Origin: an uncultured Limosilactobacillus sp.
GTDB taxonomy: Bacteria > Bacillota > Bacilli > Lactobacillales > Lactobacillaceae
Direction of reading: 5' to 3'
DNA length: 59,305 nucleotides
Assembly (NCBI GenBank): GCA_944327195.1
Contig: CALVGV010000008.1
Coordinates: 1-59,305, forward strand
Translations under genes and position numbers: made by a program
The notes under the pieces: generated by a model
The model's input: the letters and a program-made list of their open reading frames with translations, nothing else
What the model was told of the DNA's origin: nothing
Databases searched by the model: none
In this document: positions 1-59,305 of the stretch, one piece after another
Position numbering within the stretch: position 1 is the first letter of the stretch
How the letters are laid out: each line of letters starts with the position of its first letter

Positions 1-100
1 AATCACCTTTTTTGACAAGATCATACCAAAGGTGAAATTTGAAAACTAGGATTTTAATTTCCGCGGAAGTCTATTTTTTTATGGAAGGGAGGACGTCATT

Positions 101-1282
101 GTGACGAAAACCGTTAAGAAAACGATTTGGATTATGCTGATCAGCGAGTTTCTGATCTGTTTGGGGATGAGCCTGATTTTTCCGGTGATGCCCTTCATCA
201 AGACCGAGTACCACTTCTCGGCCTTCGACATGGGGCTGATGTCGGCCCTCTTTGCCCTTGTGCAGTTTCTGGCCTCGCCGGTGGTCGGCCGGATCTCCGA
301 TAAGATCGGCCGCAAGCCGCTCCTGGTTTGGGGGCTGGTGGCCTTTGCCGGCGGCGAGTTCCTCTTCGCCCTCGCCAACCACCTCTGGGCCTTCAACGTC
401 TCGCGAATGATCGACGGCTTGTCGGCGGCGATGTACGTGCCGACCTCGATGGCCCTGGCGGCCGACATCACCACCCCCCGCCAGCGGGCCAAGGTGATCG
501 GCTGGCTGTCGGCGGCCTTCAGCGGCGGCCTGATCCTCGGCCCCGGCCTCGGCGGGATCCTGGCAAACTTCGGTTACAAGGTGCCCTTCTGGGTGGCCGG
601 CGTGCTCGGCGTGATCAGCACCCTGGTGACGATCATCGGCCTGCCCAAGGACGAGCCGCAAGCCCAGCCTACCGAAAGCGAGCAACCCCGCGGCTGGGGC
701 AAGTACCGCCACCTGCTGACCGGGAAGCTGGTCTCGCTCTTTGCGATGATCCTGGTGGCCGCCTTCGGCCTCGCCGGCTTCGAGAGCATCTACAGTCTTT
801 ACGTCAACGAGGTGCACCACTTCGACCTCAATTCGATTGCCACCGTCCTGACCCTCAACGGGATCATTTCGCTGATCCTGCAGGTCTTCTTCTTTGAAAA
901 AATGGTGGTCTGGATCGGCGAACTGAAGTTGGTCCGCTACAGCTACCTGCTGGGGGCGCTGGGGACCCTGGTCGTCATCTACGACCACTCCCACTGGCAG
1001 ATCATCGTGGCCACCCTGGTCGTCTTCGAGGCCTTCGACCTCCTGCGGCCGGCGATCACCACCCTCTTGACCAAGACTAGCGACCGCGACCAGGGGCTCC
1101 TAAACGGGGTCAACATGTCGCTGACCAGCATCGGCAACATCATCGGCCCGCTGATCTCGGGGGCGACCCTGGACATGAGCAACCAGCTGCCCTACCTGAT
1201 CGTGACCGGCTTCCTCTTTGCCGCCTTTGCGATCACCTTCGGCGTCCGCGTCGGCAGCGGTCGTACTTCGGCAAGAAATTAA
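101..1282 (+). CDS. MFS multidrug-type efflux transporter
   Basis: A 393-residue membrane protein of the major facilitator superfamily. Long hydrophobic segments alternate with short loops as in a 12-helix DHA1 drug/proton antiporter, and the signature loop GRISDKIGRKP follows the second helix (about residues 64-74). The GTG start at 101 is chosen because an AGGGAGG-type ribosome site lies just upstream. It probably exports a small toxic compound, but the substrate cannot be read from sequence. It stands alone: a terminator follows, and a LacI gene with its own promoter comes next. Family assignment is secure; drug export is inferred from family resemblance. Confidence 0.85.
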   Translation: MTKTVKKTIWIMLISEFLICLGMSLIFPVMPFIKTEYHFSAFDMGLMSALFALVQFLASPVVGRISDKIGRKPLLVWGLVAFAGGEFLFALANHLWAFNVSRMIDGLSAAMYVPTSMALAADITTPRQRAKVIGWLSAAFSGGLILGPGLGGILANFGYKVPFWVAGVLGVISTLVTIIGLPKDEPQAQPTESEQPRGWGKYRHLLTGKLVSLFAMILVAAFGLAGFESIYSLYVNEVHHFDLNSIATVLTLNGIISLILQVFFFEKMVVWIGELKLVRYSYLLGALGTLVVIYDHSHWQIIVATLVVFEAFDLLRPAITTLLTKTSDRDQGLLNGVNMSLTSIGNIIGPLISGATLDMSNQLPYLIVTGFLFAAFAITFGVRVGSGRTSARN

Positions 1283-1300
1283 AAATAAGATTGGATGATC

Positions 1301-1339
1301 AACCACCGCCGGTCAAAGAAACCGTTTGCGGTGGTTTTT
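1301..1339 (+). terminator. Rho-independent terminator after MFS gene
   Basis: AACCACCGC pairs with GCGGTGGTT and is followed by a T run. Its 3' edge overlaps the -35 region of the next promoter. Confidence 0.8.
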
Positions 1340-1366
1340 GGTTTGGCGCGAAAAATCTGGTATACT
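1338..1366 (+). promoter_or_regulatory. Promoter of LacI-family gene
   Basis: TTGGTT and TATACT separated by 17 bp. The -35 hexamer overlaps the T tract of the preceding terminator. Confidence 0.55.
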
Positions 1367-1411
1367 AGTAGTAATTATTTTCACAAAGCAATTCGCCGCG
1401 TTACCGGTAAT

Positions 1412-1427
1412 TGTCAATCGATTGCCA
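1412..1427 (+). promoter_or_regulatory. LacI/ScrR-type operator in the leader of the LacI gene
   Basis: TGTCAATCGATTGCCA is a near-palindrome centred on the CG typical of LacI-family operators. It lies in the untranslated leader of the regulator, which suggests autoregulation. The same core, TGTTAATCGATTGACA, overlaps the -35 of the sucrose operon at 27773-27788, so one regulator may serve both sites. Confidence 0.65.
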
Positions 1428-1455
1428 GTGACGGGCAGACAGTGGGGGATTTGGG

Positions 1456-2433
1456 ATGGCAAGAGTGAAACTACAAGACGTTGCCGAGCGGGCCGGGGTC
1501 TCGGTGACCACCGTCTCGCGGGTGCTGAACAACCGCGGCTACTTGAGCGAAAAAACGATCAACAAGGTCCACCGGGCGATGGAGGAGCTCAACTACCGTC
1601 CCAACGCGGTGGCGCGCCAGCTCTTCAAGCAGCGGACCAACCTAGTGGGGCTGGTCTTCCCGACCGTCAACAACCCCTTCTTCGGCCAGCTGGAGGCCGA
1701 GCTGGAGACCCGCCTGTACGAGCTGGGCTACCGGGTGGTGATGGGCAACAGCCAAAACGACCCGCAAAAGGAGGAGCGCTACCTCCAGTTGCTCTTCAAC
1801 GGCCAGATTGACGGCCTGATCGTCGGTGCCCACAACGAGGGGATCACCGCCTACCACAACACCAACCTGCCGATCGTTTCGATCGAGCGGATCGTCTCCA
1901 AGCAGATCCCGGTGGTGGCCGCCGACAACTACCGCGGCGGCCGGCTGGCCACCCAGCGTCTGCTCGACGACGGCTGCCAGCACATCATCCACACCAACTA
2001 CCCGGCCTCCAGTTCGACGCCCAACCAGGAGCGGCGGCGCGGCTACGAGGAGCTGATGGAGGAGCACGGCCGTCAAAAGATCACCTACGAGATCAGCTTC
2101 GATTCGCCGGACCCGGAGAAGGCGGCCGTCTTCACCCGGATCTTCGCCGAGCACCCCGAGTGTGACGGGATCTTCGCCGACAACGACACCAATGCCCGCC
2201 TGGCGATCAACGCCGCCGTTCAGGCCGGCAAGCGGGTGCCGGAGGACGTCAAGGTGGTCGGCTACGACGGGGCCAGCTCGACGCGCTTGCTCTTCCCGGA
2301 CCTGACGACGATCCAGCAGCCGATCGCCGAGATGGCCCAGACCGCCGTCGACCTCCTGCAAAAGCGGCTGGCCGGCCAGGCGGTCGAGTCGGTGACCCTG
2401 CCGGTCAAGTTGGTAAGCGGCATTACCGGTTAA
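1456..2433 (+). CDS. LacI-family transcriptional regulator, ScrR-like
   Basis: A 325-residue DNA-binding repressor. The N-terminal helix-turn-helix reads KLQDVAERAGVSVTTVSRVL, followed by the hinge helix (YRPNAVARQL) and a periplasmic-binding-protein-like sugar-sensing domain. Both halves resemble the sucrose repressor ScrR of lactobacilli. A palindrome with central CG lies in its own leader and an almost identical one sits at the promoter of the sucrose permease/phosphorylase operon, so control of sucrose genes at a distance is likely. A paralogue at 30777 differs in the recognition helix (SVTTVSR here, SKATVSR there). The effector is not determined. Confidence 0.85.
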   Translation: MARVKLQDVAERAGVSVTTVSRVLNNRGYLSEKTINKVHRAMEELNYRPNAVARQLFKQRTNLVGLVFPTVNNPFFGQLEAELETRLYELGYRVVMGNSQNDPQKEERYLQLLFNGQIDGLIVGAHNEGITAYHNTNLPIVSIERIVSKQIPVVAADNYRGGRLATQRLLDDGCQHIIHTNYPASSSTPNQERRRGYEELMEEHGRQKITYEISFDSPDPEKAAVFTRIFAEHPECDGIFADNDTNARLAINAAVQAGKRVPEDVKVVGYDGASSTRLLFPDLTTIQQPIAEMAQTAVDLLQKRLAGQAVESVTLPVKLVSGITG

Positions 2434-2451
2434 TTATTGGCAAAGTTATCT

Positions 2452-2497
2452 CCGCCGGGAATTGGTGCTGGTCAAGACCAATTCCGGGCGCTTTTTA
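2452..2497 (+). terminator. Terminator after LacI gene
   Basis: A long GC-rich stem (GCCGGGAATTGGT with ACCAATTCCGGGC) followed by CTTTTT. Confidence 0.9.
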
Positions 2498-2530
2498 TCC
2501 TAACGGGAATTATTATTCTGCGTTATCCGG

Positions 2531-2559
2531 TTGACATACGCTTATTTAACCGCTATCAT
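2531..2559 (+). promoter_or_regulatory. Promoter of SemiSWEET gene
   Basis: Consensus TTGACA, a 17-bp spacer and TATCAT; no operator palindrome is evident beside it. Confidence 0.75.
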
Positions 2560-2607
2560 AATAGGCGTCAAACAAAAGAAACCGTTTTCCGAAAGGGGAA
2601 CCAACAC

Positions 2608-2874
2608 ATGGAAGACAAGGAAAAAACATTCATCATCTGGCTCGGCCGGATTGCCAGCGTGATCGCCATCCTGATGTACGTTACCTACATCGCCCAGATT
2701 CAAAAGAACCTGAGCGGGGTGAAGGGGACACCGATCCAACCGTTCGTGGCCGGGGTTAACTGCACCCTCTGGTCGATTTACGCCTTCTTCAAGCGTGACC
2801 GCGACTGGTTTGTTTTCTGGGCCAACTTCCCGGGGATCTTCTTCAGTTTTGCCACCTTCGCAACTTCCTTCTAG
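2608..2874 (+). CDS. SemiSWEET-type sugar facilitator
   Basis: A small 88-residue membrane protein with three hydrophobic helices, the length of a single SemiSWEET half-transporter that works as a homodimer. Diagnostic features are the YVTYIAQIQ stretch at the end of helix 1, the TPIQPF loop and the NCTLW motif in helix 2, as in the PQ-loop/MtN3 family. These proteins let mono- or disaccharides equilibrate across the membrane. ATG at 2608 is used because a GAAAGGGG ribosome site precedes it; the frame upstream overlaps the promoter. It has its own promoter and terminator. Its place beside a ScrR-like regulator suggests a sugar-related role, but the substrate is unknown. Confidence 0.85.
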   Translation: MEDKEKTFIIWLGRIASVIAILMYVTYIAQIQKNLSGVKGTPIQPFVAGVNCTLWSIYAFFKRDRDWFVFWANFPGIFFSFATFATSF

Positions 2875-2928
2875 GCCGGCATAGCAATTATTTCTTTCCT
2901 TCAAATTTCAATCGCCAGCCACGAAGGC

Positions 2929-2964
2929 GGGACCGGGCATCGTCACCCGGTCCCTTTTTTTTTC
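2929..2964 (+). terminator. Terminator after SemiSWEET gene
   Basis: GGGACCGGG pairs with CCCGGTCCC, followed by a long T run. Confidence 0.9.
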
Positions 2965-2972
2965 CAAATGTG

Positions 2973-3029
2973 TTGACTTTAAAATAACAGGTGGTAGACT
3001 ATATCTGTAAATTAAAAAACAACAGATAT
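2973..3029 (+). promoter_or_regulatory. Promoter and inverted repeat upstream of NmrA-type gene
   Basis: TTGACT and TAGACT with 16-bp spacing, then an inverted repeat ATATCTGT-N13-ACAGATAT at 3001-3029 over the transcription start region. The repeat is a candidate operator for the Rrf2 regulator encoded at 3948; this link is inferred from position only. Confidence 0.55.
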
Positions 3030-3049
3030 CGAAACAGGAGGAATCAACC

Positions 3050-3898
3050 ATGAACTATGCCGTTACCGCCGCCACCGGTCACTTTGGTCAGGCCGCCGTT
3101 AAAGAACTGAACCAGCTGGTCGGGGCCGACCGGGTGGTCGTGATTGCCCGCAACGCCGAAAAGGCCGCGCAACTCTTCCCGGCAAACGAGGTCCGGGTGG
3201 CCGACTACGGCGACCAGGCTGCCCTGGAAAAGGCCCTGGCCGGGATTGATCGGGTTCTCTTTGTCTCCTCGCAACCGGGCGGGGCGGTCAGCCGCGACCA
3301 GCAGCACCGCAACGTGGTCGCCGCCCTCAAGGACAACCGGGTGGCCCGGGTTGTCTACACCAGCTTTCCCCACGTCGACCGCGGGCAAAGCTGGCTGGCC
3401 GCCGACCACCGGCTGACCGAGGAACTGCTCCGGGAAAGCGGCCTGGCCCACGCCTTCGTCCGCAACAACTGGTACCTGGAAAACGAGGCCAGCTTCCTGA
3501 AGGCGATCGCTGCCGGGCAAGCCGCCAGCTACTGGACGGATAAGCCAATGGGTTGGGTGCTGGAGGCCGAGTACGCCGCCGGGGCCGCCCGGGTACTGGT
3601 GGCCGACCAGGTCAAGGAGGTCTACGAATTTGCCGGCCCAATCATCACCTACGCTGCCCTGGGGGAAGCGGCCGCCGCGGCCCTGGGAACCGCCGGCAAG
3701 GCCGAGCAGGTCAGCAAGGAGGCCTACGTGGCCGGCCTGGAGGCAGACGGGCTCGACCACGACACGGCGGCCCTCTACGCCTCCTTCCAGGAACCGGCCG
3801 AGGCCGGCGACCTGAGCGCCGCCAGCGATGACCTAGCAACGGTGCTGGGCCACCCGCTGACGCCGTTGGCGGCGGCAATCAAGCAGGTGGTGGGCTAG
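3050..3898 (+). CDS. NmrA/atypical SDR NAD(P)-binding oxidoreductase
   Basis: A 282-residue cytoplasmic protein with an N-terminal Rossmann fold. The nucleotide-binding loop TAATGHFGQAA lies at residues 7-17 and a second core strand reads DRVLFVSSQPG. The layout matches atypical short-chain dehydrogenases of the NmrA/QorB type, which bind NAD(P)H and often reduce quinones or sense redox state. The start is supported by the ribosome site CAGGAGGA. The Rrf2 regulator begins 49 bp downstream, the same pairing as in other Firmicutes operons. The exact substrate is unknown. Confidence 0.8.
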   Translation: MNYAVTAATGHFGQAAVKELNQLVGADRVVVIARNAEKAAQLFPANEVRVADYGDQAALEKALAGIDRVLFVSSQPGGAVSRDQQHRNVVAALKDNRVARVVYTSFPHVDRGQSWLAADHRLTEELLRESGLAHAFVRNNWYLENEASFLKAIAAGQAASYWTDKPMGWVLEAEYAAGAARVLVADQVKEVYEFAGPIITYAALGEAAAAALGTAGKAEQVSKEAYVAGLEADGLDHDTAALYASFQEPAEAGDLSAASDDLATVLGHPLTPLAAAIKQVVG

Positions 3899-3947
3899 CC
3901 ACGGGGGCGCCCCTGTGGTATCCTAGCCGGGATAAGGAGGGGAGTCG

Positions 3948-4379
3948 ATGAAGTATTCCTACAAACTGAGTGACGCGATCCACATCCTGGCCTACCTGGC
4001 GATCTTTAGCGACGGCGACCGTTCGAGCAAGGCAATTGCCGCTAGCATCGAGGCCAACCCGAGCGTGGTCCGGGCGCTGATGGCCGACCTCAAGCGGGCC
4101 GGCTTGATCGAGAGCCGCCCCGGGGCCGCCGACCCGACCCTGTCTCGCGAGCCGGGGAAGATCAACCTCCTGCAGGTCTACCAGGCCCTGGCGATCAACC
4201 ACGACCTCCTGCACGTCGACCCGAAGACCAACCCGGCCTGCCCGGTTGGTGCCAACATCCAGCAGAGCCTGGACGAGGTCTACGCAAAGGTCCAGCAGGC
4301 GGCGGAGACCCAGCTGGCCGAAACCAGCTTGGCCGAGGTGGTGGAGGGAATCCGTACCCGGGCAAAGTTAACGGACTAG
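3948..4379 (+). CDS. Rrf2-family transcriptional regulator
   Basis: A 143-residue winged-helix regulator. The N-terminus (KLSDAIHILAYLA) and the helix-turn-helix with SSKAIAASIEANPSVVRAL are typical of Rrf2. There is only one cysteine (in NPACPVG), so an iron-sulfur cluster held by three Cys, as in IscR or NsrR, is not expected. A strong AAGGAGGGG ribosome site precedes the ATG. It follows the NmrA-type oxidoreductase and probably controls it, perhaps through the inverted repeat at 3001-3029. A terminator closes the pair. Confidence 0.85.
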   Translation: MKYSYKLSDAIHILAYLAIFSDGDRSSKAIAASIEANPSVVRALMADLKRAGLIESRPGAADPTLSREPGKINLLQVYQALAINHDLLHVDPKTNPACPVGANIQQSLDEVYAKVQQAAETQLAETSLAEVVEGIRTRAKLTD

Positions 4380-4381
4380 CA

Positions 4382-4422
4382 AAAGCGGTCCCGCTGGCAG
4401 TGAATGCCGGCGGGACCGCTTT
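4382..4422 (+). terminator. Terminator after Rrf2 gene
   Basis: AAAGCGGTCCCGC pairs with GCGGGACCGCTTT; this may act in both directions. Confidence 0.85.
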
Positions 4423-4498
4423 GTTGTGGGTAGTTGTTTTTAAAGAGAAATAATGGGGTTGTCGCCCGTTCGTTATTAGTAAATGGAGATGAGAATTG

Positions 4499-4582
4499 TT
4501 GCCAAGCGGAGCGGAGCGAAAATCGCCCTCAGCCGGGGAATTCCCTTAGCGGTTTACCGCTTAGGGAAGGCCGAGTTTTGAG
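4499..4582 (+). repeat. R1a: truncated multi-hairpin repeat
   Basis: The left half of the ~150-bp family: GCGGAGCGGAGCGAAAAT, then the P4 hairpin (TTCCCTTAGCGG, loop TTTA, CCGCTTAGGGAA) and the start of P5 (GGCCGAGTTTTGAGA). The 3' arms of P2 and P3 are missing and the sequence drifts into about 55 unrelated bases before R1b begins. It is preceded by GTTGCC, the flank shared with R1b, R2, R4, R7 and R11. Confidence 0.8.
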
Positions 4583-4639
4583 AAAAGAAGTGGGCAATTT
4601 CTCAGGATTTGAAAGGGATGGAGCAAGTACTTTGTTGCC

Positions 4640-4805
4640 GGGCGGAGGGGGAGTAGACCTGGGAGTTCAGGGGTGAAATTTCACTTAACGGCTCTGCCGT
4701 TTAGTGAAAGGCCAAGCTTTGAGACCGTTCGGAGCAAGGCGGAGAAGGGGCTCAAAGTTGTGCCCACCCCGTTCCAATCTCCCAGCAGCTACTCCCCCGG
4801 AGCCC
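4640..4805 (+). repeat. R1b: multi-hairpin repeat, class II helix
   Basis: A complete copy whose helices are nearly all rewritten yet still pair. P1 is GGGC/GCCC instead of GGCC/GGCC, then GGA/GGA, P2 GGGGGAGTAG/CTACTCCCCC plus CTGGGAG/CTCCCAG around an AC/CAG internal loop, P3 GGGGTG/CACCCC, P4 TTTCACTTAACGGC/GCCGTTTAGTGAAA, and a P5 with an enlarged loop. The GGA-GCCC end lies 25 bp from the stop codon of the minus-strand HAD gene. Confidence 0.85.
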
Positions 4806-4829
4806 CCTGTCGACTATTCGCGGAGCCCC

Positions 4830-5651
4830 CTAACCGAGCACGTACTTCTCCACCGCCTCGGCCACGCCGTCGTGGTTGTTGTCGGCCACCGTCCCGTCGG
4901 CGCAGGCAATCGTCGACGGCACCGAGTTCCCCATCGCTACGCCGATCCCGGCGACCTCGATCATCGACTCGTCGTTCTGGGCGTTGCCGATCGCCATCGT
5001 GTCCTTCAGGTCGATCCCGAGGTGGGCGGTCAGGTTGGTCAGGGCGTTGCCCTTGCCGGCCTTGGGGTTGACCGCTTCAAGGTAGAAGGGTTCGCTGCGG
5101 ACGAAGGTGAAGCGCTCCTTGAACTCGGCCGGCAGCTTCGGCAGGATGGCGTCGATCGTGGCTGCCTCGTCGGTCAGCATTACCTTGCCGATTTCCAGCT
5201 GGTCCTTGAGTTGAAACTGCTGGTCAATAGTCCGGTAGCGAATCGGCATCGAGACCAGGTCGGACTCGTGAACGGTGTAGGGGCTGATGTCCTGGTCGGC
5301 GGTGTAGATGTAGTCGCTGGTTTCGATGATCACCTTGGCCCCCTGCTTGCGGTAGAAGTTTTGCAGGTCGAGGTAGTCGTCGAAATCAATCGTGGCCGCC
5401 ACCACCGGCCGCTCGCTGGTCGACTGGGCGAGGCCACCGTTGAAGGAGATCACGTACTGGTCGTCCTGGTGGTTGAGCCCCAGTTCGTCCAGGTAGGCGG
5501 CGACCCCGGTCATCGGCCGGCCGGTGCAGAGGACGACCTTGACCCCGGCCGCGCTGGCCTTCTTCAGGGCCGCCATGGTCTTGGGGGTGATTTGCCGCTG
5601 GTCGTTGATTAGGGTGCCGTCGATGTCGATTGCGATTAGCTTGATTGTCAT
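4830..5651 (-). CDS. Cof-type HAD-superfamily sugar phosphatase
   Basis: A 273-residue soluble phosphatase of the HAD superfamily, Cof/YidA subfamily IIB. Motif I is DIDGTL near residue 9 (nucleophile Asp), motif II is CTGRP near residue 42, and motif IV is GNAQNDESM near residue 220. Such enzymes hydrolyse sugar phosphates or pyridoxal phosphate with loose specificity. An AAGGAGAG site precedes the ATG. It starts about a dozen bases downstream of the HD hydrolase gene on the same strand, so the two probably form an operon. Length is normal for the family. Confidence 0.9.
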   Translation of the reverse strand: MTIKLIAIDIDGTLINDQRQITPKTMAALKKASAAGVKVVLCTGRPMTGVAAYLDELGLNHQDDQYVISFNGGLAQSTSERPVVAATIDFDDYLDLQNFYRKQGAKVIIETSDYIYTADQDISPYTVHESDLVSMPIRYRTIDQQFQLKDQLEIGKVMLTDEAATIDAILPKLPAEFKERFTFVRSEPFYLEAVNPKAGKGNALTNLTAHLGIDLKDTMAIGNAQNDESMIEVAGIGVAMGNSVPSTIACADGTVADNNHDGVAEAVEKYVLG

Positions 5652-5662
5652 GGTAACTCTCC

Positions 5663-7009
5663 TTAAATTAGGTGATCGTTTTTGAGGTAGGACTGGAATT
5701 CGTCGTAGATCGGCTCAAAGATCTCGATGTTTTCGTGCTGGGCCAGCATTTCCTTGGGGAAGAAGAAGCGCATGTCACCGGCCTCCTTGCCGGCCACGCT
5801 GGCCACCAGGGTCGAAACCTGGCTGAGCTCCACCTGGTCGCCGTTGGGCTGAACCAGTTCGATCTGGCTCTGCGGCGCGGTGGCCTGCGGGGTGTAGACG
5901 TCGTAGGGGAGCTTGTAGGAAGAGTTGGTGGCGGTGTAGTAATCGGCGTTAAAGCCGGCGGTGGTGATCAGCTCGCGCAGCTTTGGTAGCCTCTTGGCGG
6001 TCTCTTCGTTGTAGAGGACCGACTTGAAGGGGCGCCGGTTCAAGAAGCGGTCGGCCAGGTCGGCCAGGATGTCGTCGCTGGAGTGGCGCCAGTTGATGAA
6101 GGAGGTCAGGAGGACGCCGTCGTCGAGGTCGAGGTAGTCCTTGAGGGTGAAGCGGCCGTTGAAAAAGGGGGTCAAGAGGGCCGGGGCCATGGTGGCCTGG
6201 TAGTCGCTCGGGTGCTGGTAGAGCCACTTGGCCCGCCGCAGCTGGTGGGCGAGGATCACTTCCAGCGAGCGGGAAACCGGGTGGAAGTAGACCTGCAAAT
6301 ACATCTGTAGGCGGCTGAGGATGTAGTCTTCGACCGCGTGCATCCCGGCGATTTCAAAGGCGATCCCGCCCTTGACCGGCTGCATCACCTTCAGCACCCG
6401 GTCGAGGTCGAACTTGCCGTAGTTGGTGCCGGTGTAGTAGGCGTCGCGCTGGAGGTAGTCCATCCGGTCGGCGTCGATTTGCGAGGAAATCATTTGGACG
6501 ACCTGGGGATTACCGTAAGTGTGGTCGATCACGCTGGCCACCTTGGACGGGAAGTCGGGGGCGACCCGTTTGAGGACCCGGTTGATGTTGGTTTCCGGGC
6601 TGGTGATCAGCTGGCGGGTGAGCGCTTCGTGGTCGGTGTGGAAGATGTGCTCGAAGGTGTGGGAAAAGGGCCCGTGACCGAGGTCGTGCAGGAGGGCGGC
6701 GCAGAGGGCGACCGGCCGCTCGGTGTCGTCCCAGCGGCCGTCACCAGGAAACTTGCTCGGGTAGTTGCGCTGGAAGTGGTTGCACATCCGGCGGGTGATC
6801 TCGTAGACGCCGAGGCTGTGGCCGAAGCGGGAGTGCTCGGCGCCGTGGAAGATCAGGGAACTGGTGCCGAGCTGCTTGATCCGACGGAGGCGCTGGAACT
6901 CGGGGGTGTTGATCAGGTCGAGGATGATTTGGTTGTCGACCACGATGTAATGGTGGATCGGGTCGCGAAAGACCTTCTCCTTGGTAAGTTGTTCGTCAAA
7001 GTATCCCAT
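5663..7009 (-). CDS. HD-domain phosphohydrolase (YwfO-like)
   Basis: A 448-residue HD-superfamily metal-dependent phosphohydrolase. The metal ligands are visible as HSRFGHSLGVYE, the doublet in ALLHDLGHGPFSH, and a later Asp in SSQIDADRMDYL. It resembles the dGTPase-like YwfO/SamHD1-related group that degrades nucleotides. The start is taken as ATG 7009 because a GAGGAAAT ribosome site precedes it; the frame extends 61 codons further upstream without support. In many lactobacilli this gene sits beside ywiB and rpoE, as here. Substrate not proven. Confidence 0.85.
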   Translation of the reverse strand: MGYFDEQLTKEKVFRDPIHHYIVVDNQIILDLINTPEFQRLRRIKQLGTSSLIFHGAEHSRFGHSLGVYEITRRMCNHFQRNYPSKFPGDGRWDDTERPVALCAALLHDLGHGPFSHTFEHIFHTDHEALTRQLITSPETNINRVLKRVAPDFPSKVASVIDHTYGNPQVVQMISSQIDADRMDYLQRDAYYTGTNYGKFDLDRVLKVMQPVKGGIAFEIAGMHAVEDYILSRLQMYLQVYFHPVSRSLEVILAHQLRRAKWLYQHPSDYQATMAPALLTPFFNGRFTLKDYLDLDDGVLLTSFINWRHSSDDILADLADRFLNRRPFKSVLYNEETAKRLPKLRELITTAGFNADYYTATNSSYKLPYDVYTPQATAPQSQIELVQPNGDQVELSQVSTLVASVAGKEAGDMRFFFPKEMLAQHENIEIFEPIYDEFQSYLKNDHLI

Positions 7010-7147
7010 GAAATTTCCTCTTTTGCTGGTGGTGGGGATGATGGCTAGTTGAAATGATAATCGTAGAAATGTTGCTTGGATGGCCCAAAAGGTATGATTG
7101 TGAGCCTGTCGTTTAGGCAAGTAATAGTGAAAATCACCAAAGTTGCC

Positions 7148-7296
7148 GGCCGGAGCGGAGCGAAAATGCGGGCCAAGATAGCGAAATTTCACTTGGCGGG
7201 TTTCCCGCCTAGTGAAAGGCCGAGTTCTGAGACCCGCAGGGGCTCAGAATCGTGCCCGCTATCGTCACGGCCCGCAATTTTCGCGGAGCGGAGGCC
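7148..7296 (+). repeat. R2: multi-hairpin repeat, class I
   Basis: Full copy. P1 GGCC/GGCC, GGAGCGGA on both arms, P2 GCGAAAAT-GCGGGCC with GGCCCGC-A-ATTTTCGC, P3 GATAGCG/CGCTATC (elsewhere GATGGTG/CACCATC), P4 with a GGCGGG/CCCGCC top, P5 TTCTGAG/CTCAGAA with CGA/TCG below. It lies between divergent genes, 99 bp before the ywiB start. Confidence 0.9.
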
Positions 7297-7344
7297 CCAC
7301 CGAATTGCCTTTCATTATACCGAACTTAGCCCCGGCCTGCACGA

Positions 7345-7373
7345 TTGCGGCGGCGGGGAAATTTTTCTATAAT
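7345..7373 (+). promoter_or_regulatory. Promoter of ywiB-like gene
   Basis: TTGCGG, a 17-bp spacer and a perfect TATAAT. The expected transcript start near 7380 puts the GTG at 7395 very close to the 5' end. Confidence 0.6.
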
Positions 7374-7394
7374 AGGGAAAGAAATTTTTCGGGG

Positions 7395-7829
7395 GTGGCA
7401 GCGATCAAAGAAGCAGTGGCAGTCAAGGTGAACCTAACGGTGGAGGCAAAGATCGACGGCGAGCAGGAGCGATTCCACTTCGCCGAGGAGGGCCGGCTGG
7501 TGACCCTCAACGACCACCAGCACTATCTGACCTACACCGAGCACCAGGACGGGGTGGCAACCCCGGTCCGGATCCGGCTCGACGAGGGACAGGTCAGCGT
7601 CACCCGCGACGGCGCCCGCCGCACCCGCCTGCTCTTCGACCCGCAGGCGCCGACGATCAGCCACTACCGCACCGAGTACGGTCTTTTGCACTTGACGGTC
7701 AAGACCGAGCGCCTGCTGTCCTTGCACGATCTGGCGGCCGGCAAGGGGCACCTGGTGATCAAGTACCAGCTCCACAACGGCGGCGGTCAGATTGGCGATT
7801 ACCAGCTTGATTTGCGCTTTGAAAGATAG
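7395..7829 (+). CDS. DUF1934 / YwiB-like beta-barrel protein
   Basis: About 144 residues, soluble and rich in beta strand, matching the DUF1934 (YwiB) lipocalin-like family that lies upstream of rpoE in lactobacilli. The frame is open far upstream, but that part runs through repeat R2 and the promoter. GTG at 7395 (or GTG 7416) is therefore the likely start, though no strong ribosome site marks either. The family has no firm function. The C-terminus (QIGDYQLDLRFER) matches the usual end of the family. Confidence 0.75.
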   Translation: MAAIKEAVAVKVNLTVEAKIDGEQERFHFAEEGRLVTLNDHQHYLTYTEHQDGVATPVRIRLDEGQVSVTRDGARRTRLLFDPQAPTISHYRTEYGLLHLTVKTERLLSLHDLAAGKGHLVIKYQLHNGGGQIGDYQLDLRFER

Positions 7830-7869
7830 TATTATGTAGTTTAGACTTTTTGAAGGGATGTGCACCAAT

Positions 7870-8439
7870 TTGGATTTAAAGGTTTTCGATGGCCAAGATA
7901 AGTCAGAACTCTCGATGGTCGAGGTGGCACACGCCATCCTTGCCTACCATGGGGAAGCAATGGCCTTTGCTGATTTGACGAACGAAATTCAACAATACCT
8001 TGGCAAGAGCGACGAGGAAATCCGCGAACGCCTTTCCCAGTTCTACACTGATCTGAACGTCGATGGCAGCTTTATTTCCCTTGGTGACAATACCTGGGGC
8101 CTGCGGGCATGGTACCCATACGAGTCAATCGACGAGGCCACGATCGGCGAAAGCGATGACGACGAAGAGCGGCCAAAGAAGAAGACCCGCAAGGTCAACG
8201 CCTTTCTCGCCGGTAGCGACGATGACGACGACGTGATCGACTACGACAACGACGATCCGGAAGACGAGGATCTCGACGACACCGACGACAACGGTGACGA
8301 CGACGATTACGATGACGACTACGACGACGACAACCCGGTTGACGACGATGACGACGACAGCGGCATCGAAGACCAACTGTCCGAACTCGATGACGACGAC
8401 TTCGACGGCGAAGACGACGACGATGAGGACGAGGAATAG
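7870..8439 (+). CDS. rpoE: RNA polymerase delta subunit
   Basis: About 189 residues. The folded N-terminal HARE-HTH domain ([13 protein letters not shown], residues about 12-24) is followed by a long tail of almost only Asp and Glu from about residue 95, the hallmark of the delta subunit that raises RNA polymerase recycling and promoter selectivity in Firmicutes. Start: TTG 7870 is preferred because the GAAGGG site ends about 12 bases before it; an in-frame ATG at 7858 abuts that site too closely. It lies between ywiB and pyrG in conserved order. Codon choice in the tail (GAC, GAT) produces a low-complexity tract. Confidence 0.9.
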
Positions 8440-8448
8440 ATTAATTGC

Positions 8449-8477
8449 TTGACTATCGGACCGGGCGTCGGTAATAT
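8449..8477 (+). promoter_or_regulatory. pyrG promoter
   Basis: TTGACT, a 17-bp spacer and TAATAT. The predicted start falls on GGGC at 8485, as required for CTP-sensitive reiterative initiation. Confidence 0.75.
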
Positions 8478-8479
8478 GA

Positions 8480-10231
<1,752 letters not shown>

Positions 10232-10238
10232 GCAACGA

Positions 10239-10266
10239 AGCGGGAGTAAGCGGGCTCCCGCTTTTT
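10239..10266 (+). terminator. Terminator after pyrG
   Basis: AGCGGGAG pairs with CTCCCGCT followed by T5. Confidence 0.9.
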
Positions 10267-10426
10267 GTTTGGCCGGGGCCAGCCACCATAAATTTTCTGC
10301 TAAGTGGCGCGGGCGGAATGTGACCAAATCGTTCGGAAAGTCTTAAGCTCGCTTTGCAAATTGGCCGGGGGACCGGTTGAAATGGGGGAAGATCGTGACC
10401 GATTTGTTAAGAATCACGGTAAAAGG

Positions 10427-10455
10427 TTGTAATTTGGTGCTTGATTCATTATCAT
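10427..10455 (+). promoter_or_regulatory. Promoter of murA
   Basis: TTGTAA, a 17-bp spacer and TATCAT. The stretch 10267-10535 otherwise holds only this promoter and an 80-nt leader; I see no gene in it. Confidence 0.6.
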
Positions 10456-10535
10456 ATCTATTGACTGTTTCAATTTGGTAAGACAGGAGACAGGCCTAAT
10501 TAATTAATAGCGTTATTAAGTGAGGAAAGACAATC

Positions 10536-11801
10536 ATGAAAAAAATGATCATTCAAGGAGGAAACCGTCTTGCGGGTGAAGTGACCATCGGCGGGGCTAA
10601 AAATAGCACCGTGGCCCTGATTCCAGCGGCGATCTTAGCCGACACTCCCGTCCAGTTTGATACCGTGCCGGACATCCTGGATGTTCACAATCTAATGATT
10701 ATTTTGGAATCGATGAACGTGAAGTCCGCCTTTTCCCACGGGGTCTTAGACGTCGACCCAACCCAGATCGTGGAAGCCGAACTGCCAAGCAAGGCGATCA
10801 AGAGCCTGCGGGCCTCCTACTACTTCATGGGGGCCCTGCTCGGCCGCTTCCACCGGGCAACCTTGACCTTTCCCGGCGGGGACAACATCGGTCCCCGGCC
10901 AATTGACCAACACCTAAAAGCCTTTGAAGCCCTCGGGGCCACCGTCAGCGAAGAGGGGGGCACCGTCCACCTCGACGCCCCGAACGGCCTCAAGGGGAAC
11001 CGGATTTTCATGGACATGGTCTCGGTGGGGGCCACGATCAACGCCATCCTGGCCGCCGTGCGCGCCGACGGGGTAACGGTGATCGAAAACGCCGCCCGGG
11101 AACCAGAAATCGTTGACCTGGCCACCTTTCTGAACAACATGGGGGCCCAGATCCGCGGGGTCGGGACCGACGTGATTCGGATCACCGGGGTCAAGACCCT
11201 GCAATCAATGAACACCCACACGATCATCGCCGACCGGATCGAAACCGGGACCTACCTGTCACTGGCGGCGGCCCTGGGCGACGGGATCATGCTCAACAAC
11301 GTGATTCCGGAACACCTGGAGGCCTACACCAGCAAGATGATTGAGATGGGGGTCGACCTGCAGATCGACAGCGACAAGATCTTCGTGCCGCCGGTTAAGA
11401 AGCTCCAGGCGATTCACGTTAAGACGATGCCTTACCCGGGCTTTGCCACCGACCTCCAGCAGCCGTTGACGCCGCTGATGTCCTTGGCCGACGGACAGAG
11501 CGTGGTTGTCGACACGATCTACCCGAAGCGGGTCAAGCACATCCCGGAACTGCAAAAGATGGGGATGAAGATTGCCGCCGGCGACGGCCGGATCACGATC
11601 GACCACACCGAAAAGGACAGCCTCCACGGGGCCGACGTTGAGGCCGGCGAAATCCGTGCCGGGGCCTCCCTGATGATCACCGGGCTGATGGCCAAGGGCA
11701 CGACCGTCATTCACAAGGCCGACAACATCCTCCGCGGCTACGACCGGATTGTGTGGAAGCTCAACCGGCTCAACGCCGACGTCAAGATTGAGGACGAATA
11801 G
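10536..11801 (+). CDS. murA: UDP-GlcNAc 1-carboxyvinyltransferase with Asp at the catalytic Cys site
   Basis: A 421-residue enzyme for the first committed step of peptidoglycan synthesis, moving enolpyruvyl from PEP to UDP-GlcNAc. The fold signatures GGAKNS and KSLRASYYFMGALLG are present. The active-site loop reads PGGDNIGPRP, with Asp 116 where E. coli MurA has Cys115 (GGCTIGARP). Fosfomycin alkylates that Cys, and Cys-to-Asp forms are known to stay active and resist the drug (for example in mycobacteria and chlamydiae). Ribosome site near 10520, ATG 10536. The place between pyrG and rpmE2 is conserved in lactobacilli. Confidence 0.95.
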   Translation: MKKMIIQGGNRLAGEVTIGGAKNSTVALIPAAILADTPVQFDTVPDILDVHNLMIILESMNVKSAFSHGVLDVDPTQIVEAELPSKAIKSLRASYYFMGALLGRFHRATLTFPGGDNIGPRPIDQHLKAFEALGATVSEEGGTVHLDAPNGLKGNRIFMDMVSVGATINAILAAVRADGVTVIENAAREPEIVDLATFLNNMGAQIRGVGTDVIRITGVKTLQSMNTHTIIADRIETGTYLSLAAALGDGIMLNNVIPEHLEAYTSKMIEMGVDLQIDSDKIFVPPVKKLQAIHVKTMPYPGFATDLQQPLTPLMSLADGQSVVVDTIYPKRVKHIPELQKMGMKIAAGDGRITIDHTEKDSLHGADVEAGEIRAGASLMITGLMAKGTTVIHKADNILRGYDRIVWKLNRLNADVKIEDE

Positions 11802-11912
11802 TTTTTGCCCCGCAAGGATTGCCGAACGGGGAAAACTGTGTTATTCTGTCTAAGTTATTGAAAATAATCTATGTTTCAGGCAATGATTCATGGCAAAGGA
11901 GCGAATTAAATT

Positions 11913-12158
11913 ATGAAGCAAGGAATTCACCCAGACTACCACTACGTTGTGTTTGAAGACTCCTCGACGGGCTTTAAGTTCCTGTCCGGGTCGACGGCCA
12001 CTTCCAAGGAAACGGTTAAGTGGGAAGACGGCAACGAATACCCACTGATCCGGGTTGAAGTTACCTCCGACTCGCACCCATTCTACACGGGGAAGCAAAA
12101 GTTCACCCAAGCCGATGGGGCGGTCGACAAGTTCAACAAGAAGTACGGGCTCAAGTAG
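11913..12158 (+). CDS. rpmE2: 50S ribosomal protein L31 type B
   Basis: An 81-residue ribosomal protein. [15 protein letters not shown] and [12 protein letters not shown]-like blocks identify L31. The zinc-binding Cys pairs of type A are absent, so this is the Cys-free type B form used when zinc is scarce. ATG 11913 follows AAAGGAG. It is the last gene of the rpoE-pyrG-murA-rpmE2 region and has its own terminator. Confidence 0.95.
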
Positions 12159-12177
12159 TCATCCGGGCTTCACACCA

Positions 12178-12213
12178 GCGGGCAGGCGCCATTGGCGTCG
12201 GCCCGCTTTTTTT
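12178..12213 (+). terminator. Terminator after rpmE2
   Basis: AGCGGGC pairs with GCCCGCT, with a smaller inner hairpin (GGCGCC/GGCGTC), then T7. Confidence 0.85.
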
Positions 12214-12273
12214 ATCGCCAGGGCCGGGCAGGGGGAGTTGCCCGGTCGAAAAGAAGCGAATGGGGGAGAGATA

Positions 12274-13182
12274 ATGCAGGAACAACTTAGCGACCGCGAG
12301 CGAATGGCATTCGCCCAGCTCGAATACGAACCACTCTCCGTGGGCCAGCCGGTTCGCCTCGGCGGCCGCGACTTCGGCCGGGTGCTGGGCCACGTTGCGG
12401 CGCCCGACGGGTTTACCCTCTTCGTGATCGGCCGCCCGGCCCCTTCTCGTGAGCTGGTCCTCCTCTTCAAGGGGTCGACCGGCCTGCGCAAGGGCAACCC
12501 AACCACCTGGTCCAACGAGTGGCTGGCCACCAACCTGCCCTTGCTGGGAGCGATCCTGCGCCGCCAGCGCCACATCCCCAGCCAGCTGCGGACGGCCCGC
12601 CGGGTGGTTAACCGCTTGCTGGCGGCCTATCCGACCCGCAAGTTCTACCTCTACGGCCACTCGCTGGGGGCAATCAACGCCCAGTACGCCGTCGCCACCT
12701 GCCGCCAGCCGGGGCGGGTCAAGCACGCCTGGCTCTACGAGGGCACCAACCTCTACCCGCTCCTGACGCCGCGCCAGCGCCACCAGGCTCGCAAGTACCA
12801 CCGCCGGATCGAGAGCTACGTCGACATCTACGACCCGGTCACCATCGGCTACGTCGACGACCGCCAGCTGGTCGGCACCCTTCGCTACGTGGATAGCGAG
12901 CGGCAGAACCCGGTCAGCCAGCACATGTGGGGCGGCTACCACTTCGACGACCACGGAGCGGTGGCCCTCCGCCCGCTCGACGCGCACTTCGCCGAGGTCA
13001 CCCGCCTCCAGCAGGAGCTGATCGCCCGGTTGACCAGCGTTGACGACCTCCTCCACGAGGCGCCGGCCAGCCTGAAGGCCGCCCCGGCGACCCTGAGCGA
13101 GGCCGGCCTGGGCCACCTGCGTGACTGGCTGGAGCGGGCGGGCAAAAACCTGCCCCTTTTCGGGGGGACTGGTGTATATTAG
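12274..13182 (+). CDS. Alpha/beta hydrolase, lipase-like (DUF2974-type)
   Basis: A 302-residue protein without signal peptide. The nucleophile elbow GHSLG occurs in LYGHSLGAINAQYA (about residues 128-141), and later Asp and His residues could complete a catalytic triad (DPVT; YHFDDHG). It resembles class-3 lipase-like hydrolases common in lactobacilli that are annotated as DUF2974. Start ATG 12274 has a GGGGGAGAG site. The substrate is unknown. A weak TATATT lies just before its stop and may serve the next gene. Confidence 0.75.
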   Translation: MQEQLSDRERMAFAQLEYEPLSVGQPVRLGGRDFGRVLGHVAAPDGFTLFVIGRPAPSRELVLLFKGSTGLRKGNPTTWSNEWLATNLPLLGAILRRQRHIPSQLRTARRVVNRLLAAYPTRKFYLYGHSLGAINAQYAVATCRQPGRVKHAWLYEGTNLYPLLTPRQRHQARKYHRRIESYVDIYDPVTIGYVDDRQLVGTLRYVDSERQNPVSQHMWGGYHFDDHGAVALRPLDAHFAEVTRLQQELIARLTSVDDLLHEAPASLKAAPATLSEAGLGHLRDWLERAGKNLPLFGGTGVY

Positions 13183-13211
13183 GAAGGTGAATTCAAGGGA
13201 GGAAATTGAAA

Positions 13212-13907
13212 ATGAAAGTACGCAAATGGCTCTCCTGGGTGGGGATCATCGTCCTCTTCCTGGTCAGCCTGGCCCTGATTTTTAACCAGCAGATCAAGGA
13301 CTATTTGGTATCGTCCTACACGCCAACGATCACCAAGACGACCGTCACCAAGAACCAGCATAAGAAGGTCAGTTCCAGCGCCTACGACTTCTCGCAGACC
13401 AAGGACCTCAACTTGCAGACGGTCGCCAAGGCCCGCGCCAGCAAGCAGTCAATCAACATCATCGGCGAGATTGCCATCCCCTCGATCAACCTGACCCTGC
13501 CGATCGCCACCGGGGTTTCCAACACCACCCTCGCCCTGGCGGCGGGGACGATGCGGGCCGACCAGCAGATGGGGCAGGGGAACTACCCGCTGGCCGGCCA
13601 CAACATGGCCCACGGGTCGAAGATCCTCTTCTCGCCGCTTTACTACCACGCCAAGGTGGGCCAGATGATCTACCTGACCGACATGAAGAAGATCTACTAC
13701 TACCGGATCTACGAGCGCAAGTTCATCAAGGCGACCCGGGTCGACGTGGTCAACAACACCAAGAAGACGATCGTCACCCTGATCACCTGCGATAAGATCG
13801 GCAAGAACCGCCTGCTGGTTCGCGGCAAGTTCATCAAGGCGGTCGCCTTCAACAAGGCACCGCACAGCGTCCAGAAGGCGCTGAGCAGCAAGTACACCAA
13901 CAAGTAA
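13212..13907 (+). CDS. srtA: Class A sortase
   Basis: A 231-residue membrane-anchored transpeptidase. One N-terminal helix (about residues 7-27) is followed by an exported catalytic domain. The catalytic triad is visible: His in LAGHNM, Cys in TLITCD, Arg in NRLLVRG. It links LPxTG proteins to peptidoglycan. ATG 13212 is taken as start because AGGGAGGAA lies 8 bases upstream; an in-frame TTG two codons earlier is less likely. A DUF72 gene follows after 9 bp. Confidence 0.92.
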   Translation: MKVRKWLSWVGIIVLFLVSLALIFNQQIKDYLVSSYTPTITKTTVTKNQHKKVSSSAYDFSQTKDLNLQTVAKARASKQSINIIGEIAIPSINLTLPIATGVSNTTLALAAGTMRADQQMGQGNYPLAGHNMAHGSKILFSPLYYHAKVGQMIYLTDMKKIYYYRIYERKFIKATRVDVVNNTKKTIVTLITCDKIGKNRLLVRGKFIKAVAFNKAPHSVQKALSSKYTNK

Positions 13908-13916
13908 GGAGGAGCC

Positions 13917-14768
13917 ATGGAAGTTACGGTGGGGATGACAACCTGGAGCGAGCACCAGTCGCTGATCAAACAATCGCGGGCGGTGACTTTAAACGAGTAC
14001 GCCCAGTTTTTCCCGGTGGTCGAGGTCGACACCTTCTTCTACGCCTTACCAAGGCTGACCACCGTCCAGCAGTGGCTCGGCCAGGTCAGCCCCCGCTTCC
14101 AGTTCATCGTCAAGGCCCACCAAACGATGACCAAGCACCCCCAGGCGAACCTGCCGGCCGGCCAGGACCTCGGCGCGGTCTTCGCCAACTTCCAGCAGGT
14201 GGTCAGCCCGCTGGTGGCGGCCGGCCAGCTAAAGACGGTCCTCTTCCAGTTTCCGCCGACCTTCACCGCCACCCCGGCCAACATCGACTACTTGATGCAG
14301 CTGCGGCGCTGGTTGCCGCGCCTGCCGCTGGCGGTCGAGTTTCGTCACCAGTCCTGGTACAAGCCGGCGGTCGCCCAGTCGCTGGTCAACTACTGCCGGG
14401 AACTGCGCCTGACCCTGGTGGCGGCCGACGAGCCCCACCAGCTGCCGGCCAGCGTCCCCTTCCTGCTGGCGACGACCACCCCGGAGCTGGCGATGATCCG
14501 CCTCCACGGCCGCAACGTTGCCGGCTGGAACCACCCCGGGGCCGAGTGGCGCAAGCAGCGCACCCTCTACACCTACTCGGCGGAAGAGATCGCCGCCCTG
14601 GCCCGCCAGCTCCGTGCCCTGACCCCGGCGCCCAAAGAGACCTGCGTGATCTTCAACAACAACTCCGGCGGGGCCGCTGCCGGCAACGCCCTTGACCTGG
14701 TGAAGGAGCTAGACCTCCACTTCAGCGGCCTGGTGCCGCGCGAGCCGGAGCAGCTGGACCTCTTCTAA
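13917..14768 (+). CDS. DUF72 family protein (YecE-like)
   Basis: A 283-residue TIM-barrel protein of the DUF72/YecE family. Typical elements are the early VGMTTWSEH stretch, FFYALP, FQFIVKAHQ, and VEFRHQSWY in mid-protein. Its molecular function is not established. It starts 9 bp after srtA with AAGGAGGAG as ribosome site and is followed by a strong terminator, so it is the last gene of that short operon. Confidence 0.9.
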   Translation: MEVTVGMTTWSEHQSLIKQSRAVTLNEYAQFFPVVEVDTFFYALPRLTTVQQWLGQVSPRFQFIVKAHQTMTKHPQANLPAGQDLGAVFANFQQVVSPLVAAGQLKTVLFQFPPTFTATPANIDYLMQLRRWLPRLPLAVEFRHQSWYKPAVAQSLVNYCRELRLTLVAADEPHQLPASVPFLLATTTPELAMIRLHGRNVAGWNHPGAEWRKQRTLYTYSAEEIAALARQLRALTPAPKETCVIFNNNSGGAAAGNALDLVKELDLHFSGLVPREPEQLDLF

Positions 14769-14773
14769 TAACG

Positions 14774-14806
14774 AAAAAAGAGCAGTTTTTAGCGCTGCTC
14801 TTTTTT
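14774..14806 (+). terminator. Terminator after DUF72 gene
   Basis: AAAAGAGCAG pairs with CTGCTCTTTT, with A and T runs on both sides, so it may work in both directions. Confidence 0.9.
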
Positions 14807-14866
14807 GTCCCGAAGGGGGCGGACAGTTTTTTCTCCCCGGGAACTTTGCTATACTAGGTTTAATAA

Positions 14867-16923
<2,057 letters not shown>

Positions 16924-16924
<1 letters not shown>

Positions 16925-17721
16925 TGTTAGCCCAACTGCGGATTTACGATTCCCACACCCACCTCAACGATGACGTCTTCTACTCCGATGTGGCGGCCTA
17001 CCTAGCGCGGGCCGCCCATTTTGGGGTCACCGAGATGAACATGGTTGGTTCAAACGCCACCCTCAACGCCCGCGCATTGAAGCTGGCCCACGACTACCCC
17101 CACCTCCACGCCGTCATCGGCTGGCACCCCGAGGACTTGCCGGCCTACGACGAGGAGGCCCTGGACCTGCTCAAGCAGCAGTTGGCCGACCCGACGGTGG
17201 TGGCGATCGGCGAAATCGGCCTCGACTACCACTGGGACGCCGTTTCCCGTCCCCGCCAGCAGGAGGTCTTTGCCACCCAGCTTGACCTGGCCCGCCAGTA
17301 CAAGCTGCCGGTGGTGATCCACTCGCGCGAGGCCCTGGCCGACACCTACGACCTGCTCAAGGCGGCCGGGGTTGGTGACTTCGGCGGGGTGATGCACAGC
17401 TTCTCCGGGGATGCCAGCTGGGCCAAGAAGTTCCTCGACTTGGGGATGGCCCTCTCCTACAGCGGGGTGGTGACCTTCAAGAAGGCGGTCGACATCCAGG
17501 AGGCCGCCAAGTTGACCCCGACCGACCGCCTGCTAGTCGAAACCGACGCCCCCTACCTGACGCCGGTGCCGTACCGGGGCAAGCAAAACGAGCCGGCCTT
17601 CACCTACTACACCGTCCTGGGGCTGGCGCAGATTCTCGGAAAGGAGCCCGAAGAAGTGGCCACGGAGAGTTTTGCCGCCGCTGCCCGCCTCTTTGGGGTA
17701 AGCAAGAATGAAGCAGATTAA
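16924..17721 (+). CDS. TatD-family metal-dependent deoxyribonuclease
   Basis: 265 residues. Metal ligands of the amidohydrolase-like barrel are visible: HxH in YDSHTHLN, Glu in GEIGLDYHW, His in VIHSREA, and Asp in VETDAPYL. Members act as 3'-5' DNases or D-aminoacyl-tRNA-processing hydrolases. ATG overlaps the metG stop, and its own end overlaps rnmV by 14 bp, so translation is coupled along metG-tatD-rnmV-rsmA. Confidence 0.95.
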
Positions 17722-18268
17722 GGAAGTCATCGTCGTCGAGGGCAAGGACGACACCAAGCGGATCCACCTGGCCGTCGACGCCGACACCTTTGAGACCAAC
17801 GGCTCGGCCCTCAGTGCCGCTGACATCGACCAGCTGAAGTTGCTCCAGCAAAAGCGGGGGTTGATCGTCTTTACCGACCCCGACTTCAACGGCGAGCGGT
17901 TGCGCAAAATGATCAGCAAGGCGATCCCCGGGGTCAAGCACGCCTTCATCCGCCGCGACCAGGGGGTGCCGAGCGTCAGCGGCGGCAGCCTCGGCGTGGA
18001 GCACGCCAGCCCGGCGGTGATCCGGGATGCCCTATCCCAGGTCTACACTGAGGAACCGGCGGCCGCCCCGCTCTTTTCCGCCCGCGACCTCCAGCTGGCC
18101 GGCCTGGCCGGCGGCCCGGCCGCCCGCCAGCGGCGCGAGCGGCTCGGCCAGGAGCTGGGGATCGGCTACGGCAACGCCAAGCAGTTCCTGGCCCGGCTGA
18201 ACCGCTTCCGGATTTCGCGGGCGCAGTTTGCCGCCGCCCTGACCCGTGTAAAGGAGGAAGAACAATGA
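17708..18268 (+). CDS. rnmV: Ribonuclease M5
   Basis: A 186-residue Toprim nuclease that finishes the ends of 5S rRNA. The Toprim motifs are IVVEGKDDT (catalytic Glu) and [12 protein letters not shown]. It overlaps tatD upstream and the rsmA start downstream (4 bp), a gene trio found together in most Firmicutes. Length is normal. Confidence 0.95.
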
Positions 18269-19152
18269 CCAAGGCAATTGGAAACCTGAACCGGACCCGC
18301 GAGCTGATGGAGAAGTACCACCTGCGGGCCAAGAAGGGCTTCGGCCAAAACTTTTTGACCAACCCGACCGTCCTCGACGGGATCGTCAAGGCCGCGGCGA
18401 TCACCAAGGACGACAACGTGATCGAGATCGGCCCCGGCCTCGGCGCCTTGACCGAGAAGCTGGCGGCCGCCGCCGGCCAGGTGGTCGCCCTGGAACTGGA
18501 CAGCGACCTCCTGCCGGTGCTGGCCGACGTTTTGAGCGGCTTTGACAACGTCACCGTCCTCAACCAGGACGTCTTGAAGGCCGACCTGCCGACCCTGGTC
18601 AAGACTGAGTTTGCTCACCCCGAGCGGCCGGTCAAGGTGGTGGCCAACCTGCCATACTACATCACCAGCCCGATCCTTTTGCAGCTGCTCAACAGCCCGG
18701 TGGCCTGGGCCGGGATCACGGTGATGATGCAAAAGGAGGTCGCCGAACGGCTGGCGGCCAAGCCGGGCACCAAGGACTACGGCTCGCTGACGCTGGCGAT
18801 CGAGTACCGGATGGACGCCAAGCTGGCCTTCACCGTTTCGCGCCGCTCCTTCGTGCCGGCGCCAAACGTCGACTCGGCGATCGTCAACCTGACCCCGCGC
18901 AAGGCCGCCCTGGCGACCCAACCGGCAAGTGAAAAGCAGCTCTTTGCCCTGATCCGGACCTGCTTTGCCCACCGCCGCAAGAGCCTCTGGAACAACCTCA
19001 AGCCCTACTTCAAGAAGGACGAGGAAAAGAAGGCGGCCGCCACGGCGGTCTTAGAAAAGCTGGCCCTCGACCCGCAGATCCGGCCGGAGCGGCTGACCCT
19101 CGACCAGTTCATTCAATTGGCCAACGCGATGGGGGAAGCCGGCCTCTTCTAG
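18265..19152 (+). CDS. rsmA: 16S rRNA dimethyladenosine transferase
   Basis: A 295-residue SAM-dependent methyltransferase (KsgA) that dimethylates two adjacent adenosines near the 3' end of 16S rRNA, a late ribosome-assembly check. The SAM site reads [13 protein letters not shown] and the catalytic motif is NLPYYITSP. An AAAGGAGGAAG site lies inside the end of rnmV. The small veg gene that often follows rsmA in related bacteria is absent here: only 68 bp separate it from ispE. Confidence 0.96.
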
Positions 19153-19159
19153 AAACGAG

Positions 19160-19189
19160 TTGAACGCGCCCGCCGCGGGCAAGTATAAT
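19160..19189 (+). promoter_or_regulatory. Promoter of ispE
   Basis: TTGAAC, an 18-bp spacer and TATAAT. The -10 covers an in-frame ATG at 19188, which therefore cannot be the start codon of ispE. Confidence 0.7.
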
Positions 19190-19220
19190 GGGGAAAACGT
19201 TTAGAGAGGGGGAAGGGCCA

Positions 19221-20072
19221 GTGGTGATTACCGAAAAGGCGCCCGCCAAAATCAATCTTTCCCTGGATACCCCGATGCGGTACCTGGATGGCCTGCCGAA
19301 GTGGGACATGGTGATGACCTCGATCGACCTGGCCGACTACCTAACGATCGAGATCCACGACCACCCGCAAACGATCAAGGTCTACACCGATAGTGGCTTT
19401 TTGCCCAACGACCAGCGCAACCTGGCCTACCAGGCGGCCCACATGCTCAAGACCCGCTTCCACCAGGCGGCCGGGGTGACGATCCGGATCCAAAAGAATA
19501 TCCCGGTGGCCGCCGGTCTCGGCGGCGGGTCCTCGGACGCGGCGGCAGTTTTGCGCGGCCTCAATCGCGGCTGGAAGCTGGGCCTGTCGCTGGCCGAGTT
19601 GGCCAAGCTCTCCCTGAGCATCGACTCCGACGTGCCCTACTGCGTCTACAGCCGCACCGCCCACGTCACCGGCCACGGGGAGGTGGTCACCCCTCTGCCG
19701 GCGGTCCCGCACGACTGGGTGGTGGTCGCCAAGCCCAAGATCAGCGTCTCGACGCCGACGATTCTCCGCCAGATCAACTACGAGCAGCTGGCCCACCTCG
19801 ATAACCAGGCGCTGATCGCGGCGATGGAAGCTGGCGACTGGCAGGGCGCGGTCGCCAAGATGGACAACGTCCTGGAGCCGGTCACCGAGCGCCAGTACCC
19901 CCAGATTGCCCACCTGAAGGCCAAGATGACCAAGCTCGGCGCCGCCCACGCCCAGATGAGTGGCACCGGGCCGACCGTCTTCGCCCTCTGCAAGAGCGAG
20001 TCGCGTGCCAAGCGGATCTACAACGGCCTGCGCGGCTTTTGCAACGAGGTTTACCAGGTGGTGTTACTATGA
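19221..20072 (+). CDS. ispE: 4-diphosphocytidyl-2-C-methyl-D-erythritol kinase
   Basis: A 283-residue GHMP kinase. The family begins EKAPAKINLSLD and the ATP loop is PVAAGLGGGSSDAAAVL (about residues 93-109). The usual role is the fourth step of the MEP isoprenoid pathway, but many lactobacilli keep ispE while using the mevalonate route, so its role here is uncertain. GTG 19221 is chosen because AGAGGGGGAAGG precedes it and the upstream ATG lies in the -10 box. The stop overlaps the next start (ATGA). Confidence 0.92.
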   Translation: MVITEKAPAKINLSLDTPMRYLDGLPKWDMVMTSIDLADYLTIEIHDHPQTIKVYTDSGFLPNDQRNLAYQAAHMLKTRFHQAAGVTIRIQKNIPVAAGLGGGSSDAAAVLRGLNRGWKLGLSLAELAKLSLSIDSDVPYCVYSRTAHVTGHGEVVTPLPAVPHDWVVVAKPKISVSTPTILRQINYEQLAHLDNQALIAAMEAGDWQGAVAKMDNVLEPVTERQYPQIAHLKAKMTKLGAAHAQMSGTGPTVFALCKSESRAKRIYNGLRGFCNEVYQVVLL

Positions 20073-20512
20073 GCGAATGGAACGATTGTGCCTTTAACGA
20101 GCTGACCCTGGCCCAGCTGGCACGGATCTACCGCCTGCGGGCCCAGGTCTTCAACGGCGAGCAGGCGGCCAGCTACCCCGACCCGGACGCCAAAGACGAG
20201 GAGGCCCGCCACCTCTTTGCCAGCGAAAATGGCCGGGTGGTGGCCTACGCCCGCTACTTTGCGACGCCAACCGGGGTGACCTTCGGCCGGGTGGTCGTGG
20301 CCAGGGACCGGCGGGGGAGCGGCCTCGGCGGCGACCTCCTTCGCCACTTGCTAGCCGGAATCGGCCGCCACTTTCCCGGCCGGCCGGTCGAGATTGACGC
20401 CCAGCTGCCGGTGATCGGCTACTACGAGCACTTCGGCTTCACCGCCAGCGGCCCGGTCTTCGTTGAGGCCGAGCGGGAGCACCGCCGGATGGTTCACCCG
20501 CCGCTAAATTAG
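20069..20512 (+). CDS. GNAT-family acetyltransferase (ElaA-like)
   Basis: A 147-residue Gcn5-related acyltransferase. The acetyl-CoA loop reads VARDRRGSGLGGDLL, followed by YYEHFGF near the C-terminus. The sequence resembles the ElaA subgroup. The substrate is unknown. It is translationally coupled to ispE by a 4-bp overlap and closed by a strong terminator. Confidence 0.85.
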   Translation: MSEWNDCAFNELTLAQLARIYRLRAQVFNGEQAASYPDPDAKDEEARHLFASENGRVVAYARYFATPTGVTFGRVVVARDRRGSGLGGDLLRHLLAGIGRHFPGRPVEIDAQLPVIGYYEHFGFTASGPVFVEAEREHRRMVHPPLN

Positions 20513-20517
20513 AACAA

Positions 20518-20566
20518 GCAAGCCGTCCCGGTTCCCAACCAAACTAGGGGAACCGGGGCGGCTTTT
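20518..20566 (+). terminator. Terminator after GNAT gene
   Basis: AAGCCGTCCCGGTTCCC pairs with GGGAACCGGG-GCGGCTT and is followed by TTTT. Confidence 0.9.
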
Positions 20567-20607
20567 GGTCTTTATCCCTCAAATTACCGGCGTTGGGCAA
20601 AAAAGGT

Positions 20608-20663
20608 TTGCATTCTGGCGGTCAAGCGGTTATCATTCTTTCGTTCAAACAGTAATCATTACT
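20608..20663 (+). promoter_or_regulatory. Promoter and Zur-like box of the metal ABC transporter
   Basis: TTGCAT, a 17-bp spacer and TATCAT (20608-20636), with the near-palindrome AGTAATCATTACT just past the predicted start (20651-20663). The TAATnATTA core resembles Zur/Fur-type operators of Firmicutes, pointing to repression when zinc is plentiful. The regulator is not in this window. Confidence 0.65.
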
Positions 20664-20696
20664 ATTTAGAAAACAATAAGCAAAGGAGAAAGAACT

Positions 20697-21602
20697 GTGC
20701 AGAAGAAACATTGGGCCCTGGTTGGCCTCCTGGTCTACCTGGTGGCCCTGCTCGGCTTGATGATCACCGATTGGCGGCCGGGCCAGGGTAGCCAGAAGCC
20801 GATCCGGGTGGTCACCAGCCTCGACTTTTACGGCGAGGCGGCCAGCGCGGTCGCCGGCAAGTACGGTCAGGTGACCTCCCTGATCAACAGCGCCGCCACC
20901 GACCCCCACGACTACCAGCCGACCACCAAGCAGGCCAAGCAGGTGAGCCAGGCCAACCTGGTGATCCAAAACGGCCTCGGCTACGACCACTGGCTAACCA
21001 GCATGGTCAAGGCCACCAGCGCCAAGCAAACGGTGATCACCGTCGGCAGCCAGGTGGCCGGCCACCACGCCGGGGCCAACGAGCACGTCTGGTACCAGCC
21101 GGGGGTGATGGCCAAGCTGACCAGCCGGCTGGCCACCGCCTACGGCAAGTTGGACCCCAGCCACCGCGCCTACTACCAGGCCCGTGCCCGCGCCTACCGC
21201 AAGCAGCTGGCCAAGCTGAGCGCGGTGATCAAGCAGGCCAAGGCCAATGTCACTAGTGGTCAGAAGGTGGCGGTCAGCGAGCCGGTCTTTGACTACGCCC
21301 TGAAGAACCTCGGCTACCAGATCATCGACAGCCACTTCGAGAAGGCGATCGAGGATGGCAACGACCCGTCGCCGGCCGACATCCAGCAGCTGCAAACGGC
21401 GATCAAGGAGGGGCAGATTGCCTTCTTCGTCAATAATTCCCAGACCAGCAACACCACCGTCAAGAACCTGGTCAAGCTCGCCAAGGCCCACGGCGTGCCG
21501 GTGCTCAACGTCACCGAAACCAAGCCGGACAACCAGACCTACATCGAGTGGCTGACCAGCGAGTACCGGCAGCTGATCAAGATCCAAAAGGAGGCAAACT
21601 AA
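20697..21602 (+). CDS. Zinc/manganese ABC transporter substrate-binding protein (ZnuA-like)
   Basis: 301 residues, cluster A-I metal-binding protein. Probable metal ligands are His in DPHDYQPT, His in NEHVWYQPG and acidic residues in SEPVFDY and EDGNDPSP. The N-terminus has one hydrophobic segment (residues about 7-23) but no lipobox Cys, so it would be held by an uncleaved anchor or released rather than lipid-linked, unlike most Gram-positive homologues. GTG 20697 has an AAAGGAGAAAG site. First gene of an ABC operon with a Zur-like box upstream. Confidence 0.88.
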   Translation: MQKKHWALVGLLVYLVALLGLMITDWRPGQGSQKPIRVVTSLDFYGEAASAVAGKYGQVTSLINSAATDPHDYQPTTKQAKQVSQANLVIQNGLGYDHWLTSMVKATSAKQTVITVGSQVAGHHAGANEHVWYQPGVMAKLTSRLATAYGKLDPSHRAYYQARARAYRKQLAKLSAVIKQAKANVTSGQKVAVSEPVFDYALKNLGYQIIDSHFEKAIEDGNDPSPADIQQLQTAIKEGQIAFFVNNSQTSNTTVKNLVKLAKAHGVPVLNVTETKPDNQTYIEWLTSEYRQLIKIQKEAN

Positions 21603-21603
21603 G

Positions 21604-22272
21604 ATCGCACTACTAACCGTAAATCACTTGGCGCTGGCCTACGGCGACCACGAAATCATTTCCGACCTGTCCTTTGAACTCAACCGCGGCGACTTCCTGA
21701 TCGTGATCGGCGAAAACGGGGTCGGCAAGACGACCCTGGTCCGCGCCCTCTTCAACCAGCTCAAGCCGCGGGCGGGGGAGATCACCTTCGCCCCCGGCAC
21801 CCGGCTGGGCTACGTTCCCCAGTTTCGCAACCTGGCCCGCGACTACCCGCTCTCGGTGCGCGACTTCGTGGCCCTCAACCTGCCGCTGACCCTGTGGCCC
21901 TGGCCGCGGCGCAAGGAACGGGCCGCCGTTGACCACATCCTGGCCGAAACCGACCTGACCCGCCTGGCCGACCGGCCGCTCGGGCTGGCCTCGGGGGGAG
22001 AAAAGCAGCGCGCCTACCTGGCCCAGGCCCTGGTGGTCACCCCCCAGCTACTGGTGCTGGACGAGTCGACCGCCAGCCTCGACAACGAGGTCAAGTACGA
22101 CCTGCTCGACCTGGTGGAGAAGTTCCGCCAGGCCGGGGTGACGGTGATGTTCATCACCCACGACTGGGACCTGGCCCAGCGCTACGGGACCCGCTACTTG
22201 CACCTGACGCCGGGTGGCTATTCCACCGGGCCGATCGCCGACCTGCCGGCGTCACCAAAGGGGGAGGAATAG
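21604..22272 (+). CDS. Metal ABC transporter ATP-binding protein (ZnuC-like), apparent ATC start
   Basis: About 222 residues with Walker A GENGVGKTT, signature LASGGEKQRA (a Q-to-E variant of LSGGQ), and Walker B LLVLDES. Homology runs through ALLTVNHLALAYGD right up to an ATC codon at 21604, which lies 6 bases after a perfect AAGGAGG-spaced position and directly behind the upstream stop. The next in-frame start, TTG 21628, has no ribosome site and would remove the first strand of the fold. ATC initiation or a sequencing/mutation change from ATG are both possible. It powers import with the genes on either side. Confidence 0.85.
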   Translation: MALLTVNHLALAYGDHEIISDLSFELNRGDFLIVIGENGVGKTTLVRALFNQLKPRAGEITFAPGTRLGYVPQFRNLARDYPLSVRDFVALNLPLTLWPWPRRKERAAVDHILAETDLTRLADRPLGLASGGEKQRAYLAQALVVTPQLLVLDESTASLDNEVKYDLLDLVEKFRQAGVTVMFITHDWDLAQRYGTRYLHLTPGGYSTGPIADLPASPKGEE

Positions 22273-22273
22273 A

Positions 22274-23068
22274 ATGTTTGCACTCAGTTTCATGCGCTAC
22301 GCCTTCTGGGCCAGCACCTTCATCGCCGTCGTCGCCGGGGCGGTCGGCGTCTTCGTGGTGGCCCGCAACCTTTCCTTTTTGACCCACACCCTGTCGGAAA
22401 TCGGCTTTGCCGGGGCGGCCTTCGCCGTCTTCATGGGCTGGTCGGCCCTGAGCGGGATGCTCCTCTTCACGATGGCCAGCTCGGTAATGGTCGGCCAGAT
22501 GAGCACCGAGGAGTCACGGCGCGAGGCGGTGATCAGCGCCACCTCGGCCCTCTTCATCGGCCTCGGGATCCTCTTTCTGTCGCTGAGCAGCCAGACGGCC
22601 AGCTCGGCCACCAGCATCCTCTTCGGTAGCGTGGTCGGGATCAGCCGCGGCGAGGTCTTCCAACTCGGTGGCCTCTCCTGCGTGGTGGTGGCGGCCCTGG
22701 GCCTGCTCTACCGGCGTCTCAAGTTCTCCTCCTTTGACCCGGTTGGCGCCCGGGTGAACGGGGTCGGCGAGCGGGGGGTGGCGGTGATCTTCCTCTTGAT
22801 CGTTGCCCTCAGCGTCAGCGTTGCCGCCCAGATCGTCGGCTCGCTTCTGATCTTCATTCTCCTGACCCTGCCGGCGGCCAGCGCCAAGGCCTTCACCACC
22901 GGGGTTGCCAAGATGATGGGCCTGGCGATCCTCTTTGCCCTCGCCGGCGCCTGGACCGGCCTCTATCTTGGCTACCTGACCAACTGGCCGGTGAGCTTCT
23001 TCATCGCGGTGATTGAGGTTGCCATCTACCTGACCGCCCTTGCCTACCACCACTCGCAAGTGGACTAA
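22274..23068 (+). CDS. Metal ABC transporter permease (ZnuB/ABC-3 family)
   Basis: A 264-residue integral membrane protein with about eight hydrophobic segments, typical of ABC-3 permeases for zinc or manganese. Start ATG 22274 follows GGGGAGGAAT, one base after the ATPase stop. Segments such as TLSEIGFAGAAFAVFMG and the C-terminal ILLTLPAASA are family-like. Its stop is 5 bp from repeat R3, so no ordinary terminator fits between. Confidence 0.9.
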   Translation: MFALSFMRYAFWASTFIAVVAGAVGVFVVARNLSFLTHTLSEIGFAGAAFAVFMGWSALSGMLLFTMASSVMVGQMSTEESRREAVISATSALFIGLGILFLSLSSQTASSATSILFGSVVGISRGEVFQLGGLSCVVVAALGLLYRRLKFSSFDPVGARVNGVGERGVAVIFLLIVALSVSVAAQIVGSLLIFILLTLPAASAKAFTTGVAKMMGLAILFALAGAWTGLYLGYLTNWPVSFFIAVIEVAIYLTALAYHHSQVD

Positions 23069-23072
23069 TGGT

Positions 23073-23263
23073 GGCCTCCGCTCCGCGAAAATTGCGGGAT
23101 CGTGACGATGGCGGTGGGCCTCCGCTCCGGAAAATTGTGGGCCGTGACGATGGTGGGCACAACTTTGAGCCCCTCCGGGTCTCAAAGCTTGGCCTTTCAC
23201 TAGGCGGTAAACCGCCAAGTGAAAATTCGCCATCTTGACCCGCATTTTCGCTCCGCTCCGGCC
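23073..23263 (-). repeat. R3: multi-hairpin repeat with a duplicated 3' arm
   Basis: Minus-strand copy starting 5 bp after the permease stop. It has one 5' arm (GCGAAAAT-GCGGGTC, then GATGGCG) but two tandem 3' arms: an inner one (23117-23158 region, CACCATC) and an outer one (23073-23116, CGCCATC). The 5' arm pairs better with the outer arm (GATGGCG/CGCCATC), so the inner arm looks like the remnant of another copy. Confidence 0.85.
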
Positions 23264-23757
23264 CGGCGTCAGTTGTGGATAGTGGTAACTGTTTGTGATT
23301 GGGCAGCAACCACCTGTTGCCTTGGGGGGGAGCTAAGGTGACAAAAGGACAAAGAGCCAAAATCACGCTCGATAGTTAATAATTAATTTTGGGTAGTACG
23401 GCAATTGTCGGCTACCCATTTTCTTTTTGTTGCCTAATCTCAATTTTCAATATAGAAATGTTAAGTTGGCCAAGTCAGGTTTGGGAGATGATTGCTCACT
23501 AAGAGCGAACTCTGGGAGCCTTCCAATGGCTTTTACAGTTGGCATTTTTTACTAGGTGACGAAGAATTAGTGATGATCAAACTCTAGTGAATCCGTTTGG
23601 CTATTTGGCAATCATCGAGCCGATCATTTTTACGAGCTGATGGATCGTTCTAATCAGACGATGCATCATGGCGCTGGCGATCTTCTTAGTTTGTGGCAGA
23701 AGAGATCGCCTTTTTGTGGCCTAATGCCAACCACCGATAAAGAAACGTTACGTTGCC
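23264..23757 (+). other. AT-richer intergenic core between R3 and R4
   Basis: About 490 bp without a convincing gene. It begins with the P0 hairpin of R3 (GTGGT 23282-23286 with ACCAC 23309-23313). A possible terminator (GGGTAG/CTACCC, then TTTTCTTTTT) lies at 23391-23429. Base composition is clearly AT-richer than the genes on both sides. I see no tRNA, IS end or long ORF with a ribosome site. Confidence 0.6.
23391..23429 (+). terminator. Possible terminator in the R3-R4 core
   Basis: GGGTAG pairs with CTACCC around a smaller inner stem and is followed by a T-rich tract. Confidence 0.5.
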
Positions 23758-23912
23758 GGCCGGAGCGGAGGAAAAACAGCCCCTCAGCAGGGAAATTGTT
23801 CTTGGCGATTCATCGCCTAGAACAAGGCCGAGTTTTGAGACGGGCGCGCAGCGGGCGGCTCAAAATCGTGCCCCCTGCGTTCCAGCGGGCTGCTTTTTCC
23901 GGAGCGGAGGCC
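23758..23912 (+). repeat. R4: multi-hairpin repeat, divergent helices
   Basis: Full copy 133 bp upstream of purR. P2 is GGAAAAA-CAGCCC with GGGCTG-C-TTTTTCC, P3 is GCAGGG/CCCTGC, P4 is TTGTTCT/AGAACAA topped by GGCGA/TCGCC, and P5 is TTTTGAG/CTCAAAA. All differ from the common form and all still pair. The GGAGCGGA motif is intact on both arms. Confidence 0.88.
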
Positions 23913-23964
23913 TCCCCGAACGTTCCGCGTTTTCCTAACATTTTCCTTAAAAATCCCGCCAAGC

Positions 23965-23984
23965 CCGAACGATTATGGTATTAT
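23965..23984 (+). promoter_or_regulatory. Possible PurBox and -10 region of purR
   Basis: CCGAAC at 23965-23970, in an A/T-flanked context like the PurR half-site, directly precedes TATTAT at 23979-23984. A second CCGAACGTTC occurs at 23914-23924. The spacing is larger than the usual PurBox pair, so autoregulation is only a suggestion. Confidence 0.4.
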
Positions 23985-24044
23985 TTGATAGGATTACAGG
24001 AAATTTAAAGGGGTTTACCCGAAATACAAAGGATGTGAACACGC

Positions 24045-24890
24045 ATGAACATGAAAATCCGCCGGAGCAACCGGCTGGTTGACCTCACCCGCTTCCTGCT
24101 CGAAAACCCGCACAAGCTGGTCTCGCTCAAGGAATTCAGCGAACGCTACGGGGCGGCCAAGTCCTCGATCAGCGAGGACTTGAGCATCGTCAAGAAGACG
24201 ATGAGCGAATTCGGCCTCGGCCAGGTGGCCACCGTTCCGGGGGCCAGCGGCGGCGCCTACTTCGCCCCGAAGTACTCCAAGGAAAACGCCACCCAGGTCA
24301 TCACCGAGCTGGTTGAGCTGGTCGACGACTCCTCCCGCCTCCTTCCCGGCGGCTACGTCTACCTGTCCGACCTGCTGGGGCGGCCGGAAATCCTGCGCAA
24401 GGTTGGCCAACTGATCGCCACCCAGTACCTCGACCGCGACGTCGACGTGATCATGACGATCGAAACCAAGGGGATTCCCCTGGCCCAAAGCGTGGCCATG
24501 TACCTAAACAAGCCCTTCGTGATCGTTCGCAACTCCTCGCACATCACCGAGGGGTCAACCGTCAGCGTCAACTACGTCTCCGGCTCCTCCAAGCGGATCA
24601 AGAAGATGGAGCTTTCCCGCCGGACCCTCAAGCAGGGGGCCAACGTGGTGATCATCGACGACTTCCTCAAGGGCGGGGGCACGATGAAGGGGATGCAATC
24701 GCTGATCCGCGAGTTCGACGCCAACCTGGTGGGGATGAACGTCTTTGCCGAGGGCGAATTTTCTGGCGAGCGGCTGGTCACCGGCTGCACCTCACTGATT
24801 AAGGTAACCACCAAGGAGGAACCGAGCGACTACCTGAAGGCAGAACCCGGCAATTTCCTGACAAAAGTATTTACGGAGGCAGATAACTAA
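24045..24890 (+). CDS. purR: Purine operon repressor
   Basis: 281 residues. An N-terminal winged helix ([29 protein letters not shown]) is fused to a phosphoribosyltransferase-like domain with the PRPP loop [13 protein letters not shown] near residue 205. In Gram-positive bacteria PurR represses purine synthesis genes until PRPP binds. The stop overlaps the glmU start, so the two are co-translated. The neighbouring prs makes the PRPP that it senses. Confidence 0.95.
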
Positions 24891-26254
24891 TGCAAAAGAA
24901 CGCGATTATCCTGGCGGCCGGCAAGGGGACGCGGATGAAGTCCAAGCTCTACAAGGTCTTGCACCAGGTGTGCGGCAAGCCGATGGTGGCCCACGTCCTG
25001 GACCAACTGGAAGCGGCCAAGATTGACAACATCATCACCGTCGTTGGTTACGGGGCCGAAACGGTCGAAGAAGCGATCGGCACCCGGGCCAAGTTCGTCC
25101 TCCAAAAGCAACAGCTGGGGACCGGCCACGCCGTGATGCAGGCCGCCGACCTGCTGGCCGACCTGCCGGGGCAAACCCTGGTCGTCAGCGGCGACACCCC
25201 GCTCTTCACCGCCGACACCTTCGAAAAGCTGATCGAATACCACACCCAGCGCAAGGCGGCGGTCACCATCCTGACCTCGCAGGCGCCGGACCCGACCGGC
25301 TACGGCCGGATCGTCCGCAACGAGGTCGGCATCGTGGAACGGATCGTGGAACAAAAGGACGCCAGCGACGAGGAAAAGAAGATCACCGAAATCAACACTG
25401 GGGTTTACTGCTTCGACAACCAGAAGCTCTTCGCCGCCCTCAAGCTCCTCAACAACGACAACGCCCAGGGCGAATACTACCTGACCGACGTGATCGGCAT
25501 CCTGAAGGGCCAAGACGAGGTGGTCACCGCTTACCGGATGGCCGACTTCGACGAATCGATGGGGGTTAACGACCGGGTGGCCTTGGCCCGCGCCAACCAG
25601 ATCATGCAAAAGCGGATCAACACCAAGCTGATGCAGGAAGGGGTCACGATGCTCGACCCGGCAACCACCTACATCGACGCCGGCGTCAAGGTCGGCAACG
25701 ACACCGTGATCGAGGGCAACGTGGTGATCAAGGGCAACACCACCATCGGCAGCGACTGCCTGATCGGTGCCGGCTCGCGGATCACCGACTCGACGATCCA
25801 CGACAACGTCAAGATCATCTCCTCGACCCTCGAGGAGGCCGAGATGCACGACGGGTCCGACATCGGCCCGAACAGCCACCTCCGCCCGCAGGCCGAGATT
25901 GGCAAGGACGTCCACATCGGCAACTTCTGCGAGGTCAAGAAGGCTTACATCGGCGAGGGTACCAAGGTTGGCCACCTGACCTACGTCGGCGACGCCACCC
26001 TTGGCAAGGACATCAACGTTGGCTGCGGGGTCGTCTTCGTCAACTACGACGGCGCCCAAAAGCACCATACCAATGTGGGCGACCACGCCTTCATTGGTTC
26101 CAACTCGAACCTGGTTGCTCCGGTTAACATTGCGCCAAACTCCTTTGTGGCCGCCGGTTCAACGATCACTGACGACACCAAGCAATTTGACCTGGCGATC
26201 GCCCGCGCTCGCCAGACCAATAAGGAAGACTACGCCAAGAAACTCCCGTGGTAA
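24890..26254 (+). CDS. glmU: Bifunctional GlmU (N-acetylglucosamine-1-P uridyltransferase/acetyltransferase)
   Basis: A 454-residue enzyme that makes UDP-GlcNAc for the cell wall. The N-terminal uridyltransferase shows [11 protein letters not shown] and later GEYYLTD. From about residue 250 hexapeptide repeats (for example [12 protein letters not shown]) build the left-handed beta-helix of the acetyltransferase. Its product is the substrate of MurA at 10536. The purR-glmU-prs order is conserved in lactobacilli. Confidence 0.97.
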
Positions 26255-26257
26255 TTC

Positions 26258-26286
26258 TTGCATTTTAGCGACCGACTTAATATCAT
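26258..26286 (+). promoter_or_regulatory. Promoter of prs
   Basis: TTGCAT, a 17-bp spacer and TATCAT; the hexamers are identical to those of the metal transporter promoter. Confidence 0.65.
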
Positions 26287-26328
26287 AAGGATGGAAAGTC
26301 GTGGGAGATTCTGATATCGGAGGGCCTA

Positions 26329-27315
26329 ATGAAAGAACGTTATTTTGATTCCAAGCTCAAGATCTTTTCGCTCAGCTCCAACCGGCCGTTAGCCGAAAAG
26401 ATTGCCAACGAGGTCGGCGTTGAGCTGGGAAAGCTTGCCGTTGACCGCTTCAGCGATGGGGAAATCCAAATCAACATCGAGGAAAGCATCCGGGGGGACA
26501 ACGTTTACGTGATCCAGTCCACCTCGGCCCCGGTCAACGACAACCTGATGGAGCTGTTGATCCTGGTTGATGCCCTGCGCCGGGCCAGTGCCAAGACGAT
26601 CAACGTGGTAATCCCGTACTACGGGTACGCCCGCCAAGACCGCAAGGCGCGGTCCCGCGAACCAATCACCGCCAAGCTGGTGGCCAACATGCTGCAAAAC
26701 TCCGGCGTCAACCGCGTGGTGGCCTTGGACCTGCACGCCGCCCAAATCCAGGGCTTCTTTGACATCCCGGTCGACCACCTGATGGGTGCCCCGCTCTTGG
26801 CGGACTACTTCATCCGCGAAGGGGTAGCCAAGGATGCGGTCGTCATCTCGCCGGACCACGGTGGGGTGGTCCGCGCCCGGGCCCTGGCTGAATTCCTGAA
26901 GGCGCCGATTGCGATTATTGACAAGCGGCGGCCGAAGGCAAACGTTGCCCAGATCATGAACATCATCGGGGACGTCAAGGGTAAGAAGTGCATCATGATC
27001 GACGACATGATCGATACCGCCGGCACGATCAGCAAGGGGGCCCAGGCCCTGATCGACGCTGGGGCCGCCGAGGTTTACGCCTCCTGTACCCACGCCGTCC
27101 TCTCTGGGCCGGCCATCGAACGGCTGGAGAAGTCGCCGATCAAGGAGGTCGTGGTAACCGACTCGATCCGCCTGCCAGAAGAAAAGCAGATCGCCAAGAT
27201 CAAGCAGGTTTCGGTGGGGCCACTGATTGGCGCCGCCATCAAGCGGATCAACGAGAACCGGCCGGTCAGCCCGCTCTTCAACGAACGCTTCAAGCAAGAA
27301 GGCGAAGCAAACTAA
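26329..27315 (+). CDS. prs: Ribose-phosphate pyrophosphokinase
   Basis: A 328-residue class I PRPP synthase (ribose-5-phosphate plus ATP to PRPP and AMP). Signatures are RFSDGEIQI, the conserved [13 protein letters not shown] flap and the PRPP loop in [14 protein letters not shown] feeds purine, pyrimidine and NAD synthesis and is the ligand of the PurR encoded two genes upstream. It has its own promoter in the 74-bp gap after glmU and two terminator-like hairpins downstream. Confidence 0.97.
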
Positions 27316-27339
27316 GATAAGCTGGAAAAAAGGTTCAAA

Positions 27340-27428
27340 GCGCTCCGTACAGCTAAGTGAGAACGGGCTTTGGCACGGGGACCGGGCCGGAGTTCGTTCT
27401 TGCGCAGCTGCTAGGAGCGCCCTTTTTT
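27340..27428 (+). terminator. Large three-helix terminator-like hairpin after prs
   Basis: An unusually long (89-nt) structure. GCGCTCC (27340) pairs with GGAGCGC (27414), CAGCT (27350) with AGCTG (27406), and AGAACG (27360) with CGTTCT (27395), with small internal loops between and a ~29-nt G-rich apical part. A T6 run follows. It could be an elaborate terminator or the 3' part of a structured RNA. Confidence 0.6.
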
Positions 27429-27462
27429 CCGCGATTGCAGTGTAATAGTCGAAGAAGAAAGA

Positions 27463-27491
27463 AACGGGATTGGGATACCAACCCCGTTTTT
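27463..27491 (+). terminator. Second terminator after prs
   Basis: AACGGG and TTGG pair with CCAA and CCCGTT, followed by TTTTT. The region from here to 27760 holds no credible gene, only short GC-rich inverted repeats. Confidence 0.85.
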
Positions 27492-27768
27492 GTGTTCCAT
27501 CACCAATTTTCCGGCCGCTCCCGGCATCCCGGGGGCGGCCTGTTTGCGTTGTCTCGGACCCGCGGCGGAAAGCGGCAACCGGTTGCGCTAACATTGGCAA
27601 AATTATGGGGCAAAAAAATTTTGCCGGCTCGCTTTCCGGGGCCAACCAGGAGCGGCCGGCATTTTCTGGAAACGGGGGAGGCCCGCCGGTGGGGCGCTTT
27701 TCCGCTTCCTGACCGTGATCCCGCGCCGTTTTCTGAAAACAGAGCGGCAAAAATAAATTCGGTTATAG

Positions 27769-27811
27769 TTTCTGTTAATCGATTGACAGAAACCGGTTCC
27801 CATGCTATCTT
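27769..27811 (+). promoter_or_regulatory. Sucrose operon promoter with overlapping ScrR-type operator
   Basis: A 24-bp near-perfect palindrome (arms TTTCTGT and ACAGAAA, core AATCGATT, 27769-27792) covers the -35 TTGACA (27783-27788). The -10 TATCTT follows after 17 bp. A bound LacI-type repressor would block polymerase. The core matches the operator at 1412-1427. Confidence 0.8.
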
Positions 27812-27843
27812 TTCTTTAGATTTTTTTGAGGAGTAGCACACCA

Positions 27844-29082
27844 ATGAATAACAAGAATTCATTCGTCACGAAGCTGGCCTTTCTGTCAGTTTCCTTCATG
27901 TTGACGAGCGCCTACGCCGTGCAAAGTGCCTTGCCACAGCTCAAGGCGGCGCTCAACGTCACCCAAACCGAAGCCGAATACCTGGCGACGATGCCCTCCT
28001 TTGCCGTGATGATCTTCGTGGTCCTCTCGCCGATGCTGCAAGAGTGGTTCCACATCTCCGATAAGAAGATGATCATGGCCGGGGTCCTGATCGTCGGGGC
28101 GATGGGGGTCATTCCCTTCTTCGGCATCAAGAGTTACCCGGTTATCCTCGGCTCCCGCCTCCTGCTCGGGGCCGGCTACGGGCTCTACAACTCGCAGGCG
28201 ATCTCCGTGATCTCGGCCTGGTACGAGGGCGGCACCCGCGCCCAGATGCTGGGTTGGCGGGCGGCGGCCGAACAAATCGGCCAGGCCACGACCCTCTTCA
28301 TCGCCGGGATCCTGCTGACCGTCGGCGGCTGGCACGCCTCCTTCCTGGTCTACCTGCTGGCCTTCGTTGTCCTGATCTTCTTTGCCCTCCGCGTTCCCGA
28401 TGAGGAACCGGGCGCCGAGAAGGTCAGCGTTGACGAGGACGCCCCGGCAGGCGACCAGGCGGCGATGGGACCAAGCAAGATCAGCCCGGTGGTTGCCCTG
28501 CTGGTGCTCTTTGCCTTCCTGCTGGTGGTCGACTACGTGGGGATGGAAAACCGCTTCGCTAGCCTGGCGGTCGTCCTCCGCGGCGCCCACTACACCGGGG
28601 CCTCCAACTACCTGTCGCTGATGCTGATCGGGGCAATGCTTGGTGGTCTCTTCTACGGGGCGATCCAAAAGCGGCTCGGCTTTGGCACCGTCTACCTTGG
28701 CCTCTTCCTGATGGCCCTGGCCAACTTCCTCTTCTACTTCGGGAGTCAGGGCCGCAACTTCGGCCTGATGGTGACCGGCCTGCTGCTGATCGGCTTCCCG
28801 CTCCAGCTGGTGTCGCCGCTGATCTTCAACCTCTTGCCGGACCTGGCGCCGCAAAACCGCCAGCCGCTGGTGACCTCGCTGGTGCTGATCGGCTTTAACT
28901 TCGGCTCCTTCTTCTCGCCAACCCTGGCCGAGGCCTCCAACCACCTGCTGGGCCAACCGCTGTCCGGCATCGGCCTGGCCGCCCCGTTCATCATCTACGG
29001 GATCGCCCTGCTGGTGATCGCCGCCGTGATCTTCATCGCAACCCGTCGTCAAAAACAAACCAATACCCAAGTGGAGGGATAA
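27844..29082 (+). CDS. MFS transporter, probable sucrose/oligosaccharide permease
   Basis: A 412-residue transporter with about twelve hydrophobic segments. It lacks a close match to the drug-efflux loop motif (instead [14 protein letters not shown]). It is placed four bases before sucrose phosphorylase and behind a ScrR-type operator, so uptake of sucrose or a related glucoside is the best reading; this rests on context. ATG 27844 follows a GAGGAGT site, and an earlier in-frame ATG overlaps that site. Confidence 0.8.
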
Positions 29083-29086
29083 ACTA

Positions 29087-30544
29087 ATGCCAATTCAAAA
29101 CAAAGCAATGCTGATCACCTACTCCGACTCGATGGCCAAGGACATCAAGGAAACCCACGCCGTCCTGAAGGAATACATCAAGGACGCCATCGGTGGGGTG
29201 CACCTGCTGCCGTTCTTCCCGTCCACCGGGGACCGCGGCTTTGCCCCCTACCGCTACGACGTCGTTGACCCGGCCTTCGGTGACTGGAAGGACGTCGAAG
29301 CCCTCGGCGAAGACTACTACCTGATGTTCGACTTCATGATCAACCACATCTCCAAGAAGTCGGAAATGTACCAGGACTTCAAGGAAAAGCACGACGACTC
29401 CAAGTACGCCGACTTCTTCATCCGCTGGGAAAAGTTCTGGGAAAAGGCGGGCCAAAACCGGCCAACCAAGGAAGACGTTGACCTGATCTACAAGCGCAAG
29501 GACAAGGCGCCGAAGCAGGAAATCGAATTTGCCGACGGTAGCAAGGAAAACCTCTGGAACACCTTCGGCGAGGAACAAATCGACATCAACGTCAAGAGCA
29601 AGGTGGCCAACGAATTCTTCAAGGAAACCCTGATCGACATGGTTAAGCACGGCGCCGACATGATCCGGCTGGACGCCTTCGCCTACGCCATCAAGAAGGT
29701 CGGCACCAACGACTTCTTCGTTGAACCGGAAATCTGGGACCTGCTCAACGAGGTGCAAGACATCCTTGCCCCGTACAAGGCCGAAATCCTGCCGGAAATC
29801 CACGAACACTACACGATTCCGCAAAAGATTTCCCAACACGACTTCTTCATCTACGACTTCACCCTGCCGATGACCACCCTCTACACCCTCTACTCGGGCA
29901 AGACCAACCGGCTGGCCAAGTGGCTGAAGATGTCGCCGATGAAGCAATTCACCACCCTCGATACCCACGACGGGATTGGGGTGGTTGACGCCAAGGACAT
30001 CCTGACCGACGAAGAAATCGACTACGCTTCCAACGAGCTCTACAAGGTGGGGGCTAACGTTAAGCGCAAGTACTCTTCGGCCGAATACAACAACCTCGAC
30101 ATCTACCAAATCAACTCGACCTACTACTCGGCCCTCGGTGACGACGACAAGGCCTACCTGCTTTCGCGGGCCTTCCAAATCTTCGCCCCGGGGATCCCGA
30201 TGATCTACTACGTCGGGCTGCTGGCCGGCAGCAACGACCTTAAGTTGCTGGAAGAAACCAAGGAAGGGCGCAACATCAACCGCCACTACTACACCAAGGA
30301 AGAAGTGGCCAAGGAAGTGCAACGGCCGGTCGTTGCCAACCTCTTGAAGCTCCTCTCCTGGCGGAACGAATTCGCCGCTTTCGACCTCGACGGGGCGATT
30401 GAGGTAACGACGCCAAGCGAGACCACGATCAAGATTGTGCGCAAGGACGCCGCCGGCGAAAACACCGCCGTCCTCGAAGCCGACGCCGCCAACAAGACCT
30501 TCACGATCACGGCCAACGGCGACCTGGTAATGGAACAAAAGTAA
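29087..30544 (+). CDS. gtfA: Sucrose phosphorylase (GH13)
   Basis: A 485-residue cytoplasmic enzyme that splits sucrose with phosphate into glucose-1-phosphate and fructose, saving one ATP. GH13 catalytic residues are visible: the nucleophile Asp in IRLDAFAYA, the acid/base Glu in ILPEIHEHY and the third Asp in [23 protein letters not shown] near the N-terminus is typical of the subfamily. Length matches the GtfA group. It follows the permease by 4 bp with a TGGAGGG site. Confidence 0.93.
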
Positions 30545-30681
30545 GCCGGATTGCGGGGCGCCTGCTCTTTCCTCCCAAATTTTAAACGGGCTGGCGCTCT
30601 TCTCATAAGGGCTTTCCCCGGACCGCATCCAATCTCTTTCCTTCACTAACGAGGTTCGGGAAAACAAAATATCTTCCATGC

Positions 30682-30711
30682 AAAGGAGTCGGGTTTCGCC
30701 CGGCTCCTTTT
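30682..30711 (+). terminator. Terminator between sucrose operon and second LacI gene
   Basis: AAAGGAG plus CGGG pair with CCCG and CTCCTTT. The stretch 30545-30681 holds no other feature I can support. A candidate -10 (TACAAT) for the next gene follows at once. Confidence 0.75.
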
Positions 30712-30776
30712 GCATCGTGATACAATGGAGCAATTGCGGGGTCGCCCCGAAATACGAAAACGAAGCGAGAGAAAAG

Positions 30777-31766
30777 ATGACAAAGCAAATCAAACTGGAG
30801 GACGTTGCCGCCAAGGCCGGCGTCTCCAAGGCAACCGTCTCGCGGGTGATCAACCGCCGCGGTTACCTGAGCCAAAAGACGATCATGAAGGTCGAGGAGG
30901 CGATAAGCGCCCTCAACTACCACCCGAACGTGATCGCCCAGCAGATGCACACCCAGCGGACCAAGCAGATCGGGATCATCGTGCCGACCGTCGGCACCCC
31001 CTTCTTCGGTGAGCTGGCGGCCGAGCTCGAGCGCCGCCTCTTCAACAAGGGCTACAAGGTGATCATCGGCGGGGCCGAAAACGACCCGGTCAAGGAGCGC
31101 AAGTACCTTCAGCAGCTGCTCGGCCGCCAGGTGGACGGCCTGATCATCGCCACCCACAACGCCAACATCGCCGAGTACCAGCACGCCAACCTGCCGATCG
31201 TGGCGATCGACCGCTACCTGCGCGATGACATCCCGGTGGTCTACTCCGACAACTACGCCGGTGCCCGCGAGGCCTGCCAGGCCCTCCTCGACCGCGGGGC
31301 GACCCGGGTGGCCTACACCGACAACCTCAACCCGCTCAACGCCCAGGACGAGGGCCGGTTGCAGGCCTACCGGGCGGCGATGCGGGCGGCGGGGATGCCG
31401 GAGTTGATCTACCCCAGCCTGCCGGATCCGGAGGCCAAGCGGGCCCGCTTCGCCCAGCTCTTTGCCGAACACCCCGAGGTCGACGCCGTCTTCGCCAGCA
31501 ACGACCTCGACGCCGCCCTCCTGCTTGACCTGGCCACCCAGCGGGGCCTGCGGGTGCCCGAGGACCTGCAAATCATCGGCTACGACGGCACCAAGACCAC
31601 CCAGACCCTCCTGCCGGGCCTGGCGACGGTCGTCCAGCCGCTGGCGGCGATGGCCGAGCGGACGGTGGCCCTCTTGGAGGACAAGATCAACCGCAAGCCG
31701 ACGCCAGCCAAGGTGGTCCTGCCGGTGACCCTCAAGCCCGGCCGCACCCTTCGGCAACTGGCCTAA
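30777..31766 (+). CDS. LacI-family regulator, second ScrR-like paralogue
   Basis: 329 residues with N-terminal helix-turn-helix KLEDVAAKAGVSKATVSRVI, hinge YHPNVIAQQM and a sugar-binding core. It is about as close to lactobacillal ScrR as the paralogue at 1456. Being next to the sucrose operon it is a natural local repressor, yet no AATCGATT-type operator lies in its own leader, whereas the distant paralogue has one. Start ATG 30777 is preferred over the upstream frame, which runs through the terminator. Confidence 0.85.
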   Translation: MTKQIKLEDVAAKAGVSKATVSRVINRRGYLSQKTIMKVEEAISALNYHPNVIAQQMHTQRTKQIGIIVPTVGTPFFGELAAELERRLFNKGYKVIIGGAENDPVKERKYLQQLLGRQVDGLIIATHNANIAEYQHANLPIVAIDRYLRDDIPVVYSDNYAGAREACQALLDRGATRVAYTDNLNPLNAQDEGRLQAYRAAMRAAGMPELIYPSLPDPEAKRARFAQLFAEHPEVDAVFASNDLDAALLLDLATQRGLRVPEDLQIIGYDGTKTTQTLLPGLATVVQPLAAMAERTVALLEDKINRKPTPAKVVLPVTLKPGRTLRQLA

Positions 31767-31858
31767 AAGAATTTCGTGTCACGTTCCCCAAAAAATGTTA
31801 CAATAATGTCACATAAAAGCGATATTATTGAACGGTTTCTAAAATGGGGGAACGAAAA

Positions 31859-32581
31859 ATGAAGCAATTCGGAAAGAAGTTATTAATGGCGGTGGCCGCT
31901 CTCGGCTTAACGGTGACCCTGGCGGCCTGCGGGTCGAGCTCGGCCTCCTCTTCATCTTCGTCGAGTGAGGCGACGTCCAGCAGCCAAACCACCAGCTCCG
32001 CCAGCGCGGCGGTCAAGAAGGCCAACAAGCTGATTAGCCAGGGCAAGTACCAAGCCGCCCTCAACACCCTCAACAAGGTCGACAAGGACACCAGTGCTTC
32101 CAAGGCGCTGAAGAAGGACCTCAAGAACTACCTGGCGGCCAAGCAAAACGTCAAGAAGCAGGACTACGACTCCGCGGCCACCAGCCTCTCGACCGTCAAG
32201 TCCTCGAGCTCGACGATGAAGTCGGCCTACAGCAAGCTGCGCAGCCAGATCGCCAGCTCTTCCAGCAGCTCGGTAGCGGCTAGCGCAACTAGCAGCAGTT
32301 CGTCGAGCACGACGACGGCCACGACAACTGCTAGCTCCAGTTCCAGCAGCCAGGCGGCAGCCAATTCCAGTGTGGCCAGCGCAACCAGCGAGGACGTGCT
32401 GAGCGCCTTTGCTAGCCAGGCCGGCTTCAACAAGGAAGGCTACGGGATCATCCCGGTTTCCAAGAACGGCAACGTCTACCGCTTCGAAGTGCGGCAGGAT
32501 AACTCCGACAACACGGTGGCAAACTTCGTCGGCATCTACGACTACAACAGCGTCACCAAGCAAATTAGCCAAGTTCAATAA
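31859..32581 (+). CDS. Serine-rich lipoprotein of unknown function
   Basis: 240 residues. A lipoprotein signal peptide ends in LTVTLAACG (lipobox, Cys about residue 24). A Ser-rich linker follows, then a helical region with TPR-like spacing (KKANKLISQGKYQAALNTL), a second Ser/Thr/Ala-rich stretch, and a C-terminal ~60-residue domain (GFNKEGYGIIPVSKNGNVY onward) like small secreted domains of lactobacilli. It would be anchored outside the membrane. Function unknown. A clear terminator follows. Confidence 0.85.
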   Translation: MKQFGKKLLMAVAALGLTVTLAACGSSSASSSSSSSEATSSSQTTSSASAAVKKANKLISQGKYQAALNTLNKVDKDTSASKALKKDLKNYLAAKQNVKKQDYDSAATSLSTVKSSSSTMKSAYSKLRSQIASSSSSSVAASATSSSSSSTTTATTTASSSSSSQAAANSSVASATSEDVLSAFASQAGFNKEGYGIIPVSKNGNVYRFEVRQDNSDNTVANFVGIYDYNSVTKQISQVQ

Positions 32582-32591
32582 ATCAGTGCGC

Positions 32592-32632
32592 AAAAACCGG
32601 GCAGCTGCCAATTTCGGCAACTGCCCGGTTTT
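32592..32632 (+). terminator. Terminator after lipoprotein gene
   Basis: AAAACCGGGCAG pairs with CTGCCCGGTTTT with an inner TGCC/GGCA stem; probably works in both directions. Confidence 0.9.
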
Positions 32633-32653
32633 GTGGTGTTATGGTGGAGCGGG

Positions 32654-32839
32654 GGCCTCCGCTCCGCAGCTTCCGCGGGCTGGAACATGGGGCCTCCGCT
32701 CCGCGAAAAGCGGGGGACCGTGACGATGGTGGGCACAACTTTGAGCCCCTCCGGGTCTCAAAGCTTGGCCTTTCACTAGGCGGTAAACCGCCAAGTGAAA
32801 TTTCACCATCTTGGCCCCCGTTTTTGCTCCGCTCCGGCC
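32654..32839 (-). repeat. R5: multi-hairpin repeat fused to a 3' arm of another class
   Basis: A complete class I copy (32691-32839; P2 AAAA-CGGGGG against CCCCCG-TTTT, P3 GATGGTG/CACCATC) preceded on the + strand by 37 bp (32654-32690) identical to the class II 3' arm of R10. The extra arm has no partner. It is best explained by one element landing in, or recombining with, another. Confidence 0.88.
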
Positions 32840-33059
32840 CGGTGGTACCCTTGCCGCAATCATCATGGTAGGGATACACGGCGTCTCTGAAGTAGATTTT
32901 TGGCAACGCCGAGGATAAGAGTACTTCGCCCCAGTAAAAAACGGCTAGGAGTCGCCTAGAGCGGTTGCGGAAGTAGAAAACAGCAAACAGTAGTCGAGCC
33001 TCGAATAAAAATAATAGGTTAGCTTGACAGTGATTTTTCCGGAAACTCACTCGGTGTGC
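32840..33059 (+). other. AT-richer intergenic core beside R5
   Basis: About 220 bp between R5 and the phosphatase gene without a gene. It starts with GGTGGTACCC, the reverse of the GGTACCACC flank of R9, R14 and R15, and contains small inverted repeats such as CGGCTAGGAGTCGCC. No promoter could be assigned with confidence. Confidence 0.5.
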
Positions 33060-33524
33060 TTAATCCACCCGCTCTTCCACGTATTCCAGCCAGTAACCCA
33101 AAGCCCGCTTCAGCTGGTCGTAGGTGTCCTGGAAGCGGTGGGTGTACCATGGGTCCGGGACCGGTTCTCCCTCGTGGCCCGGGGTCCGGTCGTTAATCGC
33201 GTGCACCCGGTCCTTAAATGCCGCCGGGGCGAGGGCCTTCAGGTCGCGCATGTTTTGGTCGTCCATCCCGATGATCAGGTCGTAGTCGGCAAAGTCGGCC
33301 GCCGTGATCTGGCGGGCGCGGTGGCCGCGGTCATCCAGCTGGTACTTGGCCATGATCTTGCGCGCCCCGGGGTGGGGGCGGTTGCCGATCTCGTAGTCCG
33401 AGGTCGCCGCCGAGGCCACCGTCACCCGATCGGCCAGGCCGGCGGCTTGCACCTGCTGGTAAAACATTGCTTCGGCCATCGGCGAGCGGCAGATGTTGCC
33501 GAGGCAGACAAAAAGAACCTTCAC
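33060..33524 (-). CDS. Low-molecular-weight protein-tyrosine phosphatase
   Basis: 154 residues. The catalytic P-loop CLGNICRS lies at residues 7-14 and the general acid in PDPWY near residue 125. It removes phosphate from phosphotyrosine, often on polysaccharide-synthesis kinases, though none is nearby. GTG start with a GAGGTG site. It is divergent from lemA. Confidence 0.93.
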   Translation of the reverse strand: MKVLFVCLGNICRSPMAEAMFYQQVQAAGLADRVTVASAATSDYEIGNRPHPGARKIMAKYQLDDRGHRARQITAADFADYDLIIGMDDQNMRDLKALAPAAFKDRVHAINDRTPGHEGEPVPDPWYTHRFQDTYDQLKRALGYWLEYVEERVD

Positions 33525-33676
33525 TAGTATTCACCTCAACCTTATTTTTCGTGGGGTTAGCGTCCCTTCCATTATACGGCATCCGCCCCCGCGCCCGCCA
33601 CGCTTTCGGGGTGGCGGCAAAGGTTAGCGCCCGGTTAAGAAAGGGCGAAATCGTTCCGCCACCCGCAGAAAATTGG

Positions 33677-33682
33677 TATAAT
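33677..33682 (+). promoter_or_regulatory. -10 of lemA-htpX
   Basis: A perfect TATAAT 17 bp after a weak TTCCGC. Confidence 0.5.
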
Positions 33683-33710
33683 CGAGGGACAACTAAAGGA
33701 GGAGAACGAA

Positions 33711-34280
33711 ATGATTGCCTTAATTATTATCATCGTGGTCGCCGTCCTGATCGGGATCTGGTACATGACCACCTACAACGGCTTGGTCAACCTCAAGACC
33801 CACGCCGACGAATCCTGGAGCCAGATCGACGTCCAGCTTCAGCGACGGAACGACCTGATTCCCAACCTCTTGGCCACCGTCAAGGGTTACAGCAAGTACG
33901 AAAAGAAGACCCTGACCGCCGTCACCGAGCTGCGCCAACAGCTGGTCAACCTGCCGGCCAGCGACCACCAGAAGATGATGGAGGTCTCCGACAAGCTCTC
34001 CGGGGCGCTGAACTCGCTCTACGCGGTGGCCGAAAACTACCCGGACCTCAAGGCGAGCGCCGAGTACAGCAAGCTGATGGAGGAGCTGAGCAACACCGAA
34101 AACAAGATTGCCTACTCCCGCCAGCTCTACAACTCGGTGGTGGCCAACTTCAACGCCAAGATCCAAAACTTCCCGGCCAACATCGTCGCCAAGAACCACC
34201 ACTTCACCGCCCTTGACTACCTGAAGGTGCCGGAAGCGGCCAAGGAAGCGCCGAAGGTTTCCTTCGACGACCTCGACTAG
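33711..34280 (+). CDS. lemA: LemA family protein
   Basis: 189 residues. One N-terminal membrane helix (residues about 2-20) is followed by a helical cytoplasmic or exposed domain with the typical LQRRNDLIPNLLATVKGY block. Function is not settled; LemA is usually paired with HtpX-type proteases, as here (10-bp gap). ATG 33711 follows AAAGGAGGAG. Confidence 0.93.
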   Translation: MIALIIIIVVAVLIGIWYMTTYNGLVNLKTHADESWSQIDVQLQRRNDLIPNLLATVKGYSKYEKKTLTAVTELRQQLVNLPASDHQKMMEVSDKLSGALNSLYAVAENYPDLKASAEYSKLMEELSNTENKIAYSRQLYNSVVANFNAKIQNFPANIVAKNHHFTALDYLKVPEAAKEAPKVSFDDLD

Positions 34281-34290
34281 GTAATTTGCC

Positions 34291-35172
34291 ATGCTCTACC
34301 AACAAATTGCAATGAACAAGCGGCGGACGATCTACGTGATGATCGGCTTCACCCTCCTGGTGGCCCTGATCGGCGCCGCGGTCGGCCGCCTCTTTGCCGG
34401 CACGGCCGCCGGCGGGGTGATCATCGCCCTGGTGATCGCCCTGATCTACGTTTCGGTGATGGTTGGCCAGTCGACCGACGTGGTGATGAACATGAACAAC
34501 GCCCGCGAGCTGACCAGCGCCGACCAGTACCCGGAGCTGTGGCACGTGGTTGAGGACATGGCGATCGTTGCCCAGGTGCCGATGCCGCGGGTCTTCGTGA
34601 TTGACGACCCGAGCCCGAACGCCTTTGCCACCGGTAACGACCCCCAGCACGCCGCGGTGGCCGCCACCACCGGCCTGCTGGCGATCATGGACCGCGAGCA
34701 GCTGGAAGGGGTGATGGGCCACGAGATGACCCACGTTCGCAACTACGACATCCGCCTGCAGACGATCGCCCTGGCCCTCTCGGCGGCGATCAGCCTGCTG
34801 GTCAACTTCGCCGGCAACTTCTGGTGGCTGGGCGGCAGCCGCGATGACGACCGCCGGGACGGCGGCGGGGCCCTGGCGATCTTGGGGTCGATCCTCTTGA
34901 TCATCCTCGCCCCGCTGGCGGCGACGATCGCCCAGATGGCCCTCTCCCGCAACCGCGAGTACCTGGCCGACGCCGGGGCGGTTGAGCTGACCCGCAACCC
35001 CCAGGGAATGATCCGGGCCCTGGAGGCGCTGAAGGGGGCACCGGCGATGAAGCACGCCGACCCGAGCAGCGCGGCCCTCTACATCAACGAGCCGGAGGGG
35101 AGCCGTTGGAGCCACTTCTTCGACACCCACCCGCCGCTGGACGACCGGATCGCCCGGCTGAAGAAAATGTAA
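34291..35172 (+). CDS. htpX: Membrane zinc metalloprotease HtpX
   Basis: 293 residues, M48 peptidase. Two N-terminal helices, the zinc site HEMTH (in [10 protein letters not shown]), two further helices and the third zinc ligand Glu in [13 protein letters not shown]. It degrades misfolded membrane proteins. It forms an operon with lemA and ends at a terminator. Confidence 0.95.
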
Positions 35173-35184
35173 TCAACCCAAACT

Positions 35185-35220
35185 GACCGCTTTTCCTTTC
35201 GGAAGGGCGGCCATTTTTTT
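35185..35220 (+). terminator. Terminator after htpX
   Basis: GACCGC and TTCC pair with GGAA and GCGGCC, followed by T7. Confidence 0.75.
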
Positions 35221-35329
35221 CGTTTCCGCCATCCAAACCGGGGAAAATTGACCGGGGCAATCACGCGCCGGGGCGGCCTTTGGGGGGCGACAGTTGCCGG
35301 CGAAGGTCGCACGGGTCGGCCGGGAGTGA

Positions 35330-35335
35330 TATAAT
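35330..35335 (+). promoter_or_regulatory. -10 of murF
   Basis: TATAAT about 80 bp before the start codon; no clear -35 at the right distance. Confidence 0.45.
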
Positions 35336-35413
35336 TAGGCATTGACTAATTGTCCGCCTCCCTTGTGCGGGGCCGGGCAAGACTCCGTAGAAATGAAGAA
35401 GGGAAATTAACCA

Positions 35414-36802
35414 ATGAAGATGGAATTAGCCGAAATCGCCAAGGCGGTGCAGGCAAAGAACGACATTTCCCGCTGGCAAGACCGGGAAGTGACCAGCGTG
35501 GCCTTTGACAGCCGGAACCTGACCCCGGGGGCCCTCTTTGTGCCCTTGATCGGCGCCCAGGACGGCCACAAGTTTGTGCCGGCCGCCTTTGAAAACGGCG
35601 CCGCGGCCACCCTCTGGGCCGCCGACCACGCCCTGCCGGACGACGACCAACCGCGGCTGGTGGTAACCGACCCGCTGGCCGCCCTCCAGGCCCTCGGCAA
35701 GTACTACCTTCACAAGATCAACCCGGTGGTGGTGGCCGTTACCGGCAGCAACGGCAAGACGACCACCAAGGACATGATCGCCGCCATCCTGGCCACCCAG
35801 ATGAACGTTACCAAGACCCCGGCCAACTTCAACAACCAGATCGGCGTCCCGGTGACCCTTTTGAACATGGACGCCAGCACCGAGGCGGTGGTGGTCGAAA
35901 TGGGGATGGACCACTTCGGCGAGCTCGACCTCTTGAGCAAGTTGGTCACCCCCGACATCGCCGTGATCACGATGATCGGCGAGGCCCACATCGAATTCTT
36001 CGGCACCCGCGACAAGATCGCCGACGCCAAGATGGAGATCACCCACGGCCTGCAGGAGGATGGCTTCCTGGTCTACAACGGCGACGAACCGCTCCTGCGC
36101 GAGCGGGTGGCCGACCTGGCCCAGGAGAGCCGCGCCTTTGGCCGCCAGCTCGATAACGACCTCTACGCCACCAGCGTCACCGCCCAGGGCAACCAACTGA
36201 CCTTCACCGTCAACGAGTGGCCGGACGAGGAATTCACCATCCCCCTGCTCGGTGAGTACAACGTCAACAACGCCCTGGCGGCGATGACCGTCGGCAAGCT
36301 CCTCCACGTCAGCGCTGGCCACATGAAGGCCGCCCTGGCCCACTTCGATTTGACCGCCAACCGGACCGAGTGGGTCAGCGGCAAGCACGGCGAGCGGATC
36401 CTCTCCGACGTCTACAATTCCAACCCGACCGCCGTTCACGAGGTGCTGAAGACGGTGGCGGCGGTTCCGGCAACCGGCAAGAAGGTGCTGGTGCTCGGCG
36501 ACATGCTGGAGCTGGGCAAGGCCGGGGCCGACCTCCACGCCGGCTTAGCCAAGGACATTTCGGCCGACCAGTACGCGGCCGTCTACCTGATCGGCCCGCT
36601 GATGGCCAACCTGCGCGACCGGCTGCTGGCCGACGGCTACCCGGAAGGCAACCTCCACTACTACCAAACCGACCAGCAGGAGGAAATGGCCGCCGACCTG
36701 GCAGCAACCCTCACGGCGGGCGACGTCGTCTTGCTGAAGGCCAGCCACGGGATTCACCTGGAAAAGACCCTGGCCGCCCTCCGCAAACAGCCGGAAGAAT
36801 AA
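35414..36802 (+). CDS. murF: UDP-MurNAc-tripeptide--D-Ala-D-Ala ligase
   Basis: A 462-residue Mur ligase that adds the terminal dipeptide to the peptidoglycan precursor. The ATP loop VTGSNGKTTTKDMI lies near residue 113. EMGMDHFGELDLLSKL and the C-terminal YNSNPTAV are typical of MurF. Together with alr (D-Ala supply, 38869) it links this region to wall synthesis. ATG 35414 follows AGAAGGGAAAT. Confidence 0.95.
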   Translation: MKMELAEIAKAVQAKNDISRWQDREVTSVAFDSRNLTPGALFVPLIGAQDGHKFVPAAFENGAAATLWAADHALPDDDQPRLVVTDPLAALQALGKYYLHKINPVVVAVTGSNGKTTTKDMIAAILATQMNVTKTPANFNNQIGVPVTLLNMDASTEAVVVEMGMDHFGELDLLSKLVTPDIAVITMIGEAHIEFFGTRDKIADAKMEITHGLQEDGFLVYNGDEPLLRERVADLAQESRAFGRQLDNDLYATSVTAQGNQLTFTVNEWPDEEFTIPLLGEYNVNNALAAMTVGKLLHVSAGHMKAALAHFDLTANRTEWVSGKHGERILSDVYNSNPTAVHEVLKTVAAVPATGKKVLVLGDMLELGKAGADLHAGLAKDISADQYAAVYLIGPLMANLRDRLLADGYPEGNLHYYQTDQQEEMAADLAATLTAGDVVLLKASHGIHLEKTLAALRKQPEE

Positions 36803-36838
36803 ATGTGAAAATTTTTCGCCGAACCAAAAGTTTCGCGG

Positions 36839-37010
36839 TATAATAGGGGCTTCAAGTGTGGCAAAAGCCACGCAGCCAAGCATGATCCCAAACCGCGGGC
36901 TTTTTTCATAAGGTGCGGTTTGCAGGAAAAGTGGGGGAGGCAAAGTTCCCATCAGCCATCCCCCAAGGGGGCCGGGACCGGGCCCCGCAAAGCACAATAA
37001 TTAACTGAGG
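36839..37010 (+). promoter_or_regulatory. -10 and long leader of cshA
   Basis: TATAAT at 36839-36844 is followed by a ~165-nt leader. AAACCGC (36889 region) can pair with GCGGTTT (36914 region) across a T6 run, so alternative hairpins, one terminator-like, are possible. Long structured leaders are common for cold-inducible DEAD-box helicases; control here is inferred. Confidence 0.45.
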
Positions 37011-37017
37011 TGACAAC

Positions 37018-38505
37018 TTGAAATTTGCAGAATTAGGCTTGTCCAAGAGCCTGTTGAAGGCCGTTCAAAAGAGCGGCTACGAAGAAGCAACCCCGATCCA
37101 GGAACAAACGATTCCGCTGGTCCTCGCTGGCCACGACGTGATCGGCCAGGCCCAGACCGGGACCGGGAAGACGGCCGCCTTTGGCCTCCCCCTGCTCGAA
37201 CACGTTGACCTGGACAACCCGGCGATCCAGGCGATCATCATCTCGCCTACCCGCGAGCTGGCCATCCAGACCCAGGAGGAGCTCTTCCGCCTCGGCCGCG
37301 ACAAGCACGTCAAGGTCCAGGTCGTCTACGGTGGGGCCGACATTCGCCGCCAGATCAAGGCGCTCAAGCAGCACCCGCAGATTCTGGTCGGCACCCCGGG
37401 CCGGTTGCGCGACCACCTGAACCGAAAGACGGTCAAGCTCGACCAGATGAAGACCCTGGTGCTCGACGAGGCCGACGAAATGCTCAACATGGGCTTTTTG
37501 GAGGACATCGAGGCGATCATCAAGCAGACGCCGGCTGACCGCCAGACCCTCCTCTTCTCGGCCACGATGCCGCCGGCGATCAAGAAGATCGGTGTTCAGT
37601 TCATGACCGAACCGCAGACGGTCAAGATCGCCGCCAAGGAGCTGACCACCGACCTGGTTGACCAGTACTACATCCGCGCCAAGGACTACGAGAAGTTCGA
37701 CATCATGACCCGGCTGATCGACGTCCAGGATCCCGACTTAACGATCGTCTTCGGCCGCACCAAGCGGCGGGTCGACGAGCTTTCCCGCGGCCTGATTGCC
37801 CGTGGCTACAACGCCGCCGGCATCCACGGCGACCTCACCCAGGAGCGGCGGACCAAGATCATGAAGCGCTTCAAGCAGGGCGAGCTCGACATCCTGGTGG
37901 CCACCGACGTCGCCGCCCGCGGGCTCGACATTTCCGGGGTGACCCACGTCTACAACTACGACATCCCGTCCGACCCCGACTCCTACGTTCACCGGATCGG
38001 CCGGACCGGCCGCGCCGGCCACCACGGGGTTTCGCTGACCTTCGTCACCCCGAACGAGATGGACTACCTCCACGAAATCGAGAAGCTGACCAAGGTCCGG
38101 ATGCTACCGCTGAAGCCGCCGTCGGCCGAGGACGCCTTCCGCGGCCAGGTGGCCAGTGCGATCAACGACATCGACCAGCTGATCAAGGACCCGGCCACCG
38201 CCCGCTACCAGGAGGCGGCCGAGAAGCTGCTCGCCGACCACGACGCCCTTGACCTGGTGGCGGCCTTGCTCAACGACCTGACCAAGGACGACGCCAGCCA
38301 AGTGCCGGTTAAGATCACGCCGGAACGGCCGCTGCCGCGCCGCAAGCCGGCCCAGCGTAACGGCTACCGTGGCAAGCGCGATGGTCACCACCGCCGCAAC
38401 TTCCGCGAGGGCAAGCGCCGCTTTAACGGCCGCCGCCGCAACGGGGGCAACCACGCCGGCAAGGGCAAGCCGGTCTTCAAGATCCACAAGAAGCGGGAGG
38501 ACTAG
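37018..38505 (+). CDS. cshA: DEAD-box RNA helicase CshA
   Basis: 495 residues. Motifs in order: Q motif ATPIQEQTIPLVL, Walker A AQTGTGKT, PTREL, VLDEADEM, SAT, and HRIGRTGRAG. The last ~60 residues are rich in Arg, Lys, Asn and Gly (RRNFREGKRR), an RNA-binding tail as in CshA of the RNA degradosome. It unwinds mRNA structure and helps ribosome assembly and cold growth. TTG start at 37018 after GAGGTG. acpS follows at 2 bp. Confidence 0.94.
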   Translation: MKFAELGLSKSLLKAVQKSGYEEATPIQEQTIPLVLAGHDVIGQAQTGTGKTAAFGLPLLEHVDLDNPAIQAIIISPTRELAIQTQEELFRLGRDKHVKVQVVYGGADIRRQIKALKQHPQILVGTPGRLRDHLNRKTVKLDQMKTLVLDEADEMLNMGFLEDIEAIIKQTPADRQTLLFSATMPPAIKKIGVQFMTEPQTVKIAAKELTTDLVDQYYIRAKDYEKFDIMTRLIDVQDPDLTIVFGRTKRRVDELSRGLIARGYNAAGIHGDLTQERRTKIMKRFKQGELDILVATDVAARGLDISGVTHVYNYDIPSDPDSYVHRIGRTGRAGHHGVSLTFVTPNEMDYLHEIEKLTKVRMLPLKPPSAEDAFRGQVASAINDIDQLIKDPATARYQEAAEKLLADHDALDLVAALLNDLTKDDASQVPVKITPERPLPRRKPAQRNGYRGKRDGHHRRNFREGKRRFNGRRRNGGNHAGKGKPVFKIHKKRED

Positions 38506-38507
38506 CA

Positions 38508-38876
38508 ATGATTGAGGGAACCGGCAACGACCTGACCGAGCTGGCCCGGGTCAAGCGGGCGCTGGAAAAGCAGCCGACCTTCCTCGAGCGGGTGCTGGCC
38601 CCCGAGGAACGGGCCCAGGCGGCCGCCTTCCACGGCCAGCGGCTGGTTGAATACGTCGGTGGCCGCTGGTCGCTCAAGGAGTCCTTTGCCAAGGCGATGG
38701 GGACCGGGATCGGCCCCGAGGTTGGCTTTCAGGACCTGGCGATCGTCGACAACGACCGCGGCAAGCCCGAGGTCCTGCGGTCCCCCTACCCGGGGAAGGT
38801 CCACGTGGCGATCAGCCACACCAAGGAACTGGTAATGACGAACGTAACCCTAGAAAGGATGGCTAAGAATGATTAG
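38508..38876 (+). CDS. acpS: Holo-[acyl-carrier-protein] synthase
   Basis: A 122-residue phosphopantetheinyl transferase that activates ACP for fatty-acid synthesis. The magnesium-binding Asp lies in GTGNDLTEL and the conserved Glu in SLKESFAKAMGTGIG. It overlaps alr by 8 bp, a pairing found throughout Firmicutes. Confidence 0.94.
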   Translation: MIEGTGNDLTELARVKRALEKQPTFLERVLAPEERAQAAAFHGQRLVEYVGGRWSLKESFAKAMGTGIGPEVGFQDLAIVDNDRGKPEVLRSPYPGKVHVAISHTKELVMTNVTLERMAKND

Positions 38877-39999
38877 CGCACAGCTGAGGGAAGCAACCCT
38901 CGAAGTCGATTTAGCGGCCCTGCGGCACAACCTCAGAACCCAACTCAAGCAAATTCCCGGTGCCCAGGTGCTGGCCGTGGTCAAGGCCAACGCCTACGGT
39001 AACGGCCTGATCCCGGTGGCAACCTGCCTCAATTCGGAGCCGGGGATCGCCGGCTTCTGCGTGGCGATGCTCGATGAGGGCCGCCAGCTGCGCGACGTCG
39101 GCATCGAAAAGACGGTCCTGGTGCTCGGCATCACCCCGGTCAAGTACGCCCCGGTGGCGGCCGCCGAGGGGGTTTCGCTGGCCGTCGGTGACCTCGACTG
39201 GCTGCGCGCCTACCGCGACCTAGCCAGGGTGACCGGGATCGACAAGCCCCTCCGCGTTCACCTGGCGCTCGATACCGGGATGGGGCGGATCGGCTTCACC
39301 AACAAGGAGGACCTGGCCAAGGCCGTCGAACTGGTGCAGGATCCGGCCTTCGACTTCGAGGGGATCTTCACCCACTTCTCGACCGCCGACAGTGGCCGCC
39401 AGCACGACACCGCGCACTTCGCCAAGCAGGTGGCCAAGTGGGACGACCTGCTGAGCGTGGTCAAGGAGAAGCCCCGCTACGTGCACGTGGCCAACTCGGC
39501 GACCGCCCTCTGGCACCAGGACAAGGTGGTCAGCAAGATCGTCCGGATGGGGATCTCCCTCTACGGTTGCAACCCGTCCGGCAGCGAACTGGCGCCAAGC
39601 TGGCAGCTGGCGCCGGTGACCTCCCTGACCGCCCGGCTGACCTTCGTCAAGAAGCTGGCCGCCGGCGAAGCGGTCAGCTACGGGGCCACCTACGTTGCCA
39701 AGGAGGACGAGTGGGTCGGCACCGTGCCGGTGGGCTACGCCGACGGCTACTGCCGTGGCCTGACCGGCTACGAGGTGCTGATCAACGGCCAGCGCTGCCC
39801 GATTCTGGGGCGGATCTGCATGGACCAGTTCATGGTGCGCCTGCCGGAGAAGCTGCCGGTCGGCACCCGGGTGGTCCTGCTCGGCAAGTCCGGTGACGAG
39901 CAAATCACCGCCACCGACCTGGCCGACCAGCTGGGGACGATCAACTACGAGGTCCTGACCAACTTCAACGAGCGCCTCCGCCGGGAGTACCGGGGGTAA
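38869..39999 (+). CDS. alr: Alanine racemase
   Basis: A 376-residue PLP enzyme making D-alanine for peptidoglycan and teichoic acids. The PLP lysine is in AVVKANAYGNG (about residue 40) and the catalytic Tyr of the partner subunit is in VSYGATYVAK. Start ATG 38869 lies inside acpS with AAAGGATGG as ribosome site. The stop overlaps mazF (TAATG). Confidence 0.95.
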   Translation: MISAQLREATLEVDLAALRHNLRTQLKQIPGAQVLAVVKANAYGNGLIPVATCLNSEPGIAGFCVAMLDEGRQLRDVGIEKTVLVLGITPVKYAPVAAAEGVSLAVGDLDWLRAYRDLARVTGIDKPLRVHLALDTGMGRIGFTNKEDLAKAVELVQDPAFDFEGIFTHFSTADSGRQHDTAHFAKQVAKWDDLLSVVKEKPRYVHVANSATALWHQDKVVSKIVRMGISLYGCNPSGSELAPSWQLAPVTSLTARLTFVKKLAAGEAVSYGATYVAKEDEWVGTVPVGYADGYCRGLTGYEVLINGQRCPILGRICMDQFMVRLPEKLPVGTRVVLLGKSGDEQITATDLADQLGTINYEVLTNFNERLRREYRG

Positions 40000-40361
40000 T
40001 GGCGGCCGGTGCGCGCACCCAGGAAATCATGCGCGGCGACGTCTACTACGCCGACCTCGATCCGGTGGTTGGTTCGGAGCAGGGCGGCGTCCGCCCGGTC
40101 CTGGTGGTGCAAAACGACGTCGGCAACCTCCACAGCCCAACGGTGATCGTGGCGGCGATCACCACCAAGCTGACCAAGCACCGTCTGCCAACCCACGTTT
40201 TCCTGGCGGCGGCTGATTCGGGGATTGCCAAGAATTCGATGATCCTCCTCGAGCAGGTGCGGACGATTGACAAGCAGCGCCTCCGTCAGAGGGTGACCCA
40301 CCTGGGCGCCCCGGTGATGAAGCGGGTCGATCACGCTTTGCGGATTAGCGTTCATGTTTAG
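39999..40361 (+). CDS. mazF: MazF/PemK-family endoribonuclease toxin without visible antitoxin
   Basis: 120 residues from ATG 39999, or 110 if ATG 40029 is used; the family normally starts MRGDVYYADL, which favours 40029. Family motifs are RGDVYYADLDPVVGSEQGG and ITTKLTKHRLPTHV. MazF cuts single-stranded mRNA at short motifs. In Bacillus an antitoxin gene sits between alr and this gene, but here the two genes overlap by one base, so there is no room for it. Repeat R6 begins 5 bp after the stop. Confidence 0.92.
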   Translation: MAAGARTQEIMRGDVYYADLDPVVGSEQGGVRPVLVVQNDVGNLHSPTVIVAAITTKLTKHRLPTHVFLAAADSGIAKNSMILLEQVRTIDKQRLRQRVTHLGAPVMKRVDHALRISVHV

Positions 40362-40365
40362 TGGG

Positions 40366-40514
40366 GGCCTCCGCTCCGCGAAAAGCAGCCCTGCTGGAAC
40401 GTGGGGGGCACGACTCTGAGCCCCTCCGGGTCTCAGAGCTCGACCTTATTCTAGGCGGTAAACCGCCAAGAATAATTTCCCCACTGAGGGGGCTGTTTTC
40501 GCTCCGCTCCGGCC
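40366..40514 (-). repeat. R6: multi-hairpin repeat with class II P3
   Basis: Starts 5 bp after the mazF stop. In its own orientation P2 is GCGAAAA-CAGCCC with GGGCTG-C-TTTTCGC, P3 GTGGGG/CCCCAC, P4 TTATTCT/AGAATAA topped by GGCGG/CCGCC, P5 CTCTGAG/CTCAGAG. Its P0 hairpin lies outside (TAGAGGTTG 40524-40532 with CAACCACTA 40558-40566). Confidence 0.9.
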
Positions 40515-40739
40515 AGGCGTCGGTAGAGGTTGGTGGCGACTGATTGTGGTTAGGCGACAACCACTAGGGGACGCCTCATCGAACCAATGAAAAACTTAAC
40601 GGGCGACTTTCTCCTCTCCTGGTGAGGGTAGAAACGCCCCCCTAAAATAGCGTAGTCAGCCTACAAAAAAGAGCTTGCCGAGCACAGGATGCTTAGCAAG
40701 CTCTTTTGAATTGTGTCAGTTGGTTTAGTCACCGTTGCC
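40515..40739 (+). other. Intergenic core between R6 and R7
   Basis: 225 bp: the P0 hairpin of R6, a stretch without recognisable gene, and the terminator at 40668-40707. No ORF with a ribosome site is seen. Confidence 0.6.
40668..40707 (+). terminator. Bidirectional terminator near MFS gene (left copy)
   Basis: AAAAGAGCTTGC pairs with GCAAGCTCTTTT. A related hairpin in inverse orientation lies on the other side of the MFS gene at 42089-42130. Confidence 0.85.
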
Positions 40740-40802
40740 GGCCGGAGCGGAGCAGAAATGCCCACCATCGTCACGGCCCGCAATTTTTGCGGAGCGGAGG
40801 CC
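40740..40802 (+). repeat. R7: internally deleted multi-hairpin repeat
   Basis: A 63-bp remnant that keeps both ends (GGCCGGAGCGGAGC and GCGGAGCGGAGGCC) and part of P2 (GCAGAAAT with ATTTTTGC, one G-T pair) and the class I 3' linker (CACCATCGTCACGG). P4 and P5 are deleted. It ends 7 bp from the stop of the minus-strand MFS gene. Confidence 0.85.
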
Positions 40803-40808
40803 CTCTTA

Positions 40809-41972
40809 TTAATCCGTGACGTGGTTAGAACTTATTTTTTGCTGGATTGTTACTAAACCAAAACTGACTACTAACATGCAGAGGGAACTAACCAGTGCGA
40901 ACCGGGTGTTGAAGTGGCTAAGCATCGCCCCACAAAAGGCTGTCCCAATCGTTGTCCCCAGGTTGGCTGCCGTCAAGAAGAGCCCGTTAGCAAAATCTGG
41001 CGCCGTGGTAGCCTCACTATTAATGAGATACTGGTCGGCGTTGTTGATTAGACCAGAGATGATCCCGATAAGGGTGAGGATGATTAACGCCAGGGCCGTG
41101 ATATTTCCCGTTAAGAATAAGGCGAAGTAGGCGGCAAAGGCCAGAACAGGAACAAGGCGAATGAGGTCGCGGGGATGTGTCGATAAGACCCGGCCCGCAA
41201 TGATATTCCCAACGATGTTAGCGAGACCGTAGACCATCAGGACCGCACTGACCGCATTGGCGGACAGGTGGGTGACGGTGGCTAAAAAGTCAGCCAGGTA
41301 GCTGAAAAAGCCAAAGACCGAACCATTGAACATCATGACCAGGACGATTGCCACCCACATGGCTGGTTTCTTCAGGACCCGCACCTGGTCACCGTAACTA
41401 ACCGGATTGTCAACGGGCATCGAGGGAACGATGAACATTGTCATGACCAAGACCAGGGCGTTCACCAGGGTAAAAAAGGCCATCGCAGCCGCAAACGAAT
41501 AGTGACTGACGATAAAGTTCGTGATGGGCACGCCAAGGACCATGCCGGCGGAGACGCCAATGAAGACCTGAGCAACTGCTTGTTGGGCCTTGCCTTTGTC
41601 TACCAGACTGGCCGCCATGGAAAAGGCCGTGGCCGTGTAGACGGGTTGGAAGAAGGCGGGGATAATCCGGGCCACCATCAGGACCGTGAAACTATGGGTG
41701 AAGATGGAAACAACATTTCCCAGGATAAAAACCTCCAGTGATATCACCATCGCCGTTTTGCGGTTAACCTTTGAAAACAAGAGGGGCATGGTGGGACCAG
41801 CCGCCGCTACGCCCAGGGCAAAACCACTGACGAGCAGGCCAGCGGTTGAAAGACTGACGCCGAAGAGCTTGGTCACGGTGGAAAGGGTGCTGACGACCCC
41901 CATTTCCGTGTTAATAATGCCGAAAACACCGAGGGCTAATAGGTTGATGATTAATTGATGTGATTTTCGCAT
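40809..41972 (-). CDS. MFS transporter, probably horizontally acquired
   Basis: A 387-residue DHA1-like transporter of the AraJ/YdhP kind with about twelve hydrophobic segments and the family stretch GFALGVAAAGPTMPLL. Such proteins export sugars, arabinosides or drugs; the substrate is unknown. Codon use is visibly AT-richer than that of all neighbours, and it lies between two related inverted terminator hairpins, with R7 at its 3' end. It was probably gained by transfer. ATG 41972 has an AAAGGACT site. Confidence 0.88.
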   Translation of the reverse strand: MRKSHQLIINLLALGVFGIINTEMGVVSTLSTVTKLFGVSLSTAGLLVSGFALGVAAAGPTMPLLFSKVNRKTAMVISLEVFILGNVVSIFTHSFTVLMVARIIPAFFQPVYTATAFSMAASLVDKGKAQQAVAQVFIGVSAGMVLGVPITNFIVSHYSFAAAMAFFTLVNALVLVMTMFIVPSMPVDNPVSYGDQVRVLKKPAMWVAIVLVMMFNGSVFGFFSYLADFLATVTHLSANAVSAVLMVYGLANIVGNIIAGRVLSTHPRDLIRLVPVLAFAAYFALFLTGNITALALIILTLIGIISGLINNADQYLINSEATTAPDFANGLFLTAANLGTTIGTAFCGAMLSHFNTRFALVSSLCMLVVSFGLVTIQQKISSNHVTD

Positions 41973-42088
41973 AGCAAGAATTAGTCCTTTCTTAGTATCT
42001 ATTTCCAGCGTAAGTGATTCTGTTAGCTATGTGAAATACTTATGATATATGGAGATCAATAGAAAAAAGCTATTGATGAAGGCATAAT

Positions 42089-42130
42089 AAAAAGAGCTTG
42101 CAAAGCATTTTCTGCTCGGCAAGCCCTTTT
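42089..42130 (+). terminator. Bidirectional terminator near MFS gene (right copy)
   Basis: GAGCTTGC pairs with GCAAGCCC inside A and T tracts. Read on the minus strand it closely matches the hairpin at 40668-40707. Confidence 0.75.
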
Positions 42131-42272
42131 CGTGGGCTGATTAATTTAGGTTGTTCCAACTCATTCCCTTGGAAAGTTAGTTGCCCCGTTAAAGTTTTCG
42201 TTGGTTCGGCGAAGTGGCACTAGTGGTTGTTGCCAGATCACAAGCAGTTGCCGATGATCACTACCGCCGCCG
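42131..42272 (+). other. Intergenic stretch with the P0 hairpin of R8
   Basis: No gene. The last 52 bp hold P0: TAGTGGT (42221-42227) pairs with ATCACTA (42257-42263), including one G-T pair, around the shared motif CACAAGCAGTTGCC. Confidence 0.65.
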
Positions 42273-42421
42273 GGCCGGAGTGGAGCGAAAATGCGGGCCA
42301 AGATGGTGAAATTTCACTTGGCGGGTTTCCCGCCTAGTGAAAGGCCAAGCTTTGAAACCCGGAGGGGCTCAAAGTTGTGCCCGCTATCGTCACGGCCCGC
42401 AATTTTCGCGGAGCGGAGGCC
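42273..42421 (+). repeat. R8: multi-hairpin repeat with wobble pairs
   Basis: Full class I copy ending 5 bp from the stop of the minus-strand CBS gene. P3 is GATGGTG with CGCTATC, paired only if G-T wobbles are allowed in this strand. The 5' purine motif reads GGAGTGGA against GGAGCGGA, again a T-G. P4 top GGCGGG/CCCGCC, P5 CTTTGA/TCAAAG. Confidence 0.9.
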
Positions 42422-42425
42422 CACC

Positions 42426-43061
42426 CTATGCGTGCAGGTCCTCAATCTCTGATACCTCAAAGCCGCGGCGGGTCAGGCGGCGGACAATCTTTTCCAGCCG
42501 GGTCTTGTCAACGTCCGCCGGCAGGGTGAAGAGCACCTGCTTGGTATCGCCATCCTCGTGGGGGGAGAGCGAAATCACGTTGACAATCCGGCTGAAGCGG
42601 GTGATCTCCTTGGAAATGGTGAAGAGGTCACCCCGCTCGTCGGGGACGGTCACCGTCAGCACGTAGCTGCCGCTGTTGACGTTCCAGGCCTCGGCCAGCA
42701 GCTTGAGCAGGCTGTTGTGGGTCAGGATGCCGTAGAAGTGGTTCTCCCGGTCCAAAACGGCGATGTAGGGGAGGTCGCGGATGGTGAAGAAGACCGAGTA
42801 GAAGGACGAGTCGATTGAGATGAACTTGGTGGCGTTCTTCAAGAGGGCGGTCACCGGCAGGTTCATGTCACCGCCGCGCGCCTTGTGGCGGTAGAGGTGC
42901 ATCTTGTAGATGTTGCCGCGGAAGATCGTCCCGGTTGGGTCGAGCACCGGCACGCAGCGGTAGCCGGAATCCTCCAGGGTGGTCAGCGCCTCGGCCAGGG
43001 TGGCGTTTTCTGATAGGGTGGTGAGGGAAGCTTTCGGTTTGATGAGCGATTTAAAAATCAT
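42426..43061 (-). CDS. CBS-domain protein with C-terminal ACT-like domain (AcuB-like)
   Basis: 211 residues: two CBS motifs (about residues 5-55 and 70-130, with YIAVLDRENHFYGILTHNSLL) followed by an ACT-like fold (VLTVTVPDERGDLF). CBS pairs bind adenine nucleotides, in some lactic-acid bacteria cyclic di-AMP, so a sensor role is likely but the ligand is unknown. ATG 43061 is chosen because AAGGAGT precedes it; the frame continues 13 codons upstream. Confidence 0.85.
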   Translation of the reverse strand: MIFKSLIKPKASLTTLSENATLAEALTTLEDSGYRCVPVLDPTGTIFRGNIYKMHLYRHKARGGDMNLPVTALLKNATKFISIDSSFYSVFFTIRDLPYIAVLDRENHFYGILTHNSLLKLLAEAWNVNSGSYVLTVTVPDERGDLFTISKEITRFSRIVNVISLSPHEDGDTKQVLFTLPADVDKTRLEKIVRRLTRRGFEVSEIEDLHA

Positions 43062-43188
43062 TCGTGACTCCTTAATTGATCCGTATTTTGCCGCTCTCAA
43101 TCATACCATAAAAAACTTGTTTGATGAGATTAAAATGAGAATCGTTCGGCGATGGGGCATCTTGATTAATCTTCGCCGCCGGATTCGG

Positions 43189-43194
43189 TATAAT
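43189..43194 (+). promoter_or_regulatory. -10 of pth
   Basis: TATAAT preceded by a weak TTAATC at 17 bp; 34 bp before the start codon. Confidence 0.5.
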
Positions 43195-43227
43195 AAATAA
43201 GATACGCAAAGAAGGGACGATTAAAAA

Positions 43228-43788
43228 ATGAAAATGATTGTTGGCCTCGGAAACATTGGCACCCGCTACGACGAAACCCGTCACAACACCGGCTTCATGG
43301 TGGTCGAGCAGTTTGCCCGCGACTACCAGCTCGGCGCCTTCACCCACGCAAAGGTCGAGGCGGTGGTGGCCAGCGGCCAGGTCCACGGCGAAAAGGTGCT
43401 CCTGGTCAAGCCGACGACCTACATGAACGACTCTGGCCGGGCGGTTAAGCCGCTGATGGACTACTACAAGCTGGACCTGGCGGACCTGGTGATCGTCAAC
43501 GACGACCTTGACATGCCGGTCGGCAAGGTGCGGCTGAAGAGCCACGGCAAGTCCGGCGGCCACAACGGCCTCAAGAGCATCATCCAGTACCTGGGAACCG
43601 ACAAGTTCAACCGGGTAAAGCTGGGGATTGACCACCCAGCCCACGGAACGGTGGTTAGCCACGTCCTCGGCAAGTTCACTAAGGAGGAACGCCCGGACTT
43701 CGACCTGGCCGTTCAGCGGGCGGAGGACGCCCTGAGCGACTGGGTAAAGGGTGAGAGCTTCGACCAGCTGATGAACGACTACAACTAG
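43228..43788 (+). CDS. pth: Peptidyl-tRNA hydrolase
   Basis: A 186-residue enzyme that frees tRNA from drop-off peptidyl-tRNA. Active-site features are NTGFMVVEQFA with the preceding ETRHNTG (catalytic His), the conserved PTTYMNDSG, and SGGHNGLKSI. Length is standard. mfd follows downstream, as in most Firmicutes, but here repeat R9 lies between. Confidence 0.96.
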   Translation: MKMIVGLGNIGTRYDETRHNTGFMVVEQFARDYQLGAFTHAKVEAVVASGQVHGEKVLLVKPTTYMNDSGRAVKPLMDYYKLDLADLVIVNDDLDMPVGKVRLKSHGKSGGHNGLKSIIQYLGTDKFNRVKLGIDHPAHGTVVSHVLGKFTKEERPDFDLAVQRAEDALSDWVKGESFDQLMNDYN

Positions 43789-43923
43789 TGGTGGCAGGGG
43801 AAGGCACTTGGAAGGAAAGAAATGTAATCGCAGCAAGCCTGCTTAGCAGAATTGTGGATGTAGGCGAAACCACCAAGTAGCCCAATCCCAAAGAGAACAA
43901 AAAAAGAAGCATTGGTACCACCT

Positions 43924-44069
43924 GGCCGGAGCGGAGGAAAATGCGGGCCAAGATGGTGAAATTTCACTTGGCGATTTATCGCCTAGTGAAAGGCCAAGCT
44001 TTGAGACCCAGCGGGGCTCAAAGTTGTGCCCACCATCGTCACGGCCCGCAATTTTCCGCAGCGGAGGCC
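43924..44069 (+). repeat. R9: multi-hairpin repeat in the mfd leader
   Basis: Full class I copy: P2 GGAAAAT-GCGGGCC with GGCCCGC-A-ATTTTCC, P3 GATGGTG/CACCATC, P4 top GGCGA/TCGCC. The inner 3' purine motif is GCA instead of GGA. It ends 29 bp before the mfd start with no room for a promoter, so it is probably transcribed as part of the mfd 5' leader. The preceding 43789-43923 holds no gene and ends with the GGTACCACCT flank. Confidence 0.9.
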
Positions 44070-44097
44070 ATTACCTACACAAAGGAGGGGAGAACTC

Positions 44098-47000
44098 GTG
44101 AAGTTAACGGATTTTGTGGCCGCCGTGCCCCAAGTCCAGCAAGTCATTGCCACCAGCAAGCAAAAGAAGCGCCAGCTAATCACCGGGATCGGTGGTTCGG
44201 CGCGGACCGCCCTGCTGGCAACCATCCAGGAGCAGGCCACCGGGCCGCTTTTGGTGGTGGTCGATAACGCCGCCCACCAGGAGGAACTGGTCGCCGACCT
44301 AAGCGGCCTCTTGCCGGCGGGGATGGTCCACGCCTTCCCGGCCGAGGAAAACCTGGCGATGGCGATCGCCGTCAGCTCGCCCAACTACCGCTTGGCCCGG
44401 GTGGCGGCCCTAACCGCCCTGCTGGCGGAGAAGCCGGCGGTGGTGGTCGCCACCGCCGCCGGGCTGCGGCGGCCGCTGGCCAGCCCGGCCGACTTTCGGG
44501 CCGCCCGCCTCGACTTGGCGGTCGGCGCCGAGCTCGACCTCACCCAGGTGGCCCAGCAGCTGACCACGATGGGCTTCGTTCGCCAGCAGCTGGTCCAGGC
44601 GCCGGGCGACTTCGCCATCCGCGGGTCGATCCTCGACATCTACGCCCTCAACACGCCCTACCCGGTCCGGGTTGACCTCTTCGACACCGAGATCGACTCG
44701 CTGCGCTACTTCGCCGCCGACAGCCAGCGGAGCCTGCAAAACGTCAGCCAGGCCACCATCCTGCCGGCCAGCGAGCTGGTCTTCACCCCGCAGGAAGCCC
44801 AGGCGGCCCACGAACGGCTCCAGGCCGAGTACGACCACGAGCGGGCCGGCAAGACCGGGGCCGAGGCCGAGCAGGTGGCCCACCGCTACGAACCGCTGCT
44901 GGCGGCGGTGGCGGCTGGCCACGCCGGTGAGGAACTGCTGGCCCACCAGGCGGCCGCCTTCCCCAAGGCCAGTCACCTGCTCGACTACCTGCCGAATTCG
45001 GCCCAGCTGGTCATCGACGACCTGACCCGGATCAAGGAGCAGGAGAAGGCGCTGGTCAACGACGAGGCCACCTGGCAGGCCGCCCACCGCGCCGGGGAAG
45101 TCACCGCCCCGACCCCGCTGGTGGAAGCGGCCCTGACCGCCGATCAGCACGCCCAGGCCTACCTGGCCCTCTTCAAGAAGGGGATGGGTAGCCTCCGCTT
45201 CGCCCTGGTGACCGACCTCCACACCCGACAAATGCAGCGCTTCTTCGGCGAGGTCGACCTGCTCAAGAACGAGCTGCGTCGCTTCACCGACCAGGGGGAG
45301 ACGGTGGTGATTTTGACCAAGGACGACGCCCGCCGGCGCAAGGTGGCCGCCGACCTAACCGACTTCGGTTTCACCGGCCTGGAAACCAGCCCGACCGACC
45401 TTAAGCCCCACCAACTCCAGCTGGTCGCCGCCAGCCTCAACAACGGCTTCGAGTTCCCGATGGCCAACCTGGTGGTGATCACCGAGGCCGAGCTCTTCAA
45501 GCAGCTGCAAAAGCGCCGCCAGCGGCCGCAGAAGCTCTCCAACGCCGAGCGGATCAAGTCCTACACCGACCTCAAGCCCGGCGACTACGTGGTCCACGTC
45601 AACCACGGGATCGGCGTCTTCGCCGGGATTAAGACGATGGTCGTCGACGGCGTCCACCAGGACTACATCGCCCTCGACTACCGCGACCACGCCCAAATCT
45701 TCGTCCCGGTCACCCAGCTCAACCTGGTGCAAAAGTACGTCTCGGCCGAGGGCAAGACGCCGCGGGTCAACCGCCTCGGCGGCAGCGAGTGGGCCAAGAC
45801 CAAGCGGCGGGTGGCTGCCAAGGTCGAAGACATCGCCGACGAGCTGGTCGACCTCTATGCCAAGCGCAAGGTGGCCAAGGGCTACGCCTTCCCGGCCGAC
45901 GACTACCTGCAGGAGAAGTTCGACCACAACTTCCCCTACACCGAAACCCCCGACCAGCTCCGCAGCATCGAGGAAATCAAGGCCGACATGGAGGAGCCCA
46001 AGCCAATGGACCGCCTCCTGGTCGGCGATGTTGGCTACGGCAAGACCGAGGTGGCGATGCGGGCGATCTTCAAGGCGGTCGCCGGCGGCAAGCAGGTCGC
46101 CTTCTTGGTGCCAACCACCATCCTGGCCCAGCAGCACTTCGACACCCTGACCGCCCGCTTCGAGGGCTTCCCGGTGACGATCGACATGATGTCGCGCTTC
46201 AAGACCAGCGCCGAGCTGAAGGCCACCGAGGCTGGCCTGGCCGACGGGTCGATTGATGTCGTCGTCGGCACCCACCGCCTCTTGTCCAAGGACGTCAAGT
46301 TCCACGACCTCGGCCTCCTGATCATCGACGAGGAGCAGCGCTTCGGCGTCAAGCACAAGGAGAAGCTGAAGGAACTGAAGACCAACGTCGACGTCTTGAC
46401 CCTGACGGCGACGCCGATCCCGCGGACCCTCCACATGTCGATGCTCGGTGTGCGCGACCTCTCCGTGCTGGAGACGCCGCCGAGTGGCCGCTTCCCGATT
46501 CAGACCTACGTCCTCGAGCAAAACGCCGGGGCGATTGCGGCCGGGATCCGGCGCGAACTGGCCCGCGGTGGCCAGGCCTACTACCTCCACAACCGGGTCC
46601 ACGATATCGACCAGGTGGTGGCCCAGCTGCAGGACCTGGTGCCGGAGGCGCGGATCGCCGCCATCCACGGTCAGATGACCGAGGCCCAGCTGGAGGGGGT
46701 TCTCTACGACTTCATCCGCGGCGAGTCCGACGTGCTGGTGACGACCTCGATCATCGAAACCGGGGTCGACATCGCCAACGTCAACACCCTCTTCGTGGAA
46801 GACGCCGACCGGATGGGCCTGGCCCAGCTCTACCAGATCCGCGGACGGATTGGCAGAAGCAACCGGGTGGCCTACGCCTACTTCATGTACCAGCCCAACA
46901 AGGTGTTGACCGAACTGGGCGAGAAGCGCCTGGCGGCGATCCGCGACTTTACCGAGCTGGGGAGCGGCTTTAAGATCGCGATGCGCGATCTGTCGATCCG

Positions 47001-47604
47001 CGGCGCCGGCAGCCTCCTTGGCAAGCAGCAGCATGGCTTCATCGATTCGGTCGGCTACGACCTCTACTCGGCGATGCTGGCCTCGGCGGTTGCCAAGAAG
47101 CAGGGCAAGCCGGAGAAGGTGGTCACCGACGCCGAGCTCGACCTCAACGTTGAGGCCTACTTCCCCGACTCCTACATCGCCGACCAGCGGCAGAAGATGG
47201 AACTCTATAAGGACCTGCGCAAGGTGGGGAGCGAGCGCGAGCTGACCGAGTTGGCCGGCGATTTGATCGACCGCTTCGGCGACTACCCGGCCCCGGTTGC
47301 CACCCTCTTGCAGGTGGCCGCCCTCAAGCTGGCCGCCGACCAGGCCCAGCTGGTGGCCATCCACCGCAAGAAGGACAACTTGCTAGTGAAGCTGTCCCCG
47401 GTCGCCACCCGCCAACTGGGGGCGCCGGCGGTGATCAAGCAACTGGCCAAGACCCGCTTCAAGGCGACGATGGGCGAAGAGGCGGGCGCGATGACGGTTC
47501 GGCTGGTGATCCAGCCGAAGATGACCGACTGGCTCAAGCAGCTGACGACCTTCGTCCAGGGCCTCTGGCAGGCGATGGACGACAGCGACGACAAGAAAGG
47601 ATGA
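44098..47604 (+). CDS. mfd: Transcription-repair coupling factor
   Basis: 1168 residues. An N-terminal UvrB-like region (ITGIGGSARTALLAT) recruits UvrA, a CarD-like RNA-polymerase-interacting domain follows (GDYVVHVNHGIGVFAG, about residue 500), then a RecG-like translocase (GDVGYGKTEVA, DEEQRFG, QIRGRIGRS), and the C-terminal autoinhibitory domain. It removes stalled polymerase and directs excision repair to the template strand. GTG 44098 has a perfect AAAGGAGGGG site; the frame upstream runs through repeat R9. Confidence 0.97.
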   Translation: MKLTDFVAAVPQVQQVIATSKQKKRQLITGIGGSARTALLATIQEQATGPLLVVVDNAAHQEELVADLSGLLPAGMVHAFPAEENLAMAIAVSSPNYRLARVAALTALLAEKPAVVVATAAGLRRPLASPADFRAARLDLAVGAELDLTQVAQQLTTMGFVRQQLVQAPGDFAIRGSILDIYALNTPYPVRVDLFDTEIDSLRYFAADSQRSLQNVSQATILPASELVFTPQEAQAAHERLQAEYDHERAGKTGAEAEQVAHRYEPLLAAVAAGHAGEELLAHQAAAFPKASHLLDYLPNSAQLVIDDLTRIKEQEKALVNDEATWQAAHRAGEVTAPTPLVEAALTADQHAQAYLALFKKGMGSLRFALVTDLHTRQMQRFFGEVDLLKNELRRFTDQGETVVILTKDDARRRKVAADLTDFGFTGLETSPTDLKPHQLQLVAASLNNGFEFPMANLVVITEAELFKQLQKRRQRPQKLSNAERIKSYTDLKPGDYVVHVNHGIGVFAGIKTMVVDGVHQDYIALDYRDHAQIFVPVTQLNLVQKYVSAEGKTPRVNRLGGSEWAKTKRRVAAKVEDIADELVDLYAKRKVAKGYAFPADDYLQEKFDHNFPYTETPDQLRSIEEIKADMEEPKPMDRLLVGDVGYGKTEVAMRAIFKAVAGGKQVAFLVPTTILAQQHFDTLTARFEGFPVTIDMMSRFKTSAELKATEAGLADGSIDVVVGTHRLLSKDVKFHDLGLLIIDEEQRFGVKHKEKLKELKTNVDVLTLTATPIPRTLHMSMLGVRDLSVLETPPSGRFPIQTYVLEQNAGAIAAGIRRELARGGQAYYLHNRVHDIDQVVAQLQDLVPEARIAAIHGQMTEAQLEGVLYDFIRGESDVLVTTSIIETGVDIANVNTLFVEDADRMGLAQLYQIRGRIGRSNRVAYAYFMYQPNKVLTELGEKRLAAIRDFTELGSGFKIAMRDLSIRGAGSLLGKQQHGFIDSVGYDLYSAMLASAVAKKQGKPEKVVTDAELDLNVEAYFPDSYIADQRQKMELYKDLRKVGSERELTELAGDLIDRFGDYPAPVATLLQVAALKLAADQAQLVAIHRKKDNLLVKLSPVATRQLGAPAVIKQLAKTRFKATMGEEAGAMTVRLVIQPKMTDWLKQLTTFVQGLWQAMDDSDDKKG

Positions 47605-47608
47605 TAAG

Positions 47609-47884
47609 ATGCGACTCGATAAGTTTTTGAAGGTTTCCCGGATCATCAAGCGGCGGACGATCGCCAAGAAGATTGCCGACCAGGGGCGGATCCTGGTCAA
47701 CGGCAAGGAGGCAAAGTCCTCGACCAAGGTGGCTCCCGGGGATGAGCTGACGATTAAGTTCGGCAACAAGACGACCGTTCTCAAGATCGACCAGGTGGAA
47801 GAAACCACCAAGAAGGCCGACGCCGCCGACCTCTACACCCTAATCAAGGAGGAGTACGCGGAGGACTTCTCCCTCGACGACTAG
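47609..47884 (+). CDS. rqcP: RqcP (S4-domain ribosome quality-control factor)
   Basis: A 91-residue S4-domain protein (MRLDKFLKVSRIIKRRTIAKK). Known as YabO/RqcP, it steadies the P-site tRNA while RqcH adds alanine tails to stalled chains on large subunits. It follows mfd by 4 bp. Repeat R10 begins 23 bp after its stop. Confidence 0.93.
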   Translation: MRLDKFLKVSRIIKRRTIAKKIADQGRILVNGKEAKSSTKVAPGDELTIKFGNKTTVLKIDQVEETTKKADAADLYTLIKEEYAEDFSLDD

Positions 47885-47906
47885 GCGGGAGCGTAACGGT
47901 GGTGGG

Positions 47907-48057
47907 GGCCTCCGCTCCGCAGCTTCCGCGGGCTGGAACATGGGGGGCACGACTTTGAGCCCTAACTCCGCCAGGTCTCAAAGCTCGGCCCTCCCTAAGC
48001 GGCAGAGCCGCTAAGGGAGTCTCCCCATTGAGCCCGTGGGTCTGCTCCGCTCCGGCC
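47907..48057 (-). repeat. R10: multi-hairpin repeat, class II
   Basis: In its own orientation: P2 GCAG, internal loop AC/AAG, then CCACGGGCT with AGCCCGCGG (one A-C mismatch); P3 ATGGGG/CCCCAT; P4 CTCCCTTAGCGGC/GCCGCTTAGGGAG; P5 CTTTGAG/CTCAAAG with an enlarged loop. The 3' arm is identical to the orphan arm in R5. Confidence 0.9.
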
Positions 48058-48337
48058 CTGGCGGCGGAGTGCATGGGTGGCCACAGCTTGTTAGGAGGGG
48101 AGAACCCCCTCTTTCGTGGGCGATATGAACTAGCCGTACTAGCTGACGGGAGGATCGTCTTTCTCTGACTTCCAGGTGATGAACTATGGGCGACTAGCAA
48201 GGCTCTTAGCGTTTATTTGTAGTTGGCGAAACGTTGCTACTTTCATTAACATTAACTAGCTGGCTAGGAAAGTCATCTGTGAAAAGGGGGGTTCTTCCCT
48301 TTCGCCAAGCAGGAGCCACCTTAGCACTACGTTGCCG
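48058..48337 (+). other. AT-richer intergenic core between R10 and R11
   Basis: 280 bp without a gene. The first ~55 bp match the P0 region of R12 in layout (GGGGGTT and ACTCC arms on the minus strand, motif ACAAGCTGTGGCC). Further small inverted repeats (CTAGC-rich) follow. No promoter assigned. Confidence 0.5.
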
Positions 48338-48486
48338 GGCCGGAGCGGAGCGAATGGGCGGGCTAAGATGGTGAGATTTCACTTGGCGATTTATCGCCTA
48401 GTGAAAGGCCAAGCTTTGAGACCCGGAGGGGCTCAAAGTTGTGCCCACCATCGTCACGGTCCCGCCCACTTCGCGGAGCGGAGGCC
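48338..48486 (+). repeat. R11: multi-hairpin repeat, class I variant
   Basis: P2 is GCGAA-TGGGCGGG with CCCGCCCA-C-TTCGC, P3 GATGGTG/CACCATC, P4 top GGCGA/TCGCC, P5 CTTTGAG/CTCAAAG. It lies 142 bp upstream of divIC, head-to-head with R10 across a 280-bp core. Confidence 0.9.
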
Positions 48487-48627
48487 CACCCCGTCCGATT
48501 CTCCCGAAACGAAGCGGTTAATTTGTCTTAAGTGCGAAATTTCGCAAATCCCCATGGACAAAAATGGATTTAACATGTCATACTACGGGTGAAATACCGT
48601 CACATAAAGGTGGAAAGGAGGCCGCTG

Positions 48628-48990
48628 ATGGCCGGCAAGCGGGTTACCAAGCTCAATAATCAATTTACCCGGGACCAGGAGAATCACCAGGCCCGCCAAC
48701 GCGAGTACCGCAAAAAGGTGCACCTGCGCCGGGCGATCGTCATCGGCAGCGTCTTCCTTGTCTTGGCCTTGGTATTAGGGATCCAGCTCTGGTCGGCCCA
48801 CCGGCAGTTGACCAAGCTCGATAACCAAATCAGCGCCGCCCAGACCACCCTCAAGCAAAAGAAGGCCAAAAACAAGAAGTTGGCCAAGCAAAAGAAGTTG
48901 CTCGAGGACCCGGCCTATTTGCAAGAGCTGATTCGCGCCAAGTATAACTACGCCAAGAAGGGCGAAATTATCTATAATTTTGTCAAATAG
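48628..48990 (+). CDS. divIC: Septum formation initiator DivIC
   Basis: 120 residues: short basic cytoplasmic N-terminus, one membrane helix (about 33-53), then a coiled coil (LDNQISAAQTTLKQKK) and a C-terminal extracellular part ending YAKKGEIIYNF. With DivIB and FtsL it forms the division trimer. ATG 48628 follows AAAGGAGG. The 140 bp upstream after R11 hold only a GCGAAATTTCGC palindrome. Confidence 0.9.
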   Translation: MAGKRVTKLNNQFTRDQENHQARQREYRKKVHLRRAIVIGSVFLVLALVLGIQLWSAHRQLTKLDNQISAAQTTLKQKKAKNKKLAKQKKLLEDPAYLQELIRAKYNYAKKGEIIYNFVK

Positions 48991-49016
48991 CGCGATCACC
49001 AAAATTGGCGGTGTGG

Positions 49017-49022
49017 TATACT
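49017..49022 (+). promoter_or_regulatory. -10 of the S1-domain gene
   Basis: TATACT with a TG-type extension just upstream; 70 bp before the start codon. Confidence 0.5.
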
Positions 49023-49091
49023 CATCTACAACGATTTAAAATTTTTTCGGTAGCGCCCGCTTTGGCGGGAAAATAGGAGGATTCGCTTTTC

Positions 49092-49580
49092 ATGGCAATT
49101 GAAGAAGGAAGCAAGGTTTCCGGCACGGTATCCGGAATCACGAACTTCGGTGCGTTTGTGGACCTGGAAGACAACCAAACCGGCCTGGTTCACATTAGTC
49201 AAATTTCCAATTCCTTCGTGAAGGACATTCACGACGTCCTGGCCGTTGGTGACCAGGTCGAAGCCAAGGTGGTCAAGGTGGCCCCGGATGGCAAGATTGC
49301 CCTATCGATGAAGGCAATTGAAGAGGCCCCGGCCGCCAAGCACATCGCCAAGGTGGAACGGGAACACGGCCACGACCACCGCGACCACGGGGAGGGCCGC
49401 CACTACGGTCGCGACTCCCGCCCGGCCCGTGGCGGTTACGGCAACCACCACGGCCACAAGCAGTCGGGTGACTTCAACGCCATGCTGGCTTCCTTCATGA
49501 AGGAAAGCGACTCCCGCCTGTCGACCTTGAAGCGCCAAACCGACGGCAAGCGCGGCGGCCGGGGTGGCCGGCGGAGCTAA
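49092..49580 (+). CDS. S1 RNA-binding domain protein (YabR-like)
   Basis: 162 residues. The S1 fold covers about residues 5-75 (GTVSGITNFGAFVDL, GLVHISQIS). The remainder is a His/Arg/Gly-rich tail (HGHDHRDHGEGRHYGRD) and ends RGGRGGRRS, an RGG-like RNA-binding end. Homologues next to divIC are general stress or translation-linked proteins. The stop and the tilS start overlap (TAATG). Confidence 0.88.
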   Translation: MAIEEGSKVSGTVSGITNFGAFVDLEDNQTGLVHISQISNSFVKDIHDVLAVGDQVEAKVVKVAPDGKIALSMKAIEEAPAAKHIAKVEREHGHDHRDHGEGRHYGRDSRPARGGYGNHHGHKQSGDFNAMLASFMKESDSRLSTLKRQTDGKRGGRGGRRS

Positions 49581-50959
49581 TGGCCACCAACTTAAGCAAA
49601 ATCATCAAGCGGTCCCTTCAGAGGAGCCGCTTTTTTGCGTTGGGCGGCAAAATCGTGGTCGCCACCTCGACCGGGGTCGACTCGATGGTGCTCTTGACCC
49701 AGCTTCAGGCGTTGGTGGCGCCGGAACGGTTGGTGGTCGCCCACGTCAACCACCACCTCCGCGCCCAGAGTGACCGCGAGGCGGCCTTTCTGCGTGACTA
49801 CTGCGCCCGCCGCGGCCTGCTCCTCCGGGTGGCCGACTGGCAGGACCACCCGCACCAGGGAATCGAGGCGGCGGCCCGCGACTTTCGCTACCGCTTCTTT
49901 GCCGCGGTGATGAAGGAGACCGGCGCCAAAATTTTGCTGACCGCCCACCACGCCAACGACCAGGCCGAAACGGTGCTGATGAAGCTGGTCCGCGGCGGCG
50001 ACCTCCGTCAGCTGGTTGGCCTGCGGGAGCGGCGCCCCTTTGCCGGCGGCGAGCTGGTGCGGCCCCTGCTGGCGGTCCCCAAGGCCCAGCTGGTGGCCAA
50101 CGCCCGAAATGGGGGAGTGACCTGGTTTGAGGACGCCACCAACGCCGACCAGTCAATCACCCGCAACCGCTACCGCAACCGCTACCTGCCGGAACTGGCG
50201 GCCGAAAACCCGCGCCTGGTGGGCGACCTGGGGGAGCTGGCGGCCCAGTTGGGTGACTTGCTGACAGCCAGCGACGACCTACTGGCCCCGCTTTTGACCA
50301 AGCTGACCACCCCGACCGGGCTCAACCTGGCCGGCTGGTGGCAACAGTCCCCGGCCACCCAGCGCCTCCTCTTGCGGGCCTGGCTAGCCAAGCAGGGGGT
50401 GGTCGACTTAAGCCAGGCCGCCCTCTGCCAACTCCAGGCCCGCCTTGCTCCGGATGCCAAGCCCAACCAGGTTCAGGAGCTGGCCGGCGGCTGGCGGGCG
50501 ATCCGCGCCTACGAGCGATTAGCGGTCAAAAAGGGAGAAAAAAAGGGGCGTCGTTCGGCTTTTACCGGGGAAAGTATGGTAAAATTTGCCCATTGGTACC
50601 CGGTGGCCGCCGGGGGAAGCTTCCTGGTTCAACCAGCCGCTGCCCCGGCCCCAACAACCGGGCAACCGGTGGCAACCTTCGTCCTACCAAAAACCGCCCT
50701 GCCGCTGCGAATCCGGCCCTCCCAACTGAGCGACCGCCTGCGGCTGAAGGGGGGCGGCTGGCAGCCGGTGCGGCGGGTGCTGATCAACCAGAAGGTCCCG
50801 GCGGCAGAGCGGCCGCGGGCCCAGCTCCTGGTTGACCAGACCGACCGGCCGCTGTGGCTGGTTGGCTACCGCTTTGCCTGGTGGGAGTGGCCACCGGTAA
50901 TTGACGACAAGTGGCAAAAAATCGTGGTCTATCTGAAGGGAGAGGACGAGCGTGAATAA
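49580..50959 (+). CDS. tilS: tRNA(Ile)-lysidine synthetase
   Basis: 459 residues. It converts the wobble C of the AUA-reading tRNA-Ile to lysidine, an essential step. The ATP PP-loop reads STGVDSMVLL in place of the common SGGVDS; the key Gly, Asp and Ser remain. HVNHHLR and the C-terminal domains are typical. It overlaps yabR-like upstream and hpt downstream. Confidence 0.94.
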   Translation: MATNLSKIIKRSLQRSRFFALGGKIVVATSTGVDSMVLLTQLQALVAPERLVVAHVNHHLRAQSDREAAFLRDYCARRGLLLRVADWQDHPHQGIEAAARDFRYRFFAAVMKETGAKILLTAHHANDQAETVLMKLVRGGDLRQLVGLRERRPFAGGELVRPLLAVPKAQLVANARNGGVTWFEDATNADQSITRNRYRNRYLPELAAENPRLVGDLGELAAQLGDLLTASDDLLAPLLTKLTTPTGLNLAGWWQQSPATQRLLLRAWLAKQGVVDLSQAALCQLQARLAPDAKPNQVQELAGGWRAIRAYERLAVKKGEKKGRRSAFTGESMVKFAHWYPVAAGGSFLVQPAAAPAPTTGQPVATFVLPKTALPLRIRPSQLSDRLRLKGGGWQPVRRVLINQKVPAAERPRAQLLVDQTDRPLWLVGYRFAWWEWPPVIDDKWQKIVVYLKGEDERE

Positions 50960-51497
50960 CGACATTGAGCGGGTGCTCTATAGCGAAGAAGAGATCCAAA
51001 CGCGGATTGGCGAGATGGCAAAGCAAATCGAAAAGGATTACGCCGACAAGCGACCGATGGTGATTTCGGTCCTGACCGGGGCAATCCTCTTCACCGTTGA
51101 CCTCTTGGAGAAGGCGGACATCTACACCACCCTGGACTTCATCGACGTCTCCAGTTACTTTGGGGCGGCGGAATCCTCGGGCCGGGTGGAACTGGTTCGT
51201 GACCTCAAGTCCGACGTCAAGGGCAAGGACATTTTGATCTGCGAAGACATCATTGACTCCGGGCGGACCCTCCAGTACCTGGTGGACCTGCTGAAGAAGC
51301 GGGGGGCCAAGTCGATCAAGGTGGCAACGATGCTCGACAAGCCGGCCGGCCGCGACAAGGACGTGACTGTTGAGGCCGATTACGCCGGCTTCCTGGTGCC
51401 GAACGAATTCCTGGTGGGCTACGGGCTCGACTACGACGGCTACTACCGCAACCTGCCTTACGTGGGGATTTTGAAGAAGGAAGTTTACAGCAAGTAA
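50952..51497 (+). CDS. hpt: Hypoxanthine phosphoribosyltransferase
   Basis: A 181-residue purine-salvage enzyme joining hypoxanthine or guanine to PRPP. The PRPP loop is ICEDIIDSGRTL. GTG 50952 overlaps the tilS end by 8 bp. The tilS-hpt-ftsH order is general in Firmicutes. Repeat R12 begins 11 bp after the stop, and ftsH has its own promoter beyond it. Confidence 0.95.
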   Translation: MNNDIERVLYSEEEIQTRIGEMAKQIEKDYADKRPMVISVLTGAILFTVDLLEKADIYTTLDFIDVSSYFGAAESSGRVELVRDLKSDVKGKDILICEDIIDSGRTLQYLVDLLKKRGAKSIKVATMLDKPAGRDKDVTVEADYAGFLVPNEFLVGYGLDYDGYYRNLPYVGILKKEVYSK

Positions 51498-51507
51498 GGT
51501 AGTTGGG

Positions 51508-51656
51508 GGCCTCCGCTCCGCGAATCGGGCGGGACCGTGACGATGGCGGGCACGATTCTGAGCCCCTCTGGGTCTCAGAACTCGGCCTTTCACTAGGCGG
51601 TAAACCGCCAAGTGAAATTTCGCCATCTTGGCCCGCCCATTCGCTCCGCTCCGGCC
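51508..51656 (-). repeat. R12: multi-hairpin repeat, class I variant
   Basis: Own orientation: P2 GCGAAT-GGGCGGG with CCCGCCC-G-ATTCGC, P3 GATGGCG/CGCCATC, P5 TTCTGAG/CTCAGAA with CGA/TCG. P0 lies outside: GGAGTTG (51667-51673) with CAACCCC (51701-51707). Confidence 0.9.
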
Positions 51657-51868
51657 AGGCCGCGGTGGAGTTGCCGTGGCTGCGGCTTGAGTAAGGACGA
51701 CAACCCCCTCTTCTTTTGAAAGAAGGGGGATGCGAAAGTAGGAAGGATATGTGAATTGGGCGGCTACTGGCTAGCCAGCTTTTGAGCCGCTCTTCGAAAC
51801 GCACATCCTCCCCGCAACACCGGCCTCCAATTTGTGATGAATTAATAGTCAACCTTAGTCAATTGTGG
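51657..51868 (+). other. Intergenic core between R12 and the ftsH promoter
   Basis: About 210 bp without a gene. After the P0 region come a CCCCCT/AGGGGG-type hairpin with a TTCTTTTGAAAGAA core (51704-51729) and small inverted repeats such as GGCTAGCC. No terminator T tract is evident. Confidence 0.5.
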
Positions 51869-51874
51869 TATATT
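51869..51874 (+). promoter_or_regulatory. -10 of ftsH
   Basis: TATATT preceded by TGTGG; the -35 is weak. The leader is about 45 nt. Confidence 0.5.
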
Positions 51875-51924
51875 AAGGCCATTATGAGAATGGCGAAAAG
51901 CCGTTGGATTTAGGAGGATTGTGG

Positions 51925-54135
51925 ATGAACAACAATCGGAAAAACAACGGGTTCACTCATAACGTCCTCTTCTATTCAGTGATCTTTTTGTGCATCATGG
52001 GGATTGCTTACTACTTCTTCGGGGGGAGTACCCATTCTAGCCAGAGCAAGGAAATTTCGCAGAGCGAATTCATTACTGAACTGAAGAGCGACAAGATCAA
52101 GAGCTTCACTGTCCAGCCAAACGGTGGCGTCTACAAGATCACCGGGACCTACAAGAAGGCCCAGTCGGTATCTTCCGGGCAAAAGAGCGGCCTGAGCTTT
52201 GCCGGGCAAAGTTCAAGCACCACCACCAAGAGCTTCCAAAGCTCGGTGCTGGAAAGTGACGTAACGATCAGCCAACTGCAAAAGTACGCTGATCAAGATA
52301 ACGTCAAGATCACCACCAAGGCGGAGGAGTCCAATAGCATTTGGTCCAACCTCTTGATCACGGTCTTGCCGTTAGTGATCATGATTTTCTTCTTCTACAT
52401 GATGATGGGCCAAGCCGGGCAAGGCGGCGGTGGCCGCGGGGTGATGAGCTTTGGCAAGTCCAAGGCCAAGCCAGCGGACGCCAAGGAAAACAAGGTCCGC
52501 TTCTCTGACGTTGCCGGGGAAGAAGAAGAAAAGCAGGAACTGGTCGAAGTCGTCGAGTTCTTGAAGAACCCTAAGAAATTCATGAAGTTAGGTGCCAAGA
52601 TTCCATCCGGGGTGCTGCTCGAAGGCCCTCCGGGGACCGGGAAGACCCTCTTGGCCCGGGCGGTTGCTGGGGAAGCCGGCGTGCCGTTCTTCTCGATTTC
52701 CGGGTCGGACTTCGTTGAAATGTTCGTCGGGGTCGGGGCCAGCCGGGTCCGCGACCTCTTCGACCAAGCCAAGAAGGCCGCCCCAGCGATCATCTTCATC
52801 GACGAAATCGATGCCGTTGGTCGCCGGCGGGGTAATGGCATGGGCGGCGGTCACGACGAACGCGAACAAACCCTGAACCAACTCCTGGTTGAAATGGACG
52901 GGTTCCAGGGTGACGAAGGCGTGATCGTGATGGCGGCCACTAACCGGGCCGACGTCCTCGACCCTGCCCTCCTGCGGCCGGGCCGGTTTGACCGGAAGAT
53001 CCTGGTTGGGCGGCCGGACGTTCGCGGGCGGGAAGCCATCCTGCGCGTTCACGCCAAGAACAAGCCGCTGGCCAGCGACGTGGACCTCAAGGAAATCGCC
53101 AAGCAGACGCCGGGCTTTGTCGGTGCTGACCTGGCCAACCTCTTGAACGAAGCGGCCCTCCTGGCGGCGCGGCGGAACAAGTCGGAAATCGACGCCGCCG
53201 ACGTCGACGAAGCCGAGGACCGGGTAATTGCCGGGCCGGCCAAGCGCGACCGCGTCATCTCCAAGCAGGAGCGGCGGACGGTGGCCTTCCACGAGGCCGG
53301 GCACACGATCGTTGGGCTGGTGCTCAACGACGCCCGGGTCGTCCACAAGGTAACGATTGTGCCGCGGGGCCGCGCCGGCGGTTACGCCATCATGTTGCCG
53401 AAGGAAGACCAGATGCTGATGTCCAAGAAGAACGCCGAGGAACAAATCGCCGGCCTGATGGGGGGCCGGGCGGCCGAAGAATTGATCTTCAAGTCGCAAT
53501 CCTCGGGGGCTTCCAACGACTTTGAGCAGGCGACCCAAATCGCCCGCGCGATGGTTACCCAGTACGGGATGTCGGAAAAGATCGGGCCGGTAGAGCTGCA
53601 AAGCTCCGGTGCTGTCTTTGCCGGCCAAGAGTACGGGCAGGCGCCGTTCTCCGAGAAGACGGCCGCCCTGGTCGACGAAGAGGTGCGGCGGATCCTTAAC
53701 GAGGGTCACGCCCAAGCCCTGCATATCATCGAAACTCACCGTGAGCAGCACCGGCTGATTGCCGAGGCCCTCTTGGAATACGAAACCCTTGATGAAAAGC
53801 AAATTCTCAGCCTGTACAAGACCGGGAAGATGCCGGAAAAGGACGTTGAGGTTGCCGACAGCGAGCAACGCGCCCAAACCTTCGAGGAAGCCAAGAAGGA
53901 GCTGGAACGCAAGGAAAACGCCCGCGCCACCGCGGCGGAAGAGAGCGCTGAACAACTGGATGAGGAAACCACCCAGGCCCTGGCCGAGAGCGCAAGCCCG
54001 GCTGAAAGCGCAGCTGCTTCTGCTAGTGCGGCGGACAGCGCAAGCGCTGCTGCCAGCGACGAGGCGGAACCGACGAGTTCGGCCGCGCCGACGGACAGTG
54101 CGAGTGACGACGATCATTCTGAAGAACCAAAGTAG
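51925..54135 (+). CDS. ftsH: ATP-dependent zinc metalloprotease FtsH
   Basis: 736 residues. Membrane helix near 10-30, extracytoplasmic loop with Ser/Thr-rich stretch, second helix near 140-160, then the AAA domain ([32 protein letters not shown]) and the zinc protease (HEAGHT). It degrades membrane and regulatory proteins. The last ~70 residues are an Ala/Ser/Asp/Glu-rich tail ([16 protein letters not shown]), longer than in many homologues. ATG 51925 follows AGGAGG; the frame upstream of it is leader. Confidence 0.96.
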
Positions 54136-54156
54136 CGGCAACCTGCCGCCACGATT

Positions 54157-54195
54157 AAGGAGGCTGGGTGCCCACGGGGAGCCCAACCTCCTTTT
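54157..54195 (+). terminator. Terminator after ftsH
   Basis: AAGGAGG and TGGG pair with CCCA and CCTCCTT, then TTTT. Confidence 0.85.
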
Positions 54196-54215
54196 GCTTG
54201 CTCACTAATGATGAG

Positions 54216-54364
54216 GGCCTCCGCTCCGCGAAAATTGCGGGACCGTGACGATGGTGGGCACAACTTTGAGCCCCTCCGGGTCTCAAAGCTTGGCCTTTCA
54301 CTAGGCGGTAAACCGCCAAGTGAAATTTCACCATCTTGGCCCGCATTTTCGCTCCGCTCCGGCC
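54216..54364 (-). repeat. R13: multi-hairpin repeat, class I
   Basis: The common form: P2 GCGAAAAT-GCGGG(CC) with a bulged T on the 3' arm, P3 GATGGTG/CACCATC, P4 TTTCACT/AGTGAAA topped by GGCGG/CCGCC, P5 CTTTGAG/CTCAAAG. P0 lies outside at 54376-54414 (GCGGTT with AACCAC). It follows the ftsH terminator by 20 bp. Confidence 0.92.
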
Positions 54365-54709
54365 CGGCGTCATTAGCGGTTCTTGGCAACTGCTTGTAAC
54401 AAGGTACCAACCACCAAATAGGGGGTGTGAATGCCTTACCCTAGAAAGTAACTACGAGCGATTAGTTAGTAGCGGATCGGGTACCCCTCCCGCCTTTGCA
54501 GAGCGGTACTTACTACTCGTTCTAGCTATGTTAAGAACGCAAAGCAATGGAGCGATGGGCTACTTTGCAAGTCTTAAAATGCTCTAACTAAGCCCAGTAC
54601 TAGCAACCCAGAGCGTAAAAAAACGCGTATTATATTAACGAACTTAATAGATGGGTACCCAAAATGCCGCTGGAACCATGTCCAGGTGGTTGTCGCAGTG
54701 GTACCACCT
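54365..54709 (+). other. AT-richer intergenic core between R13 and R14
   Basis: 345 bp without a credible gene. It contains the P0 hairpin of R13, a possible -10 (TATTATATT near 54630), and near its right end CCAGGTGG/CCACCTGG, a hairpin immediately before R14. Confidence 0.5.
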
Positions 54710-54875
54710 GGCCGGAGGGGCGGAGACCCGGGAGCTCAGGGGTGTCGTTCCACTTGGCGATTTATCGCCTAGTGGAAGGCCGAGCTTGAAGACCGCCGGA
54801 AAGCGAAGCGATTCCGGTGGGCTTCAAGTCGTGCCCACCCCGTTCCAGTCTCCCGGCAGCTCCGCCCCGGAGGCC
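54710..54875 (+). repeat. R14: multi-hairpin repeat, class II with extended P5
   Basis: P1 GGCC/GGCC with a single GGA/GGA, P2 GGGGCGGAG/CTCCGCCCC and CCGGGAG/CTCCCGG around an AC/CAG loop, P3 GGGGTG/CACCCC, P4 TTCCACT/AGTGGAA topped by GGCGA/TCGCC. P5 CTTGAAG/CTTCAAG carries an extra CCGGAA/TTCCGG helix, where most copies have a short loop. Confidence 0.92.
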
Positions 54876-54976
54876 ACCCCCCCTTAAAGGGACCTAGTTT
54901 TCTACCAACAGAATGCTTCGCTGCCAGTTGCCATTTCCCAACCGAAGAGAAGAATAACGAAACCTGGGTACCACCT

Positions 54977-55122
54977 GGCCGGAGCGGGGAGACCCGGGGC
55001 CCAATGGGGAGACTCCCTTAGCGGCTTTGCCGCTTAGGGAGGGCCGAGCTTTGAGACCGGCTTGCCTGGCTCAAAGTCGCTGCCCCCCATGTTCCGGCCC
55101 CGGCAAGCTCCCCGCGGAGGCC
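54977..55122 (+). repeat. R15: multi-hairpin repeat, class II, in the hslO leader
   Basis: P2 GCGGGGAG/CTCCCCGC and CCGGGGCC/GGCCCCGG around AC/CAAG, single GGA/GGA, P3 ATGGGG/CCCCAT, P4 CTCCCTTAGCGGC/GCCGCTTAGGGAG, P5 CTTTGAG/CTCAAAG. It ends 34 bp before hslO with no promoter between, so it is likely in the 5' leader. R14 and R15 are in tandem, 100 bp apart. Confidence 0.92.
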
Positions 55123-55155
55123 ACTTGCAGTTGGTGCCCGCAGAAAGGAAGAACT

Positions 55156-56052
55156 ATGTCTGATTACCTTGTAAAGAGTACCGCGGCCAACGGAATGTTC
55201 CGGGCGTACGCGGTTGATGCTACCAACCTTGTTAACGAGGCCCACCGGATCCACGATACCTGGTCGGCCGCTACCGCCGCCCTCGGCCGGAGCCTGGTCG
55301 GCACCCTCCTGCTGTCCACCTCCGGCCTCCAGGGCCAGGGGCGCCTGACCGCCAAGATCCAGGGGAACGGCCCGGTCGAATACATCGTCTGTGACGGCGA
55401 CGCCGCCGGCAACGTCCGCGGCTACGTCAAGAACCCGCACGTCAACCTGCCGCTCAACGCCAAGGGCAAGATCGACGTCAAGGGCGCCGTCGGGACCGAA
55501 GGGGTGCTCTCGATCACCAAGTTCACCCCGGGCGACAAGACGCCATACACCGGCGAGGTCAACCTGGTGTCCGGCGAGCTCGGTGAGGACTTCACCTACT
55601 ACCTGGCCCAGTCCGAGCAGATCCCGTCGGCGATGGGCCTGTCGGTCTTCGTCAACCCCGACGAAACGGTTGAGGTCGCCGGCGGCTTCCTCGTCCAGGC
55701 CCTGCCGGGCGCCAGCGACGAGGCCCTGACCAAGCTCGAGGCGGCCATCAAGGACCTGCCGCTGGTCTCCGACCTCCTGCGCGAGGGCAAGACCCCCGAA
55801 GACATCCTGAAGCTGATCTTCAAGGACGACGAGCTCAAGGTCCACGAAACCCTGCCGGTCCAGTTCAAGTGCGACTGCTCCAAGGAACGCTTCACCAACG
55901 CAATGGCGACCCTCAAGCCGGCCGACCTACAGGAGATGATCGACAAGGACAACGGCGCCGAGGCGGTTTGCCAGTTCTGCGGCAAGCGGTACCAGTTCTC
56001 GGCGGCCGAGCTGCGCGGGATGATCAAGTACCAACAAATGAACAAGGATTAA
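55156..56052 (+). CDS. hslO: Redox-regulated chaperone Hsp33
   Basis: 298 residues. The N-terminal chaperone fold starts DYLVKSTAANGMFRAYAVD. The C-terminal zinc switch is FKCDCSKE and CQFCGKRY, four Cys that hold zinc when reduced and form disulfides under oxidative stress, turning on holdase activity. ATG 55156 follows AGAAAGGAAG; the open frame upstream is repeat R15. Confidence 0.96.
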   Translation: MSDYLVKSTAANGMFRAYAVDATNLVNEAHRIHDTWSAATAALGRSLVGTLLLSTSGLQGQGRLTAKIQGNGPVEYIVCDGDAAGNVRGYVKNPHVNLPLNAKGKIDVKGAVGTEGVLSITKFTPGDKTPYTGEVNLVSGELGEDFTYYLAQSEQIPSAMGLSVFVNPDETVEVAGGFLVQALPGASDEALTKLEAAIKDLPLVSDLLREGKTPEDILKLIFKDDELKVHETLPVQFKCDCSKERFTNAMATLKPADLQEMIDKDNGAEAVCQFCGKRYQFSAAELRGMIKYQQMNKD

Positions 56053-56057
56053 CTTCC

Positions 56058-56092
56058 AACCGGGTGCCCAGAAAGGTGCCCGGTTTCTTTTT
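56058..56092 (+). terminator. Terminator after hslO
   Basis: AACCGGGTGCC pairs with GGTGCCCGGTT (with two mismatches), followed by TCTTTTT. Confidence 0.8.
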
Positions 56093-56231
56093 CCACTGGC
56101 GCGGTTTGAAAAGTTTTGCGCCGCCCCGCAAAAAATGGTAAGTTAGACCCTGTGTATCAAAAGTCGAACCTTGCAAGTTAATTTGCCACTGTTTAGAATC
56201 AAAAAGGAACTTCAAGTGAAGGGGGAAGAAG

Positions 56232-57233
56232 ATGGAATGGCAAATTGGGGACGTTAAGATCCCAAACCAAGTGGTGGTGGCCCCGATGGCGGGGGTAACC
56301 AACAAGGCCTTCCGCGTGATCTGCAAGAAGTTTGGCGCCGGTTACGTGGTCTGCGAAATGATCTCCGACCGCGGGATCATGTACAAGAACAAGAAGACCC
56401 TCTCGATGACCGGGGTCGACCCGACCGAGCACCCGATGGGGATTCAGATCTTCGGCGGGACCAAGGAGACCCTGGTCGAGGGGGCCAAGTTCATCGACCA
56501 GCACACCGATGCCGACGTGATCGACATCAACATGGGCTGCCCGGTTAACAAGGTAGTCAACATCGACGCCGGTTCCCGCTGGCTGCTCGACCCGAAGAAG
56601 GTCTACGAGATGGTGGCCTACGTGGTCGACGCCGTCAAGAAGCCGGTCACCGTCAAGATGCGGACCGGTTGGGACGACCAGCACATCTACGCCGTTGAAA
56701 ACGCCCTGGCCGCCGAAAAGGCCGGGGCCGCGGCCCTGGCAATGCACGGCCGCACCCGCAAACAGATGTACTCCGGTCACGCCGACTGGGACATCCTAAA
56801 GGAAGTCGCCAGCCAGCTGACGATTCCCTTCATGGCCAACGGCGACATCAAGACTGCCGAGGACGCCAAGTACGTCCTCGACTACACCGGGGCCGACGCG
56901 GTGATGATCGGCCGGGCGGCGATGGGCAATCCGTGGATGCTCACCCAAACCGTCCACTACCTGGAAACCGGTGAACTGTTGCCGGAGGCCACCCCGGCCG
57001 AGAAGCTGCAGACCGCCAAGGACCACCTGGCCCGCCTGATCGACCTCAAGGGGGAGCACACGGCGGTGCCGGAGTTCCGCGGCCAGGCGGCCTACTACCT
57101 GAAGGGGATCCCGCGCTCGGCCCGCACCAAGGTCAAGGTGATGGAGGCCACCAGTCAAGCAGAGGTCAACGCCATCTTCGACGAGTTCATTGAGAGCCTG
57201 AACGAACGCGAACAAGCCCGCAAGGCACAGTAG
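56232..57233 (+). CDS. dusB: tRNA-dihydrouridine synthase DusB
   Basis: 333 residues, FMN-dependent TIM barrel reducing uridines in tRNA. PMAGVTNKAFR at the N-terminus and the catalytic Cys in NMGCPVNKVV are diagnostic, followed by AMHGRTRKQMYSG. It lies between hslO and lysS as in most lactobacilli. Ribosome site AAGGGGGAAG. Confidence 0.95.
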   Translation: MEWQIGDVKIPNQVVVAPMAGVTNKAFRVICKKFGAGYVVCEMISDRGIMYKNKKTLSMTGVDPTEHPMGIQIFGGTKETLVEGAKFIDQHTDADVIDINMGCPVNKVVNIDAGSRWLLDPKKVYEMVAYVVDAVKKPVTVKMRTGWDDQHIYAVENALAAEKAGAAALAMHGRTRKQMYSGHADWDILKEVASQLTIPFMANGDIKTAEDAKYVLDYTGADAVMIGRAAMGNPWMLTQTVHYLETGELLPEATPAEKLQTAKDHLARLIDLKGEHTAVPEFRGQAAYYLKGIPRSARTKVKVMEATSQAEVNAIFDEFIESLNEREQARKAQ

Positions 57234-57286
57234 ACACATTAGATTAAGCGCGCGGCCGCACGTGGCCGCAGCGAAGAGGGGGATAA

Positions 57287-58786
<1,500 letters not shown>

Positions 58787-58800
58787 TTCACGCCTATTTA

Positions 58801-58833
58801 ACCGTCACCGGCATTGCCGGCGGCGGTTTTTTT
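58801..58833 (+). terminator. Terminator after lysS
   Basis: ACCG and CCGGC pair with GCCGG and CGGT, followed by T7. Confidence 0.85.
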
Positions 58834-58993
58834 GTAAAAAAGTTGGGGCCGGATTGTTCCGGAATTGTTGATCACCGGTCTTGTAGGGGCGTTTTCGTAG
58901 CCTCTCTGCTAATTTAAGCGAACATTGATTAAGGGGATCACCTGAAACGTTCATATTGGCGTAAAAGGCGGTGAAAGAAGTTTGAAAAGCGTG

Positions 58994-59022
58994 TTGACAG
59001 GTGGGGAGATAGCCGGTATATT
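58994..59022 (+). promoter_or_regulatory. rRNA operon promoter P1
   Basis: TTGACA, 17 bp, TATATT. The upstream stretch 58834-58993 contains no gene. Confidence 0.85.
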
Positions 59023-59087
59023 AGATATCGTTGTCACGGCGGTTAACTAACTGCTGGCGATCAAGTCAAGTTGTTTCAAAAAAATGC

Positions 59088-59116
59088 TTGACAGTGGTTG
59101 ATCGCTTTGGTAACAT
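59088..59116 (+). promoter_or_regulatory. rRNA operon promoter P2
   Basis: TTGACA, 17 bp, TAACAT, with an A/T run just upstream that could act as an UP element. Confidence 0.8.
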
Positions 59117-59166
59117 GAAATAGTTGCTGATGAGCTTGCTGGTCATTGTGAACTTCAAAAAAGTTC

Positions 59167-59195
59167 TTGACATCGAAACTGATCGATGCTAAACT
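59167..59195 (+). promoter_or_regulatory. rRNA operon promoter P3 and start of leader
   Basis: TTGACA, 17 bp, TAAACT. The following ~110 bp (including TTTGAAAACTGAATAAAG) resemble the 16S leader of lactobacilli; 16S itself is not reached. Confidence 0.8.
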
Positions 59196-59305
59196 AGTTA
59201 AGCAGCCGGGCGTAAGGATCCGGCGCAGCGGTAGACCTTTGAAAACTGAATAAAGTTTCGACGAATCAAATGTGTAGGGTCCTTGATCTTCGGATCGAGG
59301 CAAAA

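Follow-up and report, generated by a model that had tools for sequence, protein, structure and literature searches.

The window analysed here is a stretch of 59,305 nt from an uncultured Limosilactobacillus sp. (contig CALVGV010000008.1). An nhmmer search that was seeded with one copy and run to convergence found 17 pieces of a ~150-nt repeat in it, between positions 4507 and 55121 (Table 1). In the nhmmer matches, 13 pieces are full-length (146–167 nt) and four are partial; one of the latter, at 4637–4808, is full by a covariance model (R1), which brings the totals to 14 full and three partial copies. The repeat copies reported in the initial annotation are real, and their number is corrected from 16 to 17 pieces. 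Gene contexts were derived with a purpose-written gene finder and not from an annotation; the 1169-codon gene that follows the arm at 43920 is presumably mfd-like.

Table 1. Arms of the repeat in the window. Scores in bits are from covariance model R1, E-values from nhmmer.
Position	Strand	Form	Arrangement and gene context	Score
4507–4593	+	Partial, 5′ part to P5, 3′ part lost		E 4.9e-16
4637–4808	+	Full (covariance model), P1 variant GGGC/GCCC		118.1 bits
7144–7300	+	Full		171.6 bits
23073–23114	−	Partial, 3′ end only	4 nt past gene end at 23068	E 3.8e-5
23113–23267	−	Full	Left half of head-to-head pair with 23754	160.0 bits
23754–23916	+	Full	Right half of pair with 23113	140.5 bits
32687–32843	−	Full	Single	172.1 bits
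40362–40518	−	Full	Left half of pair with 40736; outer end abuts gene end at 40361	162.5 bits
40736–40806	+	Middle deleted	Right half of pair with 40362; 2 nt from 3′ end (40809) of minus-strand gene	41.5 bits
42269–42425	+	Full	Single; outer end abuts 3′ end (42426) of minus-strand gene	164.8 bits
43920–44073	+	Full	Single; 24 nt upstream of start of 1169-codon gene at 44098	168.4 bits
47903–48061	−	Full	Left half of pair with 48334	125.1 bits
48334–48490	+	Full	Right half of pair with 47903	166.3 bits
51504–51660	−	Full	Single; 6 nt past gene end at 51497	174.4 bits
54212–54368	−	Full	Left half of pair with 54706	178.6 bits
54706–54879	+	Full	Right half of pair with 54212	131.3 bits
54973–55126	+	Full	Third element of same intergenic region as 54212 and 54706; 29 nt before gene at 55156	113.6 bits

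As the initial annotation had described, the copies fit one fold, a three-way junction (P1–P5) that consists of P1 (GGCC/GGCC), a GGA/GGA loop, P2, P3, P4 with a T.T mismatch, and P5. A second GGA/GGA loop is present in most copies of the window, and in the predicted fold of the arm at 54706 paired bases take the place of one of these loops. The folding z-score of a single copy is −8.0 with DNA parameters and −8.1 with RNA parameters. A GGA pattern, with 7 matches against 7 for its backward control, was rejected.

In a MAFFT alignment of 14 rows (the 13 full-length window copies and the copy at 4637), 94.0% of the cells pair, compared with 82.3% in shuffles, and 30 of 56 pairs have changed on both sides. 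The covariation score is 0.325 versus 0.131 in shuffles, with 0 of 500 reaching it, and it falls to 0.061–0.104 when the partners are slid, a comparison that favours the tested structure because the structure was derived from one of the aligned rows. The strong covariation that had been read by eye extends across genera, where 37 of 40 pairs show two-sided change in a 77-row MAFFT alignment; rows of the A5 alignment were picked by length and thinned for genome G000. P1 varies at 4637 and, as proposed, covaries in a related complete genome (G163), where pattern searches caught 75 of 86 arms and P1 reads GTCG/CGAC in 42, GTCC/GGAC in 32 and contains a G–T in one. The irregular positions are conserved as well: the T.T mismatch has T in 113 of 121 and 115 of 122 rows, the bulged G is kept in 115 of 123 rows and the bulged T in 110 of 118.

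The genome of the window contains 82 matches to the family and G163 contains 107, consistent with the dozens of copies that had been expected; the family is present in 125 of 397 Lactobacillaceae genomes, with 0 to 107 matches per genome. The copy list comprises 80 of 135 matches to covariance model R1; 7 of the dropped matches are from genome G019 and the others were weak, partial or antisense, and four partial pieces were returned for gene-context scoring. The repeat had not been recognised as a named RNA family, and no Rfam family fits it. At the gathering threshold, Rfam 15 found the L31 leader alone in the window and no family on the repeat, and a relaxed E-value gave only two sub-threshold miRNA models in 1.05 kb of the window. 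In seven loci of other genera, the relaxed search hit a T-box outside the arm and, on an arm, a single sub-threshold model (PsiU2-55 at locus L100, 28.8 bits versus the 55 needed, E 0.007). Phage records searched with one arm gave no match, and neither a viral-contig hit nor five non-lactobacillus hits matched R1 at E ≤ 0.1; a weak relative of the element was found in another Lactobacillales family. Our literature search found no description of the Lactobacillaceae element, nor of a repeat with a three-way junction with GGA/GGA loops, a heterotypic pair or a Lactobacillaceae range.

A shared fold with covarying helices is typical of structured RNA, and the repeats could be a genome-spread family of sRNA genes or of 3′-end or 5′-leader elements that is selected as a transcript. 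In such a family, G.U would lie far above A.C. In the helices of the element, G.T makes up 3.0%, compared with 12.6% in RNase P taken through the same pipeline, and the ratio of G.T to A.C is 2.1 (76 versus 36), compared with 14.0 (280 versus 20) in RNase P (Fisher 3e-10). The RNase P control was added because a control with 45 tRNAs (60 G.T, no A.C) is biased by its finder, as ARAGORN favours standard pairs. G.T is rare in the window's genome, with a frequency near that of A.C (98 versus 78), whereas one alignment, from outside this genome, has an excess of G.T (85 versus 56, p 0.018) as a transcript would. Gene context points both ways: among the 74 scored arms of the window's genome, 27 point at a start codon (26 from at least 20 nt away), which fits an RNA element, whereas 47 run toward a stop codon and are antisense to that gene. 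Copies on both strands, the heterotypic pairs described below and the range of matches per genome also argue against a transcript, and we consider an RNA family improbable. The way the stems change suggests a role for the fold in DNA and not in RNA.

Neighbouring arms lie head to head, a feature absent from the initial annotation. In 60 stretches of G163, neighbours at most 700 nt apart are oriented ‘−+’ in 33 cases, ‘++’ in 4 and ‘+−’ in none. The window's genome has 17 ‘−+’, 5 ‘++’, 2 ‘−−’ and no ‘+−’ neighbours, and a hand recount of loci in other genera, some of which are orthologous, gave 18 ‘−+’, 4 ‘−−’ and no ‘+−’. For the analyses of type, identity and position in G163, 12 of its 98 nhmmer hits, which did not span the model, were left out. 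The pairs of this genome are heterotypic, as none of 26 typed pairs is homotypic (6.0 expected, P 0.0015) and 23 are AD or BC (0 of 10,000 permutations). Whole pairs have been copied: two 510-nt units at different loci of G163 are 97.5% identical end to end and three units of 372–379 nt, again at different loci, are ~96% identical, with flanks that differ by eye. This contradicts the earlier statement that the repeat is not a recently copied sequence; together with the conserved fold, the near-identical pairs mean that the family is under structural constraint and has also been copied recently. The evidence that the inverted doublet is the copied unit comes from G163; in the window's genome the orientation statistics fit such a doublet, and the arms of a pair are 62.5% alike, compared with 65.4% for any two copies. 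At one locus, four species carry the unit; in a fifth the same gene pair is present with a plain terminator and the arm is absent, although this species may also have lost the unit, because the compared genes are just 77% identical. Many of the single arms are probably remnants of palindrome deletion.

None of 90 arms in G163 overlaps a gene, and in the stretches fetched from this genome arms occupy 15 of 19 convergent gaps and 7 of 31 divergent ones. Where G163 arms have no full partner, the inner 120 nt are terminator-like in 27 of 34 cases and the outer in 8 of 34; related arms do not provide independent inner flanks. The spacer of the four near-identical short AD units is not terminator-like. 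In G163, the two flanks of an AD unit are more complementary than flanks swapped between units of that type (0 of 2000 permutations, or 4 of 2000 with the nearest 35 nt removed), and 4 of 13 AD units exceed the 95th centile and lie in split stems that look like terminators. The same test fails for the BC units of G163, where 1178 of 2000 permutations score at least as well, and for the window's genome (own 13.2 versus swapped 15.6; 1891 of 2000 permutations). A pooled test of 25 units (0 of 2000 permutations, 5 of 25 above the 95th centile) overstated the signal because it mixed unit types, and was superseded by the within-type test.

The initial annotation had described massive compensatory variation. 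The covariation is indeed strong, but part of it consists of whole hairpins that change at once: two arms that are 98.6% identical outside P4 bear different P4 hairpins. Compensation might then be mutational rather than selective, if stems are repeatedly rewritten into perfect complements when the polymerase switches template at quasi-palindromes; template switching yields multibase compensatory changes (available part of PMC8794818). The swapping of hairpins as a block and the scarcity of intermediates, with a ratio of two-sided to one-sided change of 9.95 compared with 3.51 in RNase P, are consistent with this. However, template switching alone is doubtful, because it would erase the T.T mismatch, bulged G and bulged T that persist within the same stems. 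The recurrence of stems, 5 of 13 P4 stems being shared by more than one arm type, suggests exchange between copies. We regard a purely mutational origin as possible, but hold it to be less probable than its opposite.

Inverted doublets with a spacer, singlets, extragenic position and compensatory changes are also traits of REPINs (available part of PMC3116915), so the repeats could be strict REPINs that are moved by a RAYT/Y1 HUH transposase. However, REPs are palindromes of 20–40 bp tagged with GTAG (available part of PMC3733652), whereas the arms measure ~150 nt. PF01797 has no match in four element-rich genomes (G163, G281, G293 and G085), whereas 3–27 matches each occur in five genomes of the window's genus that lack the element; G000, G214 and G187 have one match each and G169 has five. 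Neither Y1 nor RVT_1 matches were found with Pfam in G163, G281 and G085. The strict REPIN reading is already contradicted for these genomes, unless the Y1 protein is too divergent for Pfam, and we judge it very unlikely.

Many G163 units end in the inverted sequences TGCCGTC/GACGGCA, as expected of a non-autonomous derivative (MITE) of a classical DDE transposon. Against such an origin, no target duplication is consistent among 25 G163 units (best 4 of 25, at 3 nt), which old units may have lost, and the arms of a pair in the window's genome are no more alike than any two copies. The only transposase beside an arm, an ISLre2-like protein next to a plasmid arm, was rejected as the autonomous copy and is read as a passenger case, because the arm is located in the interval from the stop codon to the right end, and proteins as close as this one occur in 8 of 301 family genomes (E ≤ 1e-80). 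We consider a MITE origin unlikely. Ten proteins encoded between outward arms 2.5–5 kb apart comprise eight members of ordinary Pfam families and two of no family, in a search that left out one small ORF of locus L071 and the ORFs of L351–L353.

On balance, we lean towards a palindromic DNA element that is mobile in Lactobacillaceae, does not code for protein and is recognised as folded DNA. The copied unit is the head-to-head pair, two homologous but different arms with a short spacer between them, and each arm folds as a three-way junction with fixed unpaired GGA/GGA loops, T.T mismatch, bulged G and bulged T. A trans-acting enzyme would recognise the folded single-stranded or cruciform arm and insert copies of the unit between genes, at gene ends, without target duplication, with terminator stem-loops as the putative targets of some insertions. 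Stems would change afterwards, in part perhaps by whole-hairpin exchange among copies. More tentatively, the transposition may be of a new kind, by an enzyme other than a Y1-HUH protein or a reverse transcriptase. The enzyme would recognise the folded three-way junction in the DNA of both arms, with shape (T.T mismatch, bulges and GGA/GGA) as the recognition code, and would insert the pair into stem-loops between genes, terminators among them. Mobile DNA would thereby spread and leave genes unbroken, while its stems vary freely and DNA evolves like structured RNA minus G.U. If true, a repeat that reaches 100 or more copies in a lactobacillus genome has no Rfam entry, and its covariation, of the kind normally accepted as proof of RNA, is maintained at the level of DNA. 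Such a repeat would lend itself to studying how shape is recognised in DNA mobility, how template switching generates compensatory change and how mobile elements reshape transcript ends. Comparing G.T with A.C, with a known RNA taken through the same pipeline, is applicable to other covarying intergenic repeats.

The EFAR repeats of enterococci are reportedly palindromic, of modular build and inserted into stem-loops, most of which are deleted. The flank test points to insertion of this kind, with stem remnants at the ends, for the AD units of G163, but not for the BC units or the window's genome. EFAR (De Gregorio 2009, as cited in the available part of PMC3733652) may be related to the element. 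Efa-1 of E. faecalis, according to the available part of PMC2267715, measures 163 bp, has 65 copies, is intergenic and forms a pair of adjacent stem-loops; in these respects it resembles the element. For REPIN/REP sequences, the available parts of PMC3116915, PMC3733652 and PMC8266576 describe an inverted doublet that replicates, singlets that are its remnants, head-to-head dimers and heterodimers, a mostly extragenic position and, in one REP group, a hairpin bulge that matters for recognition. The element shares with them the inverted doublet unit, singlets, head-to-head dimers, heterodimers and extragenic position, but its arms are several times longer and form a three-way junction, and no Y1 gene was found in four element-rich genomes. 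CGTC-tagged REPs, for which no dedicated transposase is known, are like the element in that head-to-head dimers predominate, and many G163 units end in CGTC; they differ in being single short hairpins with stems of 8–9 bp, and the available main text contains no occurrence of ‘lactobacill’ (PMC3733652). By their description in the available parts of PMC3733652 and PMC2267715, RUP, BOX, bcr1 and ERIC-type repeats are, like the element, small, structured, intergenic and repeated.

Neighbouring copies of the element, a folded intergenic repeat of about 150 nt, lie head to head with their 3' ends pointing out. Among neighbours less than 700 nt apart in 60 stretches of G163, a complete genome rich in the element, 33 were arranged '-+', four '++' and none '+-'. 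The counts were 17 '-+', 5 '++', 2 '--' and 0 '+-' in the window's genome (G000) and, by hand and with some loci orthologous, 18 '-+', 4 '--' and 0 '+-' at loci from other genera. Six types were distinguished among the 86 full copies (arms) of G163: A (34), B (21), C (15), D (14), E (1) and F (1), and the 26 typed pairs were AD (13), BC (10), AB (2) and BE (1). Homotypic pairs were absent (0/26 vs 6.0 expected, P = 0.0015), and the frequency of AD or BC was reached in 0 of 10,000 permutations. Two units, each comprising both arms and their spacer, share 97.5% identity over the whole 510 nt (L274 and L275), and three others share ~96% over 372–379 nt (L269, L270 and L272). As the flanks of such near-identical units are dissimilar (by eye), copying acts on the whole pair. 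A full-length partner within 700 nt is missing for 34 of the 86 arms, some of which retain a partner fragment.

The window holds 17 pieces of the element, 13 full and four partial (nhmmer, single-copy seed), and a covariance model scores one of the four as full. From the outermost part inward, an arm starts with P1 (GGCC/GGCC), followed by two GGA/GGA loops (the first 3x3) separated by GC/GC; then come P2, a short asymmetric loop (3' side GTCAC or GTTCC) and P3. Beyond an AAA junction lie P4, which contains a T.T mismatch, and P5, whose 5' side has a bulged G and whose 3' side has a bulged T. The multi-hairpin fold with compensatory variation proposed in the initial annotation holds on an alignment of the window copies (A1, 14 rows), with 94.0% of cells paired, two-sided changes at 30 of 56 pairs and 84 two-sided cells vs 23.9 in shuffles; sliding the partners drops pairing to 39–49%. 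Two-sided changes were found at 53 of 56 pairs in A4, an alignment fitted to the covariance model R1, and at 37 of 40 in A5, which contains 77 cores selected and trimmed from A4 and aligned with MAFFT. Covariation in A5 was 0.600, vs 0.187 (shuffled) and 0.069–0.138 (slid). Conservation of unpaired bases was scored, leaving out gaps, in 125 R1-aligned rows from several genera: the mismatch columns were T in 113/121 and 115/122 rows, and the P5 bulges were G in 115/123 and T in 110/118. In G000 copies, the outer-stem GGA is found in 77/80 on the 5' strand and 77/80 on the 3' strand, vs GGA in 16/80 for an interior stretch. That annotation recognised no named RNA family, and Rfam 15 agreed, giving no match to the element and one sub-threshold model over an arm at L100.

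We compared one locus across ten relatives. The unit is present in four close species, two of which have one arm wholly or mostly gone, as palindrome deletion would predict. No arm was found at this locus in the other six. G344 has the gene pair of this locus with an ordinary intrinsic terminator (by eye) and no arm between the two genes; in the other five, the sequence past the first gene has no match to G163, which makes these five uninformative. The right-arm P4 is a different whole stem in three of the four species (TTTTACT/AGTAAAA, TTCTTGT/ACAAGAA and TTATTCT/AGAATAA), despite 91% identity between loci L309 and L311 over the whole region (blastn). Within G163, two arms have unlike P4 hairpins yet are 98.6% identical outside P4, and 22 same-type arm pairs are at least 93% identical outside P4 while differing by at least two bases in its 5' strand; 13 of the 22 have an equal number of differences in the 3' strand. 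P4 was recognised in 79 of the 86 arms, and five of 13 P4 stems were found in more than one arm type. Among all same-type pairs, 534 have the same stem, 168 equal strand differences and 148 unequal ones; the last reveal that P4 pairing is not invariably maintained.

One pipeline (MAFFT, alifold) was applied to the element and to RNase P from 30 Lactobacillaceae. RNase P showed 12.6% GT and 0.9% AC, and the element 3.0% and 1.4%, so that GT/AC ratios were 14.0 vs 2.1 (Fisher 3e-10); ratios of two-sided to one-sided changes were 3.5 vs 10.0. In a finder-biased control of 45 tRNAs from G000 and G163, 60 of the 986 stem cells held G.T and not one held A.C. With the structure given, P3–P5 of A5 contained 54 GT and 40 AC among 2394 cells. 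In fitted alignments, GT:AC was 98:78 in G000 (p = 0.15) and 85:56 elsewhere (p = 0.018), and a small strand preference may persist. The pair statistics fit selection or template-switch repair on DNA hairpins.

One of 84 arms in G000 and none of 90 in G163 overlaps a predicted gene. Among 74 G000 arms whose outer neighbour was scored with no intervening arm, the codon faced is a stop for 47 (19 of them at -5 to +6 nt) and a start for 27 (26 of them at 20 nt or more). In the fetched stretches of G163, arms occupy 15/19 convergent gaps of >120 nt vs 7/31 divergent ones. Terminator-like hairpins occur in 18/26 spacers vs 43/130 shuffles in G163 and in 6/17 vs 10/85 in G000; among the 34 G163 arms lacking a full partner, 27 have such a hairpin on the inner side and 8 on the outer. 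Complementarity between a unit's two outer flanks was compared with that of swapped flanks within unit types. For G163 AD units it was 27.6 vs 20.2 (0/2000 permutations) and, excluding the 35 nt adjoining the unit, 14.7 vs 11.8 (4/2000), with 4/13 units beyond the 95th centile (L259, L261, L262 and L273). There was no excess for BC units (15.3 vs 15.5, 1178/2000) or in G000 (13.2 vs 15.6, 1891/2000). In flank alignments, A-/T-tracts and locus-specific stems enclose the units at L259, L262 and L273, which look as if seated in a split terminator.

By eye, arm 5' flanks are of two kinds, one terminating in GGTACCACC and the other in a stretch resembling GGTTGnnGCC...CACAAGCAGTnGCC. The P5 insert (see table) is itself a hairpin repeat found elsewhere in G000 (by eye). 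A second structured repeat of ~115 nt, with its own variants, lies in the spacer or within the arm at L160 and L164, both in G169, and L090 and L117, from two Limosilactobacillus species, have a common short insert starting CCAAATAGGCTAGC within or beside arms (both by eye).

Coordinates of features in and around the element
Location	Feature	Remark
Window 11869-11901	L31-Firmicutes ribosomal protein leader	Sole Rfam match within the window
Window, upstream of 43920	Arm 5' flank	Kinds also at many G000 copies
Window, upstream of 54706	Arm 5' flank	
Window, upstream of 54973	Arm 5' flank	
L048:1458-1742	G000 copy with ~125-nt insert	Near-constant place in P5
L056:1459-1736	As L048	
L072:1795-2071	As L048	
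L074:1420-1697	As L048	
L081:1821-2094	As L048	
L114:1748-2228	Three tandem arms, ~168-nt spacing	Lacticaseibacillus brantae
L173:3432-5166	ISLre2-like element, plasmid	One arm between transposase stop codon and right end
L175:3428-5167	ISLre2-like element, plasmid	As L173

Genome-wide repetition, which the initial annotation named as a check, was borne out by at least 82 R1 matches in G000 (150 of 947 candidates scored); G163 has at least 107 and G281 at least 40 (150 candidates scored in each). Among 21 other genomes of the genus, R1 matched G019 alone, where the fold is unchanged but the sequence AT-rich, and the core model R2 added G280. A P5-derived pattern scan of the genome collection gave 38 loci, 33 of them in lactobacilli (Levi-, Compani-, Lactiplanti-, Limosi- and Lacticaseibacillus); the five from non-lactobacilli had no R1 match. 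At E <= 1e-4, R2 matched at least 125 of 397 Lactobacillaceae genomes and at least 15 of 40 genera when up to nine candidates were scored in each genome. Of 295 Lactobacillales genomes, 15 matched, 12 of them Lactobacillaceae and three, with weak matches, from another family. One genome of that family holds three copies which are 95–98% identical over 270–278 nt and have P5 and loop motifs in common with the element (by eye). The related ~270-nt element at L357–L361 in that family (copies 80–98% identical) is possibly EFAR, which may be a true relative of the lactobacillus element. Plasmid arms occurred in 17 Lactiplantibacillus records and one Levilactobacillus record, and R2 confirmed them in 5/5 fetched records.

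The Y1 transposase (PF01797) had no match in G163, G281, G293 or G085 and one in G000, and the reverse transcriptase (PF00078) had none in G000, G163, G281, G214, G169 or G085 and one each in G187 and G293. This patchiness means that neither known route accounts for all element genomes.

We found no description of the lactobacillus family in the literature searched, in which subscription papers were thinly covered. Efa-1 of E. faecalis, which has 163 bp, 65 copies and two adjacent stem-loops (PMC2267715), may be a true relative. CGTC REPs resemble the element in having no known dedicated transposase (PMC3733652). Although it is without their transposase, the element is most similar in working to REPINs, with which it has in common the inverted doublet, singlets and compensatory change (PMC3116915).
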